This document shows, piece by piece, positions 1 through 61,438 of a stretch of DNA of 61,438 nucleotides. The stretch's first letter is position 1. Each line of letters begins with the position of its first letter. Position numbers and translations under genes: made by a program. Under the pieces are notes generated by a model that was given only the letters and a program-made list of their open reading frames with translations, had not been told where the DNA came from and ran no database searches. The stretch lies in IMG/VR virus record IMGVR_UViG_3300033994_001868, positions 1 to 61,438 of that record; one strand, written 5' to 3'. This DNA is from a virus.

Positions 1-1
1 A

Positions 2-58
2 GATGAAAATTCTGTAGATATTGTTGAACAAATACTTAACGAAATCAATAGTAAGTAA
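2..58 (+). CDS. C-terminal end of a truncated gene
   Basis: An open frame enters from the left edge and stops at a TAA at 56-58. Its visible residues end in EQILNEINSK. The sequence contains an L-N-E tripeptide like the prohead-protease sites seen elsewhere in the window, but too little is present to assign a function. It lies 13 bases upstream of the next start codon and is probably the upstream gene of the same transcription unit. Confidence 0.4.
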   Translation, partial: DENSVDIVEQILNEINSK

Positions 59-59
59 G

Positions 60-67
60 TATTTATA
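60..67 (+). promoter_or_regulatory. TATTTATA element before the SOD-nuclease gene
   Basis: A TATTTATA octamer lies 4 nt before the ATG at 72. The same element recurs upstream of many virion genes in this window. At this spacing it could not act as a -10 box for the 72 start without making the transcript leaderless, so this copy may be fortuitous or may act in translation. Confidence 0.3.
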
Positions 68-71
68 ATTA

Positions 72-1577
72 ATGAAATCGTTAAATTTAGTATCAGAGTC
101 ATTAGTTAGTCGTATATTAGGTGAAGAAACTCAACCTGAAACCAAATTTTTTATTAACGAAATGAAAACCATAGGTATTGATAAATTACCATATGGTTAC
201 GCATCATTAAGAAGATTTATTGACCCTGAAACAATGAAGTTTCATTATCAGAAACATTACAAAGGGTATGTTAAAAAATTAAATTCCGCTCTTCGTAAAA
301 AAGATTATGGTGATGTTGAATTGGAGAATATTGTTAAACAAATTTCAAAGTATAATACAACAATAAGAAATAATGCAGGTGGAGCATTTAACCACGCATT
401 ATTTTGGAAGATGTTATCACCCACACCACAAAAACCAAGTGGTGAGGTATTTGAAAAGATTGTTAAACAATTTGGAACATATCGCAACTTCAAAACTAAA
501 TTTGAAGAAATTTCAAGAAAAAGATTTGGTTCGGGGTGGTGTTGGTTAGTGTTAACCGATACAGGTAGATTAAAAGTAATGTCTACTTCAAATCAGGATA
601 ATCCACTTATGAATATAATAAACAAGGGTGGTTTTCCGTTGTTAGGTTTAGATTTATGGGAACACGCTTATTATTTAAAATACCAAAACAAAAGAGACGA
701 ATATATTGAAAATTTTTGGGACGCAATTAATTGGGAATTTGTTAACGAGTTATACAAATCAAAAACTGAAAAGAAATTGAACGAGTCAACTTCACAAAAA
801 AAACTTTTATACGAAAACGTATCTGATTATTCAGATATTTTTAGTAACAACAAAAATGTTCTTTGGACTTATAGAAGATGTATTGACAATACGTTGAAAA
901 GAGTTTTATCTGATAAATGGAGTGAAAACAATCAATACTCTGAAGGTTCATCTTCAGGTATCTACGACTTGGAACAACCAGGTCGTTCAGTAATTAATAA
1001 ATTAAACACAAATTATATTGGGTTTAAAATTTTAGTTGATGATTTAAACGCAGTACTTACAAAACTAAATAAACCCACATTAAATTTTATTGGGGTAACA
1101 CCTTCACAACAAGTAGAAGAAATAAATAAATTTTGTTCTTATTTGGAGTTTTTTGGTGAAAGAATTTTTAAAGGGTCTAAAACTCTTGATAAGATTATGA
1201 AACTTTTAAATAGAACACATGACAAAGGTGGTCAACTTGAGGAGTATGTTGCAAAAAAAATCAATCAAGAATTTGGTGAAGGAACTGCTATTGTAGTAGG
1301 TAGTCTTGGCTCAAAAGAAGATTTTGCGGGTACTGATTTAACAGTGAATTTTGATAACAAAATACAAAATGCTCAAGTAAAACCAATTTTAAGTATGGAA
1401 GTAATTGAGGGTTTCTATCATATTAAAATCAGAGGGTTTGTTAAAAAATTTAATACCGACTTATTAATTTTTTCAAATATTAACAAAGAAGTTTATATTT
1501 TTAAAAACAAAACGGTAGCTTTTAGTTCAAGCATGTTTAAAATTCCGGCACAAGATTTAATTTATACTCTGAATTGA
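72..1577 (+). CDS. Mn/Fe superoxide dismutase fused to an Mrr-like nuclease domain
   Basis: Residues about 30-228 are a Mn/Fe superoxide dismutase. The four metal ligands are visible: H58 (FHYQKHY), H108 (NHALFW), D194 and H198 (LDLWEHAYY). STSNQD and the Gly before the second His resemble the manganese type. Residues about 370-500 look like a PD-(D/E)xK nuclease of Mrr style, with acidic residues at E390/E391, D422 and a Q435-V-K437 motif. The first 18 residues form a basic amphipathic leader ending LGE, which fits a T4-type capsid-targeting and prohead-protease site; another such site, LNE, lies near residue 238 between the domains. Normal SODs are about 200 residues, so roughly 270 residues are extra. 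Dismutation of superoxide is well supported by the residues; nuclease activity and packaging are inference. Confidence 0.85.
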   Translation: MKSLNLVSESLVSRILGEETQPETKFFINEMKTIGIDKLPYGYASLRRFIDPETMKFHYQKHYKGYVKKLNSALRKKDYGDVELENIVKQISKYNTTIRNNAGGAFNHALFWKMLSPTPQKPSGEVFEKIVKQFGTYRNFKTKFEEISRKRFGSGWCWLVLTDTGRLKVMSTSNQDNPLMNIINKGGFPLLGLDLWEHAYYLKYQNKRDEYIENFWDAINWEFVNELYKSKTEKKLNESTSQKKLLYENVSDYSDIFSNNKNVLWTYRRCIDNTLKRVLSDKWSENNQYSEGSSSGIYDLEQPGRSVINKLNTNYIGFKILVDDLNAVLTKLNKPTLNFIGVTPSQQVEEINKFCSYLEFFGERIFKGSKTLDKIMKLLNRTHDKGGQLEEYVAKKINQEFGEGTAIVVGSLGSKEDFAGTDLTVNFDNKIQNAQVKPILSMEVIEGFYHIKIRGFVKKFNTDLLIFSNINKEVYIFKNKTVAFSSSMFKIPAQDLIYTLN

Positions 1578-1585
1578 TATTTATA
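1578..1585 (+). promoter_or_regulatory. Putative late promoter element TATTTATA
   Basis: TATTTATA ends 15 nt before the ATG at 1601 and overlaps the region just after the stop of the SOD fusion gene. It is one of ten or so copies placed 13-19 nt before a start codon. Confidence 0.45.
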
Positions 1586-1600
1586 TAAAAATATCACTTC

Positions 1601-2731
1601 ATGAATACAATAATCGCAGAACCTTACAGAAGTCAACTATATACAAAAGTTAGACACGTATTAGGAGCCCCAATTCGTTCAATTGAATTAGAAGATGAAC
1701 AAATGGACTCAATCTTAGAATTTGCAATTGGGGATTATTCCCAATATGTACAAGATTGGTTAATTGAATCACAATGGACTTCATTATACAATTTAAATTT
1801 AGATACTCAATCTTTATCAAGGGCATTTGTTACAAAAAGTTTAGATTACGAAAATAGATACGCTCAAGCATACTCTAAAATAGTGGGATTACAATCTAAC
1901 CCACTTGGTGATTGGGAACTTAAAAAAGATTATATCACATTAGTACCCAATCAACAGATTTATGAAATACCCGCAGGTCGTGAAATTAATGAACTATTAT
2001 GGTTTACACCAGCAACTCTAAATAATATTTTATTTGACCCATTCAGTTTTGGTGGTTTGGGGGGAGGACTTGGTGGTGGAACTGGTTTTGCTCAGATGGG
2101 TTATATGTCAGGAAGTTATTTTATGATGCCAGCATTTGATATGTTATTAAGAATGCAAGAAATTAATATTCAGAGAAGAATTATTGGTGGTGATTTAACT
2201 TATAGAATTACAGGATTACCTAATGGTAAAAAAGCAATTCATTTAATGCAAACACCTGGTGGTAAATTTGATTTTGGTAATTCATCATTAAGAAATCACC
2301 AAGTTTGGTATTGGTATTACGATGTTGGCCCTGAGGATAGAGATGCTTGTTTAGCTGCTAACCCTGATATTATTAAACTTCCCTCAGATGTTCCTTTCAA
2401 CTCAATTTCATGGGCAGATTTAAACGAACCGGCTCAACAATGGGTTAGAAGATATTTTGTTGCGGGATGTAAAGAAACATTATCAAAAGTAAGAGGAAAG
2501 TATTCAGGTAATTTAAAAACACCTGACTCAGAATTAACTATGGATTATGCTACTTTAGCAACTGAGGGTAAAGATGAAAAATTAAAATTAATTGAAGAAT
2601 TAATCGGAGCAGACGGAAGATTGACAAGATTACGTCCTGAAAAAATAATGGAGAGAGAAGCGTTAATTGCTGAAAATCTAAACAAACAAATGAAGTTTAG
2701 AGCGTTCCCAAGAAATCTGTATGTAATATAA
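1601..2731 (+). CDS. Virion structural protein, possibly T4-like neck (gp13-type)
   Basis: A 376-residue soluble protein with no signal peptide or membrane segment. The N-terminal third is helical and aromatic-rich. A glycine-rich loop at about residues 150-165 is followed by a beta-rich part containing ITGLPNGKK and WYWYYD, and the C-terminus is a charged helix ending in a basic NKQMKFRAFP segment. Its size and layout recall neck or head-completion proteins of T4-like phages, but that is a tentative reading, not a motif match. It lies between the SOD fusion and a small gene on the same strand, with its own TATTTATA element. Confidence 0.45.
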   Translation: MNTIIAEPYRSQLYTKVRHVLGAPIRSIELEDEQMDSILEFAIGDYSQYVQDWLIESQWTSLYNLNLDTQSLSRAFVTKSLDYENRYAQAYSKIVGLQSNPLGDWELKKDYITLVPNQQIYEIPAGREINELLWFTPATLNNILFDPFSFGGLGGGLGGGTGFAQMGYMSGSYFMMPAFDMLLRMQEINIQRRIIGGDLTYRITGLPNGKKAIHLMQTPGGKFDFGNSSLRNHQVWYWYYDVGPEDRDACLAANPDIIKLPSDVPFNSISWADLNEPAQQWVRRYFVAGCKETLSKVRGKYSGNLKTPDSELTMDYATLATEGKDEKLKLIEELIGADGRLTRLRPEKIMEREALIAENLNKQMKFRAFPRNLYVI

Positions 2732-2735
2732 TTTT

Positions 2736-3071
2736 ATGAGTATTCAAAAATCAATTCCGATGAGAAGAGTTATCGGAAACCAAGTATTAACAACTTCTGA
2801 AGTATGTATGATTTCAGATGAAAAATATACGACAGAAGGAGAAAGTGTTGTAATTACTAAAGAATTAGATGAAATTGAAATCATTTTAAATCATAGTAAT
2901 ACCGACCACGTAATAGTAAAAGCTCTTACCAATACAAAAATCAAACCTATAGAGGGTTTGATTGATGAGGAGTTTAATGAAATTAATATTGAAAAAGGTG
3001 CTTGTGTTGAACTATATTACGCATTTGGTTCGTGGTTTATAGTTTCGTCAGACGGGTTAAAACAATCATAA
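2736..3071 (+). CDS. Small beta-rich virion-type protein, unknown
   Basis: A 111-residue protein starting 5 nt after the previous stop, so it is probably co-translated. The C-terminal 40 residues (GACVELYYAFGSWFIVSSDG) resemble the short beta-strand tails seen at the ends of phage fibre and decoration proteins, where a V-x-L-Y/W-x-V-x-S-D-G pattern is common. No catalytic motif is visible. It could be a decoration or fibre-associated subunit; the assignment rests only on this pattern and on position. Confidence 0.55.
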   Translation: MSIQKSIPMRRVIGNQVLTTSEVCMISDEKYTTEGESVVITKELDEIEIILNHSNTDHVIVKALTNTKIKPIEGLIDEEFNEINIEKGACVELYYAFGSWFIVSSDGLKQS

Positions 3072-3108
3072 AAAAAAGGAATATGTATTTTTAACATATT
3101 CCTTTTTT
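3072..3108. terminator. Bidirectional terminator between convergent genes
   Basis: A perfect inverted repeat (AAGGAATATGT, 7-nt loop, ACATATTCCTT) is flanked by A and T runs. It can stop transcripts from both the 2736-3071 gene and the oppositely oriented DNA polymerase gene ending at 3111. Confidence 0.85.
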
Positions 3109-3110
3109 CA

Positions 3111-5891
3111 TTATACCATTTCCTCCCACCCTTCTTCAGCTAAATTGTAAATATATTCAGGGTCAATTCCTCGTTTGCCCCAATATACCATTTCTTGGTC
3201 TGTAATAGTTAACAAATCTTCAATACTATCTTGGTCACCAGATTCAAAAGGAATACCATTTGTTAATCTACATTGTTCTTTGGTAAACAAACCTCTGTCT
3301 TTAGGGTCGGTAACAATTAGATTATTTCTAACTTCTTCATTAAACACAATTAACAAAGGTTCAATTCTTTTGTTAAAGGTAACAATTGCTCTCGCAACAT
3401 TATATTCACCTGTCATAGTAGGGTTATTCTCTAAATCTGAGGGGTCAATACGATAACAATTAAGTTGGACGTGTGAACCTAACACAGGTTCTTTACCATG
3501 AAATAAACTATACTGTTCTTTTTCTTTCTTACTCATTTTTTCATTTACCTTCTGAACATCCCCGTGTGAAGCTTTAATTCCATTATTTACATAGAATATT
3601 ACATCACCTAAACTAACCGCGATACCATCTCTAATTGCCAATTCCATATGTGCCATCATTGACATCATATTACCCGCTTTTGTTTTTTGGCTTGAACGTT
3701 TCTTATAATCGTCAATAGATAGTTTCACTTTTGCTCTTTGAGCAATCTTCATTAAAGGAATTTGTTGGTTAAAGATTACTTCCAAATATTCATAATACCA
3801 CTCAACAAATGCCTGTCCATTACCTTCTAACAACATCTTAATACCGTTATCCAAAAAGTCCTCAATGTAAAGTGGTAGTTTCTTACTCTTGATTGAGTTA
3901 CCTGTAAGTTTAATCTTACCATTATGTTCCATTGTTGCGTAGTTCTTACGAGCAATATTCATACAAGATTTCCAAGTTCCATCACAATCAAGACCCATTG
4001 CACCTTTCATAAAGGTGTCATTAAACTCTGCAACATCCGCATCGTAACCTTTGTATTCCTTACCTTCTTTAACTAACCAATTCTTACCCTTACCGATGTA
4101 TCTTCTATCATCCACACCACCTTCAGGTAATGAGAAGTTCATACCATCCGTATCACATACAAGTGGGGTGTAACCTCTCTTCATAAAGAAACGTAACATC
4201 TGACGAAGATATTGTCTTCCTGTACAGGTAATCTGTTCACCCATATACATGTCACCCCAATGATACACTTGTGGGGCGGATAACGCCCCGAACATTGAGT
4301 TGATGAAAATCTTAATTGGTAATTGTTTTCTGTCGTAAGATGTTGCTTGTTTTTTATCTATATCCTGATATTCTTTTGCTAAGTTTTTATACTTGATACG
4401 AGTATTGCGGAAGTAATTTAACATTCCTTTCATTGCCCCTGTAATATCACAAGTTGGGAATACATCGTGGACAAGTTGTATTGAAGGATAAAGTGACGAA
4501 AAGTCAAGTTTCAATACATCTGTTGAATATCCTACTTTAAGTAATCGTGATAATCCACCAACAAATTCTGTCTTTTCATTCTTTTTAGGAATTGCCAACA
4601 TGTTCTTATATGACCATGCTCTCATTTGGATTTCCCATAATGTTGCGGTTCCCATCGTTGAAACTCTTTCATATGTTGTTGGAACCAACGAAGCAAGTAG
4701 GAATGACCCCTGATTGAATTCTTCATCAACTGTTAGAGTTTCCTCCAAGTCATCGTCAAGATATCGTTCAACCAAATCATCACCTGTTGTTTTAATATAA
4801 ACATTTGAATGTTTAGAACAAGCGTCATCAATCTTTGGGTCAACACCTACTTTCTTATATTTTCCGTTTTGAATGTTTAACCAAAACTCTTCTTTCTTTG
4901 CGTAGAACGGCCCGATATCTGTGTGGTCAATATAAACACGGTCAGGTGCTTCCGCCTTAATGTATTGAGTAATATACTTCAAACCTGCAGATTTGATGGA
5001 TGAATTGATTGCTTGAGCTCTTCTAACTGCGTGTAACGTATCCACCACATTATAACCCCACATAGATGTCTGATTGAATCTCTCAACCTCATTTGCCAAC
5101 TTCAACATACTTTCAGATTGTTTGATTGGGTTGATTGGATTTAATGTCTTAGCAATTTTCTTAATATCTAATTTTAAAGCTTTGGCTCTTTCAAATATCC
5201 AAAACCAGTCAAAGTTAAACCCGTTGTAAGACGCAATAATACTTGGTTTAAGTTCATCTATAGTATCAAAGAATTTGATAATACCTTCTCTTTCTTGTTC
5301 TTCAGTTGAACATTCAATTACTTGACTAAAACCTTTATTGGTTTTCATTCCTATCATAAAGATACGACCATCCTTTGGTTCTAATGCGGTTGTCTCTAAG
5401 TCAAATACAAATCTTGTGATACTATTGTAATCATCAAATCCTTTGAATAAACGTTTTTCTTTTGTAACCAAAAATTGTTCAACTGGAGGTAATATTAAAA
5501 CTAAACCTTTTGTAGTCTCACCCCACGGGTCAACACCACCATCTCTAAAAAACTGAATAAGTGAACGATAACCGTTCAATGATTTAACCATAAAAGTTAA
5601 ACCTTTCTCTAATCTTTCGTTACCATCAGTTCTTAATTTTTCAATGACAATTTTATGTTTTGTCATCGCCTCTTTTTGTAATGCCTTTGAGGATTTATAG
5701 AAGTTTAATCCACGTAAGTCACCTACCCAAGCAAATGGGATGAAAGTATCTTTTTTAATTTGTTTTCCGTGAATTGGGTGTTCTAAAATTTTCCAAACAC
5801 AATCTTTGACGTAATCGTATTCTACACTGACGATATATTTTTCGTCATCGTTCCCTTGAAGGAACTGTTCAATTTCTTCGTTTGATATCAT
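3111..5891 (-). CDS. gp43: Family B DNA polymerase (T4 gp43-like)
   Basis: A replicative DNA polymerase of 926 residues, close to the 898 of T4 gp43. The 3'-5' exonuclease motifs are present: Exo I FDLETT (D164, E166), Exo II SYNGFNFDW, and Exo III Y377-x3-D381 in RYLDDDLEE. Polymerase motif A is KLDFSSLYPS (about 461-470), motif B lies around KIFINSMFG (about 527-535), and motif C is VCDTDG (D580, D582). All catalytic residues are intact. It is a single-gene minus-strand unit between two plus-strand groups. The 95-bp leader carries no clear TATTTAT element, which suits an early or middle gene. Confidence 0.97.
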   Translation of the reverse strand: MISNEEIEQFLQGNDDEKYIVSVEYDYVKDCVWKILEHPIHGKQIKKDTFIPFAWVGDLRGLNFYKSSKALQKEAMTKHKIVIEKLRTDGNERLEKGLTFMVKSLNGYRSLIQFFRDGGVDPWGETTKGLVLILPPVEQFLVTKEKRLFKGFDDYNSITRFVFDLETTALEPKDGRIFMIGMKTNKGFSQVIECSTEEQEREGIIKFFDTIDELKPSIIASYNGFNFDWFWIFERAKALKLDIKKIAKTLNPINPIKQSESMLKLANEVERFNQTSMWGYNVVDTLHAVRRAQAINSSIKSAGLKYITQYIKAEAPDRVYIDHTDIGPFYAKKEEFWLNIQNGKYKKVGVDPKIDDACSKHSNVYIKTTGDDLVERYLDDDLEETLTVDEEFNQGSFLLASLVPTTYERVSTMGTATLWEIQMRAWSYKNMLAIPKKNEKTEFVGGLSRLLKVGYSTDVLKLDFSSLYPSIQLVHDVFPTCDITGAMKGMLNYFRNTRIKYKNLAKEYQDIDKKQATSYDRKQLPIKIFINSMFGALSAPQVYHWGDMYMGEQITCTGRQYLRQMLRFFMKRGYTPLVCDTDGMNFSLPEGGVDDRRYIGKGKNWLVKEGKEYKGYDADVAEFNDTFMKGAMGLDCDGTWKSCMNIARKNYATMEHNGKIKLTGNSIKSKKLPLYIEDFLDNGIKMLLEGNGQAFVEWYYEYLEVIFNQQIPLMKIAQRAKVKLSIDDYKKRSSQKTKAGNMMSMMAHMELAIRDGIAVSLGDVIFYVNNGIKASHGDVQKVNEKMSKKEKEQYSLFHGKEPVLGSHVQLNCYRIDPSDLENNPTMTGEYNVARAIVTFNKRIEPLLIVFNEEVRNNLIVTDPKDRGLFTKEQCRLTNGIPFESGDQDSIEDLLTITDQEMVYWGKRGIDPEYIYNLAEEGWEEMV

Positions 5892-5986
5892 AAAATTTAA
5901 AATGGTGTATTTGCTTCCGAAATTAAGGTCGGAATTTACCTTGTGTGGTAAGATTAACCAATCAAATATTATAAGTCAAATTAAAT

Positions 5987-8911
5987 TTAAGGTTGTTTTT
6001 GAATTTGTATTTTGTTTTCTGCGGTGAATGTTCTAGCTGAGAATGTATAAACACTTTCACCTGCATAGTCTATAGTTTGACTCACACCATTACAATCTAC
6101 ATAATTTAAAGTTAAAGTTGGTGGGGTTGTATGACAATATGTTGTCGCTTGGAAATTATAACAACTTGTTGATGTATAAGTTCCTAAATCAATTAAGTCA
6201 AACCCATCAGGTGATGATGGACCTGATATCCATCTTGGTGGGTAACTCGCGTAAGATATAACTGTCATATAACCAATATCACTAAGTGAACCTAACGTTT
6301 GACTAACATAATTACCATTTATATTCCTATATTGAACCACCATACTTGATGATGAACAGTCACTATTTTTTTCATTACCAATCACGTACATTTTTAAAGG
6401 TTCTGCCGGTGTTGATGATGGAGTTAAACTAGTTGTAGGAGTTACCGTTGGTGTTTTGGTGACTGTTGGTGTGTTAGTTGGGGTTGATGTTATTGTTGGG
6501 GTTTGTGTAACGGTTGGTGTATTTGTTGCGGTTTGACTTGGTGTTACAGTATTAGTTGGTGTCTGAGTCACAGTTGCTGTATTAGTAGGGGTTTGGGTTA
6601 CGGTAGGAGTATTTGTTGGTGTAGGTGTTGGTGTTTCAGTATTTGTTGGTGTAGGTGTTGTTGTTGGTGTTGGTGATGCATAAATTGTTGGAGTAACCGA
6701 TGGTGTTGGTGTGATAGTCGGAGTAACTGATGGTGTTGGTGTAATGGTAGGTGTCGGTGTTGGTGTTGGTCTACTTGGGTCAAAACAAGTTAATATTAAA
6801 GTTTGGTCATCCTCAATTAAATGTAAATAAAAGTTATTATAACAACAATTAGGTATTGTAGTATTGTTAACTGTAAATGGAAATGTCTGACCTGATGTAA
6901 TCAAATATCTTGGATTTGATTCTGAAACTTCATAATATAAATTAAATGTTCTATCGGCAAAAGTAGTTGAGGTAACAGTAAGATTATTACCTGAAACTAA
7001 TAAACAAATATCGTTAATCAATCCGTCTGAACAGTCAGGACATCCATAATCAAAAAGTAAAAACGGACTTTTTAAAATGTCAAAATTATGTATTACCTCA
7101 GGATAACTCAATGGTTCCGTGTACATTCTAAATTGAGAAATTGCCCCGTCAAATGTACCACCAAATGTTGGTTCTAATAGTATATTGGTTGTTAAACCTG
7201 ATAATGAAGTTCCTGACAATGTTTGATTTGGCATAACCTCAGGGTCTTGCATGTATGTCAACCCTGTTAAGGTTGTTGGACATCCTGTAAAAGTTAAACT
7301 TTCTCTTAAACCTTGTGTCCCACCACCCCATGAAATATTAAATGGTACACCTAATTGTTTTTCTTTTTCTGTATTTAATGCTCTTGGAATAACTTCTTCA
7401 AATCCATTAATTACATAGAATAATCTTCCATTAATATAAATTTTTAAAACACCCAATCTATCTTCTCTTTCAATTAACCATCTTTCATTTAGATTAACTA
7501 TTTCTACTTGTTCAGCAGGTGTTGACCCTGTACGTGTTATTGGTGGTTCAATTAATAATACCGTATTATTAGATAAACTATCAACATATTCTGTGTCACT
7601 AATTAATCCTAACCCTCCTCTGTAATATAAATCACAAGTATCAAAATAAGTACTTCTTTCCCACACACAATCAACTAAAATCCAATGTTCTTTTGTTGTA
7701 TAATCAGAATTTAAATCTTCACAGTAATCAAAAATTTGATTTGATGAACAATATTCTGTGATAGTATAACCTGTTTGATATGTAATTCCTGTTGTTGGAC
7801 AAGTACCTGTTGTAATACAACCTCCTGTAAATGTTAATACTTTAACACAAACTTTTGGATTTTTAGGGTCACCTGACAATCTCAATGAAAACGAGTTTGA
7901 CATTGAGTCGTATAGTGGGTCTTTATCACTATTTGGAACTTGTGTGGTTGCGTTACATCCACAGTTACAATCGGTATTATGTTGAGCTTTATAAACTAAA
8001 GGTTCATATACTTCAATACATCTTGAATTGGTCACTCCTGTGTTTGAACAAGCACAAGTTTCTAAACATCCACTTAAAACACTTGTAACTCTTGTATACC
8101 CACTATCTGAAACAGGTGAACCTGACGCATGATGATAAAATTTATTTTCAGCTCTTGCTCCAAAATAGAAAAAAGTGTTTTCATTTTCAGGATATGTTAA
8201 GTTTAAAGTTGTTTGAGTATTTGTTGGATAAAATTCATCAACATACCTTGGTCTAATCAACATCTCAACAGTCCACCCTTCGTTTGTTCTATTTGGGAAT
8301 GTTTCGTAATCATACCCAAACAAACTAAAGAATCCTTGGTAAAAACCACCATATAATTGATTGTAATATGTTATAGTATAACCTGATTCTGAAACCATAT
8401 TATACAGAGTTTGTTTTGTGTTTCCTGAAAATCTTTCGTTTGGAGGATTTGTATAACCTGTAACTTGAAATAATTTTGTTCTTCTATCAAAATGATATCT
8501 ATCCCACTTACTCGACCCGGTAAATAATCCCATTGTATAATTAATTGTTTCACCAGTCATCTGTGGAACTAAACCATTATCGATACCTGTTAACCCAATA
8601 TCACATAATGTAGAAGCCGTTAAACAATTTAAATCTTCATTTAGTGGATTGTAGTAATTTAATGAAACTAAAGTGTTACCTGATAAAAAATCACCATAAT
8701 TAATTGTTAATTCTTGTGATGATAAAGGATTGTTTAAATCAAAATAAATAGGTAATCTATTACCATCATTATAACCAATAAGATTAGTTGAAAATACAAC
8801 TTCTTCGTTATAATCTTTTTCATCTGATGCTAAGCAAATGTCAAAAATTTTTGGGACAGGTTTAACATACCACTTTTTAAAATTGAACTGATTTATATTC
8901 TGTTGAGCCAT
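5987..8911 (-). CDS. Large fibre-like virion protein with Thr/Pro-rich stalk
   Basis: A 974-residue, beta-rich protein. Residues about 1-700 contain several Cys-rich segments (for example CACSNTG, CNCGC) and a WTVEMLIRPRYVDEF segment typical of LamG/concanavalin-like folds. Residues about 713-835 are a nearly pure Thr/Pro tract built on PTPTxTPTPSVT units, followed by a roughly 140-residue C-terminal domain. This layout of globular head, stiff PT stalk and globular tip fits a tail fibre, adhesin or capsid-surface fibre; the binding target cannot be told. It stands alone on the minus strand, with an ATAAATA (TATTTAT on the coding strand) 7 nt before the start. Confidence 0.7.
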   Translation of the reverse strand: MAQQNINQFNFKKWYVKPVPKIFDICLASDEKDYNEEVVFSTNLIGYNDGNRLPIYFDLNNPLSSQELTINYGDFLSGNTLVSLNYYNPLNEDLNCLTASTLCDIGLTGIDNGLVPQMTGETINYTMGLFTGSSKWDRYHFDRRTKLFQVTGYTNPPNERFSGNTKQTLYNMVSESGYTITYYNQLYGGFYQGFFSLFGYDYETFPNRTNEGWTVEMLIRPRYVDEFYPTNTQTTLNLTYPENENTFFYFGARAENKFYHHASGSPVSDSGYTRVTSVLSGCLETCACSNTGVTNSRCIEVYEPLVYKAQHNTDCNCGCNATTQVPNSDKDPLYDSMSNSFSLRLSGDPKNPKVCVKVLTFTGGCITTGTCPTTGITYQTGYTITEYCSSNQIFDYCEDLNSDYTTKEHWILVDCVWERSTYFDTCDLYYRGGLGLISDTEYVDSLSNNTVLLIEPPITRTGSTPAEQVEIVNLNERWLIEREDRLGVLKIYINGRLFYVINGFEEVIPRALNTEKEKQLGVPFNISWGGGTQGLRESLTFTGCPTTLTGLTYMQDPEVMPNQTLSGTSLSGLTTNILLEPTFGGTFDGAISQFRMYTEPLSYPEVIHNFDILKSPFLLFDYGCPDCSDGLINDICLLVSGNNLTVTSTTFADRTFNLYYEVSESNPRYLITSGQTFPFTVNNTTIPNCCYNNFYLHLIEDDQTLILTCFDPSRPTPTPTPTITPTPSVTPTITPTPSVTPTIYASPTPTTTPTPTNTETPTPTPTNTPTVTQTPTNTATVTQTPTNTVTPSQTATNTPTVTQTPTITSTPTNTPTVTKTPTVTPTTSLTPSSTPAEPLKMYVIGNEKNSDCSSSSMVVQYRNINGNYVSQTLGSLSDIGYMTVISYASYPPRWISGPSSPDGFDLIDLGTYTSTSCYNFQATTYCHTTPPTLTLNYVDCNGVSQTIDYAGESVYTFSARTFTAENKIQIQKQP
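6420..6775 (-). repeat. Degenerate GTTGGTGT-type tandem repeat encoding the Thr/Pro stalk
   Basis: About 350 bp of short degenerate repeats (plus-strand units such as GGTGTTGGTGT and GTAACTGATGG) encode alternating Thr and Pro inside the 974-residue protein. Length variation between related phages would be expected from slippage. Confidence 0.8.
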
Positions 8912-8937
8912 TCTATTGATAAATAGTTAAATCAAAG

Positions 8938-8945
8938 TATTTATA
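8938..8945 (+). promoter_or_regulatory. Putative late promoter element TATTTATA
   Basis: TATTTATA ends 13 nt before the ATG at 8959, in the 47-bp divergent gap next to the fibre-like gene, whose own ATAAATA copy is at 8919-8925. Confidence 0.5.
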
Positions 8946-8958
8946 TGTAAAAAGCCAA

Positions 8959-9828
8959 ATGGAATTTAATAAAGAATATTTTTCATCACCTTATTACTTC
9001 TATATTAAAGAGGGTAAAGATACTATTTCCGTTTATTTTAGTGTCAGCAATACTTTAACTGAAGCTAGAAAAAAAGATGAGGTTGTAAAATTTAAGAAAA
9101 AAGATAAAAAAGAAATTGAAAAAACAATTTCAAAAATTCAAAAAGAAAAAAAATTAAAAAATAATTCTGACGTTAAAAAAACTTTAAATAAGAAAAAAGA
9201 TGAGTTAGAAGAATTAGTTGATTATGATGGGTCTTTTTTGAGTTCAAAAATTCCAATTTATAACCCATATCTTTCACCAAAAAGTACAATGGACCAAGAG
9301 GTTGTTGCAACAAGACAAACAAACAATCCTATTACTCGTGGATATCGTGTTTATTGGGGTGAAGGTGAGGAAGAAACTGACGAGGTAATTAATGAAACTG
9401 ATTTTTCTGACGCATTTGGTTATGAAGAAACAAAAGACAAAAACGGCCCTGAGACATTTAAAACATTTGTTAAAGAATTAGGTTTAGATAAAGATGAGGC
9501 GGCTGAAAGAACAAGACAACAAGGTAAAGAACCTGATGCTAAAAAACATAGAAAAAAATTAGAAAGAGTTCCCAAAAAAATTAAAAAACAAAAAGGTTTT
9601 ATTGATAGAATGACCATTTCTGAAAAAGAAAATTTGGAAGAAGAAAAGAAAGCTATGATGAAAAAAATGGTTGAGGATATTGTTCTTAAGAAAAAATCAG
9701 GTGATAAGGAAATGGCTAAAAAAAATGGTTTAAGTAAAGTTCTTACAAAAAATTTAGAAAATATTAAAAAATTAGCAGACAAAGAAGGTATTGAAATAAA
9801 TGACTTGGTTAAAATATTGAAGAAATGA
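8959..9828 (+). CDS. Lysine-rich protein, unknown, probably virion-associated
   Basis: A 289-residue protein whose residues about 45-85 and 185-270 are very rich in Lys and Glu and predicted to be long charged helices or coiled coils. A less biased middle (about 95-165) contains NPITRGYRVYWGEGEEE. No enzyme motif was recognised. It opens a run of overlapping or closely spaced genes (9825, 10246, 10536, 10921), so it belongs to one transcription unit with them. A DNA-binding or internal-head role would suit the charge pattern, but nothing proves it. Confidence 0.6.
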   Translation: MEFNKEYFSSPYYFYIKEGKDTISVYFSVSNTLTEARKKDEVVKFKKKDKKEIEKTISKIQKEKKLKNNSDVKKTLNKKKDELEELVDYDGSFLSSKIPIYNPYLSPKSTMDQEVVATRQTNNPITRGYRVYWGEGEEETDEVINETDFSDAFGYEETKDKNGPETFKTFVKELGLDKDEAAERTRQQGKEPDAKKHRKKLERVPKKIKKQKGFIDRMTISEKENLEEEKKAMMKKMVEDIVLKKKSGDKEMAKKNGLSKVLTKNLENIKKLADKEGIEINDLVKILKK

Positions 9829-10241
9829 ATAGTGAAATGTATGGAAATCAATACGAAGTTCCACACAACGTATTAACGTCTTTAGAAAATTTTAAAGACG
9901 AAAAAACTATACATAATATTTTTACAAATGGTTATCTAACATATCAAAATATGAAAAAAATACTTCATGATATTGATAATGGTAAATTTGGTGATAAAAA
10001 TTTAAGTACTTTAAAATCATTTATAACACAAAATTTAGGTTCCGATAGAGGGAGTATTGATAGACAAAAGAGAGATGCCTCTGATTCGGGAATGCAAAAC
10101 CAATATTTATCAACACATAGAAAAGATAATGTTAGAGATTTAAATAGACCGTCTAAAAGTCATCACTCTATTTACGAGAACTATAATAAAGAAGTTGTAG
10201 ATAACCTTAAAAGAATAAACGAAATAATGAAAAAATTATAA
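9825..10241 (+). CDS. Conserved-looking phage protein, unknown
   Basis: A 138-residue soluble protein. Its ATG overlaps the TGA of the preceding gene (ATGA), which indicates translational coupling. The N-terminal half is helical; residues about 75-115 are polar and basic (SIDRQKRDASDSGMQNQ) and probably disordered; the last 20 residues form a basic helix. No known family was recognised. It was chosen over the opposite-strand frame at 9420-9866, which is a compositional shadow. Confidence 0.6.
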   Translation: MNSEMYGNQYEVPHNVLTSLENFKDEKTIHNIFTNGYLTYQNMKKILHDIDNGKFGDKNLSTLKSFITQNLGSDRGSIDRQKRDASDSGMQNQYLSTHRKDNVRDLNRPSKSHHSIYENYNKEVVDNLKRINEIMKKL

Positions 10242-10245
10242 AATT

Positions 10246-10539
10246 ATGGCATCAAAAGTCCCAATAGATTTAAACCAACCAGATAACGCTTTAAGTGCAA
10301 TTGCTGAAAAAGTTAGAAAAGATTTGGTTACAAGAAATGATTACAAATCAAACGCAAATGAATATGGGGTAACTAATCCTGACGCAATCTCTGATGGAGA
10401 TGGTAAAGGAAGAGGAACAGGAGTATTCTTAGACATATTTAATGGAGGTACATCAACTGACCAAGTTACTAAAGTTGATAACATCAAACTAAACAAATAT
10501 AGTTCAAAAAAACCTTATAACTCACCTTCGACAGAATGA
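10246..10539 (+). CDS. Small hydrophilic protein, unknown
   Basis: A 97-residue protein beginning 4 nt after the previous stop. It is rich in Asn, Asp and Gly, and the central SDGDGKGRGTGVFLDIFNGG segment looks like a flexible turn region. No catalytic or metal-binding motif is clear. Its stop overlaps the next start (10536). Position in a run of virion-type genes suggests a structural or assembly role, which is inference. Confidence 0.55.
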   Translation: MASKVPIDLNQPDNALSAIAEKVRKDLVTRNDYKSNANEYGVTNPDAISDGDGKGRGTGVFLDIFNGGTSTDQVTKVDNIKLNKYSSKKPYNSPSTE

Positions 10540-10928
10540 AGCTTTACAACGTCATAAAACAACTTATTTTTGAAGCAAGTAGTGAAGAAATTACTAATGC
10601 AATTAAGAATAGGCATGTTGCAACAATTTACTATGACGGGGAAGATAATGGAGGTAAAGGACTTCGTGTTATTGAACCTTTTTGTTACGGAACATCAAAA
10701 AGAGGTAACAAAGTAATAAGAGCGTGGGAGAGAGAAGGGGCGTCACACACCGCAACCATAGGTGACCAACCATTACCAGGTTGGAGATTATTTAGGGTTG
10801 ATAGGATTGGAAGCTTCTCGTATGACCCACGTGAAAAATTTGATATAATAAGACCAAGTTATAATCCTGAAGATAAAGGAATGGTCGGATTAAAAGTATG
10901 TACAAAATTTGAATTAGAAAATGAATGA
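10536..10928 (+). CDS. WYL-domain protein with capsid-targeting-like leader
   Basis: Residues about 20-100 fit a WYL domain: ATIYYDGE, a G(K)GLRVIEPFCYG strand pair, KVIRAWERE, then WRLFRVDRIGSF, which is the typical end of the fold. WYL domains sense nucleic acid or nucleotide ligands in bacterial regulators of defence and DNA repair. Here it is alone, with no HTH or nuclease partner. The first 13 residues (MKLYNVIKQLIFE) are an amphipathic leader ending I-F-E, like a T4 prohead-protease site. The start overlaps the previous stop by 4 nt. WYL is a confident fold call; delivery in the capsid is inference. Confidence 0.75.
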   Translation: MKLYNVIKQLIFEASSEEITNAIKNRHVATIYYDGEDNGGKGLRVIEPFCYGTSKRGNKVIRAWEREGASHTATIGDQPLPGWRLFRVDRIGSFSYDPREKFDIIRPSYNPEDKGMVGLKVCTKFELENE

Positions 10929-11496
10929 TTTAATGCAAAAACTAATGTTGTCTAAAGAAATTATGAATAGACACGACGAAATGGACAAAGGGAATCCATC
11001 TAAAAGGTCATCAACAACTCAACAATTAGTTAGAGAATATGATGAATCACCTATACCTGCAACATATAATATACCACAAGAATTTTTACAAAAAGAACAA
11101 CCAAAGTCAGTCGCACCAAAAGTTATGACAGAAGATAGAATAAAAAATTCTAAACTACCTGACGCAATCAAAAGATTAATGATGGAACACCCAATAGACC
11201 AACCACAACAATATCAGGCAACAATCTCAGATGATATTATTGAAAAGGCGGCAAGGTTAATGGGAAATAAACAACCTGTTTCAGAGTCAACTCAACAACA
11301 ACCAAGACAACAAAATACATCATTTAATTTATCCGCATCAGATATAAAGAAAATTGTTAGGGAAACTGTTGAAGAAGTATTAAGTGAGAATGGATTAATG
11401 GTTGAGTCAACTCAAAAATCTAATGAATTAATGACAATTAAAGTTGGTAAACATATCTTTGAAGGTAAAATTTCAAAAGTTAAAAAAGTTCAATAA
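10921..11496 (+). CDS. Gln-rich virion-associated protein, unknown
   Basis: A 191-residue protein overlapping the previous gene by 8 nt. Residues about 20-135 are rich in Gln, Pro and Ser and look disordered. The C-terminal 60 residues contain a helix (DIKKIVRETVEEVLSENG) followed by a small beta unit ending KVGKHIFEGKISKVKKVQ. Several L/I-x-E sites occur (VLSE, MVE). No enzyme motif is seen. It is the last gene before a strong terminator. Confidence 0.6.
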   Translation: MNDLMQKLMLSKEIMNRHDEMDKGNPSKRSSTTQQLVREYDESPIPATYNIPQEFLQKEQPKSVAPKVMTEDRIKNSKLPDAIKRLMMEHPIDQPQQYQATISDDIIEKAARLMGNKQPVSESTQQQPRQQNTSFNLSASDIKKIVRETVEEVLSENGLMVESTQKSNELMTIKVGKHIFEGKISKVKKVQ

Positions 11497-11517
11497 AATT
11501 ATAAACATTAAAAATTC

Positions 11518-11544
11518 AGTCCTCCTTGTGGGGACTTTTTTTTT
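11518..11544 (+). terminator. Rho-independent terminator
   Basis: AGTCC and GGACT form a short stem, extendable with a bulged T and two further C:G pairs, followed by nine T. It ends the 8959-11496 unit and separates it from the glycan cassette. Confidence 0.8.
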
Positions 11545-11587
11545 GTTATAGTTGAATTATAACATTCTTTCATTTATCTTTTTCATT

Positions 11588-12802
11588 ATGAAAGAAAAAA
11601 TTAAAGTTTTAGTTATACCTTCTGACACTACTGGAGTTGGGAGATTTAGGTCAATCACACCACACACTCACTTACAATCAAAATATGGGGAGGATTTTCA
11701 TGTCGACATTGAATTTAATCCTGATTTAACTAATATAAATTATTTTAAAGATTACCAAATAATTCATTATCATCGTTCTCTTGGTCAAGATATGGATAAG
11801 TCTGTACAAATAGTACCAATTTTAAATTCAATGGGTATTATTACTGTATGTGATTTAGATGATTACTGGTTACCAGGAAAAGAACATCCTCTTCATCAGT
11901 TGATTGTTCAAGAAAAAATACACGAAAAAATTGTTGCAAATTTAAAAGTTGCTAAATATGTAACAACTACTACTGAGTTATTTGCGGATGAAATAAAAAA
12001 ACATAATAAAAATGTTGTAATTTTCCCTAATGCGATTGACCATAAAGAGGCTCAATTTAATGAGCCGACTGAAGAATCTGACTTGGTAAGAGTTGGGTGG
12101 TTAGGTGGTTCATCACATTTACACGATTTGATGTTACTTGATGGTATGGTATCTAAACTTTCTGATATTCAGAAAAATTTACAGTTTGTTGTTTGTGGTT
12201 TTGATACACGTGGTATGATGACTGAGATTAATCAGGCAACAGGTGAACAAACAAGAAGACCAATTAAACCACACGAAACCGTATGGTATGATTACGAAAA
12301 GATTTTTACAAATAACTATTCAATAGTTACACCTGAGTATAAAAAACACTTGGAGTTATTTGTTCAGACACCTTATGAAAATGAACAAAACCAACCATAT
12401 AGAAGAGTTTGGACAAAACCTGTAACATCTTACGCTCGTAATTACTCTAAATTTGATATATCTTTGGCACCGATTAAACAACATATGTTTAACAAAGTAA
12501 AATCACAACTTAAAGTTATTGAGGCAGGTTTTTATAAGAAAGCGTTAATTGCGACTAACTATGGGCCTTATACTATTGATTTAAAACATTCATTAAAGAA
12601 TGGTGAGTTTACAGATGGAAACGCTCTTTTAGTTGATGACGTAAGAAATCATAGTGATTGGGCAAAATACATTAAGAAATTAGTTCAGAACCCAAACATG
12701 AGAATTGATATGGGTGAAAGACTATATGAATATGTATCTAAACACTATAGTTTAGATGTGGTAACAAAAACAAGAGCAGAATTTTATAAATCAATCGTAT
12801 GA
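11588..12802 (+). CDS. GT-B fold glycosyltransferase (GT4-like)
   Basis: A 404-residue cytosolic glycosyltransferase. The N-terminal half begins with a Rossmann strand KIKVLVIPS and contains IIHYHRS and VCDLDDYW; the C-terminal half has VGWLGGSSH, then SLAPIKQHMFNKVKSQLKVIEAGFYKK, which matches the donor-binding E-x7-E-like region of GT4 enzymes. The ATG at 11588 is preferred over an upstream in-frame TTG at 11552 because it begins the first Rossmann strand directly. It is the first gene of the cassette. Sugar donor and acceptor are unknown. Confidence 0.8.
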   Translation: MKEKIKVLVIPSDTTGVGRFRSITPHTHLQSKYGEDFHVDIEFNPDLTNINYFKDYQIIHYHRSLGQDMDKSVQIVPILNSMGIITVCDLDDYWLPGKEHPLHQLIVQEKIHEKIVANLKVAKYVTTTTELFADEIKKHNKNVVIFPNAIDHKEAQFNEPTEESDLVRVGWLGGSSHLHDLMLLDGMVSKLSDIQKNLQFVVCGFDTRGMMTEINQATGEQTRRPIKPHETVWYDYEKIFTNNYSIVTPEYKKHLELFVQTPYENEQNQPYRRVWTKPVTSYARNYSKFDISLAPIKQHMFNKVKSQLKVIEAGFYKKALIATNYGPYTIDLKHSLKNGEFTDGNALLVDDVRNHSDWAKYIKKLVQNPNMRIDMGERLYEYVSKHYSLDVVTKTRAEFYKSIV

Positions 12803-13497
12803 TAAAGCACCCATTACACAAAATCTTATTTATTGACATTGAAACTGTAGGGGTTTCAAGTAATTATGAAAATTTTAAAAAGGATTATCCTGAACTTCAT
12901 TTCCAGTTTGTTAATTACTTAGATTGGTTTCAAAAAAGGTTTCCTGAAGACGCTGAAAAAAGTATTGACGAAATCTTTGTTAATCGAGCGGCTTTAGTTC
13001 CTGAGTTTTCAAAGATTGTTTGTGTTTCAGTAGGATTTCTTGACCCTAAAGGTGATATTAAAAAACAAAGTTTTTTTAACTCAGATGAAAAAGCGTTACT
13101 TACAGATGTTAACACATTATTAAATCGAGTTGATAAGTTAGGTTTTATCCTTTGTGGACATAATCTTAAAAACTTTGATATCCCTGTATTGGCAAAAAGA
13201 ATGTTAGTTAATGGTATTTTACCATCATCAATACTTCCATCTTATGACACTAAACCGTGGGAGATTAAAGCAATTGATACAAAAGAAATTTGGCAATATG
13301 GACAATTTGGAGCGATAAGTTCATTAGAATTAATGTGTGTTTCACTTGGTATTGGAACTTCTAAAAATATGGAAGTAACAGGAAATAAAGTTCATAACGC
13401 ATTTTGGAATGAAAACAAATACCAAGAAATTCAAGAATATTGTGAAAAAGATGTTGAGGTATTAATAAAAGTTTTAATAAAATTAACAAACTTATGA
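12799..13497 (+). CDS. DEDDy 3'-5' exonuclease
   Basis: A 232-residue nuclease with the three DnaQ-superfamily motifs: Exo I FIDIETVG (D and E near residues 13-15), Exo II GHNLKNFDIPVL, and Exo III EYCEKDVEVL, giving the Y-x3-D form. It resembles stand-alone proofreading-like exonucleases of phages rather than the polymerase's own domain. Start and stop overlap the neighbouring genes by 4 nt on each side, so it is translated with the glycosyltransferase upstream and dUTPase downstream, although its role is in DNA metabolism. Confidence 0.85.
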   Translation: MIKHPLHKILFIDIETVGVSSNYENFKKDYPELHFQFVNYLDWFQKRFPEDAEKSIDEIFVNRAALVPEFSKIVCVSVGFLDPKGDIKKQSFFNSDEKALLTDVNTLLNRVDKLGFILCGHNLKNFDIPVLAKRMLVNGILPSSILPSYDTKPWEIKAIDTKEIWQYGQFGAISSLELMCVSLGIGTSKNMEVTGNKVHNAFWNENKYQEIQEYCEKDVEVLIKVLIKLTNL

Positions 13498-14078
13498 GTG
13501 AAAAATTTGATTTTGCAAGAGAATTAGAAGAATTAAAAAAATTGGTTGATGACTTTAGCCAATTACAAGAACAAGAATTAAATGATGAATTAGGGTTTGA
13601 TATTAATGAATTTGAGGATGCAAATCAATTTATTGGAGATGGGAAAATTACAATAAATTTTGTTTCAACAAATGAAAAAGAATTAAATTACGCATACGAA
13701 TCAGATAGTGGGTTTGATTTATATGCCAATGAAGAAGTTAAAATACCTGCGTTTGGTAGAGCTTTAGTTCCGACAGGTATTTCAGTTGATTTACCCCAAG
13801 ACTTTGAGATACAAGTTAGGTCAAAAAGTGGTTTAGCAATCAATCAAGGGTTAATGGTTTTAAACTCCCCAGGAACTGTAGATGAAGGTTATACTGGTGA
13901 AATTAAAGTCATTATTTTTAATACAAACAACCATGAATTTGTAATAACAAAAGGTATGAAAGTCGCTCAAGCGGTAGTTGCAAGATGTATTACTGGTAGA
14001 TGGGTTAATTTAAAAAAAGTAGATAAAATAGAAAATAAAGATAGAGGTAGTAAAGGTTTTGGGAGTACAGGAATATGA
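13494..14078 (+). CDS. dut: dUTP diphosphatase
   Basis: Hydrolyses dUTP to dUMP, keeping uracil out of phage DNA and feeding dTMP synthesis. All five trimeric dUTPase motifs are present in order: DSGFDLYA, RSKSGLA, NSPGTVDEGYTGEIKV, GMKVAQAVV and RGSKGFGSTG. The catalytic Asp of motif 3 is intact. There is an extra N-terminal acidic helix of about 55 residues before the core, which is unusual; its role is unknown. The start overlaps the exonuclease stop by 4 nt and its own stop overlaps the next start. Confidence 0.95.
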   Translation: MSEKFDFARELEELKKLVDDFSQLQEQELNDELGFDINEFEDANQFIGDGKITINFVSTNEKELNYAYESDSGFDLYANEEVKIPAFGRALVPTGISVDLPQDFEIQVRSKSGLAINQGLMVLNSPGTVDEGYTGEIKVIIFNTNNHEFVITKGMKVAQAVVARCITGRWVNLKKVDKIENKDRGSKGFGSTGI

Positions 14079-15712
14079 TAACAATTGGATATAGTACAAG
14101 AAATTCTAATCCTCAATTTCAAGAGTATCTAAAAAAATCTTCAGGTCATCCAAAGGTACAAATTATTGAGAAAGTTAATAACGGTGAAAAAAATCTTTCA
14201 GAAGTTTATAATGAAATAATTTCAGAATCAATTTTTGATATTGTTGTATTATGTCATGACGATATTTATTTTGACACGTCAAATTGGGCTTCAAAATTAG
14301 TTAAACAATTTGAAAGAAATGATGATTTTGGAATTTTAGGTATGGCAGGCACAACTGAAATGCCTAAAAGTGGAATGTGGTGGGAAGACCGTACAAAAAT
14401 GTTTGGGATAGTCAATCATGAATCTGAAGGTAAAAAATGGGAATCAAAATATTCTGATTCATTAGGTAATGATATAAGAGAAGTTGTGGTTGTTGATGGT
14501 GTTTTTATAGCATTAAATAAACAAAAAATTAAATCTAAGTTTGATGAAACCGTTGATGGTTTTCACATGTATGATGTGAATTTTTGTTTTAAAAACAATA
14601 TTGAAGGGGTAAAAATTGGTGTGTTAACTAATATTCGTATTACTCACAAATCAATAGGTATGACCAATCAAAAATGGGAAGATAATAGAAAACTTTTTGT
14701 TGAAAAATACTCAGAATACTTACCTAAAAAAATAAAATTTACCGAAAATAATAAATTAAAAGTTTTAATTAGTTGTTTGTTTTTCCAAAAATTTACAGGT
14801 TCTGAAATGTATGTTTTTGAATTGGCAAAAAATTTAGTAAAACAGAATTGTGATGTGACTGTGGTTGCGTCTGAAACAAATGGGCCTTTGGTTTTAATGG
14901 CAACTAAATTAGGTATTAAAGTTAAAAACATTAAAGATACACCAGGTTTTAAAATGGGAGATGGTAAATGGGTAACAATGACTGAAAGAGGCCCTGAACC
15001 TTCAGTTCCAAACAAATTTTATCAAGTAGATACCCCTCATTTTGATATCATTCATTGTCAACATAAACCAATTGTTGATATTATGAATATGTTATATCCA
15101 ACGATTGATAAAATTTGTACAATTCATTCTGAAGTAATTGAACTTGAAAATCCTGTAATTCACAATAGTATTAAAAAATACATTGCAATACGTCCTGAAA
15201 TTAAAAAACATATTATTACTAATTTTAATATTTCGGAAGATATTGTAGACATAACTTACAATCCAATTGATGAAACTAAATTTTATAATAAAAATTTAAA
15301 GTCTGAAAATTATATTTTGTTTGTTGGTTCTATCGATTACCTGAGGAAAAATACAATATATGATTTAGTAACGTTATCAAAAGAAGAAAATAAAGAACTT
15401 TGGTTAGTCGGTGAAAATAAAGACACATATTTAACCAATTTATTAAAAAATTCACATGTTAAACATTTCCCACCAACGTTAGAAGTTGATAAATATATTC
15501 ACAAATGTACAGAAACTGCAGGTATTTTATTAGGTAGAACTACCATTGAAGGTTGGATGTGTGGTAAATCAGGTTGGATTTATAATGTAGACAATTATGG
15601 TAATATTATTAATAAAAAATTATATAATGTACCCGATGATTTAGAAAAATTTAAATCTTCTGAAGTTTCAAAATTTATTAAAAAGAAATATATAGAATTA
15701 TTAAACAAATGA
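14075..15712 (+). CDS. Bifunctional glycosyltransferase: GT-A domain fused to GT-B domain
   Basis: A 545-residue fusion. Residues 1-225 form a GT-A type domain with a DxD-like CHDDIYFD segment, SGMWWEDRTKMFG and VVVVDGVFIALNK, as in GT2-related enzymes. Residues about 228-545 form a GT-B domain: a KVLISCLFFQKFTGSEMY nucleotide-binding start, FDIIHCQHKP, IAIRPEIKKHI, ILFVGSIDYLRKNT and ILLGRTTIEGWMCGKSG. Two transferases in one chain often add consecutive sugars of one glycan. Overlaps of 4 nt at both ends put it firmly in the cassette. Donors and acceptor cannot be read from sequence. Confidence 0.8.
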   Translation: MITIGYSTRNSNPQFQEYLKKSSGHPKVQIIEKVNNGEKNLSEVYNEIISESIFDIVVLCHDDIYFDTSNWASKLVKQFERNDDFGILGMAGTTEMPKSGMWWEDRTKMFGIVNHESEGKKWESKYSDSLGNDIREVVVVDGVFIALNKQKIKSKFDETVDGFHMYDVNFCFKNNIEGVKIGVLTNIRITHKSIGMTNQKWEDNRKLFVEKYSEYLPKKIKFTENNKLKVLISCLFFQKFTGSEMYVFELAKNLVKQNCDVTVVASETNGPLVLMATKLGIKVKNIKDTPGFKMGDGKWVTMTERGPEPSVPNKFYQVDTPHFDIIHCQHKPIVDIMNMLYPTIDKICTIHSEVIELENPVIHNSIKKYIAIRPEIKKHIITNFNISEDIVDITYNPIDETKFYNKNLKSENYILFVGSIDYLRKNTIYDLVTLSKEENKELWLVGENKDTYLTNLLKNSHVKHFPPTLEVDKYIHKCTETAGILLGRTTIEGWMCGKSGWIYNVDNYGNIINKKLYNVPDDLEKFKSSEVSKFIKKKYIELLNK

Positions 15713-16767
15713 AAAAAACAATTATAACTATCACCGGTATTAGACCCGATTTTATAAGAATGTCTGAAATTTTTAAAAAATTAGATAACAATTTTAATCA
15801 TATATTAATACATACAGGACAACATTATGATAAAATGTTATCCGATGTATTTTTTGATGAGTTATCAATACGTAAACCTGATTTTAATTTAGAAATCGGC
15901 TCAAAAGGAAAAGAACATTTTCATCAACAAGCTGATTTATCTGTTAAAATTATTGACTTAATTCGTAATGAAAATATAAATCCTGATTTAATAATTTTTT
16001 TAGGTGATTCAAATTCGGCTTTAGCATCGGTACCTCTTAAAAAAGAGGGGTATAAAATCGCCCACATTGAGGCAGGTATGAGGTCTGGTGATAAAAGAAT
16101 GCTTGAAGAAATTAATAGAATTGTTTGTGACCATTGTAGCGACCTTTTGTTTGTTTATCATGATAATTACAAAGAAAAATTGATTAGAGAATCAATTAAT
16201 CCAAAATCAATTTATGTTGTAGGAAATACAATTAAAGAGGTTGCAAATAAAATAGAATTAAATAAATCTAAAAAAAATAATAAAATAATTTTAGATATTC
16301 ATAGACCTGAAAATTTTAATAGTAAGGAACGTTTAAAAAACATATTAAACTATGCTAATATTTGTTCCCAAAGATTTGGGATACCTGTTGAAATGTTATC
16401 ATTTAAAAGAACTATTGATAAAATATCCGAATTTAATTTAGATTTAGAAAATATTAAAGTAATTGATTTATTATCTTTTAAAAATTATATAAATGAAATG
16501 TACCATTCTAAGTTTATAATTTCAGATTCAGGTACAGCTCAAGAAGAACCTTGTTTATTTAATACTCCAGTTATTGTCCCAAGAGATTTCACTGAAAGAC
16601 CTGAATCGGTTGAATCCGGATGTTCATATATGATTAATGTAAATGAATTAGATGTTTCGTGGATTGAGTCATTTAATTATCTGTCAAATTATAACTCAAA
16701 CACAGATTGGTTAGGAGATGGTAAAACATCAGACAAAATTATTGAAATATTAAAAGAAAAATTATGA
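15709..16767 (+). CDS. wecB: UDP-N-acetylglucosamine 2-epimerase (WecB/MnaA-like)
   Basis: Probably interconverts UDP-GlcNAc and UDP-ManNAc in the cytosol. The 352-residue chain keeps the family hallmarks: TGIRPDFIRMSEIF at the N-terminus, HTGQHYDKMLSDVFF, GDSNSAL, HIEAGMRSGDKRMLEEINRI, and SDSGTAQEEPCLFNTPVI with the substrate-binding residues. Length is near the usual 360-380. It supplies an activated amino sugar to the neighbouring transferases. Other sugar-nucleotide epimerases of this fold (for example hydrolysing NeuC types) are possible. Confidence 0.88.
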   Translation: MKKTIITITGIRPDFIRMSEIFKKLDNNFNHILIHTGQHYDKMLSDVFFDELSIRKPDFNLEIGSKGKEHFHQQADLSVKIIDLIRNENINPDLIIFLGDSNSALASVPLKKEGYKIAHIEAGMRSGDKRMLEEINRIVCDHCSDLLFVYHDNYKEKLIRESINPKSIYVVGNTIKEVANKIELNKSKKNNKIILDIHRPENFNSKERLKNILNYANICSQRFGIPVEMLSFKRTIDKISEFNLDLENIKVIDLLSFKNYINEMYHSKFIISDSGTAQEEPCLFNTPVIVPRDFTERPESVESGCSYMINVNELDVSWIESFNYLSNYNSNTDWLGDGKTSDKIIEILKEKL

Positions 16768-17567
16768 TTTCTATTGTTACCGCATATCACAATCGAAAAA
16801 AAATATTTATTAAAACATTAGAAAGTTTTAAAAAAAGTAGTTTTACTGATTTTGAAGTTATCGCTGTCGATGACTGTAGTCACGAAGATGAGAGATTAGA
16901 AGATTTGGTAGACAAATTTCCTTTTTTAAAAATTGTTAGATTAGAAAAAAAAGATAAATGGTATGTAAATCCATGTGTTCCTTTTAACGTTGGATTTAAC
17001 CATGTATCAGGTGATAAAATTATTATACAAAATCCTGAATGTTTACATTCAGATGATATTTTAAATTTTGTAAACGAAAATTTAATTGATAATGATTATT
17101 TATCATTTGCTTGTTATTCTTTAAGTGAAATTCAAACATCGGCAGTGTTACAACTTAATGATTTTAAATCATTTATTAACCCCTCAACATATAAAAAAAT
17201 ATCAGTAGTTAATGATGGTGATGAAGGATGGTATAATCATTCATTATATCGACCAAAATCTTATCATTTTTGTACCGCAATAACTAAAAAAGATTTAAAA
17301 GAATTAGGAGGATTTGACGAAAGATTCGCAACTGGAGTAGCGTTTGATGATGATGAATTTATACATAGAATTCGTCTTAAATTAAATGTCAGGTTTATTG
17401 ATGATTTTGTTGCTCTTCATTTATGGCATTACGGAAATGATAAAAATGCAACAGTAACAAATAGAGTAAACATGGATAATAAATTTTGGGAAATGTGGAA
17501 TAAAAATAATTACTTATTCAATTATGTGACTAAACTTGAAAATAAATACTCGATAAATAATGGCTAA
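16764..17567 (+). CDS. GT2-family glycosyltransferase
   Basis: A 267-residue GT-A enzyme. ISIVTAYHNRKKIFIKTLES and FEVIAVDDCSHED at the N-terminus are the nucleotide-binding half; HFCTAITKKDLKELGGFDERF and GVAFDDDEFIHRIR mark the acceptor side and catalytic base region. No membrane segment is present. It overlaps the genes on both sides (4 and 8 nt). Sugar specificity is unknown. Confidence 0.88.
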   Translation: MISIVTAYHNRKKIFIKTLESFKKSSFTDFEVIAVDDCSHEDERLEDLVDKFPFLKIVRLEKKDKWYVNPCVPFNVGFNHVSGDKIIIQNPECLHSDDILNFVNENLIDNDYLSFACYSLSEIQTSAVLQLNDFKSFINPSTYKKISVVNDGDEGWYNHSLYRPKSYHFCTAITKKDLKELGGFDERFATGVAFDDDEFIHRIRLKLNVRFIDDFVALHLWHYGNDKNATVTNRVNMDNKFWEMWNKNNYLFNYVTKLENKYSINNG

Positions 17568-18348
17568 AAAAATATTTGACTGTTTTAAATTTTTTAATGA
17601 AATAGAATTATTACATCTACGATTAATGGAATTAAATCCTGTTGTAGATTATTTTGTATTAGTTGAATCCAACAAAACACATACAGGAAATCCAAAAGAA
17701 TTTCTTTTTGAGAAAAATAAAGAAATTTTTAAAGAATATCTTCATAAAATAATACATGTTAAAGTTGAGGATTTACCAACTTATTCTCCTGATAATATTT
17801 GGATACCCGAAAATTACCAAAGAAATTGTATAATGAGAGGTTTAGTTGACCATGCATCTGAAGGAGATAAAATAATTGTTTCAGATTTAGATGAAATCCC
17901 AAATACCGACTTAATTGTTAGTAATATTGAAAATAATCAATGGGTAACATTTAAACAAAATTTATATTATTATTACGTTAATTGTAAACAAAACTGTTTA
18001 TGGGATGGCCCTATTATGGCAAATTATGGCAGTTTCCAATCACCCCAACAATTAAGAAATACTGGGAGAAGTGGTTATAATAGTAAATTTCATGGTGGAT
18101 GGCATTATAGTTTTATGGGAGGGCCTGATAGAGTTAGGTATAAAGTTGAGAATATCGCAGAATCTTCATTAATTATTAATAGTGTTGGTAATCCATCTGA
18201 CATTGAGTATAAAATGAAAAATCAAATTGATTTATGGAATCGTACTGATGATTACGCCAAAAAAGAAATTGTTGATATAACAAATGATAAACCAAAATCT
18301 ATGGATAAATTTTTAGAATTATATCCTAACTTTTTTTATAAAAATTAA
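17560..18348 (+). CDS. GT17-family N-acetylglucosaminyltransferase-like protein
   Basis: The 262-residue sequence follows the GT17 pattern: IFDCFKFFNEIELLHLRLMEL, VDYFVLVESNKTHTGNPKEF, ENYQRNCIMRGL and IIVSDLDEIPN (the DxD-type metal site), then a WHYSFMGGPDR segment. GT17 founding members add bisecting GlcNAc to N-glycans in animals, and bacterial and phage relatives are known with unproven specificity. It overlaps the previous gene by 8 nt. The family assignment is good; substrate is unknown. Confidence 0.85.
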   Translation: MAKKIFDCFKFFNEIELLHLRLMELNPVVDYFVLVESNKTHTGNPKEFLFEKNKEIFKEYLHKIIHVKVEDLPTYSPDNIWIPENYQRNCIMRGLVDHASEGDKIIVSDLDEIPNTDLIVSNIENNQWVTFKQNLYYYYVNCKQNCLWDGPIMANYGSFQSPQQLRNTGRSGYNSKFHGGWHYSFMGGPDRVRYKVENIAESSLIINSVGNPSDIEYKMKNQIDLWNRTDDYAKKEIVDITNDKPKSMDKFLELYPNFFYKN

Positions 18349-18352
18349 ACAT

Positions 18353-19078
18353 ATGAAAAAAAATATTGAAATAATCTCATTGATTTTTAAGTCAATTGAC
18401 TATCTCGAATTAATTTACAATGAACTAAAAAGTAGTAAATGTAAAGTTGATGGGTGGGATATTAATGTAAGAATTGTTGCAAATGATGCAACAGAAAAAA
18501 TTTTAGATAAATTAAAAACTTTAGATATTCCGTATACAATATATAACGACCCAAAACCAAATGATTATTATTTAAATCGAGTTTATAGGTGTTGGAATTT
18601 TGCAGGTAAAACTAGTGAATATGATAATATTTGTTTTGTTAATTCAGATATGGTGTTTAGTGATGGATGGCTTGAAAATTTATTAAAACATCATGATGGT
18701 ATTAATATACCGACATCAAGATTAGTTGAAAGTGGTAAAATGAGAAGTGGGACTTATGGTATTAGTATAGACTGTGGAAAAAGTCCTAAAAAAATTGACT
18801 ACGAACTATGGGAAAAAGTTAACACGTCAATGAGAGAAGATAATGCATACTCAGGTGGTTTATACATGCCATGTATATTTGAAAAGAACCGATTTATTGA
18901 GAGTGGTATGTATCCTGAAGGTAACATTTATACTGATGGAGTTGGTACTTTAAATGGGTTTGTTCAAAGTGGGGATGATTGGTATTTTAGAAAATTAGAA
19001 GCGACTTATGGGATGAGACATGTTACAGTATTTGACTCATTAGTTTATCACATACAAGAAGGTGAAAAAGATGAATAA
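18353..19078 (+). CDS. GT2-like glycosyltransferase
   Basis: A 241-residue GT-A type protein with an N-terminal EIISLIFKSIDYLELIYNEL, NVRIVANDATEKIL, then NICFVNSDMVFSDGWLENLL, whose NSDM acts as a DxD-like motif. GFVQSGDDWYFRKLEATYG near the end matches the acceptor-site region. Soluble, with no signal peptide. It starts 4 nt after the preceding stop. A short spacer with A-rich sequence follows. Confidence 0.8.
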   Translation: MKKNIEIISLIFKSIDYLELIYNELKSSKCKVDGWDINVRIVANDATEKILDKLKTLDIPYTIYNDPKPNDYYLNRVYRCWNFAGKTSEYDNICFVNSDMVFSDGWLENLLKHHDGINIPTSRLVESGKMRSGTYGISIDCGKSPKKIDYELWEKVNTSMREDNAYSGGLYMPCIFEKNRFIESGMYPEGNIYTDGVGTLNGFVQSGDDWYFRKLEATYGMRHVTVFDSLVYHIQEGEKDE

Positions 19079-19102
19079 ATAATGAATAAAAAATAAAAAA
19101 TA

Positions 19103-19981
19103 GTGAAAAAAAAACTAACCGTAATCGGAATAATATCCGCAACTTTAGAAGAAGCGTTAAAAGGGTGGGAATATAATTATATTTTAAATGATTTATTATC
19201 CGAATTTGAAATTGATGTTAAATTAATTTCAGGTAATTTAGACGTTTTTATTGAGAACTCTTTAATAATATACTCATCAGATGACCGTGAATTAAATAAA
19301 GATATTAGAGATTATTTTGAAAATTATAAAAATAAAGGTATAAAGTTTAATTTATTCCACATTTCAAATGAACAATTAAATCATAATTGTGACTATTATG
19401 ATTATGCTAATGTAGTAATAAGAAATTATTATGACCCAAAAATTAATAAACAAAATGTTATAACAGTACCTTTAGGATATAAATCAGGAATTAAAAATAA
19501 AAATCAAAATTATCTTAAATTTAATCAAAAAAAATATAATTTTTGTTTTATTGGACAATTAAAACAAGATAGATTCAATGTAGTCACACAAATTTCAAAA
19601 TTTAATAAAGTTTTCATTCATATTACTAAAGGATGGAATTGTCCAACATCAATTAATTCAACCGAAATGGGTGAAATTTATTCCTCAACTTTATTAGTTC
19701 CATGTCCAATGGGTAACATTAATTTTGATACGTTTAGAATTTGTGAAGTATTAGAATCAGGGTCAATTCCTATTATAAAAAAATATAGTGGAAATAACTA
19801 TTTTGAAAACATTTTTGGGGAAAACCCAATCCCAATTGTTAATGATTGGGATGAAATTATTAATGTTTATAATAATATTTTATTAAATCCTGATTATGAA
19901 ATAACAAAAATAAATGAATGGTATTTTGAATTTAAACAAAAATTAAAAAATATTATATATAATAAACTACAACAAATGTAA
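19103..19981 (+). CDS. Exostosin/GT-B-like glycosyltransferase, GTG start
   Basis: A 292-residue protein. The second half carries YNFCFIGQLKQDRFNVV, a GEIYSSTLLVPCPMGNINFDTFRICEVLESGSIPII stretch and a KKYSGNNYF segment, close to the exostosin (GT47) and related GT-B donor sites, where the Glu of the E-x-L-x-x-G-S-I-P pattern is conserved. The start is GTG at 19103, since no ATG is available before the first Rossmann strand. The acceptor and donor are unknown. Confidence 0.7.
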   Translation: MKKKLTVIGIISATLEEALKGWEYNYILNDLLSEFEIDVKLISGNLDVFIENSLIIYSSDDRELNKDIRDYFENYKNKGIKFNLFHISNEQLNHNCDYYDYANVVIRNYYDPKINKQNVITVPLGYKSGIKNKNQNYLKFNQKKYNFCFIGQLKQDRFNVVTQISKFNKVFIHITKGWNCPTSINSTEMGEIYSSTLLVPCPMGNINFDTFRICEVLESGSIPIIKKYSGNNYFENIFGENPIPIVNDWDEIINVYNNILLNPDYEITKINEWYFEFKQKLKNIIYNKLQQM

Positions 19982-19982
19982 T

Positions 19983-20393
19983 ATGGAAAAAATATATTCT
20001 AAAATTAATGGTGAACTTCTTCATCAAGTTGTAAGATTATCTGATGTTATTTCTGAACGCACCGATTTAAGTGTAGATAAAAATTATTTACAATGTGCGA
20101 GTTTAAAATTATCTAAAGGACATACATTTAAACCTCACAAACATAATATAATCCCAAGACATGATGAAAATTATATACCTCAAGAAAGCTGGTGTGTTAT
20201 AAAAGGAAAGGTACAATGTATTTTTTATGACATTGATGATAATATAATTGCGGAACCAATATTGTCCGCAGGAGACATTAGTTTTACATTCAATGGTGGA
20301 CACAATTATTTGATTTTAGAAGATGATACTATAGTATACGAATATAAAACAGGGCCGTATTTTGGTCAAACCATTGATAAAACTTTTATCTAA
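19983..20393 (+). CDS. Cupin-fold protein, likely sugar-modifying or regulatory
   Basis: A 136-residue single cupin barrel. FKPHKHN gives the H-x-H pair, QESWCVIKGKVQC carries the Glu and the turn after it, and GGHNYLIL supplies the last metal His. Cupins in polysaccharide clusters (WbuC or WxcM types) are often found beside glycosyltransferases, though their exact reactions are poorly defined. Its stop and the next start overlap (TAATG). The cupin fold is clear; function is not. Confidence 0.75.
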   Translation: MEKIYSKINGELLHQVVRLSDVISERTDLSVDKNYLQCASLKLSKGHTFKPHKHNIIPRHDENYIPQESWCVIKGKVQCIFYDIDDNIIAEPILSAGDISFTFNGGHNYLILEDDTIVYEYKTGPYFGQTIDKTFI

Positions 20394-20917
20394 TGAAAAT
20401 AGGTGATGATGTTGTTTTAGATTTAGATATAATAATAAAAGAAAAAAATAATTGTGTTATAGGTAGTCATGTTGCAATAGATAAAGGATTTTATTGTACA
20501 ACAAAATTACATATTGGTGATTATACACATATTAGTCCTTATGTAACAATTATAGGTGGTAAAAACTCAGATTTTACGGCCAAAGGGTTTAATAACATAA
20601 TGGCCGGAGCTAGAATTGTATGTGGTTCAGATAGATTTGATGATAGTGGATTATTTGGTGCGATGATACCTGAAGAATTAAAAGGTACTCAAATAATTAA
20701 ACCTGTTCTTATTGAAGAATTTTCTAATATCGGAACAAATTCTATTGTATTACCCGGCTCAAGATTAAGACGTGGTGTTCTATTATCCGCAGGTAGTTTA
20801 TTAATGGGAGATACTGAAGAATGGGGGGTATATAAAGGAAATCCCGCAGTTTTAGTTAAAAAAATAGATAGTACAAAAATACTTTACAACGCAAAAAAAT
20901 TAGGATATAATTACTAA
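20393..20917 (+). CDS. Left-handed beta-helix (hexapeptide) acyltransferase
   Basis: A 174-residue protein made of hexapeptide-repeat turns (VIGSHVAIDKG, LHIGDYTHISPYVTIIGG, NIGTNSIVLPGSRLRRGVLLSAGSLL) and the usual WGVYKGNPAVLVKK end of the sugar O- or N-acetyltransferase class. The loop AGARIVCGSDRFD interrupts the coil. It probably acetylates a nucleotide sugar or glycan; with the DegT-like aminotransferase next to it, N-acylation of an amino sugar is a reasonable guess. Confidence 0.85.
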   Translation: MKIGDDVVLDLDIIIKEKNNCVIGSHVAIDKGFYCTTKLHIGDYTHISPYVTIIGGKNSDFTAKGFNNIMAGARIVCGSDRFDDSGLFGAMIPEELKGTQIIKPVLIEEFSNIGTNSIVLPGSRLRRGVLLSAGSLLMGDTEEWGVYKGNPAVLVKKIDSTKILYNAKKLGYNY

Positions 20918-20921
20918 TCTT

Positions 20922-21530
20922 ATGGAACAAGTAAATATGGATATTGTGACAGAATTTGAAAAAAGGATATCACAATTTTACAATGCACCTTACGCAGTTG
21001 CTGTAGATAGTTGTACACATGGTATTGAATTATGTTTAAGATTAACAAATGCTACTAAAATTAATGTCCCATTAAGAACTTATTTGTCCGTACCCATGTT
21101 GTCTAAAAAATTGGGAATTGGATTAGATTGGAGAGATGAAAAATGGGAAGATTATTACACTTTAAATTACGAAGAAAAAAGAATAATTGACGCAGCGGTA
21201 TTGTGGAAAAAAGACAGTTATATACCAAACACATATATGTGTTTAAGTTTTCAATTTCAAAAACATTTAAGTTTAGGTAGAGGAGGGATGATTCTTTTGG
21301 ACAACGAACAAGATGCTATTCAGTTAAAAAAAATGAGTTATGATGGTAGATTACCCAACATCCCATGGAGAGAACAAAATATTGACACAATGGGTTACCA
21401 TTATTACATGACTCCTGAGACCGCCAAATTAGGATTAGATAAATTGTCTAATGCTATTAATACAAATCCTAGAAAATGGAGATATGAGGATTGGCCAGAT
21501 TTGACTAAAATGAATTTTTTTAAAAGTTAA
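20922..21530 (+). CDS. Compact DegT/DnrJ/EryC1-type aminotransferase
   Basis: The 202-residue chain has the PLP fold core: YAVAVDSCTHGIELCLRL (phosphate-binding loop), RIIDAAVLW (the Asp contacting the pyridine ring), and SFQFQKHLSLGRGGMI, where the Lys should form the Schiff base. Typical DegT enzymes are 360-400 residues; the C-terminal domain is almost wholly missing, with only a short helix and a YHYYMTPETAKLGLDKL segment left. No frameshift is evident around the stop, so this looks like a genuine compact form. It may make an amino sugar from the 4-keto product of Gmd (a perosamine-type reaction), which is inference. Confidence 0.75.
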   Translation: MEQVNMDIVTEFEKRISQFYNAPYAVAVDSCTHGIELCLRLTNATKINVPLRTYLSVPMLSKKLGIGLDWRDEKWEDYYTLNYEEKRIIDAAVLWKKDSYIPNTYMCLSFQFQKHLSLGRGGMILLDNEQDAIQLKKMSYDGRLPNIPWREQNIDTMGYHYYMTPETAKLGLDKLSNAINTNPRKWRYEDWPDLTKMNFFKS

Positions 21531-21539
21531 AAATAAAAT

Positions 21540-22511
21540 ATGATTAAACGTGCATTTATAACCGGTGTAGGTGGCCAAGATGGGTCATATCTAGCGGAAT
21601 ATCTTTTATCATTAGGATATGAAGTTCATGGTATTATAAGAAGAAATTCTACACCTGAACACCAACAAAGTAGACTTGACGAAATACGAGACAAAATAAA
21701 TATATATTATGGTGACTTGTTAGACCAATCCAACATTGAACGATTATTAAATGAAATACAACCTGATGAGATATACAATTTAGCGGCTCAAAGTCATGTA
21801 CGTATTAGTTACGATATTCCACAATTTACATCACAAGTTAATTCTTTAGGTGTTTTAAATATTTTAGATGCTTATCGTAGAATTTGTCCTAATGCGAAAT
21901 TTTACCAAGCAAGTAGTTCGGAAATGTTTGGAAGTTCGGTAGACCCTGATGGATACCAAAGAGAAACAACTCACATGAATCCAGTTTCACCATATGGGTG
22001 TAGTAAAGTATTTGGGTATAACATTGTTCGAAATTATAGAAACGCATATAATTTACATGCCAACAATGGTATTTTATTCAATCATGAATCTCCTCGTAGA
22101 GGTTCTAATTTTGTTACTAATAAAGTAGTTAAAGCTGCGGTGATGATAAGTTTAGGGTTATCAGATAAATTAGAACTTGGTAATATGGACTCATACAGGG
22201 ATTGGGGTCACTCCAAAGATTATGTAAAAGCAATGCATTTAATATTACAACAGGATAAACCAGTTGATTTAGTTGTTGCAACTGGGGAATCAAGGTCAGT
22301 TAGAGATATGTGTGAATATGTTTTTAGTAAATTAAATTTAAATTATAAAGACTATGTCATTCAAAATGATAAGTTTTTACGTCCTGAAGAATTACCATAC
22401 CTTAAAGGTGATTCAAGTAAAATTAGGTCTTTAGGATGGAGTCCTGAATATAGTTTTGAGACAATGATGGATGAAATGATTGATTATTGGTTAAACATTT
22501 ATAAAAAATAA
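21540..22511 (+). CDS. gmd: GDP-mannose 4,6-dehydratase
   Basis: Converts GDP-D-mannose to GDP-4-keto-6-deoxymannose, the precursor of fucose, rhamnose and perosamine. The 323-residue extended SDR has TGVGGQDGSYLAEYL (NADP-binding), YNLAAQSHV, the catalytic SSSEMFG and YGCSK (Tyr and Lys), NHESPRRG, and the RDWGHSKDYV signature. All key residues are intact. It sits between the aminotransferase and further glycosyltransferases. No GDP-mannose synthesis gene is present, so the host must supply the substrate. Confidence 0.95.
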   Translation: MIKRAFITGVGGQDGSYLAEYLLSLGYEVHGIIRRNSTPEHQQSRLDEIRDKINIYYGDLLDQSNIERLLNEIQPDEIYNLAAQSHVRISYDIPQFTSQVNSLGVLNILDAYRRICPNAKFYQASSSEMFGSSVDPDGYQRETTHMNPVSPYGCSKVFGYNIVRNYRNAYNLHANNGILFNHESPRRGSNFVTNKVVKAAVMISLGLSDKLELGNMDSYRDWGHSKDYVKAMHLILQQDKPVDLVVATGESRSVRDMCEYVFSKLNLNYKDYVIQNDKFLRPEELPYLKGDSSKIRSLGWSPEYSFETMMDEMIDYWLNIYKK

Positions 22512-22519
22512 AATAAATT

Positions 22520-23443
22520 ATGGATAATAAAATTGGGTGGTTAGTTAACGATACACTTACGTGTATCCCAAATACAAGAACATTTTGGCATGACCTATTA
22601 GAATGGTTTCCAGGTCTTCAAGATAAATGCGACGGACATACAAGTTACGCAATATTAGCAAATAAAATAGAATCTATTAGAGAGCGTCCCGATTATATAA
22701 TTAGAAACGGAAGTTATTTTCGTAAACTTAATATCGATGTCCCAACATTTTGTCTGATACAAGATACTATGGATAATCCAATGCAAACTGAAGTTATAAA
22801 TTCATGTACTTGTGTAGTTTTTGCTTCTAAACAAACGTATAATCTTTATAAAGAAAGAATTAATCCAAAAAATGTAAGAGTAATTGAACAATCATCTGAC
22901 TTTAATTTTTTTAAACCTATCCCTGAAAGACATCCTGATGTTTTACCTAATTCAATTATATTCATAGGTGATTCATCTTACGAAAAAAAAGGATTTCATA
23001 GAGTTTTAAACCTTATTGAGACAATGACAGATTTTAACTTTTGTTTAGTAATGAAAGATAATACAACTATTGACGCAATTCCTGAACATAATAGAAATAG
23101 AGTAAGAATATTTAACAGAGTTGACACAAATACAGTTAGACTTTTAATAAATTCATCAGTGTGTGGTATTTGTACCTCAGGAAATGAAGAAGGTCATTTT
23201 GCGGGAATTGAGATAGGTGCGTGTGATATACCGATGGTTGCAAGACCTATGGGGTGTTATTTAGATAGACAAGATGACAAAACATGGGGATTAGTTTCTA
23301 ATGATGAAGATTTTCCTGAAACAATAAGATATGTTACCAGCAATCGACAACTTTTTTCACCACGAGAGTATTATTCAAAAGAATATACTTTAGAACGTTG
23401 TCGTGAAAAATGGACAGACTTAATTACTGAATTTGTTAAATAA
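22520..23443 (+). CDS. GT-B glycosyltransferase
   Basis: A 307-residue protein with a GT4-like C-terminal half: SIIFIGDSSYEKKGFHRVLNLIE (phosphate-binding Lys), NRVRIFNRVDTNTVRLLIN, and GHFAGIEIGACDIPMVARP, which fits the donor-site Glu motif. The N-terminal half has IGWLVNDTLTCIPNTRTFW and DVPTFCLIQDT. It is shorter than usual GT4 enzymes (350-400). Substrate is unknown. Confidence 0.75.
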   Translation: MDNKIGWLVNDTLTCIPNTRTFWHDLLEWFPGLQDKCDGHTSYAILANKIESIRERPDYIIRNGSYFRKLNIDVPTFCLIQDTMDNPMQTEVINSCTCVVFASKQTYNLYKERINPKNVRVIEQSSDFNFFKPIPERHPDVLPNSIIFIGDSSYEKKGFHRVLNLIETMTDFNFCLVMKDNTTIDAIPEHNRNRVRIFNRVDTNTVRLLINSSVCGICTSGNEEGHFAGIEIGACDIPMVARPMGCYLDRQDDKTWGLVSNDEDFPETIRYVTSNRQLFSPREYYSKEYTLERCREKWTDLITEFVK

Positions 23444-23450
23444 AATAAAT

Positions 23451-24275
23451 ATGAAATTCACAGTAGAAATAAAATCAGGTTTATGTAATGTTATTAAATC
23501 TTTTGTCACGGCTTTAAGTATTGCGGAAACTAATATCTTACCAAGATTTGATGCTCACTTTGACGCTAATTATTATGAAATTTTAGATGATAGTTTAATT
23601 TGTCATGGTACACATGAATTTGGGGAGTCATTTGTTTCAGCAAGATTCCTTATTTTAAAATCAGAGGAAAGTGAACAACCAGATTTAATTAATGACGCAA
23701 AATCATTAGGTGACCACCCAAATATTGCAAATAAAAAACTTTCTTATTTGTTTTCAACACACTCAATTGATTGGTTTTTTGATAGAAAACTTATATCTGA
23801 TACAGTGTATGACAGGATACAAAATGGAATTAGTAAAATTAAATGGAAAAATGAAGTTTTGTCTGAGGTTGATAGAATTTCGCAAAATTTTGAATATCCG
23901 TTACTAACAATTCAAATAAGAACGTGGACACATAAATTTGACCCACCATACTGTACAAGTATTCGTGATGGAGTTATTCGAGATTATAATTTTGAAACAT
24001 ATAAAAACGCAATTGATAAATTCTTACCAAAAGTAAAAACAATTTTTCTCACTTCAGATAATGATAGTGTTTTACCTGAGTATTTGGAATACTTAAAAGA
24101 TTATAATGTAATAACTTATACTAAACCAGATAACATTACACAGATGCAATATTCTGCCGCAAGTATGTTAATAGCTTCAAAATGTGATATGTTGGTGTGT
24201 AATCGTCTTAGTACATTTTCAGAATGTATTTGGTGGTTTGGTGGATGTAAAGCCGAAACAATACCTGTTTTTTAA
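23451..24275 (+). CDS. Fucosyltransferase-fold glycosyltransferase
   Basis: A 274-residue protein with the pattern of GT11/GT23/NodZ/POFUT-type enzymes: GLCNVIKSFVTALSIAE at the start, LLTIQIRTWTHK (the H/R motif that binds GDP), KTIFLTSDND, and a final MLIASKCDMLVCNRLSTFSECIWWFGG resembling their S-x-F-S motif. GDP-sugar use would match the nearby gmd. The ATG at 23451 is chosen over an in-frame TTG that overlaps the previous gene. Fucosyl transfer is plausible, but the sugar is not determined. Confidence 0.7.
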   Translation: MKFTVEIKSGLCNVIKSFVTALSIAETNILPRFDAHFDANYYEILDDSLICHGTHEFGESFVSARFLILKSEESEQPDLINDAKSLGDHPNIANKKLSYLFSTHSIDWFFDRKLISDTVYDRIQNGISKIKWKNEVLSEVDRISQNFEYPLLTIQIRTWTHKFDPPYCTSIRDGVIRDYNFETYKNAIDKFLPKVKTIFLTSDNDSVLPEYLEYLKDYNVITYTKPDNITQMQYSAASMLIASKCDMLVCNRLSTFSECIWWFGGCKAETIPVF

Positions 24276-24286
24276 ACATAAAAAAA

Positions 24287-24294
24287 TATAAATA
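24287..24294 (+). promoter_or_regulatory. TATAAATA box, T4 late-promoter orientation
   Basis: An exact TATAAATA lies 26 nt before the ATG at 24321 in the only gap of more than 40 bp in this part of the cassette. It equals the T4 late -10 consensus, but in opposite orientation to the TATTTAT element that dominates here, and could occur by chance in AT-rich sequence. Confidence 0.3.
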
Positions 24295-24320
24295 AACAAT
24301 AATAAATTAAAACAAAAAGT

Positions 24321-24848
24321 ATGTCTATGTTCGCATATGGAAAATCCCATCATTCAGATTTAATCATTCAATTAGTTAAATCAATTAACTGTCAGACTTA
24401 TTTAGAATTAGGTATTTACGACGGTATGACTATGGCAAGTGTTGCCCAAATAGTTCCTAGAGTTATAGGTGTAGATATTAAAGATATCAGAATACATAAA
24501 AATATTGGTGAGTTTCATCAATCAACAACTCAAGAATTTTTAAATAATTTTAATGAAAAGGTCGATGTTATTTTTATTGACGCTGACCATTCTTTTGAAT
24601 CGGTTAAAAAAGATTTTGAATTGTCATTAAGATTACTTAATGAATTTGGTATGATAATTTTACACGATACTGACCCAATATCAGAAGAATATCTAAGCGA
24701 ATTACGTTGTGGTGATTCATATAAAATGATTGACTGGTTAAAAGAAAATTATCCTGATATGGATGTTTTAACATTACCTGTATCAGAAGCGGGGCTAACA
24801 ATAATTAGACGCTCTAATGAAAGAAGAGTAAATAAATTTATAAAATAA
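24321..24848 (+). CDS. Class I SAM-dependent methyltransferase
   Basis: A 175-residue Rossmann methyltransferase: TYLELGIYDGMTMASVAQ (motif I, SAM loop), VIGVDIKD (acidic end of strand 2), DVIFIDADHSFESVKKDF (motif IV) and FGMIILHDTDP. It is of the small Methyltransf_24 type often found in polysaccharide and cell-surface clusters. The target, a sugar hydroxyl or another small molecule, cannot be told. Stop and next start overlap (TAATG). Confidence 0.85.
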   Translation: MSMFAYGKSHHSDLIIQLVKSINCQTYLELGIYDGMTMASVAQIVPRVIGVDIKDIRIHKNIGEFHQSTTQEFLNNFNEKVDVIFIDADHSFESVKKDFELSLRLLNEFGMIILHDTDPISEEYLSELRCGDSYKMIDWLKENYPDMDVLTLPVSEAGLTIIRRSNERRVNKFIK

Positions 24849-25822
24849 TGAAAGAAAAAGTTTTATTAGTAGGTGGTGCCGGTTACATCGGAGGATTAAC
24901 ATCAGATTATCTTATTAGAGAAGGGTTTGATATAACTATTTACGATAATTTATTATATGAAAATAGGTATTTAAAAGATGTTTCTTTTATTTATGGAGAC
25001 ATTAGAGATACTGATAAACTTTATGAAGTATCTAAAGATTTTGATATTATAGTTTTAATGGCTGCTTTAGTTGGTGACCCGGCTTGTAGTGTTGACCCAT
25101 TTTTAACTGAAGAAATTAATTATAATTCTATTAAAAATTTTTGTGATATTGTTTCACCCGATAAACATTTAATTTTTATGTCTACGTGTTCAGTTTACGG
25201 AGCTCAAGATGGTATATTAGATGAATTAAGTGAAACAAATCCATTATCATCATATGCATCAACAAAACTTAAAGCCGAAAAACACATTTTAGACAAAAAT
25301 GGGACAATTTTTAGATTAGGAACTGTATTTGGTCTTGGTGACACATATTCTAGAATTAGAATGGATTTAGTTGTTAATGTATTAACTATGAAGGCGGTAA
25401 AAGAAGGTACTATAACTATTAATGGTGGTGAACAATGGAGACCAATAATTGCCGTTAAAGATATAGCAGGATATATTACAGAGGCGTGTAAAGAAAAGTA
25501 CCCAGGAATTTTTGTTTTATCAAAAGAAAATGTTATAATTAAAGAACTAGGTGAACGTGTCGCTAAAATAGTACCTAATACTAAAGTAACGTACACTGAA
25601 ATATCTTTTCAAGATGCTAGAAATTATCGTGTTGATAATTCAAAATCTTTAAAAGTTTTTAAATATAAACCAATTACAACCGTTGAGGATGAGGTATTAA
25701 GAATGGTAACTTTATTTGAAGAAAATAGAATTGAGAACCCTGAAGATAAAGTTTACCACAATGGAGCGTTTTTAACAAATAAAAAAAATCAAAAAGAATT
25801 ATTATGGACACAAAAAAATTAA
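24848..25822 (+). CDS. NAD-dependent sugar epimerase/dehydratase (extended SDR)
   Basis: A 324-residue extended SDR acting on a nucleotide sugar. LLVGGAGYIGG is the NAD-binding loop, IVLMAALVGDPAC follows, and STCSVYG with YASTK gives the catalytic Ser, Tyr and Lys. RLGTVFGLGDTYSRIR and WRPIIAVKDIAGYI complete the fold. The precise reaction (4-epimerase, dehydratase or reductase) is unclear. Its end overlaps the RmlC-like gene by 19 nt. Confidence 0.88.
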   Translation: MKEKVLLVGGAGYIGGLTSDYLIREGFDITIYDNLLYENRYLKDVSFIYGDIRDTDKLYEVSKDFDIIVLMAALVGDPACSVDPFLTEEINYNSIKNFCDIVSPDKHLIFMSTCSVYGAQDGILDELSETNPLSSYASTKLKAEKHILDKNGTIFRLGTVFGLGDTYSRIRMDLVVNVLTMKAVKEGTITINGGEQWRPIIAVKDIAGYITEACKEKYPGIFVLSKENVIIKELGERVAKIVPNTKVTYTEISFQDARNYRVDNSKSLKVFKYKPITTVEDEVLRMVTLFEENRIENPEDKVYHNGAFLTNKKNQKELLWTQKN

Positions 25823-26223
25823 TGAATGGTGGTATCTCTGTTGATGATAGAGGTTCGGTTAGATTTGTTAATGATTTCAATTTTGAAAATGTAAAAAGAT
25901 TTTACCAAGTTGAGAATCATAGACAAGGATTTATAAGAGCATGGCATGGTCATAAAAAAGAAGGAAAATATGTTTATGTATCTAGTGGTACTGCGCTTAT
26001 TGGAATTGTTAATATGGAAACTGAAGAAGTTACAAAATATATTTTAAGTTCAAAACAACCAAAAGTATTATTTATCCCACCAAATCACTATAATGGTTTT
26101 AAAAATTTAGAAGATAATACTTCAGTTATTTTCTTTTCTACCACATCATTAGAAGAAAGTTTAGGTGACGATATAAGATTACCACATGATAATTGGAATA
26201 TATGGGAAGAAGATTTTAGATAA
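25804..26223 (+). CDS. RmlC/FdtA-like sugar 3,5-epimerase or isomerase (cupin)
   Basis: A 139-residue RmlC-superfamily cupin: ISVDDRGSVRFVNDFNF, KRFYQVENHRQGFIRAWHGH (the catalytic His pair region), KYVYVSSGTALIGIVN and VLFIPPNHYNGF. The length is closer to FdtA/WxcM isomerase domains (about 140) than to full RmlC (about 180). It likely epimerises or isomerises a 4-keto-6-deoxy nucleotide sugar ahead of the reductase that follows. Confidence 0.8.
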   Translation: MDTKKLMNGGISVDDRGSVRFVNDFNFENVKRFYQVENHRQGFIRAWHGHKKEGKYVYVSSGTALIGIVNMETEEVTKYILSSKQPKVLFIPPNHYNGFKNLEDNTSVIFFSTTSLEESLGDDIRLPHDNWNIWEEDFR

Positions 26224-26247
26224 AAAAATAAAAAAAATAAAAAAATT

Positions 26248-27072
26248 ATGAAAATTTATATTTTAGGTTCAAAAGGGATGTTAGGTAAATATGTATACAG
26301 TTATTTATCTGAAAAATTTAATGTTAGTGAAATTAATAGAGATATTCTTGACGCTTCACATCAAACAGAAAAATCAATAGAAGATATATTGATAAAGAGT
26401 GGTGTTAATAAAGGTGACGTTATAATTAATTGTATTGGTACAATTAAACCTAGAGTTGACCAATTAGGAGATTTAAATGCGATTTTAGTTAATTCAGTAT
26501 TTCCAAGAATGTTATCAAATATTTGTGAAAAAAATGAATGGAACATGATTCACCCAACAACTGATTGTGTGTACTCAGGTAAAAAAGGTAGATATAACGA
26601 AAACGATAAATATGATGTTGATGATGTGTATGGTATGTCAAAAGCTATTGGTGAACCAAATAATTGTACAATAATAAGAACTTCAATTATTGGTGAAGAG
26701 GTTAATCAACACAGGTCTTTAGTTGAGTGGGTTAAAAGTCAAAAAAATAATAAAGTTAATGGGTTTCTAAATCATTTTTGGAATGGTATAACTTGTTTAG
26801 AATGGGCTAAATTAGTAGAAAAAATTATAGATAACAAAGATTTTTGGAAAGGAACTAAACATTTTATTTCACCAACTCAAGTGTCAAAATATGATTTAGT
26901 TAAAATGTTATCAAATTCATACAATTTAAATATTGAAATTAATCCAGTTGATTCAGAATCTATTGTTGATAGAACGTTATCAACAATCTTTGATATAAAA
27001 TACGATATACCTGAATTGGAATTTCAAATAAGTGAAATGCAATTATTCTCAAAAAAGTTATACACAAATTAA
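26248..27072 (+). CDS. RmlD-like 4-keto-6-deoxysugar reductase
   Basis: A 274-residue SDR of the dTDP-4-dehydrorhamnose reductase class: KIYILGSKGMLGKYVYSYL (NADPH loop), VIINCIGTIKPRV, MIHPTTDCVYSGKKG and VYGMSKAIGE with the catalytic Tyr and Lys, then an IIRTSIIGEE segment. It would complete synthesis of a deoxysugar with the upstream SDR and cupin. Because Gmd is present and no RmlA/RmlB was seen, the nucleotide could be GDP rather than dTDP. Confidence 0.85.
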   Translation: MKIYILGSKGMLGKYVYSYLSEKFNVSEINRDILDASHQTEKSIEDILIKSGVNKGDVIINCIGTIKPRVDQLGDLNAILVNSVFPRMLSNICEKNEWNMIHPTTDCVYSGKKGRYNENDKYDVDDVYGMSKAIGEPNNCTIIRTSIIGEEVNQHRSLVEWVKSQKNNKVNGFLNHFWNGITCLEWAKLVEKIIDNKDFWKGTKHFISPTQVSKYDLVKMLSNSYNLNIEINPVDSESIVDRTLSTIFDIKYDIPELEFQISEMQLFSKKLYTN

Positions 27073-27075
27073 ATA

Positions 27076-27816
27076 ATGACAAGAAAAAAAACAATTAGTA
27101 AAGACAGTCAATATATTCCTACTGACTCTAAACCAAAAATGTCTAAGAAAGACCAAATTAGTGGTATGATTAAAAAGAGTAAGGATAAATTCTTAACTCA
27201 AAGTCAACGAGAGTATTACGATAAATTAGTTAGAAATCAAATTACAATTTGTTCAGGTCCTGCAGGTGTTGGTAAAAGTTTTATAGCAATGAAAGCGGCG
27301 GTTGATTTAATTGCTGACCATACTTCACCTTACGAAAAGATTATCATAGTTAGACCCGCAGTTGAAGCAGAAGAAAAACTTGGTTCTTTGCCTGGTAACG
27401 TTGAAGAAAAACTAGACCCATATATTTTCCCATCATATTATCTTTTAAATAAAATTATAGGTAAAGAAGCGAGAGAAAAATTAAAACAAATGGAGGTTAT
27501 TGAAGTTTTTGCTTTAGCCTACATGAGAGGGATGAATATTGATAACTCTATTTTAATATTTGAAGAAGCTCAAAATGCCACTCCAAAACAAATGAAATTA
27601 TTATTAACTCGTATTGGTACTGACAGTAAATTTTTTATCTCAGGTGATTTAGAACAAACTGACAGATATAAAGATAAAAAACATTCAGGTTTGTGGGATG
27701 CAATTGAAAAATTTAAAAATATTTCCGAGATTGGAGTTCATGAGTTTGGAGATGAAGATGTTGTTAGAAATCCATTGATTACTGAAATATTAAAAAGATA
27801 TGAAGATAGGAATTGA
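27076..27816 (+). CDS. phoH: PhoH-like ATPase
   Basis: A 246-residue P-loop ATPase widespread in marine and T4-like phages. Walker A GPAGVGKS is at about residues 61-68, ILIFEEAQNATPKQMKLLLTR is the Walker B/sensor region, and IIIVRPAVEAEEKLGSLPG and FFISGDLEQTD are family signatures. A 50-residue basic tail precedes the core. Proposed roles include RNA metabolism and phosphate-stress response; the phage function is unproven. Its end overlaps the next start. Confidence 0.95.
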   Translation: MTRKKTISKDSQYIPTDSKPKMSKKDQISGMIKKSKDKFLTQSQREYYDKLVRNQITICSGPAGVGKSFIAMKAAVDLIADHTSPYEKIIIVRPAVEAEEKLGSLPGNVEEKLDPYIFPSYYLLNKIIGKEAREKLKQMEVIEVFALAYMRGMNIDNSILIFEEAQNATPKQMKLLLTRIGTDSKFFISGDLEQTDRYKDKKHSGLWDAIEKFKNISEIGVHEFGDEDVVRNPLITEILKRYEDRN

Positions 27817-28426
27817 GGTTAATGGTGTATTAAGAGATACCATAAGTAAATTTAAAAGTGTTTACGATAAATTCTTAATTCAATCAACAGATGGTATTGA
27901 AGAAGATGAAAACAAATTTGAATATTCAATAGTTGAGCCAATCGATACTTTAGATTTATTTAATCATTTTTTATTTCCTTCAAAAGAAGAAATGTTTTCC
28001 TTTATGTTTGAGGATTGTCCTATGGAAATTTTTGGACACTCACCATCAAGTGAAATGATGACATTTGCGGATTTAAATGAAATTTATGTTAAACATAGAA
28101 ATGATATTGAATTTACAATTATTTCCGATGAGATTTCAAAATCAAAACCAGCTACATTATTTTTTTTATCAAAGTTTAGTTGTCAATTTGAAAGAATAAT
28201 TTTCTATAATGAAATAACAAAAAATCAAATTCTGAATGATTTTGATTTAATAGTTACTTCTAACCCTGATATTCTTATTAATTACAATAACAAAGTTATA
28301 AAATATAAAACCCTTTATAACGAAAAAATAAACTCGTCTAAAACAATTGAAAAAATTAAAGAATTAGACGAAATAATTACAAATTTAAAGAATGTTAAAA
28401 ATACTGGGGGAACATTATTACATTGA
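27800..28426 (+). CDS. HAD-like protein with altered nucleophile motif
   Basis: The 208-residue protein starts IGIEVNGVLRDT, which lines up with the DxDGVLRD motif I of HAD phosphatases and 5'(3')-deoxyribonucleotidases, but both catalytic Asp are changed to Glu and Asn. A later FTIISDEISKSKPATLFFLSK resembles HAD motifs II and III, and IVTSNPDIL the end of the fold. Either it is a pseudoenzyme (regulatory or binding) or the resemblance is only at fold level. It overlaps phoH by 17 nt and the next gene by 35 nt. Confidence 0.55.
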   Translation: MKIGIEVNGVLRDTISKFKSVYDKFLIQSTDGIEEDENKFEYSIVEPIDTLDLFNHFLFPSKEEMFSFMFEDCPMEIFGHSPSSEMMTFADLNEIYVKHRNDIEFTIISDEISKSKPATLFFLSKFSCQFERIIFYNEITKNQILNDFDLIVTSNPDILINYNNKVIKYKTLYNEKINSSKTIEKIKELDEIITNLKNVKNTGGTLLH

Positions 28427-28655
28427 TTTAGAGTCAGCCCAATCAATTATTAATATAGACACACCAAACTCATCTGGTTCAACAGAACAACAAATAGGGG
28501 TAGTTCAATATGAAATTATTAAAATGATGTTAGAAGTTATTTTAAGCGAGACAGAAGAAGTTGATGAAACTTTAGGTGAAAAAGCATCTGCATCAATACC
28601 ATTTAAACTAGCCTTTAATACCTTATTAAATAATAAAATAATTCAAAAATACTAA
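28392..28655 (+). CDS. Small protein, unknown
   Basis: An 87-residue acidic protein beginning inside the previous gene (35-nt overlap) and ending 3 nt before the next start. YYIDLESAQSIINID and a helix VQYEIIKMMLEVILSETEEVDE are its main features; the end is helical and basic. The balanced composition and tight spacing suggest a genuine gene. No function was recognised. Confidence 0.55.
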   Translation: MLKILGEHYYIDLESAQSIINIDTPNSSGSTEQQIGVVQYEIIKMMLEVILSETEEVDETLGEKASASIPFKLAFNTLLNNKIIQKY

Positions 28656-28658
28656 ATT

Positions 28659-29717
28659 ATGGAAGAAACAATTAAAAAAATTGAGGACTCAATTAAAAAT
28701 TTAAGTGAAAAAAAATCAAGAATTTATTTTTTCGCTCAAGATACTTTAGGGAATGCTAAAGCGTCAATCAAATACATTTATGATATGGCATTAACTCTTA
28801 AAAATGCCGATTATAATGTTATTATTTTACATGAAAAACCTAATTACTTTGGAGTACAAAGTTGGTTAGGTAATAAATACGATTCCATCCCTCACCAATC
28901 AGTAGAAGGACAAAATTTACAAATAGCTCCTGAAGATTTTATGATTATTCCTGAAATTTTTGGTTATGTTATGAGTCAATTAACAAACTTACCTTGTACT
29001 AAAATTGTATTGTCACAGTCGTATGATTATGTTTTTGAGACCCTCCAACCTGGACAAACTTGGCAACAATTTAACTTTACAAAGTGTATCACAACTTCAG
29101 AAGAACAAAAAAATTATGTCTCAAAATTAATGAGAATGAGTGCTATTGACGTTATTGAGCCAGTGATTGATGAGAATTTTGTTGTTTCTGAAAAACCTGT
29201 TAAACCAATTATTTCGGTTGTGTTTAGAGAACAAAGAGATTCAATTAATTTTATTAAATCATTCTATCAAAAGTATCCACAGTTTAGATGGATTACTTTC
29301 CGTGATTTAAGAGGTCTATCCCAAGAAGAATTTGCAAGTTCGTTAAGAGAATCTATGTTGTCAGTATGGAATGATAGAATTAGTTCTTTTGGTACCTTCC
29401 CATTAGAATCTATGAAAAGTGGTGTCGCGGTTATGGGTATAGTTCCAAAACTAGTCCCAAGTTGGTTGAGTGAAGAAAATGGAATTTGGATACAAGATGA
29501 AATAAAACTTGTAGACTATGTTGCAGATTTTGTTCAAAATTGGTTAGAGGATAATGTTTCTGAAAACCTTTACAAAAATGGTGTTGAAACTGCGGAAAAA
29601 TACAGTGACGTAGAAAAATTTGAAAAGACAATTTTATCAACGTTTGAAGGTTACCTTCAGGTTATAAAAGAAAATTTTGAAACTGAATTAAATAAACTAC
29701 AATTAATTGAAAATTAA
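28659..29717 (+). CDS. GT-B glycosyltransferase
   Basis: A 352-residue protein. RIYFFAQDTLGNAKASIKYIYDMALTL is a Rossmann start and acceptor loop; IIPEIFGYVMSQL and CTKIVLSQSYDYV follow; the C-terminal half ends with FGTFPLESMKSGVAVMGIVPK, which matches the GT4 donor motif in which Glu contacts the sugar. Soluble. It is one of the last transferases of the cassette. Substrate unknown. Confidence 0.75.
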   Translation: MEETIKKIEDSIKNLSEKKSRIYFFAQDTLGNAKASIKYIYDMALTLKNADYNVIILHEKPNYFGVQSWLGNKYDSIPHQSVEGQNLQIAPEDFMIIPEIFGYVMSQLTNLPCTKIVLSQSYDYVFETLQPGQTWQQFNFTKCITTSEEQKNYVSKLMRMSAIDVIEPVIDENFVVSEKPVKPIISVVFREQRDSINFIKSFYQKYPQFRWITFRDLRGLSQEEFASSLRESMLSVWNDRISSFGTFPLESMKSGVAVMGIVPKLVPSWLSEENGIWIQDEIKLVDYVADFVQNWLEDNVSENLYKNGVETAEKYSDVEKFEKTILSTFEGYLQVIKENFETELNKLQLIEN

Positions 29718-29721
29718 TATT

Positions 29722-30528
29722 ATGGAAAATATTTTAGATTTAAGTGTTATATTACCTATTAAGAATATGGTAATGAGAGATTTTGAAGACTTTTTTAAAA
29801 AATCAATCGAGTCTGTACTATCTCAAGATTTCTTACCAAAAAACTTAATTATAGTTCACGGTAAAGATAAAAATTTATCAAATTATTTGGAAAATTACGA
29901 TTTTCAAAATCTTACAGTCACGACTTTTGAATTCGATGGTGAACCAAATTTTTCAAACCAAGTTAATTTTGGAATTACAAAGGCTGAAACTAAATGGGTT
30001 AGTATTTTAGAAGTTGATGACGAATACTCAAAAATTTGGTTTAAAAATGTAAAAAAATATTTAGATTCATATTCTGATGTTGACGCATTCCTACCTATCG
30101 TAGTTGAGGTAGATAATAAATTAACTTTTCAAGGTTTTACAAACGAAGCAACATTTGCGGCTAATTTCTCACAAGAAATGGGATATCTAACAAATGAAAC
30201 TTTATTACAATATCAAAATTTTCAAACGTCAGGAATGGTATTTAAAAAATCTTTAATTGAGGACTTTGGTGGATTTAAACCAAACATCAAATTAACATTT
30301 GTTTATGAATTGTTACTTCGTTTAACGTACAATTCAGCGAAAATTATGACTATACCTAAAATTGGTTACAAACATACTAATTTAAGAGAGGGTTCTATTT
30401 TTTGGGAATACAAAAATGGTGAAACCAAACTTGAGGAGGATGAGGTTAAGTTTTGGGTATCTTCAGCTAAAAAAGAATATTTTTTTAGTGAAGACAGAAA
30501 CATAAAATTTGTTACTGAAAACGTTTAA
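29722..30528 (+). CDS. GT2-family glycosyltransferase
   Basis: A 268-residue GT-A enzyme: LSVILPIKNMVMRDFEDFF, LIIVHGKDKNL, NFGITKAETKWVSILEVDDEYSKIWF (the VDDE metal site), and GMVFKKSLIEDFGGF. The ATG at 29722 is chosen over an in-frame TTG at 29707 lying inside the previous gene. It shares a TAATG stop/start with the sigma-like gene that follows. Confidence 0.82.
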   Translation: MENILDLSVILPIKNMVMRDFEDFFKKSIESVLSQDFLPKNLIIVHGKDKNLSNYLENYDFQNLTVTTFEFDGEPNFSNQVNFGITKAETKWVSILEVDDEYSKIWFKNVKKYLDSYSDVDAFLPIVVEVDNKLTFQGFTNEATFAANFSQEMGYLTNETLLQYQNFQTSGMVFKKSLIEDFGGFKPNIKLTFVYELLLRLTYNSAKIMTIPKIGYKHTNLREGSIFWEYKNGETKLEEDEVKFWVSSAKKEYFFSEDRNIKFVTENV

Positions 30529-31265
30529 TGATATTAAGCGCGAGCTCAATAGAAATTAACGTTACGACGAAAAAAAAGTCTAGCGGTGAAAATTACTTTG
30601 ATATAAGAGAAGAGAACGCAGTCAGAATGTTTCTGACCGCTTCTACTTTTGAAGAAAAAAATAAGATTTATAATGAATACTTGAGACATCCTTTGGATAA
30701 AATGATTTCTTCAATTATTCGTAGATATAAATTATACAGAAAAGATATGGATTTTATTGAAATCCATACCGATACTCACTCTTTTTTAATGACTAAAATA
30801 GAAAAGTTTAGTCCTTCTAAAGAAAAAAAGGCGTATTCATATTTTGGCACAATTTGTAAAAATTATCTAATGGGTCAAATTTTAAAAGACCAAAAAGAAC
30901 AAAACCGAAAAATTTCCTATGAAGATATTTCAGGTGATTTAGAAAATTCTCCTGAAATGGTTTATTATTTAGATGTTGAGCCACTTGAAGAAGTTAATTT
31001 AATCCCGATACTAATTGACTATATTAAAGAAACTATTGAAATTGATGATTTAAATGAAAGTGAAATGAAATTGGGTATTTCATTAGTTGAAATTATGGAA
31101 AATTATGAGACTATTTTTCCAGCAACTGATAACAATAAATTTAACAAAAATATCATTTTATTATCGCTCAGAGAGATGACAAATATGTCAACAAAAGAAA
31201 TTAGAGCGTCAATGAAAAAGTTCAAAAAAATATATACTGCTCTACTTCAAGTTAATCCTGAATAA
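30528..31265 (+). CDS. gp55: Late-transcription sigma factor, gp55-like
   Basis: The 245-residue chain has a sigma region 2-like core: DKMISSIIRRYKLYRKDMDFIEIH, then EKFSPSKEKKAYSYFGTICKNYLMGQ, which matches the F-x-P-x-K-x-K-A-(Y/F)-S-Y-F-x-T-I-x-K-N pattern of T4 gp55-type and other small phage sigma factors, followed by a basic ILKDQKEQNRK helix. The C-terminal part is acidic and then basic. It would direct host RNA polymerase to late promoters, presumably the TATTTAT elements in this window. The fold call is fairly good; promoter specificity is inference. Confidence 0.68.
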   Translation: MILSASSIEINVTTKKKSSGENYFDIREENAVRMFLTASTFEEKNKIYNEYLRHPLDKMISSIIRRYKLYRKDMDFIEIHTDTHSFLMTKIEKFSPSKEKKAYSYFGTICKNYLMGQILKDQKEQNRKISYEDISGDLENSPEMVYYLDVEPLEEVNLIPILIDYIKETIEIDDLNESEMKLGISLVEIMENYETIFPATDNNKFNKNIILLSLREMTNMSTKEIRASMKKFKKIYTALLQVNPE

Positions 31266-31279
31266 AAAATGTCATAAAA

Positions 31280-31287
31280 TATTTATA
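31280..31287 (+). promoter_or_regulatory. TATTTATA element
   Basis: TATTTATA 3 nt before the ATG at 31291, in the gap after the sigma-like gene. The short spacing makes a promoter role for this start doubtful. Confidence 0.3.
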
Positions 31288-31290
31288 AGT

Positions 31291-31653
31291 ATGACAAAAC
31301 CAAAAAAAAAACAAATAAATTTTACACAGGACTCTATTTTAGCTCTGATGCAGGAAATTTATAATGAATTAGTCGAGCAACGCTCTACTGCAATTAGAAT
31401 TCAAAATAAAATGATTTCTATGATGAAAGAGCCTGAAGACATGACTGTAATAGGCCCCGTTATTGAAAAACAACAAAAAATCATAAACGATTGTGTTGAG
31501 AAAAAACTTACGTTATCTAAACTACAATCAGGTATATGGGAAAAAAGAAGTAATTCAGAAGAAACTTTTGATATTTCATCTATGGATGATGATGTCCTAC
31601 AAGGTTTAATTTCAAAGGATATAAATTCAGATATTGAAAAATTTAATCTGTAA
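31291..31653 (+). CDS. Small coiled-coil protein, unknown
   Basis: A 120-residue helical protein: basic N-terminus, a long helix with ALMQEIYNELVEQRSTAIRIQNKMISMM, a second helix around IEKQQKIINDCVEKKLTL, and an acidic C-terminus ending SDIEKFNL. Its position just after the sigma-like gene invites comparison with T4 gp33, the late co-activator, but no gp33 signature is visible and it also leads directly into a large virion-type gene. Function open. Confidence 0.55.
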   Translation: MTKPKKKQINFTQDSILALMQEIYNELVEQRSTAIRIQNKMISMMKEPEDMTVIGPVIEKQQKIINDCVEKKLTLSKLQSGIWEKRSNSEETFDISSMDDDVLQGLISKDINSDIEKFNL

Positions 31654-33575
31654 TGGCCGAAGATATTAGACAAGGTTTTAAAGAAAGTAAGGAGAGAGCC
31701 AAAGCCCTCAAAACTTTTACGCAAGTACAAAAAGATTATGACGGTTTTATACAAAACAATACTGATAGATTACAAAAAAAAGCGGACAAAATTCAAATAA
31801 ATTTAGATTCCGCAACAATTTCAAGAAAAATTAAAGAAAAAACAAGTAATTCATTTGAGGAATTAATTGATTTAGTAAGTCAGACAAATACTAATCCAAC
31901 GAGTGATTTTTTTATTGGTCTATTACAAGACCAATTACAAAATTTACCAACTTTAATTGAGAATATTATACAAGAATGCGTTTTTAGTTCATTAAATTGT
32001 TCTAATGAACAAACTTTTTTAACAAATCAAGAATTATATATTCAAGTAAGTGAAATTGATTTATTTAACCAACTTAAATTAAACCCTAATAGTTCTATTG
32101 GGGCTTCAATATATGAAAAAACACCATACGAACAATTATCTTCAAGAAGAAGTACTAATAGGTTTTTATACGAATTAATTCAAACACCTTCAGTTCAACA
32201 AGTTTATTACGGTTCATCAGGACAAGAATTATTCAAAATATCTTTTGAAACTTTTAACGGAGTCACCCAAGGAAACTATTTCAAAGTTGTTTTATATCAA
32301 AGAATAAATGCTCCAAATAGAGTAACAGATTTTATTATTGATTATTATAAAACTATTAAAATGTTAGATTTTAATAATGCTGTAAATAAAATAGTTGATT
32401 TAATTTTAAACATTACAAAATTTAACTCAAATACAGGGCCTTCAAAATATAATGATTGGTTAAAATTTACAAGGATTCTTGAGAGAATTTTAGGAATGTG
32501 TTTTGATTCTAATGAAGAAATAGACGTTGGGGGGATATCAAAATATCCTGAAAACGATGATGTTACTGATACCTTTTTTGAATTTACACCAAATGAAATT
32601 TCACAAATTGAAAACGAAATTTCTATCATAAGACAAGGTTATGTTGAATTTATTGATTGTAATAATGTTCAACTACCTATCAGTGAGGTTGATTATGTTT
32701 TTGACACTATAAGTGAAGTTAATGAGGACGGAAGTAATATTAATTCCATATTTCAAGATATATATTTTAACTTATCTAATGATGATAGATGGCAATTACA
32801 AGGAATTTCTCTTGATTACGCTTGGAACCAAGGAATAATTAAAAACTTTGTTAAAGGTGCAATGATGTCTATTTTATCACCAAAAGTTCTTTTACCTTTT
32901 GTGGTTATGTCTAAAGCTCTTTCAACAACAGTTTCAAATTTAGATGACAATATTGTAAATGATATAGAAGCAAATTCCCCAGGAATGATGCAATTCGCTA
33001 AACAAAATAAAAAAATGATAATATGTGCAACTTCAAAGATAGGTGCATTATTTGTTGAAGCACTATATCTTCAGTTAAAACAAGATATTATTAGATTGGT
33101 TAGAGCAATAATATTAGATTTATCTAATACAAAAAATGAAATGAAAATAAACGCTATTAAGGCGATTTTAGACAACACTGAAGCAATAATTAGAGGAGTG
33201 GTTAATTTGGTTAATGATTATCGAAGTTGTAAATCATTAATTAATTCAATATTTAATTTATTAAAATTAACCCCTATTCCTAGAAAATATATTTTACCAA
33301 CACCATTTTTATATTTAACTGAATATCTACCGGGAGTTTTACCTCAAAAAGAAGTTGTAGAATATATTTTACAAATGCAGAGACTTGGTATACAAACAGG
33401 GCCAGGTATTAATGGAGAACCTGATTTAGGTACTCTTGAGAAAATTGCGGTCTTTACCGCATCTTTTAATGAAAGGACTAAAAATGGTAAAATTGAAGGT
33501 GTTATAGTTACTGAAACAATTTCACCAACAGGTCAGCCAACAGGAAATGTAAGAGTAACAGGTAAATATTTTTAA
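31653..33575 (+). CDS. Large virion protein, tail/baseplate candidate
   Basis: A 640-residue protein with a charged helical N-terminus (residues 1-65), a long middle with few motifs, and a hydrophobic stretch at about residues 398-420 (GAMMSILSPKVLLPFVVMSK). The C-terminal 90 residues are beta-like, rich in Gly and Thr (ETISPTGQPTGNVRVTG). Its size and place with other large plus-strand genes indicate a tail or baseplate part; no T4 counterpart could be named. The start overlaps the previous stop (TAATG). Confidence 0.55.
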   Translation: MAEDIRQGFKESKERAKALKTFTQVQKDYDGFIQNNTDRLQKKADKIQINLDSATISRKIKEKTSNSFEELIDLVSQTNTNPTSDFFIGLLQDQLQNLPTLIENIIQECVFSSLNCSNEQTFLTNQELYIQVSEIDLFNQLKLNPNSSIGASIYEKTPYEQLSSRRSTNRFLYELIQTPSVQQVYYGSSGQELFKISFETFNGVTQGNYFKVVLYQRINAPNRVTDFIIDYYKTIKMLDFNNAVNKIVDLILNITKFNSNTGPSKYNDWLKFTRILERILGMCFDSNEEIDVGGISKYPENDDVTDTFFEFTPNEISQIENEISIIRQGYVEFIDCNNVQLPISEVDYVFDTISEVNEDGSNINSIFQDIYFNLSNDDRWQLQGISLDYAWNQGIIKNFVKGAMMSILSPKVLLPFVVMSKALSTTVSNLDDNIVNDIEANSPGMMQFAKQNKKMIICATSKIGALFVEALYLQLKQDIIRLVRAIILDLSNTKNEMKINAIKAILDNTEAIIRGVVNLVNDYRSCKSLINSIFNLLKLTPIPRKYILPTPFLYLTEYLPGVLPQKEVVEYILQMQRLGIQTGPGINGEPDLGTLEKIAVFTASFNERTKNGKIEGVIVTETISPTGQPTGNVRVTGKYF

Positions 33576-33576
33576 T

Positions 33577-33771
33577 ATGTCAGAAAAAATAAAAGAAATA
33601 TTAGTCGAGTATAAAACTAAATCAAATAAAGATTTAGTATTAGTAATGGATTTTTTATCAAAAGAATTTGATAATACAAAACATTTAGTTATTGAATTAA
33701 CAAAAAAAATTGATAAAATAGAATCAACGTATAACAAAATTTTAAAAGAATATGAGTCAAGGAAGGGATGA
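33577..33771 (+). CDS. Small coiled-coil protein
   Basis: A 64-residue, almost wholly helical, Lys- and Glu-rich protein starting 1 nt after the previous stop and overlapping the next gene by 20 nt. Heptad-like spacing (LVMDFLSKEFDNTKHLVIELTKKIDKI) suggests a coiled coil. Probably a small assembly or chaperone-like factor for its large neighbours; not recognised. Confidence 0.5.
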   Translation: MSEKIKEILVEYKTKSNKDLVLVMDFLSKEFDNTKHLVIELTKKIDKIESTYNKILKEYESRKG

Positions 33772-35335
33772 CCAACAAAAACATAGAATATTATTTGGAG
33801 GTACCGTTACTCATAATGAAGACAAATATTCATTAGAACGTATTAGAGTTAAACCTGATTTTGAAATTTACCAACAAGTAATTGATTCACTTAAAGATAT
33901 TACAAAAAATGGTAAATCAGTTTTAAATGCTCAAGGTAATGACATTTTAGAGGAGTTTTTTTACGAAGATATCGACCCTTTTGTTTATATTCCTTTAATT
34001 CCCGTTCAATTAAATATTGTCCCTGAAAATAATGATTATGTTCATTTAATTTATTATAATTGGTCTGAAAATACAGGAAGGAAAAACCAATTTTATATTA
34101 AAGGTCCGATATCATCTGCAATGTCTGTGGCTCGTGAAAATTCAAATCAGACAAAAAGTATTATGGCTGCAGGACCTAATGTTAAACCAGGTTTACCATT
34201 AAAAAATTCAAATGGATACTTTTTTGAAAACACTAAAGGGGTATTTGCCGAACCAAAAGACTATGGAATTTATTCTAAAGGAAGGTCTGATATTATTTTA
34301 AAAGATAATGAAGTTTTATTAAGGTCAAAAAAAACACCAATATTAAAAACAAATGAGTATCCCGTAACAAACCCTAAAAGGTCTTTTTTACAATTATCTA
34401 ATTTTGATAGTAGAACTGTTGTAGGAACTCAAAAAACAATTACTCAAAATTTAACAGTATCTGAACAGATTGTTAAACTTGTTGAGTATGAAATATATTT
34501 AGGATTAGATACTGAAGGCCCATTTTCAGGTAATATTAACATATATAATTTACCAGGAAAATCTACTAAAACTTTAACTGATAAATTTACACAACAAACA
34601 ATTATTGAAGATGTGGTATATGAGTATTTTTCACACTCATTTAATAATATTGATACGTTACAAGAAATCGCCGATATAATTAATAAAGTGATATCAGGAT
34701 TAAATGATGGACTAATTAACATTACTTATTTAATTCCGAGAGTTACTGTTAATGTTACTGATGTTAGATTTCCATTTTTCTTTAGACCGTCATTATCTTT
34801 TCAGCGTAAATTATTAACAGGTACTGACCTTGAACAAAAAAATATTAGCACATTACAATCATTAGTGGCATTTCCTAAATCACAAAAAAATTCTAGTTCG
34901 GGATTAATATCAAGTAAAAATGTATATGGATTAAAAAAAGTTTCAAAAAAAGTGAAATACACCCCAAACGTAATTCAAAATGGTGATTTTGGTTATGCAG
35001 TAATGGGGTCTGAAAAAATATTTTTAATATCTAACAATTCAAATATTCCAGGATTTGAAAGAATTCAATTAAAAAATTCAGATGTTTATGGAATTGATGA
35101 ACCGACTTTGTCAGGAAATTATTATAATTCAACAAATTCTATGGTTAGAGGAGAGTCATTAAAGGATTTATTATCATTAATTGTAAGGTTTTTATTAAAT
35201 CATCAACACCTCTATCATAGGGAACAACCATTTGAATTAACAAGAGAAACCTCTCCTGTATCTAAAACAAGATTGAGGGCCGAATGGAAATTATTTGATA
35301 CTAAAGTTCTAAATCAAAATATTCGTATAAATTGA
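33752..35335 (+). CDS. Large virion protein, baseplate/hub candidate
   Basis: A 527-residue beta-rich protein. An early segment (about 80-130: VYIPLIPVQLNIVPEN, VHLIYYN, RKNQFYIKGPIS) resembles the OB-fold of gp5-type hub proteins, in which a barrel lines the central channel. The C-terminus has LLSLIVRFLLNHQHLYHREQP, a helix with a His cluster that could bind metal. No lysozyme domain is present. The hub assignment is tentative; a structural tail role is likelier than any enzymatic one. Confidence 0.5.
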   Translation: MSQGRDDQQKHRILFGGTVTHNEDKYSLERIRVKPDFEIYQQVIDSLKDITKNGKSVLNAQGNDILEEFFYEDIDPFVYIPLIPVQLNIVPENNDYVHLIYYNWSENTGRKNQFYIKGPISSAMSVARENSNQTKSIMAAGPNVKPGLPLKNSNGYFFENTKGVFAEPKDYGIYSKGRSDIILKDNEVLLRSKKTPILKTNEYPVTNPKRSFLQLSNFDSRTVVGTQKTITQNLTVSEQIVKLVEYEIYLGLDTEGPFSGNINIYNLPGKSTKTLTDKFTQQTIIEDVVYEYFSHSFNNIDTLQEIADIINKVISGLNDGLINITYLIPRVTVNVTDVRFPFFFRPSLSFQRKLLTGTDLEQKNISTLQSLVAFPKSQKNSSSGLISSKNVYGLKKVSKKVKYTPNVIQNGDFGYAVMGSEKIFLISNNSNIPGFERIQLKNSDVYGIDEPTLSGNYYNSTNSMVRGESLKDLLSLIVRFLLNHQHLYHREQPFELTRETSPVSKTRLRAEWKLFDTKVLNQNIRIN

Positions 35336-35342
35336 TATTTAT
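35336..35342 (+). promoter_or_regulatory. Putative late promoter element TATTTAT
   Basis: TATTTAT ends 13 nt before the ATG at 35356 and overlaps the end of the preceding gene, whose TGA is at 35333-35335. Confidence 0.45.
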
Positions 35343-35355
35343 CTAAAAAGAGTAA

Positions 35356-36852
35356 ATGTCAATCCATCGTTCATATTTTAGTAAAAACAATACCATACTT
35401 TCAAACAGTTATGTTAATACTGGTAAATCTCCGTACACACAACTTTATTTTGGTTCATCAGACACGGTAATTGCGTCACCAGGATTTAGTAGATTTATAT
35501 TTGATTTAAATTTATCAGGTCTTACCCAAAAAATTCAAGACGGAGTCATATCTACAGGATGTACTGGATTTTCAGGAATAACTCATACATTAAGAATGAC
35601 AAATACATCGTCATTTGATAAAGAAGGGTTATCTAATGAATATACCAGTCAAGGAAGATTAAGAGCAACTTCATTTGATTTAATTTTATTTAGAATTCCA
35701 CTGACATCAGGTAATACAGGAACTGCTCAATTATGGGATGAAGGTGTTGGTTACGATTATTACGATGTCCAAAGAACATTAAATTCTGGGAATGGTTTAT
35801 TATCACCAATTGCATTACCTCAAGATAAATCATATTCACAAAGACCATCTAATTGGTTTCAAACAACAACATTAAGTGGATGGAGTACAAATGGAATATA
35901 TAATAATACAACGGGAGGTAATGTTGATTATTCAGATTTAATCATCGTTGATACCCAACACTTTGAATTTGGTAATGAGGATATTGAATTTGACATGACA
36001 AATGAAATTAATCAATATCTAACAGGTTCAACATCAGGATTTACAGGATGGGGAATTGCTTATTTACCTCAATTAGAAAATTTAACAGGATTAACTGAAA
36101 ACTATTCTGTTGGATTTTTTACAAGACATACTCAAACATTTTACGAACCGTTTTTAGAAACTTCGTATAATGATTTAATATTAGATAATAGAAATTCTTT
36201 TTATTCACATAACAATAATCGTCTTTATTTATATTCTTATATTGGCGGGGTTCCAACAAGTTTAGATAATCTACCTATTGTAACTCTTGAGAATAATCAG
36301 GGTAATGTTGTTGGGACATACACAGGTTGTCAAATAACACAAGGTATTTATCAAATAACAACAAGTGGAATAACTGTAACAACACCATGTATGTTTACGG
36401 ATACTTGGTCTAATTTAGTTTATGACGGTATTTCATTACCTAATGTGGTTAATGATTTAACTGTATTACCTTATCAAGGGTATTTTACATTAGGAACACA
36501 AAGTAGAGACCCTGAATTATTTGGTTTTGATTTTTACGGTATTAAACAAGATGAAAAAATACTTAATACTGATGTTAGAAAAGTTGGTGTGATTATTAAA
36601 AAGGCATACACATCAAATCAAGTATTAACCCCTGTCACAGCATATTATAGAATATATGTTAACGAGGGAACTACTGAGGTACAAGTTCAAGATTGGACTC
36701 AAATTAATAGAGCTTCTAATGAATACTATTTTATATTTGATACAAAAGATAAAATACCAAATGAATATAATGTTGATATTAAAGTACTAACATCAGGAGA
36801 AGTAGATACTTATAAAAAAACACTAACATTCCAAATAGTTAATAAGAAATGA
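35356..36852 (+). CDS. Beta-rich virion protein, fibre/baseplate-associated candidate
   Basis: A 498-residue protein rich in Thr, Ser, Gly, Asn and Tyr with almost no charged helices, typical of surface-exposed beta domains. Recurrent TSGxTG-type turns (STGCTGFSG, LTGSTSGFTGWG) recall the style of the 974-residue fibre-like protein at 5987-8911, which also uses such turns. The last 100 residues (VGVIIKKAYTSNQVLTPVTAYYRIYV) look like an Ig-like or jelly-roll domain. Receptor contact is possible but unproven. Confidence 0.55.
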   Translation: MSIHRSYFSKNNTILSNSYVNTGKSPYTQLYFGSSDTVIASPGFSRFIFDLNLSGLTQKIQDGVISTGCTGFSGITHTLRMTNTSSFDKEGLSNEYTSQGRLRATSFDLILFRIPLTSGNTGTAQLWDEGVGYDYYDVQRTLNSGNGLLSPIALPQDKSYSQRPSNWFQTTTLSGWSTNGIYNNTTGGNVDYSDLIIVDTQHFEFGNEDIEFDMTNEINQYLTGSTSGFTGWGIAYLPQLENLTGLTENYSVGFFTRHTQTFYEPFLETSYNDLILDNRNSFYSHNNNRLYLYSYIGGVPTSLDNLPIVTLENNQGNVVGTYTGCQITQGIYQITTSGITVTTPCMFTDTWSNLVYDGISLPNVVNDLTVLPYQGYFTLGTQSRDPELFGFDFYGIKQDEKILNTDVRKVGVIIKKAYTSNQVLTPVTAYYRIYVNEGTTEVQVQDWTQINRASNEYYFIFDTKDKIPNEYNVDIKVLTSGEVDTYKKTLTFQIVNKK

Positions 36853-37367
36853 AAAAAGTAGTATTAAAAGAAAACGAATATATTAAATTATTAAAATTTG
36901 TATTATCTGAAGCTTTGTCACCAGGTGAAGATAAAATTGACATGATTTTAGATAAAATTAGTCAATCAGGAATGGAATCAATCACACCTGAAGAAAGAGA
37001 AACTCTTGAAAAATTTACTAAAGGTATTTCAATAGAAGATGAACCGTCATCTAAAGAAGATTTTATGACTAAAGCTGGTGGTTTTTGGTCTTTTGAATTC
37101 CCAGGTATGCCGTCATTTAAATTTAGATATGAGTCAACTGAAGATACTGAAGATGAAAAAATACATACAGGATATCTAACAGTTGATGATAGTGATTACT
37201 ATGGTGAAATTTATTGTGATACTGAGGGTAATTTTCAAACTTGTATGTTTGAAAATACAACTGAAGGAACTAACGTATTTGAAGATTATGAAGGTTTAGA
37301 ACACGATATTGAAGTGTTTTTAGATGTAGTCTGTAATGACCTAAAAGAAGATGATATGATTGCGTAA
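36849..37367 (+). CDS. Acidic protein with capsid-targeting-like leader
   Basis: A 172-residue protein. The first 20 residues (MKKVVLKENEYIKLLKFVLS, then E) form a basic amphipathic leader ending L-S-E, fitting a prohead-protease site. The rest is strongly acidic, with a beta-rich middle (SFEFPGMPSFKFRYESTED, YLTVDDSDYYGEIYCD) and a helical acidic end. No enzyme motif is visible. It overlaps the previous stop (ATGA). It may be an internal head protein; the fold is unknown. Confidence 0.6.
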   Translation: MKKVVLKENEYIKLLKFVLSEALSPGEDKIDMILDKISQSGMESITPEERETLEKFTKGISIEDEPSSKEDFMTKAGGFWSFEFPGMPSFKFRYESTEDTEDEKIHTGYLTVDDSDYYGEIYCDTEGNFQTCMFENTTEGTNVFEDYEGLEHDIEVFLDVVCNDLKEDDMIA

Positions 37368-37368
37368 T

Positions 37369-37812
37369 ATGAAAAATTTAAATAACATAATTAAAAAAGT
37401 TCTTAAAGAGGAAAATCAAAGATATATGTTTTTCTCTAACTTAGAACAAATGAAACGCCAATGTGAAATACTACTTGGTAAAGATAAACAAATGATTGAA
37501 TCTATTTTAGATAATGGACACGATTGGGCTCAAGACCATATCGCTGAAGCTAAAAATAATATGGACCAAGTATTTGATTTTATCATGAATGAAATTGAAG
37601 GTGATGATTTTAGTAGTGAGGACGCAGTTGATGTAATGTATGAAGGTCGTAAAAAAGCTGGTACTAAATTATGTGCTCGTGGTGTTGCGTCTGCAAAATC
37701 AAAATATGACGTGTACCCAAGTGCTTATGCGAATGGCCATGCTGTTCAAGTATGTAAGGGCAAAATCAAAGGTCTTGACGGAAAAAAACATTGTTCAGGT
37801 GCGTATTGTTAA
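37369..37812 (+). CDS. Leader-bearing protein with YPSAYANG C-terminal domain
   Basis: A 147-residue protein. The ATG at 37369 is preferred to an overlapping TTG at 37360. Residues 1-14 (MKNLNNIIKKVLKE) are a capsid-targeting-like leader. The C-terminal 55 residues, RKKAGTKLCARGVASAKSK followed by YDVYPSAYANGHAVQVCKGK, are a small Cys-containing module that I recall from other phage and viral proteins, where the Y-P-S-A-Y-A-N-G core recurs. Its function is not known to me. Similar leaders occur on the next genes. Confidence 0.65.
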   Translation: MKNLNNIIKKVLKEENQRYMFFSNLEQMKRQCEILLGKDKQMIESILDNGHDWAQDHIAEAKNNMDQVFDFIMNEIEGDDFSSEDAVDVMYEGRKKAGTKLCARGVASAKSKYDVYPSAYANGHAVQVCKGKIKGLDGKKHCSGAYC

Positions 37813-37820
37813 TTAAAAAT

Positions 37821-37851
37821 TTTGAATTATTAAAAAATCATAGTATATTTG
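37821..37851 (+). promoter_or_regulatory. Bacteroidetes-type promoter (TTTG-N19-TATATTTG)
   Basis: TTTG at 37821-37824 and TATATTTG at 37844-37851, spaced by 19 nt, match the Bacteroidetes primary-sigma consensus TTTG-N17-23-TAnnTTTG exactly. Transcription would start near 37857, about 14 nt before the ATG at 37871. It is the best host-like promoter in the window. Confidence 0.75.
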
Positions 37852-37870
37852 TAGTCAAATCATAAATGAA

Positions 37871-38275
37871 ATGACTATAATAAAAAAACTGTGGATTAAG
37901 TATCGTCTGTATTTACGTAAATTAGACCGAAAGGATACCGAATTTGACATCTATATGTCTAACGTGAGGAAATGTTCCACCATATGCCGTAAACTCATTC
38001 ATTCGGAAGATTCTGAACTTATAATCGCTCCAATATCCGATAAAAAATATATCCGTAATGATAAATTAGGTATTTTTGTTACAATGGATGGTGGACAAGT
38101 TACAATAACCAATCATACATACAGTTATTTTATTAAATTAAGTAAGATTCAATGGGAAAAATTGGTTATCTCATTCCGTAGAGAAATGGAATATAGAGCA
38201 ATGGAGATTGAAAAAGAATTGGAAAGTCAAATTAATCATTCACTTGATAATATTTATAATAAAATAAATTGTTAA
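37871..38275 (+). CDS. Basic protein, unknown, host-promoter driven
   Basis: A 134-residue protein with a strongly basic N-terminus (TIIKKLWIKYRLYLRKLDRK), a beta-rich middle (GIFVTMDGGQVTITNHTYSYFIKL) and a C-terminal charged helix. It has its own perfect host-type promoter, so it is probably expressed early, unlike the virion genes around it. It could act on a host process; no family was recognised. Confidence 0.65.
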   Translation: MTIIKKLWIKYRLYLRKLDRKDTEFDIYMSNVRKCSTICRKLIHSEDSELIIAPISDKKYIRNDKLGIFVTMDGGQVTITNHTYSYFIKLSKIQWEKLVISFRREMEYRAMEIEKELESQINHSLDNIYNKINC

Positions 38276-38285
38276 TATTAGAATC

Positions 38286-38531
38286 ATGTCAAAGTTAGAT
38301 ATCCAAATTAAAAAAGTATTAAAAGAAATGTCAGAAGAACCAGAATACGGAAGACTTGATAGAGGTTTAGTTCAAGATGTTATTGATAGAATATTATCTG
38401 ATGAAACAGGTGAATATAAAAATGCATTAAGAGAATTAAATTCTGAATATAATACAGGACAATACTCAAGACCTGAAAGAACTTATGAGCCACCTAAACC
38501 AGGTATTAGAGTTAGCAAAAGTATTTATTAA
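38286..38531 (+). CDS. Small protein with capsid-targeting-like leader
   Basis: An 81-residue protein. The leader MSKLDIQIKKVLKE shares the IKKVLKE segment with the 37369 gene and ends L-K-E. The rest is polar and acidic with RPERTYEPPKPG near the end, probably unfolded. Its stop TAA overlaps the stop of the convergent gene in a TTAA palindrome. Candidate internal head peptide. Confidence 0.6.
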   Translation: MSKLDIQIKKVLKEMSEEPEYGRLDRGLVQDVIDRILSDETGEYKNALRELNSEYNTGQYSRPERTYEPPKPGIRVSKSIY

Positions 38532-39478
38532 TCTAAAGCTTTCCTGATTAAAGATATTAAGACCGATTCGTTGGTCTTTTTCTTTTTAGGTTTGTATGAT
38601 GTCATAACAGGTTTTTGACCCTTACCTGTTTGAGTATCTTTTTTTTCAGCCTTTCTTTTTTGTTGACAAGCCGATTGTTTTTGTGAATCAGACATTTTAG
38701 CAGCAACTCCTACCGCTCTACATTTAGGATAACCCTTTGTATCACCCTCAGGTCTACCACATGGTGGATGTTTTCCATCTTTTTTACTACAGATATTAAC
38801 CCAAGGCCCCTTAGGTTGTTTACTACCTTTTGGTTTTTTCTTTGTACCAAACCAAACTCCTAAATCTTCTTTTATAGTATGAACATCGTGTGTTGGAATC
38901 TCATAACCACTATCTTTATGTTTTTCCCAAATACCGACAGTTTTTTTAATATTATTTTTAAGATTTTTTTTCTTAGCTTTATTTGTTGTTTGATGGTTAC
39001 TGTCATCAGTAAATGGTCCTAATTCTTGTTTTCTCCATTTTTTTAAACCTATTTCAATAGGACCTGAATACTCACCAGCACTTACAGAACTATTAGTACC
39101 CTCTTTTATTTTTTTATTATCAAAAACTTTTTTAAGTAGTTTTGTGTTAACAGGGTTATCATTCAAATTACTACCATCTTCATCATTCTGAATAGGATGT
39201 TTTTTGTCTGACTTTGAAATTGCGACCGACATTTCTTCTTTTCTTTTAATACCCTTAGTATCAATATTACCATCAAGTGAATCAACATATACTTCAGCAT
39301 TATCATAACCATTTAATTGTTCAGTAAAGGGCTCTAAAATATTCTTATCCCACAACTTTAATCCAGGTCTTAATGGGGCTCTATAACTACCCGCATCACC
39401 TGTCGAAGTAGATTCAACAATATATTCGTTATACTCTTTGAATTTTTTTAATATTTCTAATATAACGTTACTTTTCAT
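38528..39478 (-). CDS. Internally duplicated protein with leader and Cys motif
   Basis: A 316-residue basic protein. Residues 1-22 form a leader ending I-V-E. Residues 27-54 (GDAGSYRAPLRPGLKLW, then EPFTE) and 134-157 (AGEYSGPIEIGLKKW, then GPFTD) are an internal duplication, the second copy also preceded by a helix (TKLLKKVFDNKKIKE). Residues 225-285 carry a Cys-Gly motif: PWVNICSKKDGKHPPCGR, YPKCRAVGVAAKM, then ACQQKRKAEKKD. This module recurs, as I recall, in phage and algal-virus proteins; its function is unknown to me. Possibly an internal head protein. Confidence 0.6.
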   Translation of the reverse strand: MKSNVILEILKKFKEYNEYIVESTSTGDAGSYRAPLRPGLKLWDKNILEPFTEQLNGYDNAEVYVDSLDGNIDTKGIKRKEEMSVAISKSDKKHPIQNDEDGSNLNDNPVNTKLLKKVFDNKKIKEGTNSSVSAGEYSGPIEIGLKKWRKQELGPFTDDSNHQTTNKAKKKNLKNNIKKTVGIWEKHKDSGYEIPTHDVHTIKEDLGVWFGTKKKPKGSKQPKGPWVNICSKKDGKHPPCGRPEGDTKGYPKCRAVGVAAKMSDSQKQSACQQKRKAEKKDTQTGKGQKPVMTSYKPKKKKTNESVLISLIRKALD

Positions 39479-39502
39479 ATGGATTTTTTTTTACTATCTT
39501 TA

Positions 39503-39510
39503 TATAAATA
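39503..39510. promoter_or_regulatory. Bidirectional TATAAATA/TATTTATA element
   Basis: TATAAATA on the plus strand lies 9 nt before the ATG at 39520; read on the minus strand it is TATTTATA, 24 nt before the ATG of the 39478 gene. It sits in the 41-bp divergent gap. Confidence 0.45.
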
Positions 39511-39519
39511 TAACATACT

Positions 39520-39774
39520 ATGGAACATTTAGAAGAAGATAATTTAAATCAAGAAATAATAGATAAGTTTAATTCTTTATCTTCACCAGAAAGTATTTTT
39601 GACACAATACAATTTAATTCTGAAAAAGATTTAAATAACTTTATAAATAATTTAAATGAAATTGAATCCAATCAATGTCTTATACAAGCAATTGTTGCGG
39701 CATATAAACGTGGTGCATTTACTTTATTGGAATCTGAAGTAATATCAAAATCCTTGAGAATTATTAAAAAATAA
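39520..39774 (+). CDS. Small acidic protein, unknown
   Basis: An 84-residue helical protein, acidic at the N-terminus (MEHLEEDNLNQEIIDKFN) and basic at the end. It contains AYKRGAFTLLESEVISKSL, a helix-turn segment. It stands alone between a divergent element and a bidirectional terminator, facing the major capsid gene. Function unknown. Confidence 0.6.
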   Translation: MEHLEEDNLNQEIIDKFNSLSSPESIFDTIQFNSEKDLNNFINNLNEIESNQCLIQAIVAAYKRGAFTLLESEVISKSLRIIKK

Positions 39775-39803
39775 AAAAGGTCAGATTTCTCTGACCTTTT
39801 TTT
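39774..39803. terminator. Bidirectional terminator after the major capsid gene
   Basis: AAGGTCAGA, a TTTC loop, and TCTGACCTT form a perfect stem with A and T runs on both sides. It ends the minus-strand head cassette and the 39520-39774 gene. Confidence 0.88.
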
Positions 39804-39820
39804 ATCTACATTAAGATAGA

Positions 39821-41671
39821 TTATCTTAATTCATTCAAATCGAATGTACGAACACCATCAACGATGATACGTCCATAGAAACGGTTATTAACCATCTTCT
39901 TAGCGTAACGTGTCATAATACCCTTGATAGGAGTAAAGTTGAATGGGTTATACATTGTTGGAGTTAATTGTAATGGTACGTATGGAGCGTAGATATATCC
40001 AGTATCCAATAACGAAGTACCTTTGTGACCAATCAACACAGTGTTTGGTGGGAAGTATGGGTCACGGTATACTTGGTAACGACCACTTAATGTACCAACT
40101 CTCTCGATACCCATGTTGAATTGGTCCTGCTCAGGAGCCGCGTTTGATACGTGGAAGTATTCCAAGTCATCAAAGATAGCACTGATTTCAGAAGATACAA
40201 CAATCCAGTTAGCTCCACCTCTTAAAGTAGACTTATGGATTTGAGCTGAAATTTGGTTGATTGCAGTAATCAACGTTTGATTCCAGTCCTTTTGAGTGTA
40301 AGGAGTTGATTGGTTGTTCAGACGCTTCCATCCGTTGTAATCCCAACGTAATGTCCAAGCTGCACCTTTACGTAAGTCACGTAAAATTTCACGGTCAATT
40401 TCAGCTGCCACTTGCTCAGATAATAAAGCTGTTAATTCAGCTTCAGCATCGATGTTGTGGAACGCTGCAACGTCTTGAGCAAGTTCTGGAGACCATTGTG
40501 CTCTTAACTTTCTTTCAGTTACAGAAACTGTTACTGATTGAAGGTCGAAAGAAACTTCACCAATTTTGTCTTCAAATTCTAACTCTTGGTAACGCTTCCA
40601 ATATGCAGTAACTGCAGTGTTAGTTGTAACACCCGTTAAAGTAGTTGTGAAAGTAGTTCCAGTGTAACCATCAGGAGTAGATGCTCCACAAGAGATACAT
40701 GCTGGTGTTTGTAAATCAACTTCTAAGTAGATAACACCATCAGCACTACATACATCATAGAACGAACCTCCATTTCCAGGAGTCGCTCCACCTGGCCATG
40801 TTGTAGTTTTGTTAGTACCATATTCAACAATACCTTTACCGTATTTTTGTGTAACAACACGGAATAAAAGTGGTGTAGAAGTAGTAACATTACCACCAGA
40901 TGCGTTAATTCTTGCTGCTAATGCGGAAGTTGGTAATAAAGTTAAATCAGAAAGGAATGTTTCAGTATCCATTTCTTGTCCATCAGGGCCAATTAACTTA
41001 CCGTCACCTACTGATGTGAAACCAGACATTACTAAAAGTAATTTTCTGTATTCACCTGAACCATATCCAGATACTACTAATGAACCGTTTGACCAAACTA
41101 CTTGGTTAGTTGCACCAGTAACCCAATACCAACCACCTTTTGAATAATCAAAAAGACCTGATGGGTTTAAACCTGGTTCATTTCCTTCATAGAATAAATC
41201 ATAAAGGTTCTTTGGATACGCAGTTGAATCAGTGTAACCAGCATTTGGGTCACCAGGATAGTTTCCAGGAGAACCTACAGGTGCTCTGTGTCCAGCTTCT
41301 CCTGAAGCTCCTTGTGTTGGAGTTGCTGCAGAATAACCTTGAATTTGAGGTACAAAGTAGAACAATTTACCGATTGGTAAGTTCATAGCTTGTACAGATA
41401 CGATTTCGTTAGCTAATAATTTAGAGAACACACGTCTGATGATAGGGAATACCACAGTTTCGAATGAACCTGAATCAGCAGTTGAAGCCGCTTCGTTAAT
41501 TAAGAATGATGCTTGGTTTTCATACAACTGAGCAACGTTTTCTTTTAGGTGGCCTCTAAGACCTTCAAGGAACCCTAATTTGTCCCATTTGTTTATAGTG
41601 TCTTCTTTGATAACTTTCAAGTGCTTAAGACCGATGTTACCTACTAATCCACTTTCTAATAATGCTCCCAT
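39821..41671 (-). CDS. gp23: Major capsid protein (T4 gp23-like)
   Basis: A 616-residue HK97-fold capsid protein. The N-terminal 60 residues are the delta-domain; LYENQASFLINE followed by AASTADSGSF is the expected prohead-protease cut after E60, matching E65 in T4. VSVQAMNLPIGKLFYF starts the mature core, and the C-terminal half (WTLRWDYNGWKRLN, NWIVVSSEISAIFDDLEYF, RDPYFPPNTVLIGHKG, MTRYAKKMVNNRFYGRI) is clearly gp23-like. It is about 95 residues longer than T4 gp23, mainly in a Gly/Thr-rich region at about 110-340 that probably forms an enlarged insertion domain. Its leader lacks TATTTAT, so it is likely read through from the scaffold gene 31 bp upstream. Confidence 0.95.
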   Translation of the reverse strand: MGALLESGLVGNIGLKHLKVIKEDTINKWDKLGFLEGLRGHLKENVAQLYENQASFLINEAASTADSGSFETVVFPIIRRVFSKLLANEIVSVQAMNLPIGKLFYFVPQIQGYSAATPTQGASGEAGHRAPVGSPGNYPGDPNAGYTDSTAYPKNLYDLFYEGNEPGLNPSGLFDYSKGGWYWVTGATNQVVWSNGSLVVSGYGSGEYRKLLLVMSGFTSVGDGKLIGPDGQEMDTETFLSDLTLLPTSALAARINASGGNVTTSTPLLFRVVTQKYGKGIVEYGTNKTTTWPGGATPGNGGSFYDVCSADGVIYLEVDLQTPACISCGASTPDGYTGTTFTTTLTGVTTNTAVTAYWKRYQELEFEDKIGEVSFDLQSVTVSVTERKLRAQWSPELAQDVAAFHNIDAEAELTALLSEQVAAEIDREILRDLRKGAAWTLRWDYNGWKRLNNQSTPYTQKDWNQTLITAINQISAQIHKSTLRGGANWIVVSSEISAIFDDLEYFHVSNAAPEQDQFNMGIERVGTLSGRYQVYRDPYFPPNTVLIGHKGTSLLDTGYIYAPYVPLQLTPTMYNPFNFTPIKGIMTRYAKKMVNNRFYGRIIVDGVRTFDLNELR

Positions 41672-41702
41672 TTTATTTTATAGGTTTTTTATTTTTTTAA
41701 GT

Positions 41703-43055
41703 TTATTTTATTATTTTTGACATAATGTCTTTCATTCTCAAGAATTGAGGATTTTCGTAAGTTTTTGATTCAATCAAATTCACAGCTGAACCTGATTGTG
41801 GAACTTTCTCCATCACTCTTTCGATTGATTCTGTCATCGGAGCTTTAGTGGTTGCACCACCTAACTCGTCTTTTATTGTCTTATAAAGAGCTTTAGATTC
41901 TTTAAGAGTGTCTGCGGTGTCAAATCTTCTTAAAATGTTAATTTTTTCTTGCTTTGACGTAGAGTGTTCTGTGAACAATCTTGTAGCGTATGCCAAATTT
42001 GAATTAAACACAGCAACTTCGTTAAGTTTGTCTCTAAACATATTTAGAGCTTTTCTGTATTCTTCATTTTTAGACCTTAACATTTCAACTTCTTCCATAA
42101 TTTCACGACTTTCAAACGTTAAGTTTCTGTTAGGTGTAATACCCTTTCTTAAACCACGTCCTTTTTTAGAACCAAATCCGTAAGTACGAGCAGCTTCTTT
42201 AGCTTCCTCTTTTGTTCCGAATCTTATAGGTCTCTTGTCTGTGTCCATTGAAGCTTCTTCTTTGAACTCAAATTTAGGTTTACCTGTTCCTTTTGTAGGA
42301 TTTGCGTGAGCTTTCTTTTCGTTGAAACCACCTTGTGTTTTTTTGTAAGTAGATGCTGTTTTAGCGTTTCCTAACTTAACACCTTTACCAACCACTGCTT
42401 TAGTAGATTCAGTAAATATGTCTTCTTCAAGTTCATATTCTTCTTCCTCTTCAGCTTCTTCACTCATTTCAATTTCATAAACAATTTCATCTAATTCTTC
42501 TTCCATTTCTTCATATTCAAAACCTTCATACTCTTCTTCTTCAGATTCAGTTTGAATAAGGTATTCATCTTCCTCATCTCTTAAATGAATAAAATCACCT
42601 TCTTTTTTAATTTCAAAACTGTCATCAGAGCTCATTTGTTTGAACGCTTTAAGAACATCTTCCATTGAACTGTCAGTTAAATCAGTTACTTCAGTAGAAT
42701 TAAATTCATCGTTACCACCCATATCAGATAAATCTGGCATGTCAAATTCTTCTTCAGAATCTTCGTCATCCTCAGTTCCAAATTCGAAATCTTCCTCATC
42801 AGACTCATCTTCATCAGACTCATCATCAAATTCTAATTCGTCTTCTTCTTCCTCAGAACCATCTTCAAATTCTAATTCGTCTTCAACTTCAAATTCATCT
42901 TCTTCTTCAGCCTCATTTTTCATAGACTCTTTTACTAATTCGCTAATTTCTTCTTTCATTGTAGAATGAAGTATTTCTTTTGCGTTTTCATTGATTGCTT
43001 CTTCCAAATTTTGTATTTGGATTAATGCTTCTTCAACTAAGTTTTTTTCTGCCAT
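41703..43055 (-). CDS. gp22: Prohead core/scaffolding protein (T4 gp22-like)
   Basis: A 450-residue, very acidic protein. Residues about 50-210 are mostly Glu, Asp and Ser; residues 225-300 are basic linker. The C-terminal part (VEMLRSKNEEYRKALNMFRDKLNEV, LAYATRLFTEHSTSKQEKINILRRFD) is the conserved gp22-type helical domain. Its place between the protease and the major capsid gene equals T4 order. It would be degraded by the prohead protease during maturation. The acidic insert makes it longer than T4 gp22 (269 residues). A TATTTAT copy lies 19 nt before the start. Confidence 0.88.
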   Translation of the reverse strand: MAEKNLVEEALIQIQNLEEAINENAKEILHSTMKEEISELVKESMKNEAEEEDEFEVEDELEFEDGSEEEEDELEFDDESDEDESDEEDFEFGTEDDEDSEEEFDMPDLSDMGGNDEFNSTEVTDLTDSSMEDVLKAFKQMSSDDSFEIKKEGDFIHLRDEEDEYLIQTESEEEEYEGFEYEEMEEELDEIVYEIEMSEEAEEEEEYELEEDIFTESTKAVVGKGVKLGNAKTASTYKKTQGGFNEKKAHANPTKGTGKPKFEFKEEASMDTDKRPIRFGTKEEAKEAARTYGFGSKKGRGLRKGITPNRNLTFESREIMEEVEMLRSKNEEYRKALNMFRDKLNEVAVFNSNLAYATRLFTEHSTSKQEKINILRRFDTADTLKESKALYKTIKDELGGATTKAPMTESIERVMEKVPQSGSAVNLIESKTYENPQFLRMKDIMSKIIK

Positions 43056-43074
43056 TGCGTAGTTATTTTATTAA

Positions 43075-43081
43075 ATAAATA
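43075..43081 (-). promoter_or_regulatory. Putative late promoter element TATTTAT
   Basis: TATTTAT on the minus strand, 19 nt before the ATG of the scaffold gene (43055), directly after a terminator for the gene upstream. Confidence 0.5.
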
Positions 43082-43125
43082 TGTAGATGTTTAGAAAAAT
43101 TATTTTTTTTTGGTTTTTAAATAAA

Positions 43126-43149
43126 AAAAGGGGACTTTCGTCCCCTTTT
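43126..43149 (-). terminator. Terminator between the DUF4494-like gene and the scaffold gene
   Basis: AAAAGGGGA, a CTTTCG loop and TCCCCTTTT form a strong stem; on the minus strand it is followed by TTTTTTATTT. It sits just past the stop of the 43172-43387 gene and resets transcription before the scaffold and capsid genes. Confidence 0.8.
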
Positions 43150-43171
43150 AAATTTTTTTTAAACTTTGTAA

Positions 43172-43387
43172 TTACTCAAACACTTCGTCAATTTTACTTT
43201 CACTTACTGAAGTGATTCTCCAATCATAACTAAATGATTTGTAAGCTTCAGTAACTTTAGCTTCTACATCAGTAACAGAATAACCTTTTACAAGTTTTTC
43301 TTCTCTTACTTTTTTAATTTTTCCTGTGTTCTCATCTGGCAAATCATATTGAATTTTTGCCACAAAGTATTTTTCGTCCATTTCCAT
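43172..43387 (-). CDS. DUF4494-like small protein
   Basis: A 71-residue protein. KYFVAKIQYDLPDENTGKIK, KVREEKLVKGYSVTDVEAKV and a Y-x-S-F-x-Y-D-W-R-I-T-S-V end match the pattern of DUF4494 proteins, which are common in Bacteroidetes chromosomes (F-x-x-K-V-R-Y-x-K, K-K-V-T-E-x-Y-L-V-x-A-L-S-F-T-E-A-E-A-R). Function is unknown. It begins 6 nt downstream of the prohead protease stop, in the middle of head genes, and suggests gene exchange with the host lineage. Confidence 0.7.
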   Translation of the reverse strand: MEMDEKYFVAKIQYDLPDENTGKIKKVREEKLVKGYSVTDVEAKVTEAYKSFSYDWRITSVSESKIDEVFE

Positions 43388-43393
43388 AATTAT

Positions 43394-44113
43394 TTATTTT
43401 TTTAAATAATCGGAAAGTCTTCCCATTAAATCAAGCGATTTGTTAACTGTTCTTGCGGCTTTCATTTCATTTTCTTCTTGTAGGTTCTCTTCAAACGCAA
43501 ATCTTCCATCAGGTTCAGTAAATAAATAAGCTCCAGGTGTTGATGGTGAAGATACCAAGTCAAAACAAATTAATTCAAAATCATCTTGAACTTCATTTTG
43601 GTCACCTACCTTTTTTAATGAACCTACCCCTCTTGATGATATACCTAACGTTACACCTAATCTTAATAGGTTTGCAGCTTGGTCACCCTTTGTTGATACA
43701 ATACCTCTTTCATGAAACCCTGGTGAAGTCAGAAGTAATAGTTTACCTAATAGAACATTACCATCCCACCACATCTCTGTAATCATGTGTGATACTCTAT
43801 CTAAATCTATCAATGAAGACTCAGGGTGGTTAAGTTCAGATAAGGATGTTTTCTTACCTATATAATTTTTAATATAGTTATCCGATTCTCTCTTTAGAAT
43901 TCTTTCGGGATATATTCTACCATTTCTATTTGGTGTATTATATTTTTGTAGAACGGCATAAAATTCAAATGGTTTTGAATAATCTTTAAAATCCCTACTT
44001 TCTTGTAAGAATGTTTGATTATGTTTTTCTGTTGGGGAAACATATCCCGCATCCATCTCAATTAAAATACCCTTTCCTGTCTCTCTTGGACCTAATATTT
44101 TATAATTTTGCAT
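43394..44113 (-). CDS. gp21: Prohead protease (T4 gp21-like, peptidase U9)
   Basis: A 239-residue serine protease that matures the prohead by cutting after (L/I)-x-E. NRNGRIYPERIL, SLSELNHPESSLIDLDRVSHMI (catalytic His in NHP), LGISSRGVGSL (catalytic Ser) and CFDLVSSPSTPGA are the herpes/T4 protease-family signatures. Length fits T4 gp21 (212). Near its C-terminus, ENLQEENEMK may allow self-processing. Its presence gives the L/I-x-E leaders elsewhere in the window a plausible cutter. Confidence 0.93.
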   Translation of the reverse strand: MQNYKILGPRETGKGILIEMDAGYVSPTEKHNQTFLQESRDFKDYSKPFEFYAVLQKYNTPNRNGRIYPERILKRESDNYIKNYIGKKTSLSELNHPESSLIDLDRVSHMITEMWWDGNVLLGKLLLLTSPGFHERGIVSTKGDQAANLLRLGVTLGISSRGVGSLKKVGDQNEVQDDFELICFDLVSSPSTPGAYLFTEPDGRFAFEENLQEENEMKAARTVNKSLDLMGRLSDYLKK

Positions 44114-44129
44114 TTTACCTTTTTATTAG

Positions 44130-44136
44130 ATAAATA
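44130..44136 (-). promoter_or_regulatory. Putative late promoter element TATTTAT
   Basis: TATTTAT on the minus strand, 16 nt before the prohead protease ATG at 44113; it overlaps the end of the 44137 gene region. Confidence 0.45.
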
Positions 44137-44601
44137 TTAAATACTTTCTAATTTATCGGTAGTATTTAATTTATCCTTTTTGGTTAAATAAAATTTAAAA
44201 TATTTTGAAGGTTTAAAACAATATTTTTCTATTTGTGATATTACGTTTTTTAATTCATTTTTTAACTCTGTTGATTTAAATCCCATCTCTGTTTTAACAA
44301 AAAGAGTCATTTCTAAATTCATGAAAGACCGTTTTTTAATTGATATCCCACTTGTTCTTAAATCTAAATCAACAATAAATTTATCATTAAATAAATCTTT
44401 GTTAATTATATCACCGAGAGTTGTTTTTATATTTTTGTTGAGTATTGATACAGGTCGTACCCAATCCATCTCTAAACCTTTTGGTTCAACCCAAGATTGG
44501 ATGTTTAAGTAAATAGATTTTAAGTTTTTCGAATCCACAGTTCCATACGAACACTTTATTTGTTTGTAACCTTTGATTACGCAACTTTTTCCTTTTTTCA
44601 T
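44137..44601 (-). CDS. Conserved-type phage protein, unknown
   Basis: A 154-residue basic protein with alternating strands and helices: VEPKGLEMDWVRPVSILN, KFIVDLDLRTSGISIKKRSF, MNLEMTLFVKTEMGF, then a C-terminal basic helix FKPSKYFKFYLTKKDK. No motif was recognised. It lies between the core-like gene and the protease, a position that differs from T4 only by this insertion. Head assembly is a reasonable guess. Confidence 0.6.
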   Translation of the reverse strand: MKKGKSCVIKGYKQIKCSYGTVDSKNLKSIYLNIQSWVEPKGLEMDWVRPVSILNKNIKTTLGDIINKDLFNDKFIVDLDLRTSGISIKKRSFMNLEMTLFVKTEMGFKSTELKNELKNVISQIEKYCFKPSKYFKFYLTKKDKLNTTDKLESI

Positions 44602-44625
44602 TTACAATTTTTTCATATCTTCGTT

Positions 44626-44633
44626 TATTTATA
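44626..44633. promoter_or_regulatory. TATAAATA (minus) / TATTTATA (plus) between divergent genes
   Basis: The minus strand reads TATAAATA, 24 nt before the ATG at 44601; the plus strand reads TATTTATA, 38 nt before the bS21 ATG at 44672. It is the only promoter-like element in the 70-bp gap and could serve either side. Confidence 0.35.
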
Positions 44634-44671
44634 CATTAATAATAACACACAAAAATATAGTTGTCAAAAAA

Positions 44672-44857
44672 ATGTTAATTATCCCTGTCAGAAATAACGA
44701 GGTGGAAAAAGCTTTAAAAATTTTTAAACAAAAAGTAGTTAAAACTCAACTTGTAAAAAAATTACAGGAGGGAAAATACTACAAAAAAAAATCTGACACA
44801 AAACGTCAGATTTTAAAAAATGCAATTTATAAAAATTTAAAAAATACTGAATTATAA
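44672..44857 (+). CDS. rpsU: Ribosomal protein bS21 homologue
   Basis: A 61-residue basic protein with the bS21 layout: LIIPVRNNEVEKALKIFKQK, VVKTQLVKKLQEGKYYKKKS, then KRQILKNAIYKNLKN. The N-terminal V-R-x-x-E-x-x-x-A-L-K-x-F-K pattern and basic tail match bacterial bS21, most like the Bacteroidetes form. bS21 sits at the 30S platform next to the anti-Shine-Dalgarno end of 16S rRNA and could replace the host copy to favour phage messages. The ATG at 44672 is preferred to a long upstream extension, which would overlap the 44601 gene antisense. It is the only plus-strand gene inside the head cassette. Confidence 0.88.
   Translation: MLIIPVRNNEVEKALKIFKQKVVKTQLVKKLQEGKYYKKKSDTKRQILKNAIYKNLKNTEL
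44783..44814 (-). terminator. Minus-strand terminator embedded in the bS21 coding region
   Basis: A perfect 10-bp stem (AAAATCTGAC / GTCAGATTTT, 7-nt loop) is followed on the minus strand by a run of nine T. It lies about 38-70 nt past the stop of the 44852-45562 gene and is antisense within bS21. Confidence 0.8.
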
Positions 44858-45562
44858 ATTTTGAGTTAAGCTCAATAACTTAATATATTCTTTTTTAGAT
44901 GGTTTAGAGTTTGTAACTCTTTCTTTTGTTTCAACTAAAACATTTTTAAGTTCTTCATCAGATTCTGAAATTAATATGTCAATTTTTTGAACCGCATTTT
45001 CTTTTAATTCGTCAAATTTACTTTTTAAATTTTCTTCTTTTGAAGTTAAAATTTCTTTAATTGAATTTCTTTCCGATTCAGTTAAATTTTCTAAATATTT
45101 TTCAGCAGTTTTATTAGCAACTTTTAACATTGAACTAATTGGAACTTTGGGTGTTTTATTTTCAACAATTGGTTTAGTTTTAGTTAAACTTTCAACAATT
45201 TTCTTTTTGGCAATTGATTTTTTTTCAGGTTTTATCAAATCACCATACAATAAATCATCAATAGTTTCGTATTTGTTTTCTAAAACAATATCTTTTGTCC
45301 AACTTTTAATAAATTTATTTGTTGATTCTGAAAGATTTAGATTTTTAAATTCTGAAACCATATCCTCAACCAAGTAATTGGAAGTTTCTTTATCTAAACC
45401 TTTGTTTTCATTTAGGTTGTCATAAATTGACATCATTTTAACAAAATCTTTATTTTTCAATAATTTTTTGTTAAAAAGATACATATCAGTTTTAAGAGCA
45501 TCATTTTTGAATGACTCTACCAACTTATTTTCTACTAGTGTTTTAATTATTCCGAATCTCAT
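44852..45562 (-). CDS. Prohead core-like protein with many protease sites
   Basis: A 236-residue Lys/Glu-rich helical protein between portal and protease, where T4 has the small core proteins gp67 and gp68. It contains at least six V/L/I-x-E type sites spread along the chain: TLVEN and KLVES at the start, YLVED, IVLEN, KIVES, PIVEN and VLVET. This is the pattern expected of a scaffold protein cut into peptides by the prohead protease. No other domain is seen. Its 3' end overlaps that of bS21 by 6 nt. Confidence 0.65.
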   Translation of the reverse strand: MRFGIIKTLVENKLVESFKNDALKTDMYLFNKKLLKNKDFVKMMSIYDNLNENKGLDKETSNYLVEDMVSEFKNLNLSESTNKFIKSWTKDIVLENKYETIDDLLYGDLIKPEKKSIAKKKIVESLTKTKPIVENKTPKVPISSMLKVANKTAEKYLENLTESERNSIKEILTSKEENLKSKFDELKENAVQKIDILISESDEELKNVLVETKERVTNSKPSKKEYIKLLSLTQNL

Positions 45563-45579
45563 TTTATAATAATTTAATT

Positions 45580-45586
45580 ATAAATA
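45580..45586 (-). promoter_or_regulatory. Putative late promoter element TATTTAT
   Basis: TATTTAT on the minus strand, 17 nt before the ATG at 45562 and directly after the portal stop codon. Confidence 0.45.
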
Positions 45587-47434
45587 TCAATCCTTTAATA
45601 GTTTATCCAACTGATTTCCAATTTCACCCAATGATTCTTGAACTCTACCTAAATCAATCAGTTCATCTTCATTTAACATTCCACTATTTTCTAATAAAAT
45701 ATTAAGACCTGAATTACGTTTTTCTACATTTTCAGGAACTGTACCTGCTCCTTCTGCCGATGGTGGGGCAGGACTTTCAGATGGTGGTGCAGGACTTTCG
45801 GAACCACCTCCAAATCCTTCCATTCCTCCTAATCCTGATTCAGGTGGAGCACCTCCACCTTCTGATGGAGTACCCGCTGGTTCACCTTCTTTTTTACCAT
45901 ATAATTTATCTAAATTATCAAATAAACCTGTGTGAGTAATAACTTCGGCAGTTTTCTTAAGTTCTTCACCAACAGCTCTTTCAATACGTTGTTGTTGTAA
46001 ATCAAGTTTAATTTCTTCATCTGAAAATCCAAGAATATGTTTCTTAGCCCATGACATAGACACTGGTGCAATACCACTACCAGGGTCGGCAACTAAATCC
46101 TTATATAATAAAACTTTTTCTTTCCATACATCAATCTTCATTAAATCAGCTTGAGTTGATGGGTTTGTCAAACTTAATGTAAAGTTTGATATTTCATCTT
46201 CAAAACCTAAAATGAATAAATGTATGATTGCAATTTTATTTAATTCAGAAATCATATTTTTCTGAATTCTGTTAATAGTTCTTGCAAAACGAATATCTTG
46301 TAATGATAAGTTTTTACCATCACCAACAGTTTCTTCAAAACCTAAAAATGCTTTAGGAACACGAAGAGCCGTTAACAATTTCTTTTGGATATACTCAATA
46401 TCGGCAATCTCTGATAAGTTCGCAGCTCCTGGTAATGTCTCAATAGGCATTGTTTGTGTAGTATCTCTAACAGGAACAAAATAATCTTGGTCAACTGCCA
46501 TCTGATTAAATCTCATATCAACATTACCCGTTTTTTGGTCAACTGTTTGACTTCTCTTAAACTTATTAGCAAATCTTTGGATATACGGTTCAACATCGGC
46601 GTCATCCATGTTACCAACAAATACTTTGAATACACGTCTTTCAGGTGCTCTTGATGTTCTATAAATTAACATAGCGTCTTCAGATAACAATAATTGTTTC
46701 CAAATACGACGAGCCTTCTCCAACATAGCGGTACCATAAGGTAATCTTCTATCATCACCTAATAATCTAAAGTGAGCGATTTCCCAAGTATTAAATTCTA
46801 AATCTTTTTGTTTCCATTTAAACTTTAAATGTTTTTTTTCGGGATTAGTAGTTGAATCTGTTGAATGTGAACCCATACTGGCTTCCAATCTTTCAATTTC
46901 AATAATTGGTAGTTGCATACATCCAACAACACCTTTTTCAGGGTCTAATTTTATGTAAACAAAATTATCACCATACTTACATGTGTTTCTTGTCCACATT
47001 GGTAAGTTAGTATTAATATCTAAAGCATTATTAAACAAATCACCTAAAATTGATTTAATTCTTGATGATTCAGAATAGATTTGTAACATATAACCATCCT
47101 GATTGATGGTTGTTGATTCTTCAGCATAAATGTCTAAAGCAGCACCAATTTCAGGAGTAAATTCCATTGACTCATAGTCATAGAATGATGATAATCTGGT
47201 TGGTTCATAAAAAACCGCTTGTGTGTATAGATTATTTTCAATTCTACCCCATTGGTTTGCTAAATAATATGTTTGTTGTGCCTGAAGTTTTTCTCTTTCA
47301 TACTCAGACTTAGAGGTTGTTTTTAATAATTCACTCTTATCATATTTGTACGTAGGATAATCCTGACCCAAAAGAGAATTGGGTCCAAATGTTTGGGATA
47401 ACCGTTGCCATACCGTTAGTTTATTTTCACTCAT
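45587..47434 (-). CDS. gp20: Portal protein (T4 gp20-like)
   Basis: A 615-residue portal subunit forming the DNA-entry vertex. YESMEFTPEIGAALDIYAEEST, LFNNALDINTNLPMWTRNTCKYGDNF, RLPYGTAMLEKARRIWKQL, MLIYRTSRAPERRVFKVFVGN and VPKAFLGFEETVGDGKNLSLQDIRFARTI are characteristic of T4-type portals. T4 gp20 is 524 residues; the extra length is a Gly/Pro/Ser-rich segment at about 525-575 near the C-terminus. A TATTTAT copy lies 8 nt before the start. Confidence 0.95.
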   Translation of the reverse strand: MSENKLTVWQRLSQTFGPNSLLGQDYPTYKYDKSELLKTTSKSEYEREKLQAQQTYYLANQWGRIENNLYTQAVFYEPTRLSSFYDYESMEFTPEIGAALDIYAEESTTINQDGYMLQIYSESSRIKSILGDLFNNALDINTNLPMWTRNTCKYGDNFVYIKLDPEKGVVGCMQLPIIEIERLEASMGSHSTDSTTNPEKKHLKFKWKQKDLEFNTWEIAHFRLLGDDRRLPYGTAMLEKARRIWKQLLLSEDAMLIYRTSRAPERRVFKVFVGNMDDADVEPYIQRFANKFKRSQTVDQKTGNVDMRFNQMAVDQDYFVPVRDTTQTMPIETLPGAANLSEIADIEYIQKKLLTALRVPKAFLGFEETVGDGKNLSLQDIRFARTINRIQKNMISELNKIAIIHLFILGFEDEISNFTLSLTNPSTQADLMKIDVWKEKVLLYKDLVADPGSGIAPVSMSWAKKHILGFSDEEIKLDLQQQRIERAVGEELKKTAEVITHTGLFDNLDKLYGKKEGEPAGTPSEGGGAPPESGLGGMEGFGGGSESPAPPSESPAPPSAEGAGTVPENVEKRNSGLNILLENSGMLNEDELIDLGRVQESLGEIGNQLDKLLKD

Positions 47435-47492
47435 ACTAAAATATAAATACTTTTAAATTAAATTAAAGTTTAATCAAAATATGATACATAGG

Positions 47493-47666
47493 TTATGGAG
47501 TTGTCGGAGGATTTTCCGATGAAGAAATAGTACCAGTAGTTTCATTTGGTTTAATTTGTATTTTATCACCATTTTGTATGATTGCAGTTAAAATACCAAG
47601 ACCTGGAACAATCATTCTTGTACCAGCATTATATGTATTAGATTTTTGCCTTTTTAAAAAACCCAT
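47493..47666 (-). CDS. Small virion-type protein, unknown
   Basis: A 57-residue protein starting with an ATG 4 nt after the terminase stop; longer in-frame starts would lie inside terminase and are rejected. GTRMIVPGLGILTAIIQNGDKIQIKPNE forms a small beta unit, followed by a disordered Ser/Thr/Pro tail. In T4 this interval holds the tail sheath and tube genes, absent here. Function unknown. Confidence 0.6.
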   Translation of the reverse strand: MGFLKRQKSNTYNAGTRMIVPGLGILTAIIQNGDKIQIKPNETTGTISSSENPPTTP

Positions 47667-47670
47667 AATT

Positions 47671-49416
47671 TTATCTTCTTCCTCCGAATAACCATAAATA
47701 GTTTTCGTAGTCGCTTTTTGTAGCTTCTCGTTTAAAGTTTTCCTGATGTTGTGGGATAACCGGTTCCATAAATTGTTTTCTGTTATACTCATTTGTATTA
47801 ACAGTCCACGAATCAATCATCGCTTTTGTCTGATTTGTAACCTTATTAAGTGATGTAAATGATGATTCACCGACATAAAGAGCCATTGCCACAGACATAA
47901 TCAAGTCATCATGTTGTCCCTTTTGGTGGTCAGGTCTCCCATTCATATAAATGAATGTATTCATTTCGTTTAATAACCTACTTGAATTTATTCTAAATCC
48001 ATGCCTTAAATATTCTTCAAACGTCGCAATAATTTGAACTCTTTTAGCGTTAAAATTAATTCCTGGTATTTTTTCTGTGGCCTTTGGGTCATATTTCCAT
48101 TTATTTGAAACGTCAACACCATCAACATACATATTTCTATAACCCAACTCTCTTAATCTTAAAGATGTTGTAACACCCATACCGCCTGTAATATCAATAA
48201 CAATAAATGCGTTATACATATTACCCCACTTATAACATATTTCAGCCAAAGTGTCAGGAGGAAGTTTACCAACATATTCTGCCACTTGCTCTCTCGTATC
48301 AAAATCCACAATTTGGAATGTTGAGAAATCCTCACTATCTCCACGAGATACGTCAACACCCATGATATATTTTTTACCCATCTCAGGTTCTTTCCAAATC
48401 CAAAGTCCACCACCCATCATTTTTGTAGGAGGTTCCTTAACCATATTAACTCTTAAATTTTCCAATAAATCAGAATCAAATACGTTATCACCCGAACCAA
48501 GAAACGCACATTCCAATTCCTGATTAACCTTACGTTTATCGTATTTAAGTTTCTTAACCATTGACTCATACCAAGAAGAACTTGGTTTATATCCCTGAGC
48601 AATTAGTTGTCTTATATCATCAAAGTTTTTTTCTTTATTGTTATAGTCAATAATTTCAACATTTGGATAGTCATTACGATTTAAATAATAATGAATAATA
48701 TCTTTTACATTGATTAATGATAAATCTTTAGCGTATCTTGGGTCTTTCCACCAAACCATTTCGGAAACTTTAAATTCATTCATTCCCTTTAGTGCTTGGT
48801 CGTAAATTTCATAGTAAATTGCATCATATCCATTTGGTGTTGATACAACTATTACCTTACCACCTGTGGATAAGGACGCCATACAAGCCGCCCAAAAATC
48901 ACCATCTGCTTCAATGTATGCGGCTTCGTCAAATATTAATATTGTTGGTGTGTAACCACGAAGAGCATCCTTAGATGTTGCAACCGCTTTAACTTCACAT
49001 CCGTTTGTTAATTTAAAATGTCTTTGTGAGTTTTTTTCAGATGAAAATCCAACACCAACCCAGCTAGGCCACTGGTCAGTAAATCCTCTAATCTTATTTG
49101 CTACCTCAACCGCAGTATCCAACTTATTCGCAATAATCAAAACTTTTTCAGGACTATTCTTTTTAGCAAAAACAAGTTTTTTTGATGACCATGCGGCAGT
49201 TACTGTAGATACACCAGCTTGTCTGTACTTTAATGCGATATTTTCATTGTAATTTTCGTAATCCTCAACTAAACTAACTTGGTCAGGGAATAACTCTAAC
49301 GGGACATACTTTGAAACAGTGTTGTCATATGTCTGTAAATAAGTTTTAAGGGCGTATGGTGTTGATTTCATACACTTGGCATACTCCATTAAAACGGCTT
49401 CTTTAGATAAACTCAT
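47671..49416 (-). CDS. gp17: Terminase large subunit (T4 gp17-like)
   Basis: The 581-residue DNA-packaging motor. ATPase motifs: KYRQAGVST (Walker A variant, about 63-71), ILIFDEAA (Walker B with the catalytic Glu), VVSTPNG (coupling motif). RNase H-like nuclease motifs: MGVDVSRGDSEDFSTF (D355), FIVIDITGG (D408) and HDDLIMSVAMAL (D503/D504). Length is near T4 gp17 (610). It leads the head cassette, with a minus-strand TATTTATA 4 nt before its start. No small terminase subunit was recognised in the window. Confidence 0.96.
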   Translation of the reverse strand: MSLSKEAVLMEYAKCMKSTPYALKTYLQTYDNTVSKYVPLELFPDQVSLVEDYENYNENIALKYRQAGVSTVTAAWSSKKLVFAKKNSPEKVLIIANKLDTAVEVANKIRGFTDQWPSWVGVGFSSEKNSQRHFKLTNGCEVKAVATSKDALRGYTPTILIFDEAAYIEADGDFWAACMASLSTGGKVIVVSTPNGYDAIYYEIYDQALKGMNEFKVSEMVWWKDPRYAKDLSLINVKDIIHYYLNRNDYPNVEIIDYNNKEKNFDDIRQLIAQGYKPSSSWYESMVKKLKYDKRKVNQELECAFLGSGDNVFDSDLLENLRVNMVKEPPTKMMGGGLWIWKEPEMGKKYIMGVDVSRGDSEDFSTFQIVDFDTREQVAEYVGKLPPDTLAEICYKWGNMYNAFIVIDITGGMGVTTSLRLRELGYRNMYVDGVDVSNKWKYDPKATEKIPGINFNAKRVQIIATFEEYLRHGFRINSSRLLNEMNTFIYMNGRPDHQKGQHDDLIMSVAMALYVGESSFTSLNKVTNQTKAMIDSWTVNTNEYNRKQFMEPVIPQHQENFKREATKSDYENYLWLFGGRR

Positions 49417-49448
49417 ATACTATAAATATAAAATTTATATTAAAATAG

Positions 49449-49474
49449 AAAACCCTTCATCTCTGAAGGGTTTT
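49449..49474 (-). terminator. Terminator upstream of terminase
   Basis: AAAACCCTTCA, TCTC and TGAAGGGTTTT form an 11-bp perfect stem just past the stop of the 49482 gene, ending the upstream minus-strand unit before the terminase gene. Confidence 0.82.
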
Positions 49475-49481
49475 AAAGTTT

Positions 49482-50804
49482 TTAGTTGATACCTAATCCT
49501 TTTAAGAAGTCATCAAAATCCTCATCATCATCATCATCATCATCGTCGTCGTCGTCATCATCCTCATATTTTTTTATAGTATCTTCATACTCATATCCTT
49601 TTAGTTCTTCAACAATTTCATCAACCATATCTTTCACCATTTTCTTTCCTTTTGGTGAACCTGATAAAATTTCACGAGCCATTGCAAAAAATTCGTTTGG
49701 AGTAAGTTCGGCAAACTTAACAAGGAAATACTGTTGTAAGTTTCTCTTATCGTCATCAAATAACTCATCAGGATAAGACTCACGGAACTTTTGCCAAATA
49801 ACTGGACCTAATCTCATATCCCAAATTTCACCAACAACAGTATCTTGTGAGTTAATTACTGCCTCTTGTCTTGTCTTATCTTTTGGTAATCCGTATGTAC
49901 CAGCAATTTCCATAACACCTTTAGCAAGTTCATGAATAAGAATTGGTAAGTTAACACCACGAGCCTTTACTGTCGGTGGGTCAGTCTTAGCATCTAACTC
50001 AGACATACCATATGTTGATTCTCCACCACCCGCCATACCTTGAACCATTGAGTCGGGCATTAACCAATAAAGTGAATCGGCAAATGACATAAACACACCA
50101 TACAAATTTAATAACCTTGGGTTAATGGCATTTAATTCTCTGTTTAACAATTCAAACATATAAGAAGATTGTTTAGCAGCTCCTTGGATAAGTGAGTTAA
50201 TAAATCGTCTTTTAGCCTTTTCTAAGTCAAATTTTTCAAATGAGTCCATGAAATCTTCAAGTTGTTCTTGTTCTTCTTCAGAACCAAACATATTTTCAAT
50301 TTCTTCTTCACTTGGTTCTTCACCTTTAGGAGATAACTTACTTGAGTCAATATCATTTGGTTGAACCAACTTTACATCATATTGTAACGCTCCTTCAGGA
50401 ATTGCAAATTCTTTTTGAACAACCTCAATCGCAAGTTCTTCCAAGTATTCTCTGTTTTCAGATTCTATCTGAGCAATCTCTTGCATAGCATTCATTACCA
50501 TCATTTGAAGTTGCATCATAGCATTTTGTGATGTAACATCTTGAAGGCCAGTATATCTTTTTAATCTGTTGATAACCTCTTTAAATCTCTGTGATGCAAT
50601 AAGTTGCTCAAAGTTAGATGGTTTATCCGGTCCTTCAGGTGTAATTTCAGGAAATGCTTTACTACCTGAATGAGGAGTTTCACCTTTTTCAAATTTAGAT
50701 TGAATATCAGGAGCCATTCTTTCAGGTCCTTCGTATCCGATAGGTGCCTCATTAATTCGACTAACCAATCTTTTTACTAATTGTTCTTTTTTCATCTTAC
50801 TCAC
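49482..50804 (-). CDS. Head-associated protein with leader and poly-Asp tail
   Basis: A 440-residue, mostly helical protein. The leader MSKMKKEQLVKRLVSRINE fits a capsid-targeting signal ending I-N-E. The middle contains KRRFINSLIQGAAKQSSYMF, LPILIHELAKGVMEIAGTYG (H-E-x-x-K, not a full HExxH zinc site) and VGEIWDMRLGPVIWQKFRE. The end is a tail of about 13 Asp followed by EDFDDFLKGLGIN, an acidic tail with a hydrophobic tip. Function unknown; position before the terminase suggests head or packaging roles. It overlaps the next upstream gene by 8 nt. Confidence 0.6.
   Translation of the reverse strand: MSKMKKEQLVKRLVSRINEAPIGYEGPERMAPDIQSKFEKGETPHSGSKAFPEITPEGPDKPSNFEQLIASQRFKEVINRLKRYTGLQDVTSQNAMMQLQMMVMNAMQEIAQIESENREYLEELAIEVVQKEFAIPEGALQYDVKLVQPNDIDSSKLSPKGEEPSEEEIENMFGSEEEQEQLEDFMDSFEKFDLEKAKRRFINSLIQGAAKQSSYMFELLNRELNAINPRLLNLYGVFMSFADSLYWLMPDSMVQGMAGGGESTYGMSELDAKTDPPTVKARGVNLPILIHELAKGVMEIAGTYGLPKDKTRQEAVINSQDTVVGEIWDMRLGPVIWQKFRESYPDELFDDDKRNLQQYFLVKFAELTPNEFFAMAREILSGSPKGKKMVKDMVDEIVEELKGYEYEDTIKKYEDDDDDDDDDDDDDEDFDDFLKGLGIN
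49521..49563 (-). repeat. CAT/CGT triplet repeat encoding poly-Asp
   Basis: A run of CAT then CGT triplets on the plus strand (GAT/GAC Asp codons on the minus strand) forms a microsatellite that could change length by slippage. Confidence 0.8.
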
Positions 50805-51690
50805 CTTTTAATTTAATATTCATTTTACCAAAACTTAAATAATCAGGTAATTTACCTTTTGGTCTTGGGTCTGTGTTAGGAGCTGGTTGAAAAGGGTTTT
50901 TTCTAGGGTTTGTTGTTGTTCTTTCCTTTTCCTTAGTTTTTTCTTTTTCCTTAGTTCCCGAACCTTTTGGTTTTGGGTCAGTGTTAGGTGCCGGTTGAAA
51001 AGGATTCTTTCTTGTAGGAGTAGTTGTTTTTTCCTTTTCTTTAGTTTTTTCTTTTGTTTTTGATTCCAAAATACTTTTAATCAAATCTTTTTTAGTCATA
51101 GTTGGTCTTAAATTTTCTTCAATGATTTCTCTCATTTTTCGTTCCAAAATTACTTCATATGGATTTTTACCTTCTTTTAATGACTTTTTGACATCAAGAA
51201 CACATCTTTCAAATTTCTTATCTTCACCTTTAGTGTAATCATCTTTCTTCTTACCTTCCAAACCTAATGATGATGTACAGATAGCCCAAGGATTTTTTTC
51301 AACTTTCTTTTTTCTTTTTTTCTTACCTTCAGTCATTTCACCTTCAGCGGTAGAAATTTTTAAAACTCCGTTTTCCACTTTAGCTGTTGACGGTTTATTA
51401 GGGTCATTTGATTTTGGAATTACAGTTCCTTTATTTTGAATGTCCGATAAAGGTATATTTGTGGTTGTTGTTACATCTTTAGTTTGAGTAATTGCTTCTT
51501 TAGCTTCAGTTTTTTTACCACCTGAAAACATTCTTCCAATAGGTTTATCCATTTTACCATAACCAACAAATCCATGGGCATTAACCATAGATTCATATAA
51601 GGTATTAATTTGTTTTGGAGATTGTTTACTTAAATTTTCTTTAGTAAAACCTATCTCAACTAATTTTTGAATTTGTCTTTTTATTTCCAT
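50797..51690 (-). CDS. Lys/Thr-rich protein with duplicated NPFQPAPNTDP unit
   Basis: A 297-residue basic protein. The ATG at 51690 is preferred to an in-frame TTG at 51717. The start MEIKRQIQKLVE is leader-like. A middle unit (EKNPWAICTSSLGLEGKK, then KFERCVLDVKKSL) is a short Cys motif comparable to those of the 38528 gene. A second leader-like helix, MTKKDLIKSILESK, starts at 51099 and precedes two copies of RKNPFQPAPNTDPxPKG separated by Lys/Glu/Thr repeats. It may be a fusion of two internal-head modules. It overlaps both neighbours. Confidence 0.6.
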   Translation of the reverse strand: MEIKRQIQKLVEIGFTKENLSKQSPKQINTLYESMVNAHGFVGYGKMDKPIGRMFSGGKKTEAKEAITQTKDVTTTTNIPLSDIQNKGTVIPKSNDPNKPSTAKVENGVLKISTAEGEMTEGKKKRKKKVEKNPWAICTSSLGLEGKKKDDYTKGEDKKFERCVLDVKKSLKEGKNPYEVILERKMREIIEENLRPTMTKKDLIKSILESKTKEKTKEKEKTTTPTRKNPFQPAPNTDPKPKGSGTKEKEKTKEKERTTTNPRKNPFQPAPNTDPRPKGKLPDYLSFGKMNIKLKGE

Positions 51691-52075
51691 CTTCTTCAAA
51701 CTCTTTATAAAATTCAAGGATTATATCCTTTTCATATAATTTATCTTTTACTTGTTGTTCAGTCATTCCAAAGTGAAAAACTAATCTTTCATCTTTGTCA
51801 CTATCGTTTTCCCAAGCTAAAGCTACCACATTGTCTATTGCATCTTTCATACAAAAAAAATCGGAGTTTTGAATGAGCTCCATATCTATTCCGTCTCTAT
51901 TCAATACTCCTACTTTTTTAATTTCTTCAGTATCAGGTGGTGTTGGGTTTCCATTAGCTGGAACTGTGTCCCAATCATCACCAAATACTTCAGTTGTTTG
52001 TGAGAAAATAAACTCGTAAGTTTTGTTTCCCCTATAATTAGCTCCTAATCCGTTAACAAAAACTAAATAACTCAT
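51656..52075 (-). CDS. Conserved-type phage protein, unknown
   Basis: A 139-residue acidic protein: YLVFVNGLGANYRGNKTYEF, FGDDWDTVPANG, KKVGVLNRDGIDMELIQNSD, FFCMKDAIDNVVALAWEND and a charged C-terminal helix. The balanced, folded-looking sequence and overlaps with both neighbours (35 and 4 nt) support a true gene. I recall similar short proteins in environmental T4-like phages, but no function is known to me. Confidence 0.65.
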   Translation of the reverse strand: MSYLVFVNGLGANYRGNKTYEFIFSQTTEVFGDDWDTVPANGNPTPPDTEEIKKVGVLNRDGIDMELIQNSDFFCMKDAIDNVVALAWENDSDKDERLVFHFGMTEQQVKDKLYEKDIILEFYKEFEEDGNKKTNSKIS

Positions 52076-53349
52076 AGGATATTACCTTGTGGGGACACCT
52101 TAAGTTGCTTGTCTTTATTTTCAAATACTAAATTACCTTTATTAGTTTTACCTACAAAAGTTACAAATGGGAAATTGTTAACAATCTTTTTTGATATTTC
52201 AGCTTGAGCTTCAGTTAAAGATAATCTTTCAATTTCTTTGTTGTATTTAATTTTTCTTGATTCTGAAATAACTTTTTGTTCTTTTTTCTTTTCTTTAACA
52301 AATTTCTTTTCATTTTCATTAATTACAACATAACTTTTAAGAACTTTTTCAATTGTTGACTCCCCAAAAATTTTATCTAAGCTAGCAGTAACAAAATCCT
52401 CCTCTTTAAATTCCATTTCGTCCATCCATCCTTCAGCCATTTCACCCTCAGGTTCAGGCATTGGTTCTTCTTCCGAAGACATATCAGGTTCTTCACTTGA
52501 CATTTCATCTTCAGATGAACCCATATCTTCCATTCCGTAATCGGATTCTTCCTCACCTTCAAATCTAGATAAAATTTCTTCTTTATCTTCTTCATCCAAT
52601 GAATTTAAATCTAAAGAAGATAATATTGAATTAATAACATATTTTACATCTTTACTTGATAACTCATCTTCACCTGAATAATCTCTAATTTTTTGAGCCA
52701 ACTTTCCAGTTAACTTTTGGATAGATTTAAATGTTACAGGTTCACCTTCCCCACCTTCTGATGGTAATTCACCCATATCTTCCATACCTGTTGGTTCTTC
52801 CATACCTGTTGGTTCTTCCATACCCATTTCATCACCTTCAGGTGCAACTGGTAAATCACCACCCATGTCTGAACCCATAGATGGGTCAGCAGGTGCAGGA
52901 GTTTCCTCAGGAGCAGGTGCCGGTGGAGGTAAATCTGAAGGTGCTTCAGTTGGGGCTTCCATTTCAGGTTTTGGTGTTTTTAACATGTATTTCTTATCTT
53001 CAGTAAATAAAGAAATTCCTTCACTAATACCATTAACTCTATTAATTTCACCAGCCATTAAATTTAATTTTCTCATAGCTGCAGAGTATGAAGAAAAATG
53101 TTTTCTATTCTTCATATGGTCAATATAATCTGAAGTAGATTCATTGATTTGTTTTTTAATGATATAACCCAATCTTTCTTTTACAATTTCATAGGTGTTA
53201 CCATCAGCTAATGTTACTCTGTAATCAACTGAAGATGTTTCATTAATTGAATTTGGTATATTCTCGTTATAACGAGCTATTTCCATAATTCTTTGGATTT
53301 TATCCATACCTTGTAGTTTCTCACTACCAATTGGTTTTAGTTTGCTCAT
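52072..53349 (-). CDS. Acidic low-complexity virion protein
   Basis: A 425-residue protein. The N-terminus to about residue 37 ends S-I-N-E, a possible protease site. Residues 40-115 are folded (YRVTLADGNTYEIVKERLGY). A Pro/Glu/Met-rich part at about 130-210 includes tandem MEEPTG units, followed by an acidic part and a C-terminal lysine-rich helix with a small beta unit (FVTFVGKTNKGNLVFENKDK). The pattern resembles scaffold or core proteins, but no homologue was recognised. Confidence 0.6.
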   Translation of the reverse strand: MSKLKPIGSEKLQGMDKIQRIMEIARYNENIPNSINETSSVDYRVTLADGNTYEIVKERLGYIIKKQINESTSDYIDHMKNRKHFSSYSAAMRKLNLMAGEINRVNGISEGISLFTEDKKYMLKTPKPEMEAPTEAPSDLPPPAPAPEETPAPADPSMGSDMGGDLPVAPEGDEMGMEEPTGMEEPTGMEDMGELPSEGGEGEPVTFKSIQKLTGKLAQKIRDYSGEDELSSKDVKYVINSILSSLDLNSLDEEDKEEILSRFEGEEESDYGMEDMGSSEDEMSSEEPDMSSEEEPMPEPEGEMAEGWMDEMEFKEEDFVTASLDKIFGESTIEKVLKSYVVINENEKKFVKEKKKEQKVISESRKIKYNKEIERLSLTEAQAEISKKIVNNFPFVTFVGKTNKGNLVFENKDKQLKVSPQGNIL

Positions 53350-53355
53350 AATTTT

Positions 53356-53544
53356 TTAACTATTTAATCCGTTAAAACCGCCTATTGTTACGGCGTTTAG
53401 TTGTATTACAGTATCTCCTGAAATTGTTCCACCACCATAAGTTGGGTGTGGTTGTAATGTTGATGTACAAGTATTACAATTAGTTCCACCTGTAGTGTTG
53501 TTAATAACCACATAAGTATATGTTCCAGAAGAATACTGCGCCAT
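53356..53544 (-). CDS. Small Thr/Gly-rich protein, unknown
   Basis: A 62-residue protein rich in Thr, Gly and Asn with two close Cys (NCNTCTSTL) and beta-prone sequence (TYTYVVINNTTGG, DTVIQLNAVTIGG). It resembles a fragment of a surface decoration or fibre protein. TATTTAT lies 16 nt before its ATG, so it starts a transcription unit that runs leftwards to the terminator before terminase. Confidence 0.6.
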   Translation of the reverse strand: MAQYSSGTYTYVVINNTTGGTNCNTCTSTLQPHPTYGGGTISGDTVIQLNAVTIGGFNGLNS

Positions 53545-53560
53545 AATTTAAGTTTTCTTA

Positions 53561-53567
53561 ATAAATA
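53561..53567 (-). promoter_or_regulatory. Putative late promoter element TATTTAT
   Basis: TATTTAT on the minus strand, 16 nt before the ATG at 53544. Confidence 0.45.
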
Positions 53568-53576
53568 TACAGAAAT

Positions 53577-54338
53577 TTAAGATTTTTTTAGATTAAGTAA
53601 AAAATCTATCTTTTGTTCCATTAGTGATAATTCTTTATCGACCAATTTATTCTCTAAATTAAATAGTTTTTCCAAATAATCACTTCTTCTTAAGTACTTA
53701 AAGACCAAATTTTCATATGAATATTCACCATCTTTTTTAAGACCTGAACTCCTATATTTTTTAAGTTTTTCTTTAAATTTTTTAATATATTCTCTTGCTT
53801 CATCAATATCTTTCTCTGATGCGTTATCAACCACAGTGTCAATCTGTGTTTTCCAATGATTAATTTTTGACTTTAATAATTTAGTGTCTATCTTAACTTC
53901 TTCTTTTTCAGGTTTCATATCCCATTCATCATATAGAACTGAATAAACACCTGAACTAAAATGTGCTTCAGATGCGTTTTGAACATATAGTTCAACTTCA
54001 TACCCAAAAATTTTAATATCGTGATTGGTATTGAAAATAGTTTTTTTAACTTTAAATAATTCTTCGTAAAGTGATAACTCAGTGTCAGAAAATTGAATGA
54101 AATCACAAACGACGTGTAAATCAATATCAGAATACTCCGACCAATTGTAGTTTGCTAAAGAACCTGTGAAAATAACATCCTCAATTAATAAAGGAACACC
54201 AATAAAATCAATAAATTCATTTGCAGTGTAAAGTAATTTTTCTCTTACTTCTTTACGCAACTTCATGTTCTCATCCCAAATTTTTGAGTTAAGTTCATCT
54301 TTAGAAAAAAAACTTTGAATTATATTATTATCTTTCAC
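53577..54338 (-). CDS. MNT-type nucleotidyltransferase, GTG start
   Basis: A 253-residue protein with a minimal nucleotidyltransferase domain: IFTGSLANYNWSEYSDIDLHVV carries the G-S and D-x-D motifs of the Pol-beta superfamily, and YEVELYVQ supplies a possible third acidic residue. Helical C-terminus (about 150-253) is lysine-rich. Such enzymes transfer nucleotides to small molecules, RNA or proteins (HepT/MntA-type AMPylation included). The start is GTG at 54338. A TATTTAT copy lies 5 nt upstream. Confidence 0.78.
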   Translation of the reverse strand: MKDNNIIQSFFSKDELNSKIWDENMKLRKEVREKLLYTANEFIDFIGVPLLIEDVIFTGSLANYNWSEYSDIDLHVVCDFIQFSDTELSLYEELFKVKKTIFNTNHDIKIFGYEVELYVQNASEAHFSSGVYSVLYDEWDMKPEKEEVKIDTKLLKSKINHWKTQIDTVVDNASEKDIDEAREYIKKFKEKLKKYRSSGLKKDGEYSYENLVFKYLRRSDYLEKLFNLENKLVDKELSLMEQKIDFLLNLKKS

Positions 54339-54358
54339 AAATAATAAATATCAACTAA

Positions 54359-54601
54359 TTACAATCTTTTATATTTGTAAGCCTTTGCAATGTTTTTATT
54401 GAAAAAACTTCCTTGTGATTCTGCCATTCTAAATCTTGTATAAACTTCATGAGGTACCTCCTCATATTCATACTGAGCGCCGGTTTTAAAATCAACAATT
54501 AGTTTTTTACTCTCTGTGTTGAAATCTGTTTTAGTAATGTTTGATGATTCAATTTCACAAATAATATTTGTTCCACTGATTGTTTCTTTTGTGATTGCCA
54601 T
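54359..54601 (-). CDS. KTSC-domain protein
   Basis: An 80-residue protein matching the KTSC domain: IESSNITKTDFNTESKKL, IVDFKTGAQYEYEEVP, VYTRFRMAESQGSFFNKNI and AYKYKRL. KTSC domains are small, named after a K-T-S-C pattern, and occur in phages and bacteria with RNA- or ribosome-related genes, but their role is unproven. TATTTAT is 16 nt upstream of its ATG. Confidence 0.8.
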   Translation of the reverse strand: MAITKETISGTNIICEIESSNITKTDFNTESKKLIVDFKTGAQYEYEEVPHEVYTRFRMAESQGSFFNKNIAKAYKYKRL

Positions 54602-54610
54602 AACTTTTTT

Positions 54611-54641
54611 TTTAATGATAAATAATTTTGAATTACATTTG
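54611..54641 (+). promoter_or_regulatory. Bacteroidetes-type promoter candidate for the ClpC-like gene
   Basis: TACATTTG at 54634-54641 matches TAnnTTTG; a TTTA lies 19 nt upstream at 54611-54614 in the -33 position. Transcription would start near 54648, which excludes a TTG start at 54645 and supports the ATG at 54690. Confidence 0.5.
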
Positions 54642-54689
54642 TAGTTGAATTTAAGAACAAATTCATTTAATTTTAATAAAAACTATTTT

Positions 54690-56753
54690 ATGACAGATTC
54701 AGTTGAAGAAGGTGGGAAACTACCAAAAAAAGCAGAGGTTAACTCAAGTACACCTGTTTTAGACAATTTTAGTCGTGACCTTATTAAACTTGCCGAAGAA
54801 GGTAAGTTAGACCCCGTTGTCGGTAGAGAAGACGAAATATTACGTATTGCTCAAATCCTTTCAAGAAGAAAGAAAAACAACCCAATTATCATCGGTGAAC
54901 CTGGTTGTGGTAAGACGGCAATTGTTGAGGGATTGGCAATGAAGATTTTTGAAGGTGATTGTCCAAGAAACTTGGTTGACAAACGTATTCTTTCATTAGA
55001 GATGAATTCAGTTGTTGCCGGAACAAAGTATCGTGGTCAATTTGAGGAACGATTAAAGGTTATCTTGGAAGAAATTCAAGCAACCCCAAATGTTATTCTA
55101 TTCATTGATGAAATCCATACCATTGTCGGAGCAGGTAACGCCTCAGGTTCCATGGACGCATCCAATATCTTAAAACCAGCATTATCAAGAGGTGAAATAC
55201 AATGTATTGGAGCTACAACATTAGATGAGTATAAAAAACAAATTGAAAAGGACGGAGCGTTGGATAGACGTTTTCAAAAAGTAATTGTTAGTTCATCAAC
55301 AAAAGAAGAAACATTACAAATCCTTAAAAATGTTAAAGACAGATACGAAAATTATCACAAAGTAAATTATACCGATAATATTCTACAAATCTGTGTTGAC
55401 TTAGCGGAGCGATATATCACGGACAGAGAGTTCCCTGACAAAGCGTTTGACATCTTAGATGAAGTCGGAGCAAGAGCTCAGGTGGATGTAAAAAATCCTG
55501 AAATAATTGATGAATTAAAACGTCAGGCGTTAGAGATTAAACAACAAAAATTACTTGTTGTTAAAAAACAGAATTACGAAGAAGCCGCTAACTTAAGAGA
55601 TAAAGAAAAGAAAGTTTTATCACAACTTGATATTGAAAAGAAAAAGTTTGAACAAACTCTTTTGGATAATAGAAAAACAATTTCTGAAGAATTGGTTTAC
55701 GAGGTAGTGTCAACAATGACAAAAATACCTTTAACAAAACTTAATTTAGATGATAAAATTGCTCTTATTAATTTAGAGGAAGAGTTAAATAAATCAGTCA
55801 TTGGACAAAAAGAAGCGGTTACAAAGATTGCGAAATCTATTCGTAGAAATAGATTAGGTATCAAAGACCCAAATAAACCAATTGGTTCATTTATATTCTT
55901 AGGTTCAACAGGTGTTGGTAAGACATTATTGGCAAAAGAATTGGCAAGACAAATCTTTGGTAGTGATGAAAATCTTATCCGAGTTGATATGTCTGAATAT
56001 CAAGATAAACATACCGTATCTCGTTTGATTGGTTCACCTCCAGGTTATGTAGGATATGATGAAGGTGGTCAACTTACAGAACAAGTTAAAACCAAACCAT
56101 ACTCTGTGGTATTATTTGACGAGGTTGAGAAGGCTCACAAAGATATATTCTCGGCATTACTTCAATTGTTGGATGAAGGTTACATGACAGATAGTTTTGG
56201 AAGAAAAATCAATTTCAAGAACTGTTTAATTATTATGACTTCAAATCTTGGGGTGAAAAAGATGCAAGAATTTGGAGCAGGTGTTGGGTTTAGTAAAACT
56301 AATAATGTTTATGCTAATGAAGAACTTAAAAAAACAATGTTAAACAAAGAATTGAAGAACCACTTCGCACCTGAATTTATCAATCGTTTGGATGAGGTAA
56401 TTGTATTCAATACACTTCAAAATGACGATATTCAAAAGATTGTTTTGGTTGAAGTTAACAAATTGAAATCTCGTTTGTCAAAATTGGGATATAACATTAA
56501 CTTCGGTCAGTCAGTAATTGACTTTGTTTCAAAAGTTGGATTTGATGATGTTTACGGAGCACGTCCTTTGAAAAGAGCGATTCAAGAAAAGATTGAAGAC
56601 TACATTTCAGATGAAGTATTACGTGAAAAAATTGTAATGTATAAGTCCTACAATATTGAAATCAATGAGGAGGAAGTGTCAATATCAGAAGTTGAAGCCC
56701 AACCTGATGAAACACCAAAAGTGAAAAGACCAAGAAAGAAAAAGGGGGAATAA
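54690..56753 (+). CDS. clpC: ClpC-like AAA+ unfoldase lacking the N-domain
   Basis: A 687-residue, two-ring AAA+ protein. D1: GEPGCGKT (69-76), VILFIDEIH, then the arginine-finger region LDRRFQ. A UVR-type motif, [13 protein letters not shown], lies at about 295-307, which is typical of ClpC. D2: GSTGVGKT (405-412), [23 protein letters not shown] at 532-534 in the loop [11 protein letters not shown] matches the ClpP-docking tripeptide absent from ClpB. The usual roughly 150-residue Clp N-domain, which binds adaptors, is missing: only about 25 residues precede D1. It could unfold proteins for host ClpP or act alone. Confidence 0.93.
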
Positions 56754-56768
56754 ACCCCCTTTTTTTTA
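56739..56768. terminator. Bidirectional terminator after the ClpC-like gene
   Basis: AAAAAGGGGG, AATAAA, CCCCCTTTTTTT form a strong stem that includes the ClpC-like stop codon and also faces the end of the convergent peptidase gene. Confidence 0.88.
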
Positions 56769-56771
56769 TAA

Positions 56772-57590
56772 TTAAAAATTAAAAACTTGTGAACTGTGTA
56801 TGAATTGGTATTTCTGTTTACCGAGTTCTTCGATTAGTTTTTTACCTGTATTCATACCGGCAAAAACTTCATGGACAACAACATATTCGTTTGGTGTGTG
56901 ATAGTTGTGATATCCGATTGAAAAGTTGATACAAGAGAAGTCAAACTTTTTACGAAGTTGCCAAACATCTGTGTAAGGGTGTTGCATATATTTTGGTTCA
57001 GATAACATACCTTCAGAAAGAACTTTTTTAGCCTTTGTTTCAAATTCAGAATCCGTTTCAAATACTTTAACACCATAACAATATTCTGTTACCATGTAGT
57101 CGTCAGGAGCGTCAAATTGAATTGCGTAACCTACATTACTAAAAAAACCCCTGTCAGCTTCTTTTGAACCCAAACAACCAACTTCTTCAGATACAAATAA
57201 AGCAACTTTAATTACATCAAAGACTTCCAATAACTGAAGACAGGCAAACACTCCACACTTATCATCACCACCAATACCTGTCGGGTTACCCAAATCGTTA
57301 TATGCTTTAAGTGATAAACTTGGATTACCTTTTGAGTCTTTAAGTTGTTCTTCATGGATATTGATTGTGTCAATGTTATGAACCGTATCAGTATGTGCAA
57401 CAATACAAGGGTAAAATTCACCCTCGTTTATTTCACCCTTTGTGACATAAACATTTCCAAAGTCATCAACTTTAAAATTATGTTTTTTTTCGGTTAAATA
57501 TTTAACCAAAAATTCAATCATTAAATCTTCTTTAAATGATTTTGTAGGTATTGACAATACCTTTTTTAAAAAATCAACATTTTCTATCAT
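56772..57590 (-). CDS. M20-family metallopeptidase
   Basis: A 272-residue zinc peptidase of the PepT/M20 class. The ligands are visible in order: H66 and D68 in VAHTDTVH, D109 in GIGGDDKCG, E135/E136 in FVSEEVGCLGS, D160 in IQFDAPD and H231 in YHNYHTPNEY. It is shorter than cellular M20 enzymes (about 370-410), so the dimerisation lid domain appears reduced. It probably cleaves short peptides in the cytosol. Just upstream on the minus strand is a weak TATCTTTA box, one mismatch from the host -7 element. Phage copies are unusual. Confidence 0.85.
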   Translation of the reverse strand: MIENVDFLKKVLSIPTKSFKEDLMIEFLVKYLTEKKHNFKVDDFGNVYVTKGEINEGEFYPCIVAHTDTVHNIDTINIHEEQLKDSKGNPSLSLKAYNDLGNPTGIGGDDKCGVFACLQLLEVFDVIKVALFVSEEVGCLGSKEADRGFFSNVGYAIQFDAPDDYMVTEYCYGVKVFETDSEFETKAKKVLSEGMLSEPKYMQHPYTDVWQLRKKFDFSCINFSIGYHNYHTPNEYVVVHEVFAGMNTGKKLIEELGKQKYQFIHSSQVFNF

Positions 57591-57617
57591 AGCTCATAAA
57601 GATAAGCTATTTTTTTA

Positions 57618-58697
57618 TTAAAACAATTCAGGATGATATAAAAAATTTAAGAAAGTATCATAATCAATTTTAACGGTTTGGTTAAATTCATTTTTACTAT
57701 GATTACTATATGTAATGAGTATTTTTCCGTCATCAACATCTTGAATTATGAATTTGTTTGGTGTCTTTTCACCAAATGTTTTTTGTGAAGGAAATTCATA
57801 CCATCTATTAAATTCACCATACTTTAACTTTGATAGTTTTTCAAGTGTTTCAGAGTTTTTACGATAAGAATCAATATTATCACTATTTTCAATTTTTTCC
57901 ATGATTTTATCAAGATTCCAAGTTACACTTCTGTTAAAACCTTCATCATCATAATTTTGACTATCAAAATAAGCATAATAATCTTCATATAAATCTTCAT
58001 CAAACTGTATTCCCAATTGGTCAATACTTGTTTTTAACATATCTGAAAGTTTAGCGTCTTTGTCTTCACCAGACTTATCCCAAGTATTTAAAAGAATTGA
58101 TACAGTTGTCATGTAGAGATTAGTACATTTTTTCTCAAAGATATTTAAAGGAAGTAAAGCGTTACATAATTTAGATATAACATATTGTCTTAATCCTTTA
58201 ACCAAGGCTTCATCATATTCACTTGAATAATCGTAAATAATACTATCTATCTCATTTGAAAATTCATTTTTTAACCACTTACAAATTTCAATAACTTTAT
58301 CGTTATGATTTCTTAAATCATCAACGGAAAGACTAGGTCTTAATATTTTTACTATTTGTTTAACCCTATCTAAATTCTCATCATTGAAATAGTGTAGTAA
58401 ATAACCCTCATCCCAATCATAATCCATGGAATAATCATCAACAAAAACATTACCTCCATAATACCCCCCTTGGAAAGCAACTCTAATTAAATAACCGTTA
58501 TTAGTTTCATCATTATTTCTAGTGAAAAGGTCAACATAATCATCACTATCAAACGTTAAATAAACCAAAGACTTACCAAGATTTTTTTCATTTATTCTTG
58601 TAATACGTAAAATATCCTCATCGTCTTCGTACCTAACAAAATTTGCAGTAACTAAATCTTCCGTAAAATCTTTTAATGCCTGATAAAGTTGACTCAT
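57618..58697 (-). CDS. Acidic protein, unknown
   Basis: A 359-residue protein rich in Asp, Glu, Tyr and Asn. An N-terminal beta-rich part (RYEDDEDILRITRINEKN, YLIRVAFQGGYYGGNVFV) is followed by a long helical middle and a C-terminal beta unit (KFIIQDVDDGKILITYSN). No motif was recognised. It is divergent from the tmRNA gene and has TATTTAT 14 nt before its ATG. DNA-mimic behaviour is conceivable from the charge, but there is no direct sign. Confidence 0.6.
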   Translation of the reverse strand: MSQLYQALKDFTEDLVTANFVRYEDDEDILRITRINEKNLGKSLVYLTFDSDDYVDLFTRNNDETNNGYLIRVAFQGGYYGGNVFVDDYSMDYDWDEGYLLHYFNDENLDRVKQIVKILRPSLSVDDLRNHNDKVIEICKWLKNEFSNEIDSIIYDYSSEYDEALVKGLRQYVISKLCNALLPLNIFEKKCTNLYMTTVSILLNTWDKSGEDKDAKLSDMLKTSIDQLGIQFDEDLYEDYYAYFDSQNYDDEGFNRSVTWNLDKIMEKIENSDNIDSYRKNSETLEKLSKLKYGEFNRWYEFPSQKTFGEKTPNKFIIQDVDDGKILITYSNHSKNEFNQTVKIDYDTFLNFLYHPELF

Positions 58698-58711
58698 TAA
58701 ACTTTTTTTTA

Positions 58712-58718
58712 ATAAATA
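58712..58718 (-). promoter_or_regulatory. Putative late promoter element TATTTAT
   Basis: TATTTAT on the minus strand, 14 nt before the ATG at 58697, next to the divergent tmRNA promoter. Confidence 0.45.
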
Positions 58719-58719
58719 C

Positions 58720-58750
58720 TTGGTAAAAGAAGAATATATTTATATCTTTG
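58720..58750 (+). promoter_or_regulatory. Bacteroidetes-type promoter for tmRNA
   Basis: TTGG at 58720-58723 and TATCTTTG at 58743-58750, spaced by 19 nt, fit TTTG-N19-TAnnTTTG with one weak base in the -33 box. Transcription would start near 58757, about 16 nt before the mature tmRNA 5' end. Confidence 0.6.
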
Positions 58751-58772
58751 TAACATAGTTCTTTGAGTATAT

Positions 58773-59167
58773 GGGGATGTTTTTGGATTTGACAGGTATG
58801 AATCTGTCATAAAACGCACGTCGGGGCTAAACTAACCCTGTAAAACTGGTTTAAAACACAAACGGCAACACAATTGCAAAACTTTCTACACTCGGTTTAA
58901 TCCGTACTGAAGAAGTAACTGTAGCCTAATCTAAGATTAGTATACAACGGGGTCGGTGAGCATATAACCTTGCAACAGAAGCTTGTACCGTGGTGTGGTT
59001 TCTATCCGAAAAGGAACAAAGTGGAGGATTAGTTCTCAGTAAACCGAACCACTATAAAATAAGGGAATTGTGAAGTTTCGGATTGTTTAGAAAAACAATG
59101 ACCTAAACGTGTAGTGTTTTATGGTCGACATATTTGGACCGGGGTTCGAATCCCCGCATCTCCACCA
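58773..59167 (+). ncRNA. ssrA: tmRNA (transfer-messenger RNA)
   Basis: A complete one-piece tmRNA of 395 nt. The 5' GGGGATG pairs with 3' CATCTCC, giving an alanine-type acceptor with a G:U at the third pair, followed by A and an encoded CCA. A T-arm (CGGGG TTCGAAT CCCCG) and the conserved 5' GGATTTGACAGG segment are present. The likely tag frame runs 58864-58926 with stop TAA at 58927 beside a CTAATC-TAA-GATTAG hairpin. It reads 21 residues, GNTIAKLSTLG then LIRTEEVTVA. Its end, VTVA, differs from the common LAA. tmRNA rescues stalled ribosomes and tags the product for proteolysis. A strong terminator follows. Confidence 0.95.
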
Positions 59168-59170
59168 ATT

Positions 59171-59198
59171 AAAAAGGGACTTTTTAGTCCCTTTTTTT
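59171..59198. terminator. Terminator of tmRNA and of the hydrolase gene
   Basis: AAAAAGGGAC, TTTTTA and GTCCCTTTTTTT form a stem-loop 3 nt after the tmRNA CCA end. The symmetric A/T flanks also serve the convergent gene ending at 59197. Confidence 0.88.
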
Positions 59199-60885
59199 AT
59201 TTAATCATTTTTGATTTAATTTTTTGAATATCTTCTAAAATATTTTTTTTCTTTTGTTCAGATTCAAATTGAGGTAATAAATCACCAATTTTATCTAAGA
59301 TATCATCAACACTATATCCAAAAATTTCAAATCCGTCACCAGTATCTTTAACATCTTTTTTATCTTGGATTTTTGACACTAACTCTTTTTGACTTTCTTT
59401 ATCTCCGGGTTTAGCGTCTACAAAAGTTCCTAACCCAACATAGTCTAAAAATTTTTCTAGTTTATTTGGTTCTTTAGTATTATTTTTTTCAGTTTCAATA
59501 TCACCACCCCTATTATCAAACATAGAATAGTCATAATCAGATTCACTATTACCCCAATTTTTTAAAATAAATTGTTTTATTGTTTGACCTTCAGTTTTTG
59601 CTTTATGTCCCGGATTTATTTCACCATGGCCGTAAATCCTATCAGGACTATACCCCAAAGATTTAACCAATTTAAGTGCAGAAACCGCCTGTACAGGTAA
59701 AATGTCATCATCATTCATACCAACAACTTCAACACCTTCAGTGTTAGAATTATTAATTCCTTTTGGAGCCGATGGGAAATCACTTGAATTTAAAATATGA
59801 GCCCCTCTACTTCCATCAGGTAATGTTCGAACAATAGACCCATCTCTTTCTATAACCCATTGAACACCTAATCCACCTTTTCTACTATTAAGAATGCCAA
59901 CAACTTTTTCAGCATCACCCCTACCAGCAGTATGATGGATAACAAAAAAATTTCTTGATTTAAGTTTTTCATTTTTCCTTCCATAAGTTGACATCCCTGA
60001 AATATCGCTAATCTGAAGAGTTTCTAAAATATTTTTTTTCTTTTGTTCAGATTCAAATTGAGGTATAATACTTTTTACGTTATCTAATATATCGTCTAAT
60101 TTATATCCAAATATTTCAAAACCTTCATCATTATCTTTCACATCATCATCTGAAAAAAGTTCTTTTGCCTTATCCACCAGTCCTTTTTGACTTTCTTTAT
60201 TACCTGCCGTCGCGTCACTCAATTCACCTAACCCAACATAATCTAAAAACTTATCAAGTTTAGACGGTTCTTTTTTATCGATAATTTCATTATTTGGAAC
60301 TTCAGGAAATTCAAAACTATCTAAACTTGACACATTTATTGAATTACAAAACTTTGGTGTAAATCTACTTTCATCTCTCCCATTCTCTGACCAAGATAGG
60401 TGAAAATGATTACCTGTTGAATTTCTTGTTCCGTGTCTGTATTCATCAATAAATGTAAATCCTGGAATACTTTTTCTTGCGGCACATAGTAACGTTGAAA
60501 TTTTATCCAATATTTCATTATCGGTTTCTTTGATGTCACCTTGTTCATTTTTCCAAAAAACTACGTCATTAGCGTTGCCTTTATTATGTCTACTGGTACC
60601 TGATATTCTTCGATGAAAACTATCCCTACCCGAACCAAATTGTATGTTTAAATCAGGCATTTCTTTTTTAAACGCTGAACCTATTTTTTGTAATATACTA
60701 GAAAACTCAGGTGTAATATCACCAACTTCATCTAATGTTGGTTTAACTTTATACCCTAAACTTTGTAAATGAGCTCTAGCGTTTTTAGCGTTAAAAAAAG
60801 TTGATTTATCAATCGCATCCTCAAATATATATTCTAACTTACGTAGTTCTTTTAATGATTGTTCGTGTAATTGTTTTTTATTCAT
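59197..60885 (-). CDS. Two-domain peptidoglycan hydrolase (M15-like peptidase plus amidase_2)
   Basis: A 562-residue protein. Residues 55-180 resemble an M15/VanY-type peptidase: SGTSRHNKGNANDVVF (H100, D107) and STGNHFHLSW (H160, H162). Residues 305-445 are an amidase_2 (PGRP) domain: FFVIHHTAGRGD, GVQWVIERDG and IYGHGEINPGHKAKTEG. Two copies of a roughly 85-residue linker module (205-290 and 471-556; KxxKFLDYVGLG, GFEIFGY, PQFESEQKKKNIL) flank the amidase. The N-terminus to YIFE is leader-like. It could be a lysin or a virion-carried hydrolase. TATTTATA lies 13 nt before its ATG. Confidence 0.85.
   Translation of the reverse strand: MNKKQLHEQSLKELRKLEYIFEDAIDKSTFFNAKNARAHLQSLGYKVKPTLDEVGDITPEFSSILQKIGSAFKKEMPDLNIQFGSGRDSFHRRISGTSRHNKGNANDVVFWKNEQGDIKETDNEILDKISTLLCAARKSIPGFTFIDEYRHGTRNSTGNHFHLSWSENGRDESRFTPKFCNSINVSSLDSFEFPEVPNNEIIDKKEPSKLDKFLDYVGLGELSDATAGNKESQKGLVDKAKELFSDDDVKDNDEGFEIFGYKLDDILDNVKSIIPQFESEQKKKNILETLQISDISGMSTYGRKNEKLKSRNFFVIHHTAGRGDAEKVVGILNSRKGGLGVQWVIERDGSIVRTLPDGSRGAHILNSSDFPSAPKGINNSNTEGVEVVGMNDDDILPVQAVSALKLVKSLGYSPDRIYGHGEINPGHKAKTEGQTIKQFILKNWGNSESDYDYSMFDNRGGDIETEKNNTKEPNKLEKFLDYVGLGTFVDAKPGDKESQKELVSKIQDKKDVKDTGDGFEIFGYSVDDILDKIGDLLPQFESEQKKKNILEDIQKIKSKMIK
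59233..59276 (-). repeat. 44-bp exact direct repeat, copy 1
   Basis: Identical over 44 bp to 60022-60065. It encodes the PQFESEQKKKNIL part of the second linker module of the hydrolase. Confidence 0.9.
60022..60065 (-). repeat. 44-bp exact direct repeat, copy 2
   Basis: Identical to 59233-59276. The copies are offset by 789 bp, a multiple of three, so recombination between them would remove the amidase domain in frame. Confidence 0.9.
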
Positions 60886-60898
60886 TATAAAAATGGTA

Positions 60899-60910
60899 TA
60901 TTTATAAATA
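60899..60910. promoter_or_regulatory. Palindromic TATTTATAAATA element between divergent genes
   Basis: TATTTATA and TATAAATA overlap, so the element reads the same on both strands. It is 13 nt from the hydrolase ATG and 2 nt from the ATG at 60913. The hydrolase side has the preferred spacing. Confidence 0.45.
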
Positions 60911-60912
60911 TT

Positions 60913-61438
60913 ATGGAAAACAATAAATTAATTCAAATCGCGAAAAAGCTATCTTTATCCATTAAAGATACAAATGTTACACAAATATCAAGAAAATTAA
61001 ATGACCGTAAAGGCCCGTATAAACAAATGATGTCCGTGTTAGAAGGATGGGATTTTGTTAAATTGGTATTTTTAATCAATGCCATTAATAATGGTGAAAA
61101 AGAATTTGAATCAATATTATGGAAAGTAGATAATGAAAGATTTACCTATGCAATTGCTAATGTATTTGATACTGAAGTTCAGGAAAGCTGTGATTACTGT
61201 GGTGGTGATGGTGAAATTAGTTGCAGTGAATGTGATGGTTCAGGTGAAGTAGAATGTTCTGATTGTGGTGGTGAAGGTGAAGACGACGAAGGTGAAACAT
61301 GTTCAAATTGTGATGGTGGTGGTAAAAGTGAATGTGATTCCTGTGGGGGTAGAGGTACTGAAGATTGTTATGACTGTGGTGGTACAGGTGAACAACAAAA
61401 AAGCGACGCTTACGAATTAAAATTAGACTTTTATTTTA
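60913..61438 (+). CDS. DnaJ-type zinc-finger protein without J domain (partial)
   Basis: The gene runs off the right edge; 175 residues are visible. Residues 1-90 are helical and not a J domain (no HPD). Residues 93-160 hold six CxxCxGxG-type units (CDYCGGDG, CSECDGSG, CSDCGGEG, CSNCDGGG, CDSCGGRG, CYDCGGTG). DnaJ has four such units forming two zinc sites, so six would give three. Related zinc modules bind unfolded chains. It could be a client-binding or redox factor; the missing C-terminus may hold more. Confidence 0.78.
   Translation, partial: MENNKLIQIAKKLSLSIKDTNVTQISRKLNDRKGPYKQMMSVLEGWDFVKLVFLINAINNGEKEFESILWKVDNERFTYAIANVFDTEVQESCDYCGGDGEISCSECDGSGEVECSDCGGEGEDDEGETCSNCDGGGKSECDSCGGRGTEDCYDCGGTGEQQKSDAYELKLDFYF

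What the first reader, a model, noticed from the sequence alone, without database searches (positions are those of the whole stretch)
72..60885. A suite of proteins sharing N-terminal L/I-x-E leaders: a possible capsid-cargo system
At least nine proteins start with 12-30 residue basic amphipathic segments ending in (L/I/V)-x-E: LGE (72), IFE (10536), LSE (36849), LKE (37369, 38286), IVE (39478), LVE (45562), INE (50804), IFE (60885). The phage encodes a gp21-type protease, which in T4 cuts at (L/I)-x-E, and the capsid protein has the same type of site (INE at 60). In T4 this is the route by which internal proteins are packed and injected. Here the cargo would include a SOD-nuclease, a WYL protein, Cys-motif proteins and a peptidoglycan hydrolase, a far broader load than T4's.
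Basis: partly seen in the sequence, partly recalled or inferred. Interest (0 to 1): 0.88.

Follow-up and report, generated by a model that had tools for sequence, protein, structure and literature searches.

The report
Phage cargo tags cut by prohead protease
In a freshwater T4-like phage and its relatives, many unrelated proteins begin with the same kind of short, apparently removable tag, which most likely sends them into the new virus head so that they can be injected into the next host cell; this would extend a trick known from phage T4 to a far larger set of proteins, but no virus particles were examined.

Summary
Bare (L/I/V)-x-E is uninformative: 13/24 genes of the sugar/enzyme block, 24/42 elsewhere. 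A stricter rule (basic, amphipathic, ending in [LIVF]xE) gives 9/66 window genes against 1.4 expected. Of the nine listed proteins, five (36849, 37369, 38528, 49482, SOD) are well supported by relatives; 10536 and 38286 are compatible; 60885 has one homologue; 45562 is probably a head-core protein.

In relatives the leader is a reusable module, MKK(V/I)(I/V)RLTESDLxxIVKRVIxE|, on about 140 body families without detectable similarity to each other. Conservation stops at the Glu (P1 Glu 97%, P3 I/L/V 97%; neither column was in the search model). The capsid protein has the matching site LINE|A. All 13 tested large leader-bearing contigs with a capsid gene have the gp21-type protease. Leaders swap between orthologues; LxE sites also lie at domain borders.

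Best explanation: a T4-like capsid-targeting and release system with much larger cargo. Published S-CREM2 virion proteomics agrees (5/5 T4-type tags detected; rule made post hoc); a held-out S-SCSM1 test was inconclusive. Packaging, cleavage and injection are inferred. New variant of a known kind.

The parts
43394..44113 (-). gp21-type prohead protease (predicted cutter of the leaders)
   Evidence: PHROG 207 head maturation protease, E 1.7e-43
39821..41671 (-). gp23-type major capsid protein; propeptide residues 1-60 end in LINE|A
   Evidence: PHROG 138, E 3.8e-66; site in a highly conserved prosequence of 92 capsid proteins; P1 = residue 60
36849..36911 (+). leader (21 aa, LSE|A) of the 36849-37367 protein; divergent type-1 leader
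   Evidence: 21 distinct N-termini; in 20 a [LIV]xE lies shortly before the shared body, several relatives with LTESQL/LTESDL leaders; the 21st has a leader-like segment at residues 68-82. The site column counted for this family is the earlier KE at residue 8
37369..37410 (+). leader (14 aa, LKE|E) of the 37369-37812 Cys-motif protein
   Evidence: 31 distinct N-termini, site 0.97, upstream identity 0.37; leader replaced by MKKIKLTESELTNIVKRVLEE in G003
38286..38327 (+). leader (14 aa, LKE|M) of the 38286-38531 protein; weaker case
   Evidence: site in 8/8 distinct N-termini but the family is too uniform (0.78 upstream identity) to be a test
39413..39478 (-). leader (22 aa, IVE|S) of the 38528-39478 protein
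   Evidence: 61 distinct N-termini, site 0.97 with upstream identity 0.12: leaders differ, site kept
38528..39478 (-). multi-unit protein: further sites after residues 126 (IKE|G) and 204 (IKE|DLGVWFG), leader-like helix at the C-terminus
   Evidence: Glu precedes DLxVWFG in 49/49 and [LIV]xE in 42/49 occurrences, 8 of them at a protein start; C-terminal type-1 leader in some relatives
50748..50795 (-). leader (16 aa from the ATG, INE|A) of the 49482-50795 protein next to the terminase gene
   Evidence: 29 distinct N-termini, site 0.90, upstream identity 0.23
72..161 (+). leader (30 aa, FINE|M) of the superoxide dismutase protein
   Evidence: 52 distinct N-termini, site 0.73, upstream identity 0.34; Sod_Fe_N/C
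771..815 (+). two (L/I)xE sites (LNE|S, P1 residue 238; LYE|N, P1 residue 248) between the SOD and the nuclease-like domain
   Evidence: conserved in 0.86 and 0.98 of 56 members
816..1574 (+). C-terminal domain of the SOD protein, PD-(D/E)XK nuclease-like
   Evidence: model mean pLDDT 92.4; best PDB match homing endonuclease I-Ssp6803I, E 2.8e-3, then Hjc resolvases at E 0.085 and above; no Pfam family for the window's domain
10536..10574 (+). leader (13 aa, IFE|A) of the WYL-like protein; weaker case
   Evidence: 10/10 distinct N-termini keep [LIV]xE|; family little diverged, 0.78 upstream identity; WYL just below the Pfam cut-off
60820..60885 (-). leader candidate (22 aa, IFE|D) of the amidase protein 59197-60885
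   Evidence: only one homologue besides itself, IFE|E there; Amidase_2 E 1.8e-8
44852..45562 (-). probable head-core protein at the gp67/gp68 position; not counted as cargo
   Evidence: lies between portal and protease; conserved N-terminus without an isolated site

Best explanation
The leaders are removable capsid-targeting propeptides. A basic amphipathic N-terminal helix docks the protein on the assembling prohead core. When the gp21-type protease is activated it cuts after (L/I/V)-x-E, releases the mature protein inside the head, trims the capsid protein at LINE|A, and splits multi-domain precursors (SOD | nuclease-like; repeated basic/Cys units) at sites between domains. The packed proteins leave with the DNA at infection. 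One leader type is reused on more than a hundred unrelated proteins, so acquiring the leader may be enough to make a protein cargo. Shown here by sequence: the leader module, its sharp end at the Glu, its exchangeability, sites at domain borders, co-occurrence with protease and capsid genes. Inferred: docking, cleavage, packaging, injection.
For: An HMM without the site columns finds 236 N-terminal against 17 internal hits, 152 body families (BLAST E 1e-4), P3 and P1 conserved, P2 weakly, information 3.05 bits at P1, 1.49 at P1', about 0.1-0.3 after. Split by type: 140 families with D/E in column 9 have P1 Glu 97% and P3 L/I/V 97%. After dropping seeds and search anchors: 158 hits, 116 families, P1 Glu 87%, P3 I/V/L 87%, both types together. 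T4 experiments put targeting mainly in CTS residues 4 and 7 and processing in 8 and 10, i.e. P3 and P1 (PMC9026906 passages). Leaders change within families while the site stays. DLxVWFG unit preceded by Glu 49/49, [LIV]xE 42/49, at protein start or inside. SOD linker sites 0.98 and 0.86 of 56. Of 17 large leader-bearing contigs tested, the 13 with a capsid gene all have the protease. S-CREM2 virion MS: strict T4-type tag on 5 proteins, all 5 detected; 52 of 219 proteins were detected. Excess over internal segments: 30 vs 6.1, 25 vs 5.5, Mel-JY01 6 vs 0.5; control crAss001 2 vs 1.7.
Against: No virion data for this clade. Held-out S-SCSM1: regex 1/48 virion proteins against 4/239 others, p=0.60; strict 1/48 against 1/239, p=0.31. 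The generic rule does not separate virion from other proteins in S-CREM2 (2/28 vs 4/161, p=0.22). The S-CREM2 regex was written after seeing its N-termini. G005 shows no clear excess (7 vs 4.4, p=0.15). In the family-level control, Glu leads (12 of 78 families) but Lys gives 8 and Val 7, and at least two of the 12 Glu families (the protease itself and 41703) are not leader proteins. 18 of the 152 families have a Q-type start (MKxxITExQ) with P1 Glu in only 38%. P1' is most often Gln in type-1 leaders, Ala in the capsid. Type-1 leaders lack the aromatic 4/7 residues of the T4 CTS. Two of three cellular genomes with a leader-scan match have no protease match.
Confidence: 0.74

Rival explanations
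1. For the conserved proteins encoded around the head genes (38528, 49482, 37369, 36849): they are inner-head, core or vertex proteins that the protease trims during maturation (like T4 gp24, gp67, gp68) and are not delivered. This concerns a subset and does not exclude the best explanation for the rest.
For: They lie near the head genes and are widespread in the clade; T4 gp24 has the same kind of start, MAKINELLRE|STTT.
Against: For the wider set: type-1 leader genes in G001 and G003 also occur in runs away from the head genes; some carry enzyme domains: alpha/beta hydrolase, L,D-transpeptidase with peptidoglycan-binding domain.
Confidence: 0.35
2. Chance and composition: AT-rich, Lys/Glu-rich proteins often show basic helices with LxE near the start.
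For: Bare motif equally common in the sugar/enzyme block, 13/24 against 24/42.
Against: Excess 9 vs 1.4 in the window, 30 vs 6.1 and 25 vs 5.5 in two large genomes; a 20-residue module on about 140 body families; 1 hit in reversed sequences against 75 N-terminal at 10 bits.
Confidence: 0.06
3. The leader is a docking helix for another partner (membrane, RNA polymerase, ribosome, replication compartment), and the Glu is a structural cap, not a cut site.
For: The targeting part differs in sequence from the T4 CTS; no cleavage has been observed in this clade.
Against: Conservation stops at P1/P1'; diverse leaders keep the site (family 38528); same (L/I)xE sites at domain borders and in the capsid protein.
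Confidence: 0.12

Closest known systems
T4 internal proteins IPI-IPIII with the capsid targeting sequence, cut by gp21
   Same: Short N-terminal propeptide on otherwise unrelated proteins, ends in (L/I)xE, same protease and capsid families; T4 ipII/ipIII start MKTYQEFIAE|A.
   Different: Leader about 20 residues with another targeting sequence (RLTESDLxxIVKRVI); tens of candidates in the two largest genomes read against four in T4 (recalled); also C-terminal and inter-domain sites (for T4, C-terminal processing of Alt and expected for gp21 is reported, PMC9026906 passages).
Long propeptides of giant phage SPN3US
   Same: Many inner-head proteins cut by a gp21-related protease (PMC5694885, PMC9026906 passages).
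   Different: In the passages seen those propeptides are mostly about 80-130 residues (one of 20), without one shared short module on over a hundred bodies.
bS21-encoding freshwater phages of Bacteroidetes
   Same: Ribosomal protein S21 gene (Pfam E 8.5e-10) on the opposite strand inside the head module; terminase, portal, protease and capsid genes around it (PMC9723584 passages).
   Different: The passages seen do not concern leaders ('cleav' 0 occurrences in the main text); supplements not seen.
Virion-associated enzymes of T4-like cyanophages (S-CREM2, S-SCSM1)
   Same: Enzymes detected in virions start with T4-like tags: SAM hydrolase MKDFDSFLEE, kinase MKRFDAFLTE, NMNAT MKNFSSFLTE and MKSFLQFLKE.
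   Different: 10-residue T4-like tag, few tagged proteins; the S-CREM2 text does not mention targeting, cleavage or N-termini for the terms searched.

Membership tests
T4-type capsid targeting sequence (CTS) | Short N-terminal propeptide ending in (L/I)xE | tested here: met
   P3 L/I/V and P1 Glu 97% each in 140 type-1 families, neither column in the model; that it is a propeptide is inferred
T4-type capsid targeting sequence (CTS) | Same leader on unrelated proteins | tested here: met
   140 type-1 body families of 152 found
T4-type capsid targeting sequence (CTS) | Phage encodes gp21-type protease and gp23-type capsid protein with a matching site | tested here: met
   Window; 13/17 large leader-bearing contigs have both, 4/17 neither
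T4-type capsid targeting sequence (CTS) | Targeting residues as in IPIII (aromatic Y4 and F7 of MKTYQEFIAE) | tested here: not met
   Type-1 consensus KVIRLTESDLxxIVKRVIxE has no such residues; hence described as working like a CTS, not filed as a member of that sequence family
T4-type capsid targeting sequence (CTS) | Cleavage by gp21 during head maturation | not testable with these tools
   needs virion mass spectrometry or protease assay
T4-type capsid targeting sequence (CTS) | Cargo packaged and injected | not testable with these tools
   indirect only: S-CREM2 5/5, S-SCSM1 inconclusive
bS21-encoding Bacteroidetes phages | bS21 gene on the opposite strand within the terminase-portal-protease-capsid region | tested here: met
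   44672-44857 +, PF01165, between portal and protease genes
bS21-encoding Bacteroidetes phages | Host in Bacteroidetes | not tested
   taken from PMC9723584; nearest named capsid matches include Flavobacterium phage immuto (41.6% identity over 54% of the query)

The most novel reading that the evidence does not exclude
These abundant freshwater phages carry a general import code for their own heads: any protein that gains the 20-residue leader is packed, freed by the capsid protease and injected, giving each phage a large variable set of injected effectors, some made as polyproteins that are cut apart only after packing.
Probability: 0.5. Interest if true: 0.87.

Novelty: new variant of a known kind. 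Interest (0 to 1): 0.72.

Why it matters
If right, the leader gives a sequence-only way to list what uncultured phages inject before any of their genes are expressed. That is where first-line anti-defence and host-takeover proteins should be, and over a hundred families, most of the scanned ones without a Pfam match, would gain a place and a time of action. It also offers a capsid-loading tag other than the T4 one.

Tried and rejected
Bare (L/I/V)xE as criterion: rejected. LGE at residue 18 of the SOD protein: not the conserved site. Sigma factor as cargo: the sigma-domain protein (L296:8466-9044) starts MKIIITESQ, the Q-type start without a conserved downstream site, so it is not claimed. S-CREM1 virion proteome: 14 proteins by mass spectrometry, no list in the passages seen. 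The generic rule failed to separate virion proteins in S-CREM2. Megablast in named phages: no match. Portal search of the 4 contigs without capsid gene: 0/4, but the tool warned that nothing rang anywhere. Paper search for the motif string LTESDL: 0 papers. 'Capsid targeting sequence' is in 15 papers, none of whose titles concerns uncultured or Bacteroidetes phages; subscription journals and preprints are largely not covered.

Full report
What the window is. The 61,438-base window is a virus record of 30% G+C. It holds terminase, portal, gp21-type protease and gp23-type capsid genes and a ribosomal protein S21 gene on the opposite strand within them (44672-44857, Pfam E 8.5e-10). That matches the bS21-encoding freshwater phages of Bacteroidetes (PMC9723584, passages). 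In named phages a 12 kb stretch has no megablast match; all protein matches of protease and capsid protein there are below 60% identity.

Checking the claim in the window. All quoted N-termini exist. The bare motif does not discriminate: 13/24 genes of the sugar/enzyme block and 24/42 others have [LIV]xE in residues 9-32. A stricter rule gives 9/66 against 1.4 expected from internal Met-anchored segments, with one apparent false positive (17560). The same rule, unchanged: G001 30/311 against 6.1, G003 25/398 against 5.5, G005 7/184 against 4.4, Mel-JY01 part 6/43 against 0.5, immuto 10/216 against 3.8, T4 part 3/71 against 0.3 (among them gp24), and crAss001 2/111 against 1.7. In the 97 kb of crAss001 read, no prohead protease is annotated. 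The rule was written after leaders had been seen; the internal segments and crAss001 are the guard.

The leader as a module. In relatives a consistent leader appears on unrelated proteins: MKKVIRLTESDLxxIVKRVIxE. A scan demanding only the first part found 72 N-termini; Glu stood at the expected register in 53. An HMM of the full leader gave 75 N-terminal hits, 6 internal and 1 in reversed sequences at 10 bits. An HMM cut before the site then found 236 N-terminal and 17 internal hits; the 236 fall into 152 body families by BLAST at E 1e-4. Unweighted, Glu is at P1 in 208/236 and L/I/V at P3 in 212/236. Family-weighted, information is 3.05 bits at P1, 1.49 at P1' and 0.1-0.3 beyond. The set is mixed: 140 families have D/E in column 9 (the type-1 leader; P1 Glu 97%, P3 L/I/V 97%), 18 have Q there (the MKxxITExQ start; P1 Glu 38%, P3 46%); a few families hold both. 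Without seeds and anchors, both types together: 158 hits, 116 families, P1 Glu 87%. T4 work assigns processing to CTS residues 8 and 10, i.e. P3 and P1, and targeting mainly to 4 and 7 (PMC9026906, passages).

Families of the window. Orthologues keep the site while the leader changes. Family 38528: 61 distinct N-termini, site in 0.97, mean identity of the ten residues before it 0.12. 49482: 29, 0.90, 0.23. 37369: 31, 0.97, 0.37. SOD: 52, 0.73, 0.34, site FINE|M, FLTE|M and the like. In 36849, 20 of 21 distinct N-termini carry [LIV]xE shortly before the shared body, and the 21st has its leader-like segment further in; in 36849 and 37369 some relatives carry the LTES leader in place of the window's one. 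A control with other residues: of 78 families, Glu passes in 12, Lys in 8, Val in 7, the other residues in 5 or fewer; two of the 12 (protease, 41703) are not leader proteins, and for 36849 the counted column is an earlier Glu. So this test is strong for the top families and modest as a whole.

Sites at domain borders. In the 38528 family the Cys unit DLxVWFG follows Glu in 49/49 cases and [LIV]xE in 42/49; in 8 it starts a separate protein (residues 7-24), in the rest it lies inside. Some relatives have the type-1 leader at the C-terminus or between units. The SOD protein has two sites between its domains, kept in 0.98 and 0.86 of 56 members. Its C-terminal domain, modelled at mean pLDDT 92, matches PD-(D/E)XK endonucleases weakly but consistently (I-Ssp6803I, E 2.8e-3; Hjc, E 0.085 and above).

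Link to the protease. Of 17 large contigs chosen for having the leader (two more, G002 and G003, were already known to have the protease), 13 have the protease and the same 13 have the capsid gene; the other 4 have neither and may be fragments. Among 84,980 cellular genomes the leader scan confirmed 5 loci. Three are in one MAG that also holds a gp21-type protease and terminase-like genes, so they look like phage contigs binned with bacteria. The genomes of the other two have no protease match; one of them (L378) does carry a leader-like start, in the other (L382) the HMM found none.

Cargo. Of 93 cargo representatives (of 152 families), Pfam matched few: peptidoglycan-binding domain 3, DUF6576 2, and single hits including L,D-transpeptidase, lysozyme, sigma-70 and alpha/beta hydrolase. 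An alpha/beta hydrolase domain starts about six residues after its leader (L359), and a peptidoglycan-binding plus L,D-transpeptidase protein follows one (L362). The sigma-70 protein has the Q-type start and is not counted. G001 has 12 type-1, 5 MKxxITExQ and 18 other candidates, G003 14, 7 and 15, G005 2, 0 and 5; some lie in runs such as G003 36.5-40.3 kb. About 4-6 generic hits per genome are expected by chance.

Published virion data. In cyanophage S-CREM2, Table 3 of PMC10665884 (section 18 read) lists 52 virion proteins. A T4-type tag regex hits 7/52 of them and 3/165 others (p=0.002); the strict form from residue 1 hits five proteins, all detected: SAM hydrolase, APH-like kinase, NMNAT and two unknowns. 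Cas9 has a similar tag further in. The regex was written after reading these N-termini, and the rule does not separate there (2/28 against 4/161). On the held-out S-SCSM1 (48 proteins flagged in GenBank; the paper counts 45) the regex gives 1/48 against 4/239 and the strict form 1/48 (NMNAT) against 1/239: inconclusive. These phages use a T4-like tag, not the type-1 leader, so this supports the principle only.

Reading. The most economical account is a T4-like capsid-targeting and release system with a new targeting sequence and much wider use. Packaging, cutting and injection in this clade are inferred. What is new, as far as the searches show, is the leader module, its reuse on over a hundred families, and the sites at domain borders; the principle is known from T4 (PMC9026906, PMC3012670, passages), where CTS-borne proteins of related phages are already described as variable.

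Noticed in passing
window 44672-44857 +: Ribosomal protein S21 gene on the opposite strand within the head module, as in the bS21 phages of PMC9723584.
   Followed up: partly
window 59197-60885 -: The amidase protein contains an M15-like peptidase motif (by eye, recalled) and two copies of a segment ending QFESEQKKKNILE, i.e. further LxE sites that may lie at domain borders.
   Followed up: no
L368:7704-10313 (S-CREM2 gp12): A phage Cas9 protein that published mass spectrometry found in virions carries a T4-like tag ending LRFASFMAE|A.
   Followed up: partly
L378-L381 (MAG contigs): A variant leader with one extra helical turn, MKKVIRLTESDLHRIVKESVKRVxxE; the MAG called Alphaproteobacteria UBA3650 holds gp21-type and terminase-like genes, so phage contigs seem binned as a bacterium.
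   Followed up: partly
G001, G003 (e.g. L241:7074-8117, L262): A second N-terminal motif, MKxxITExQ, on many proteins without a conserved downstream site; function unexplained.
   Followed up: partly
L110, L120, L123, L125, L140: A third repeated N-terminus, MKxLFLINEEEKDRILNLHE|(S/N)ATKRQYL, on several proteins of 235-500 residues.
   Followed up: no
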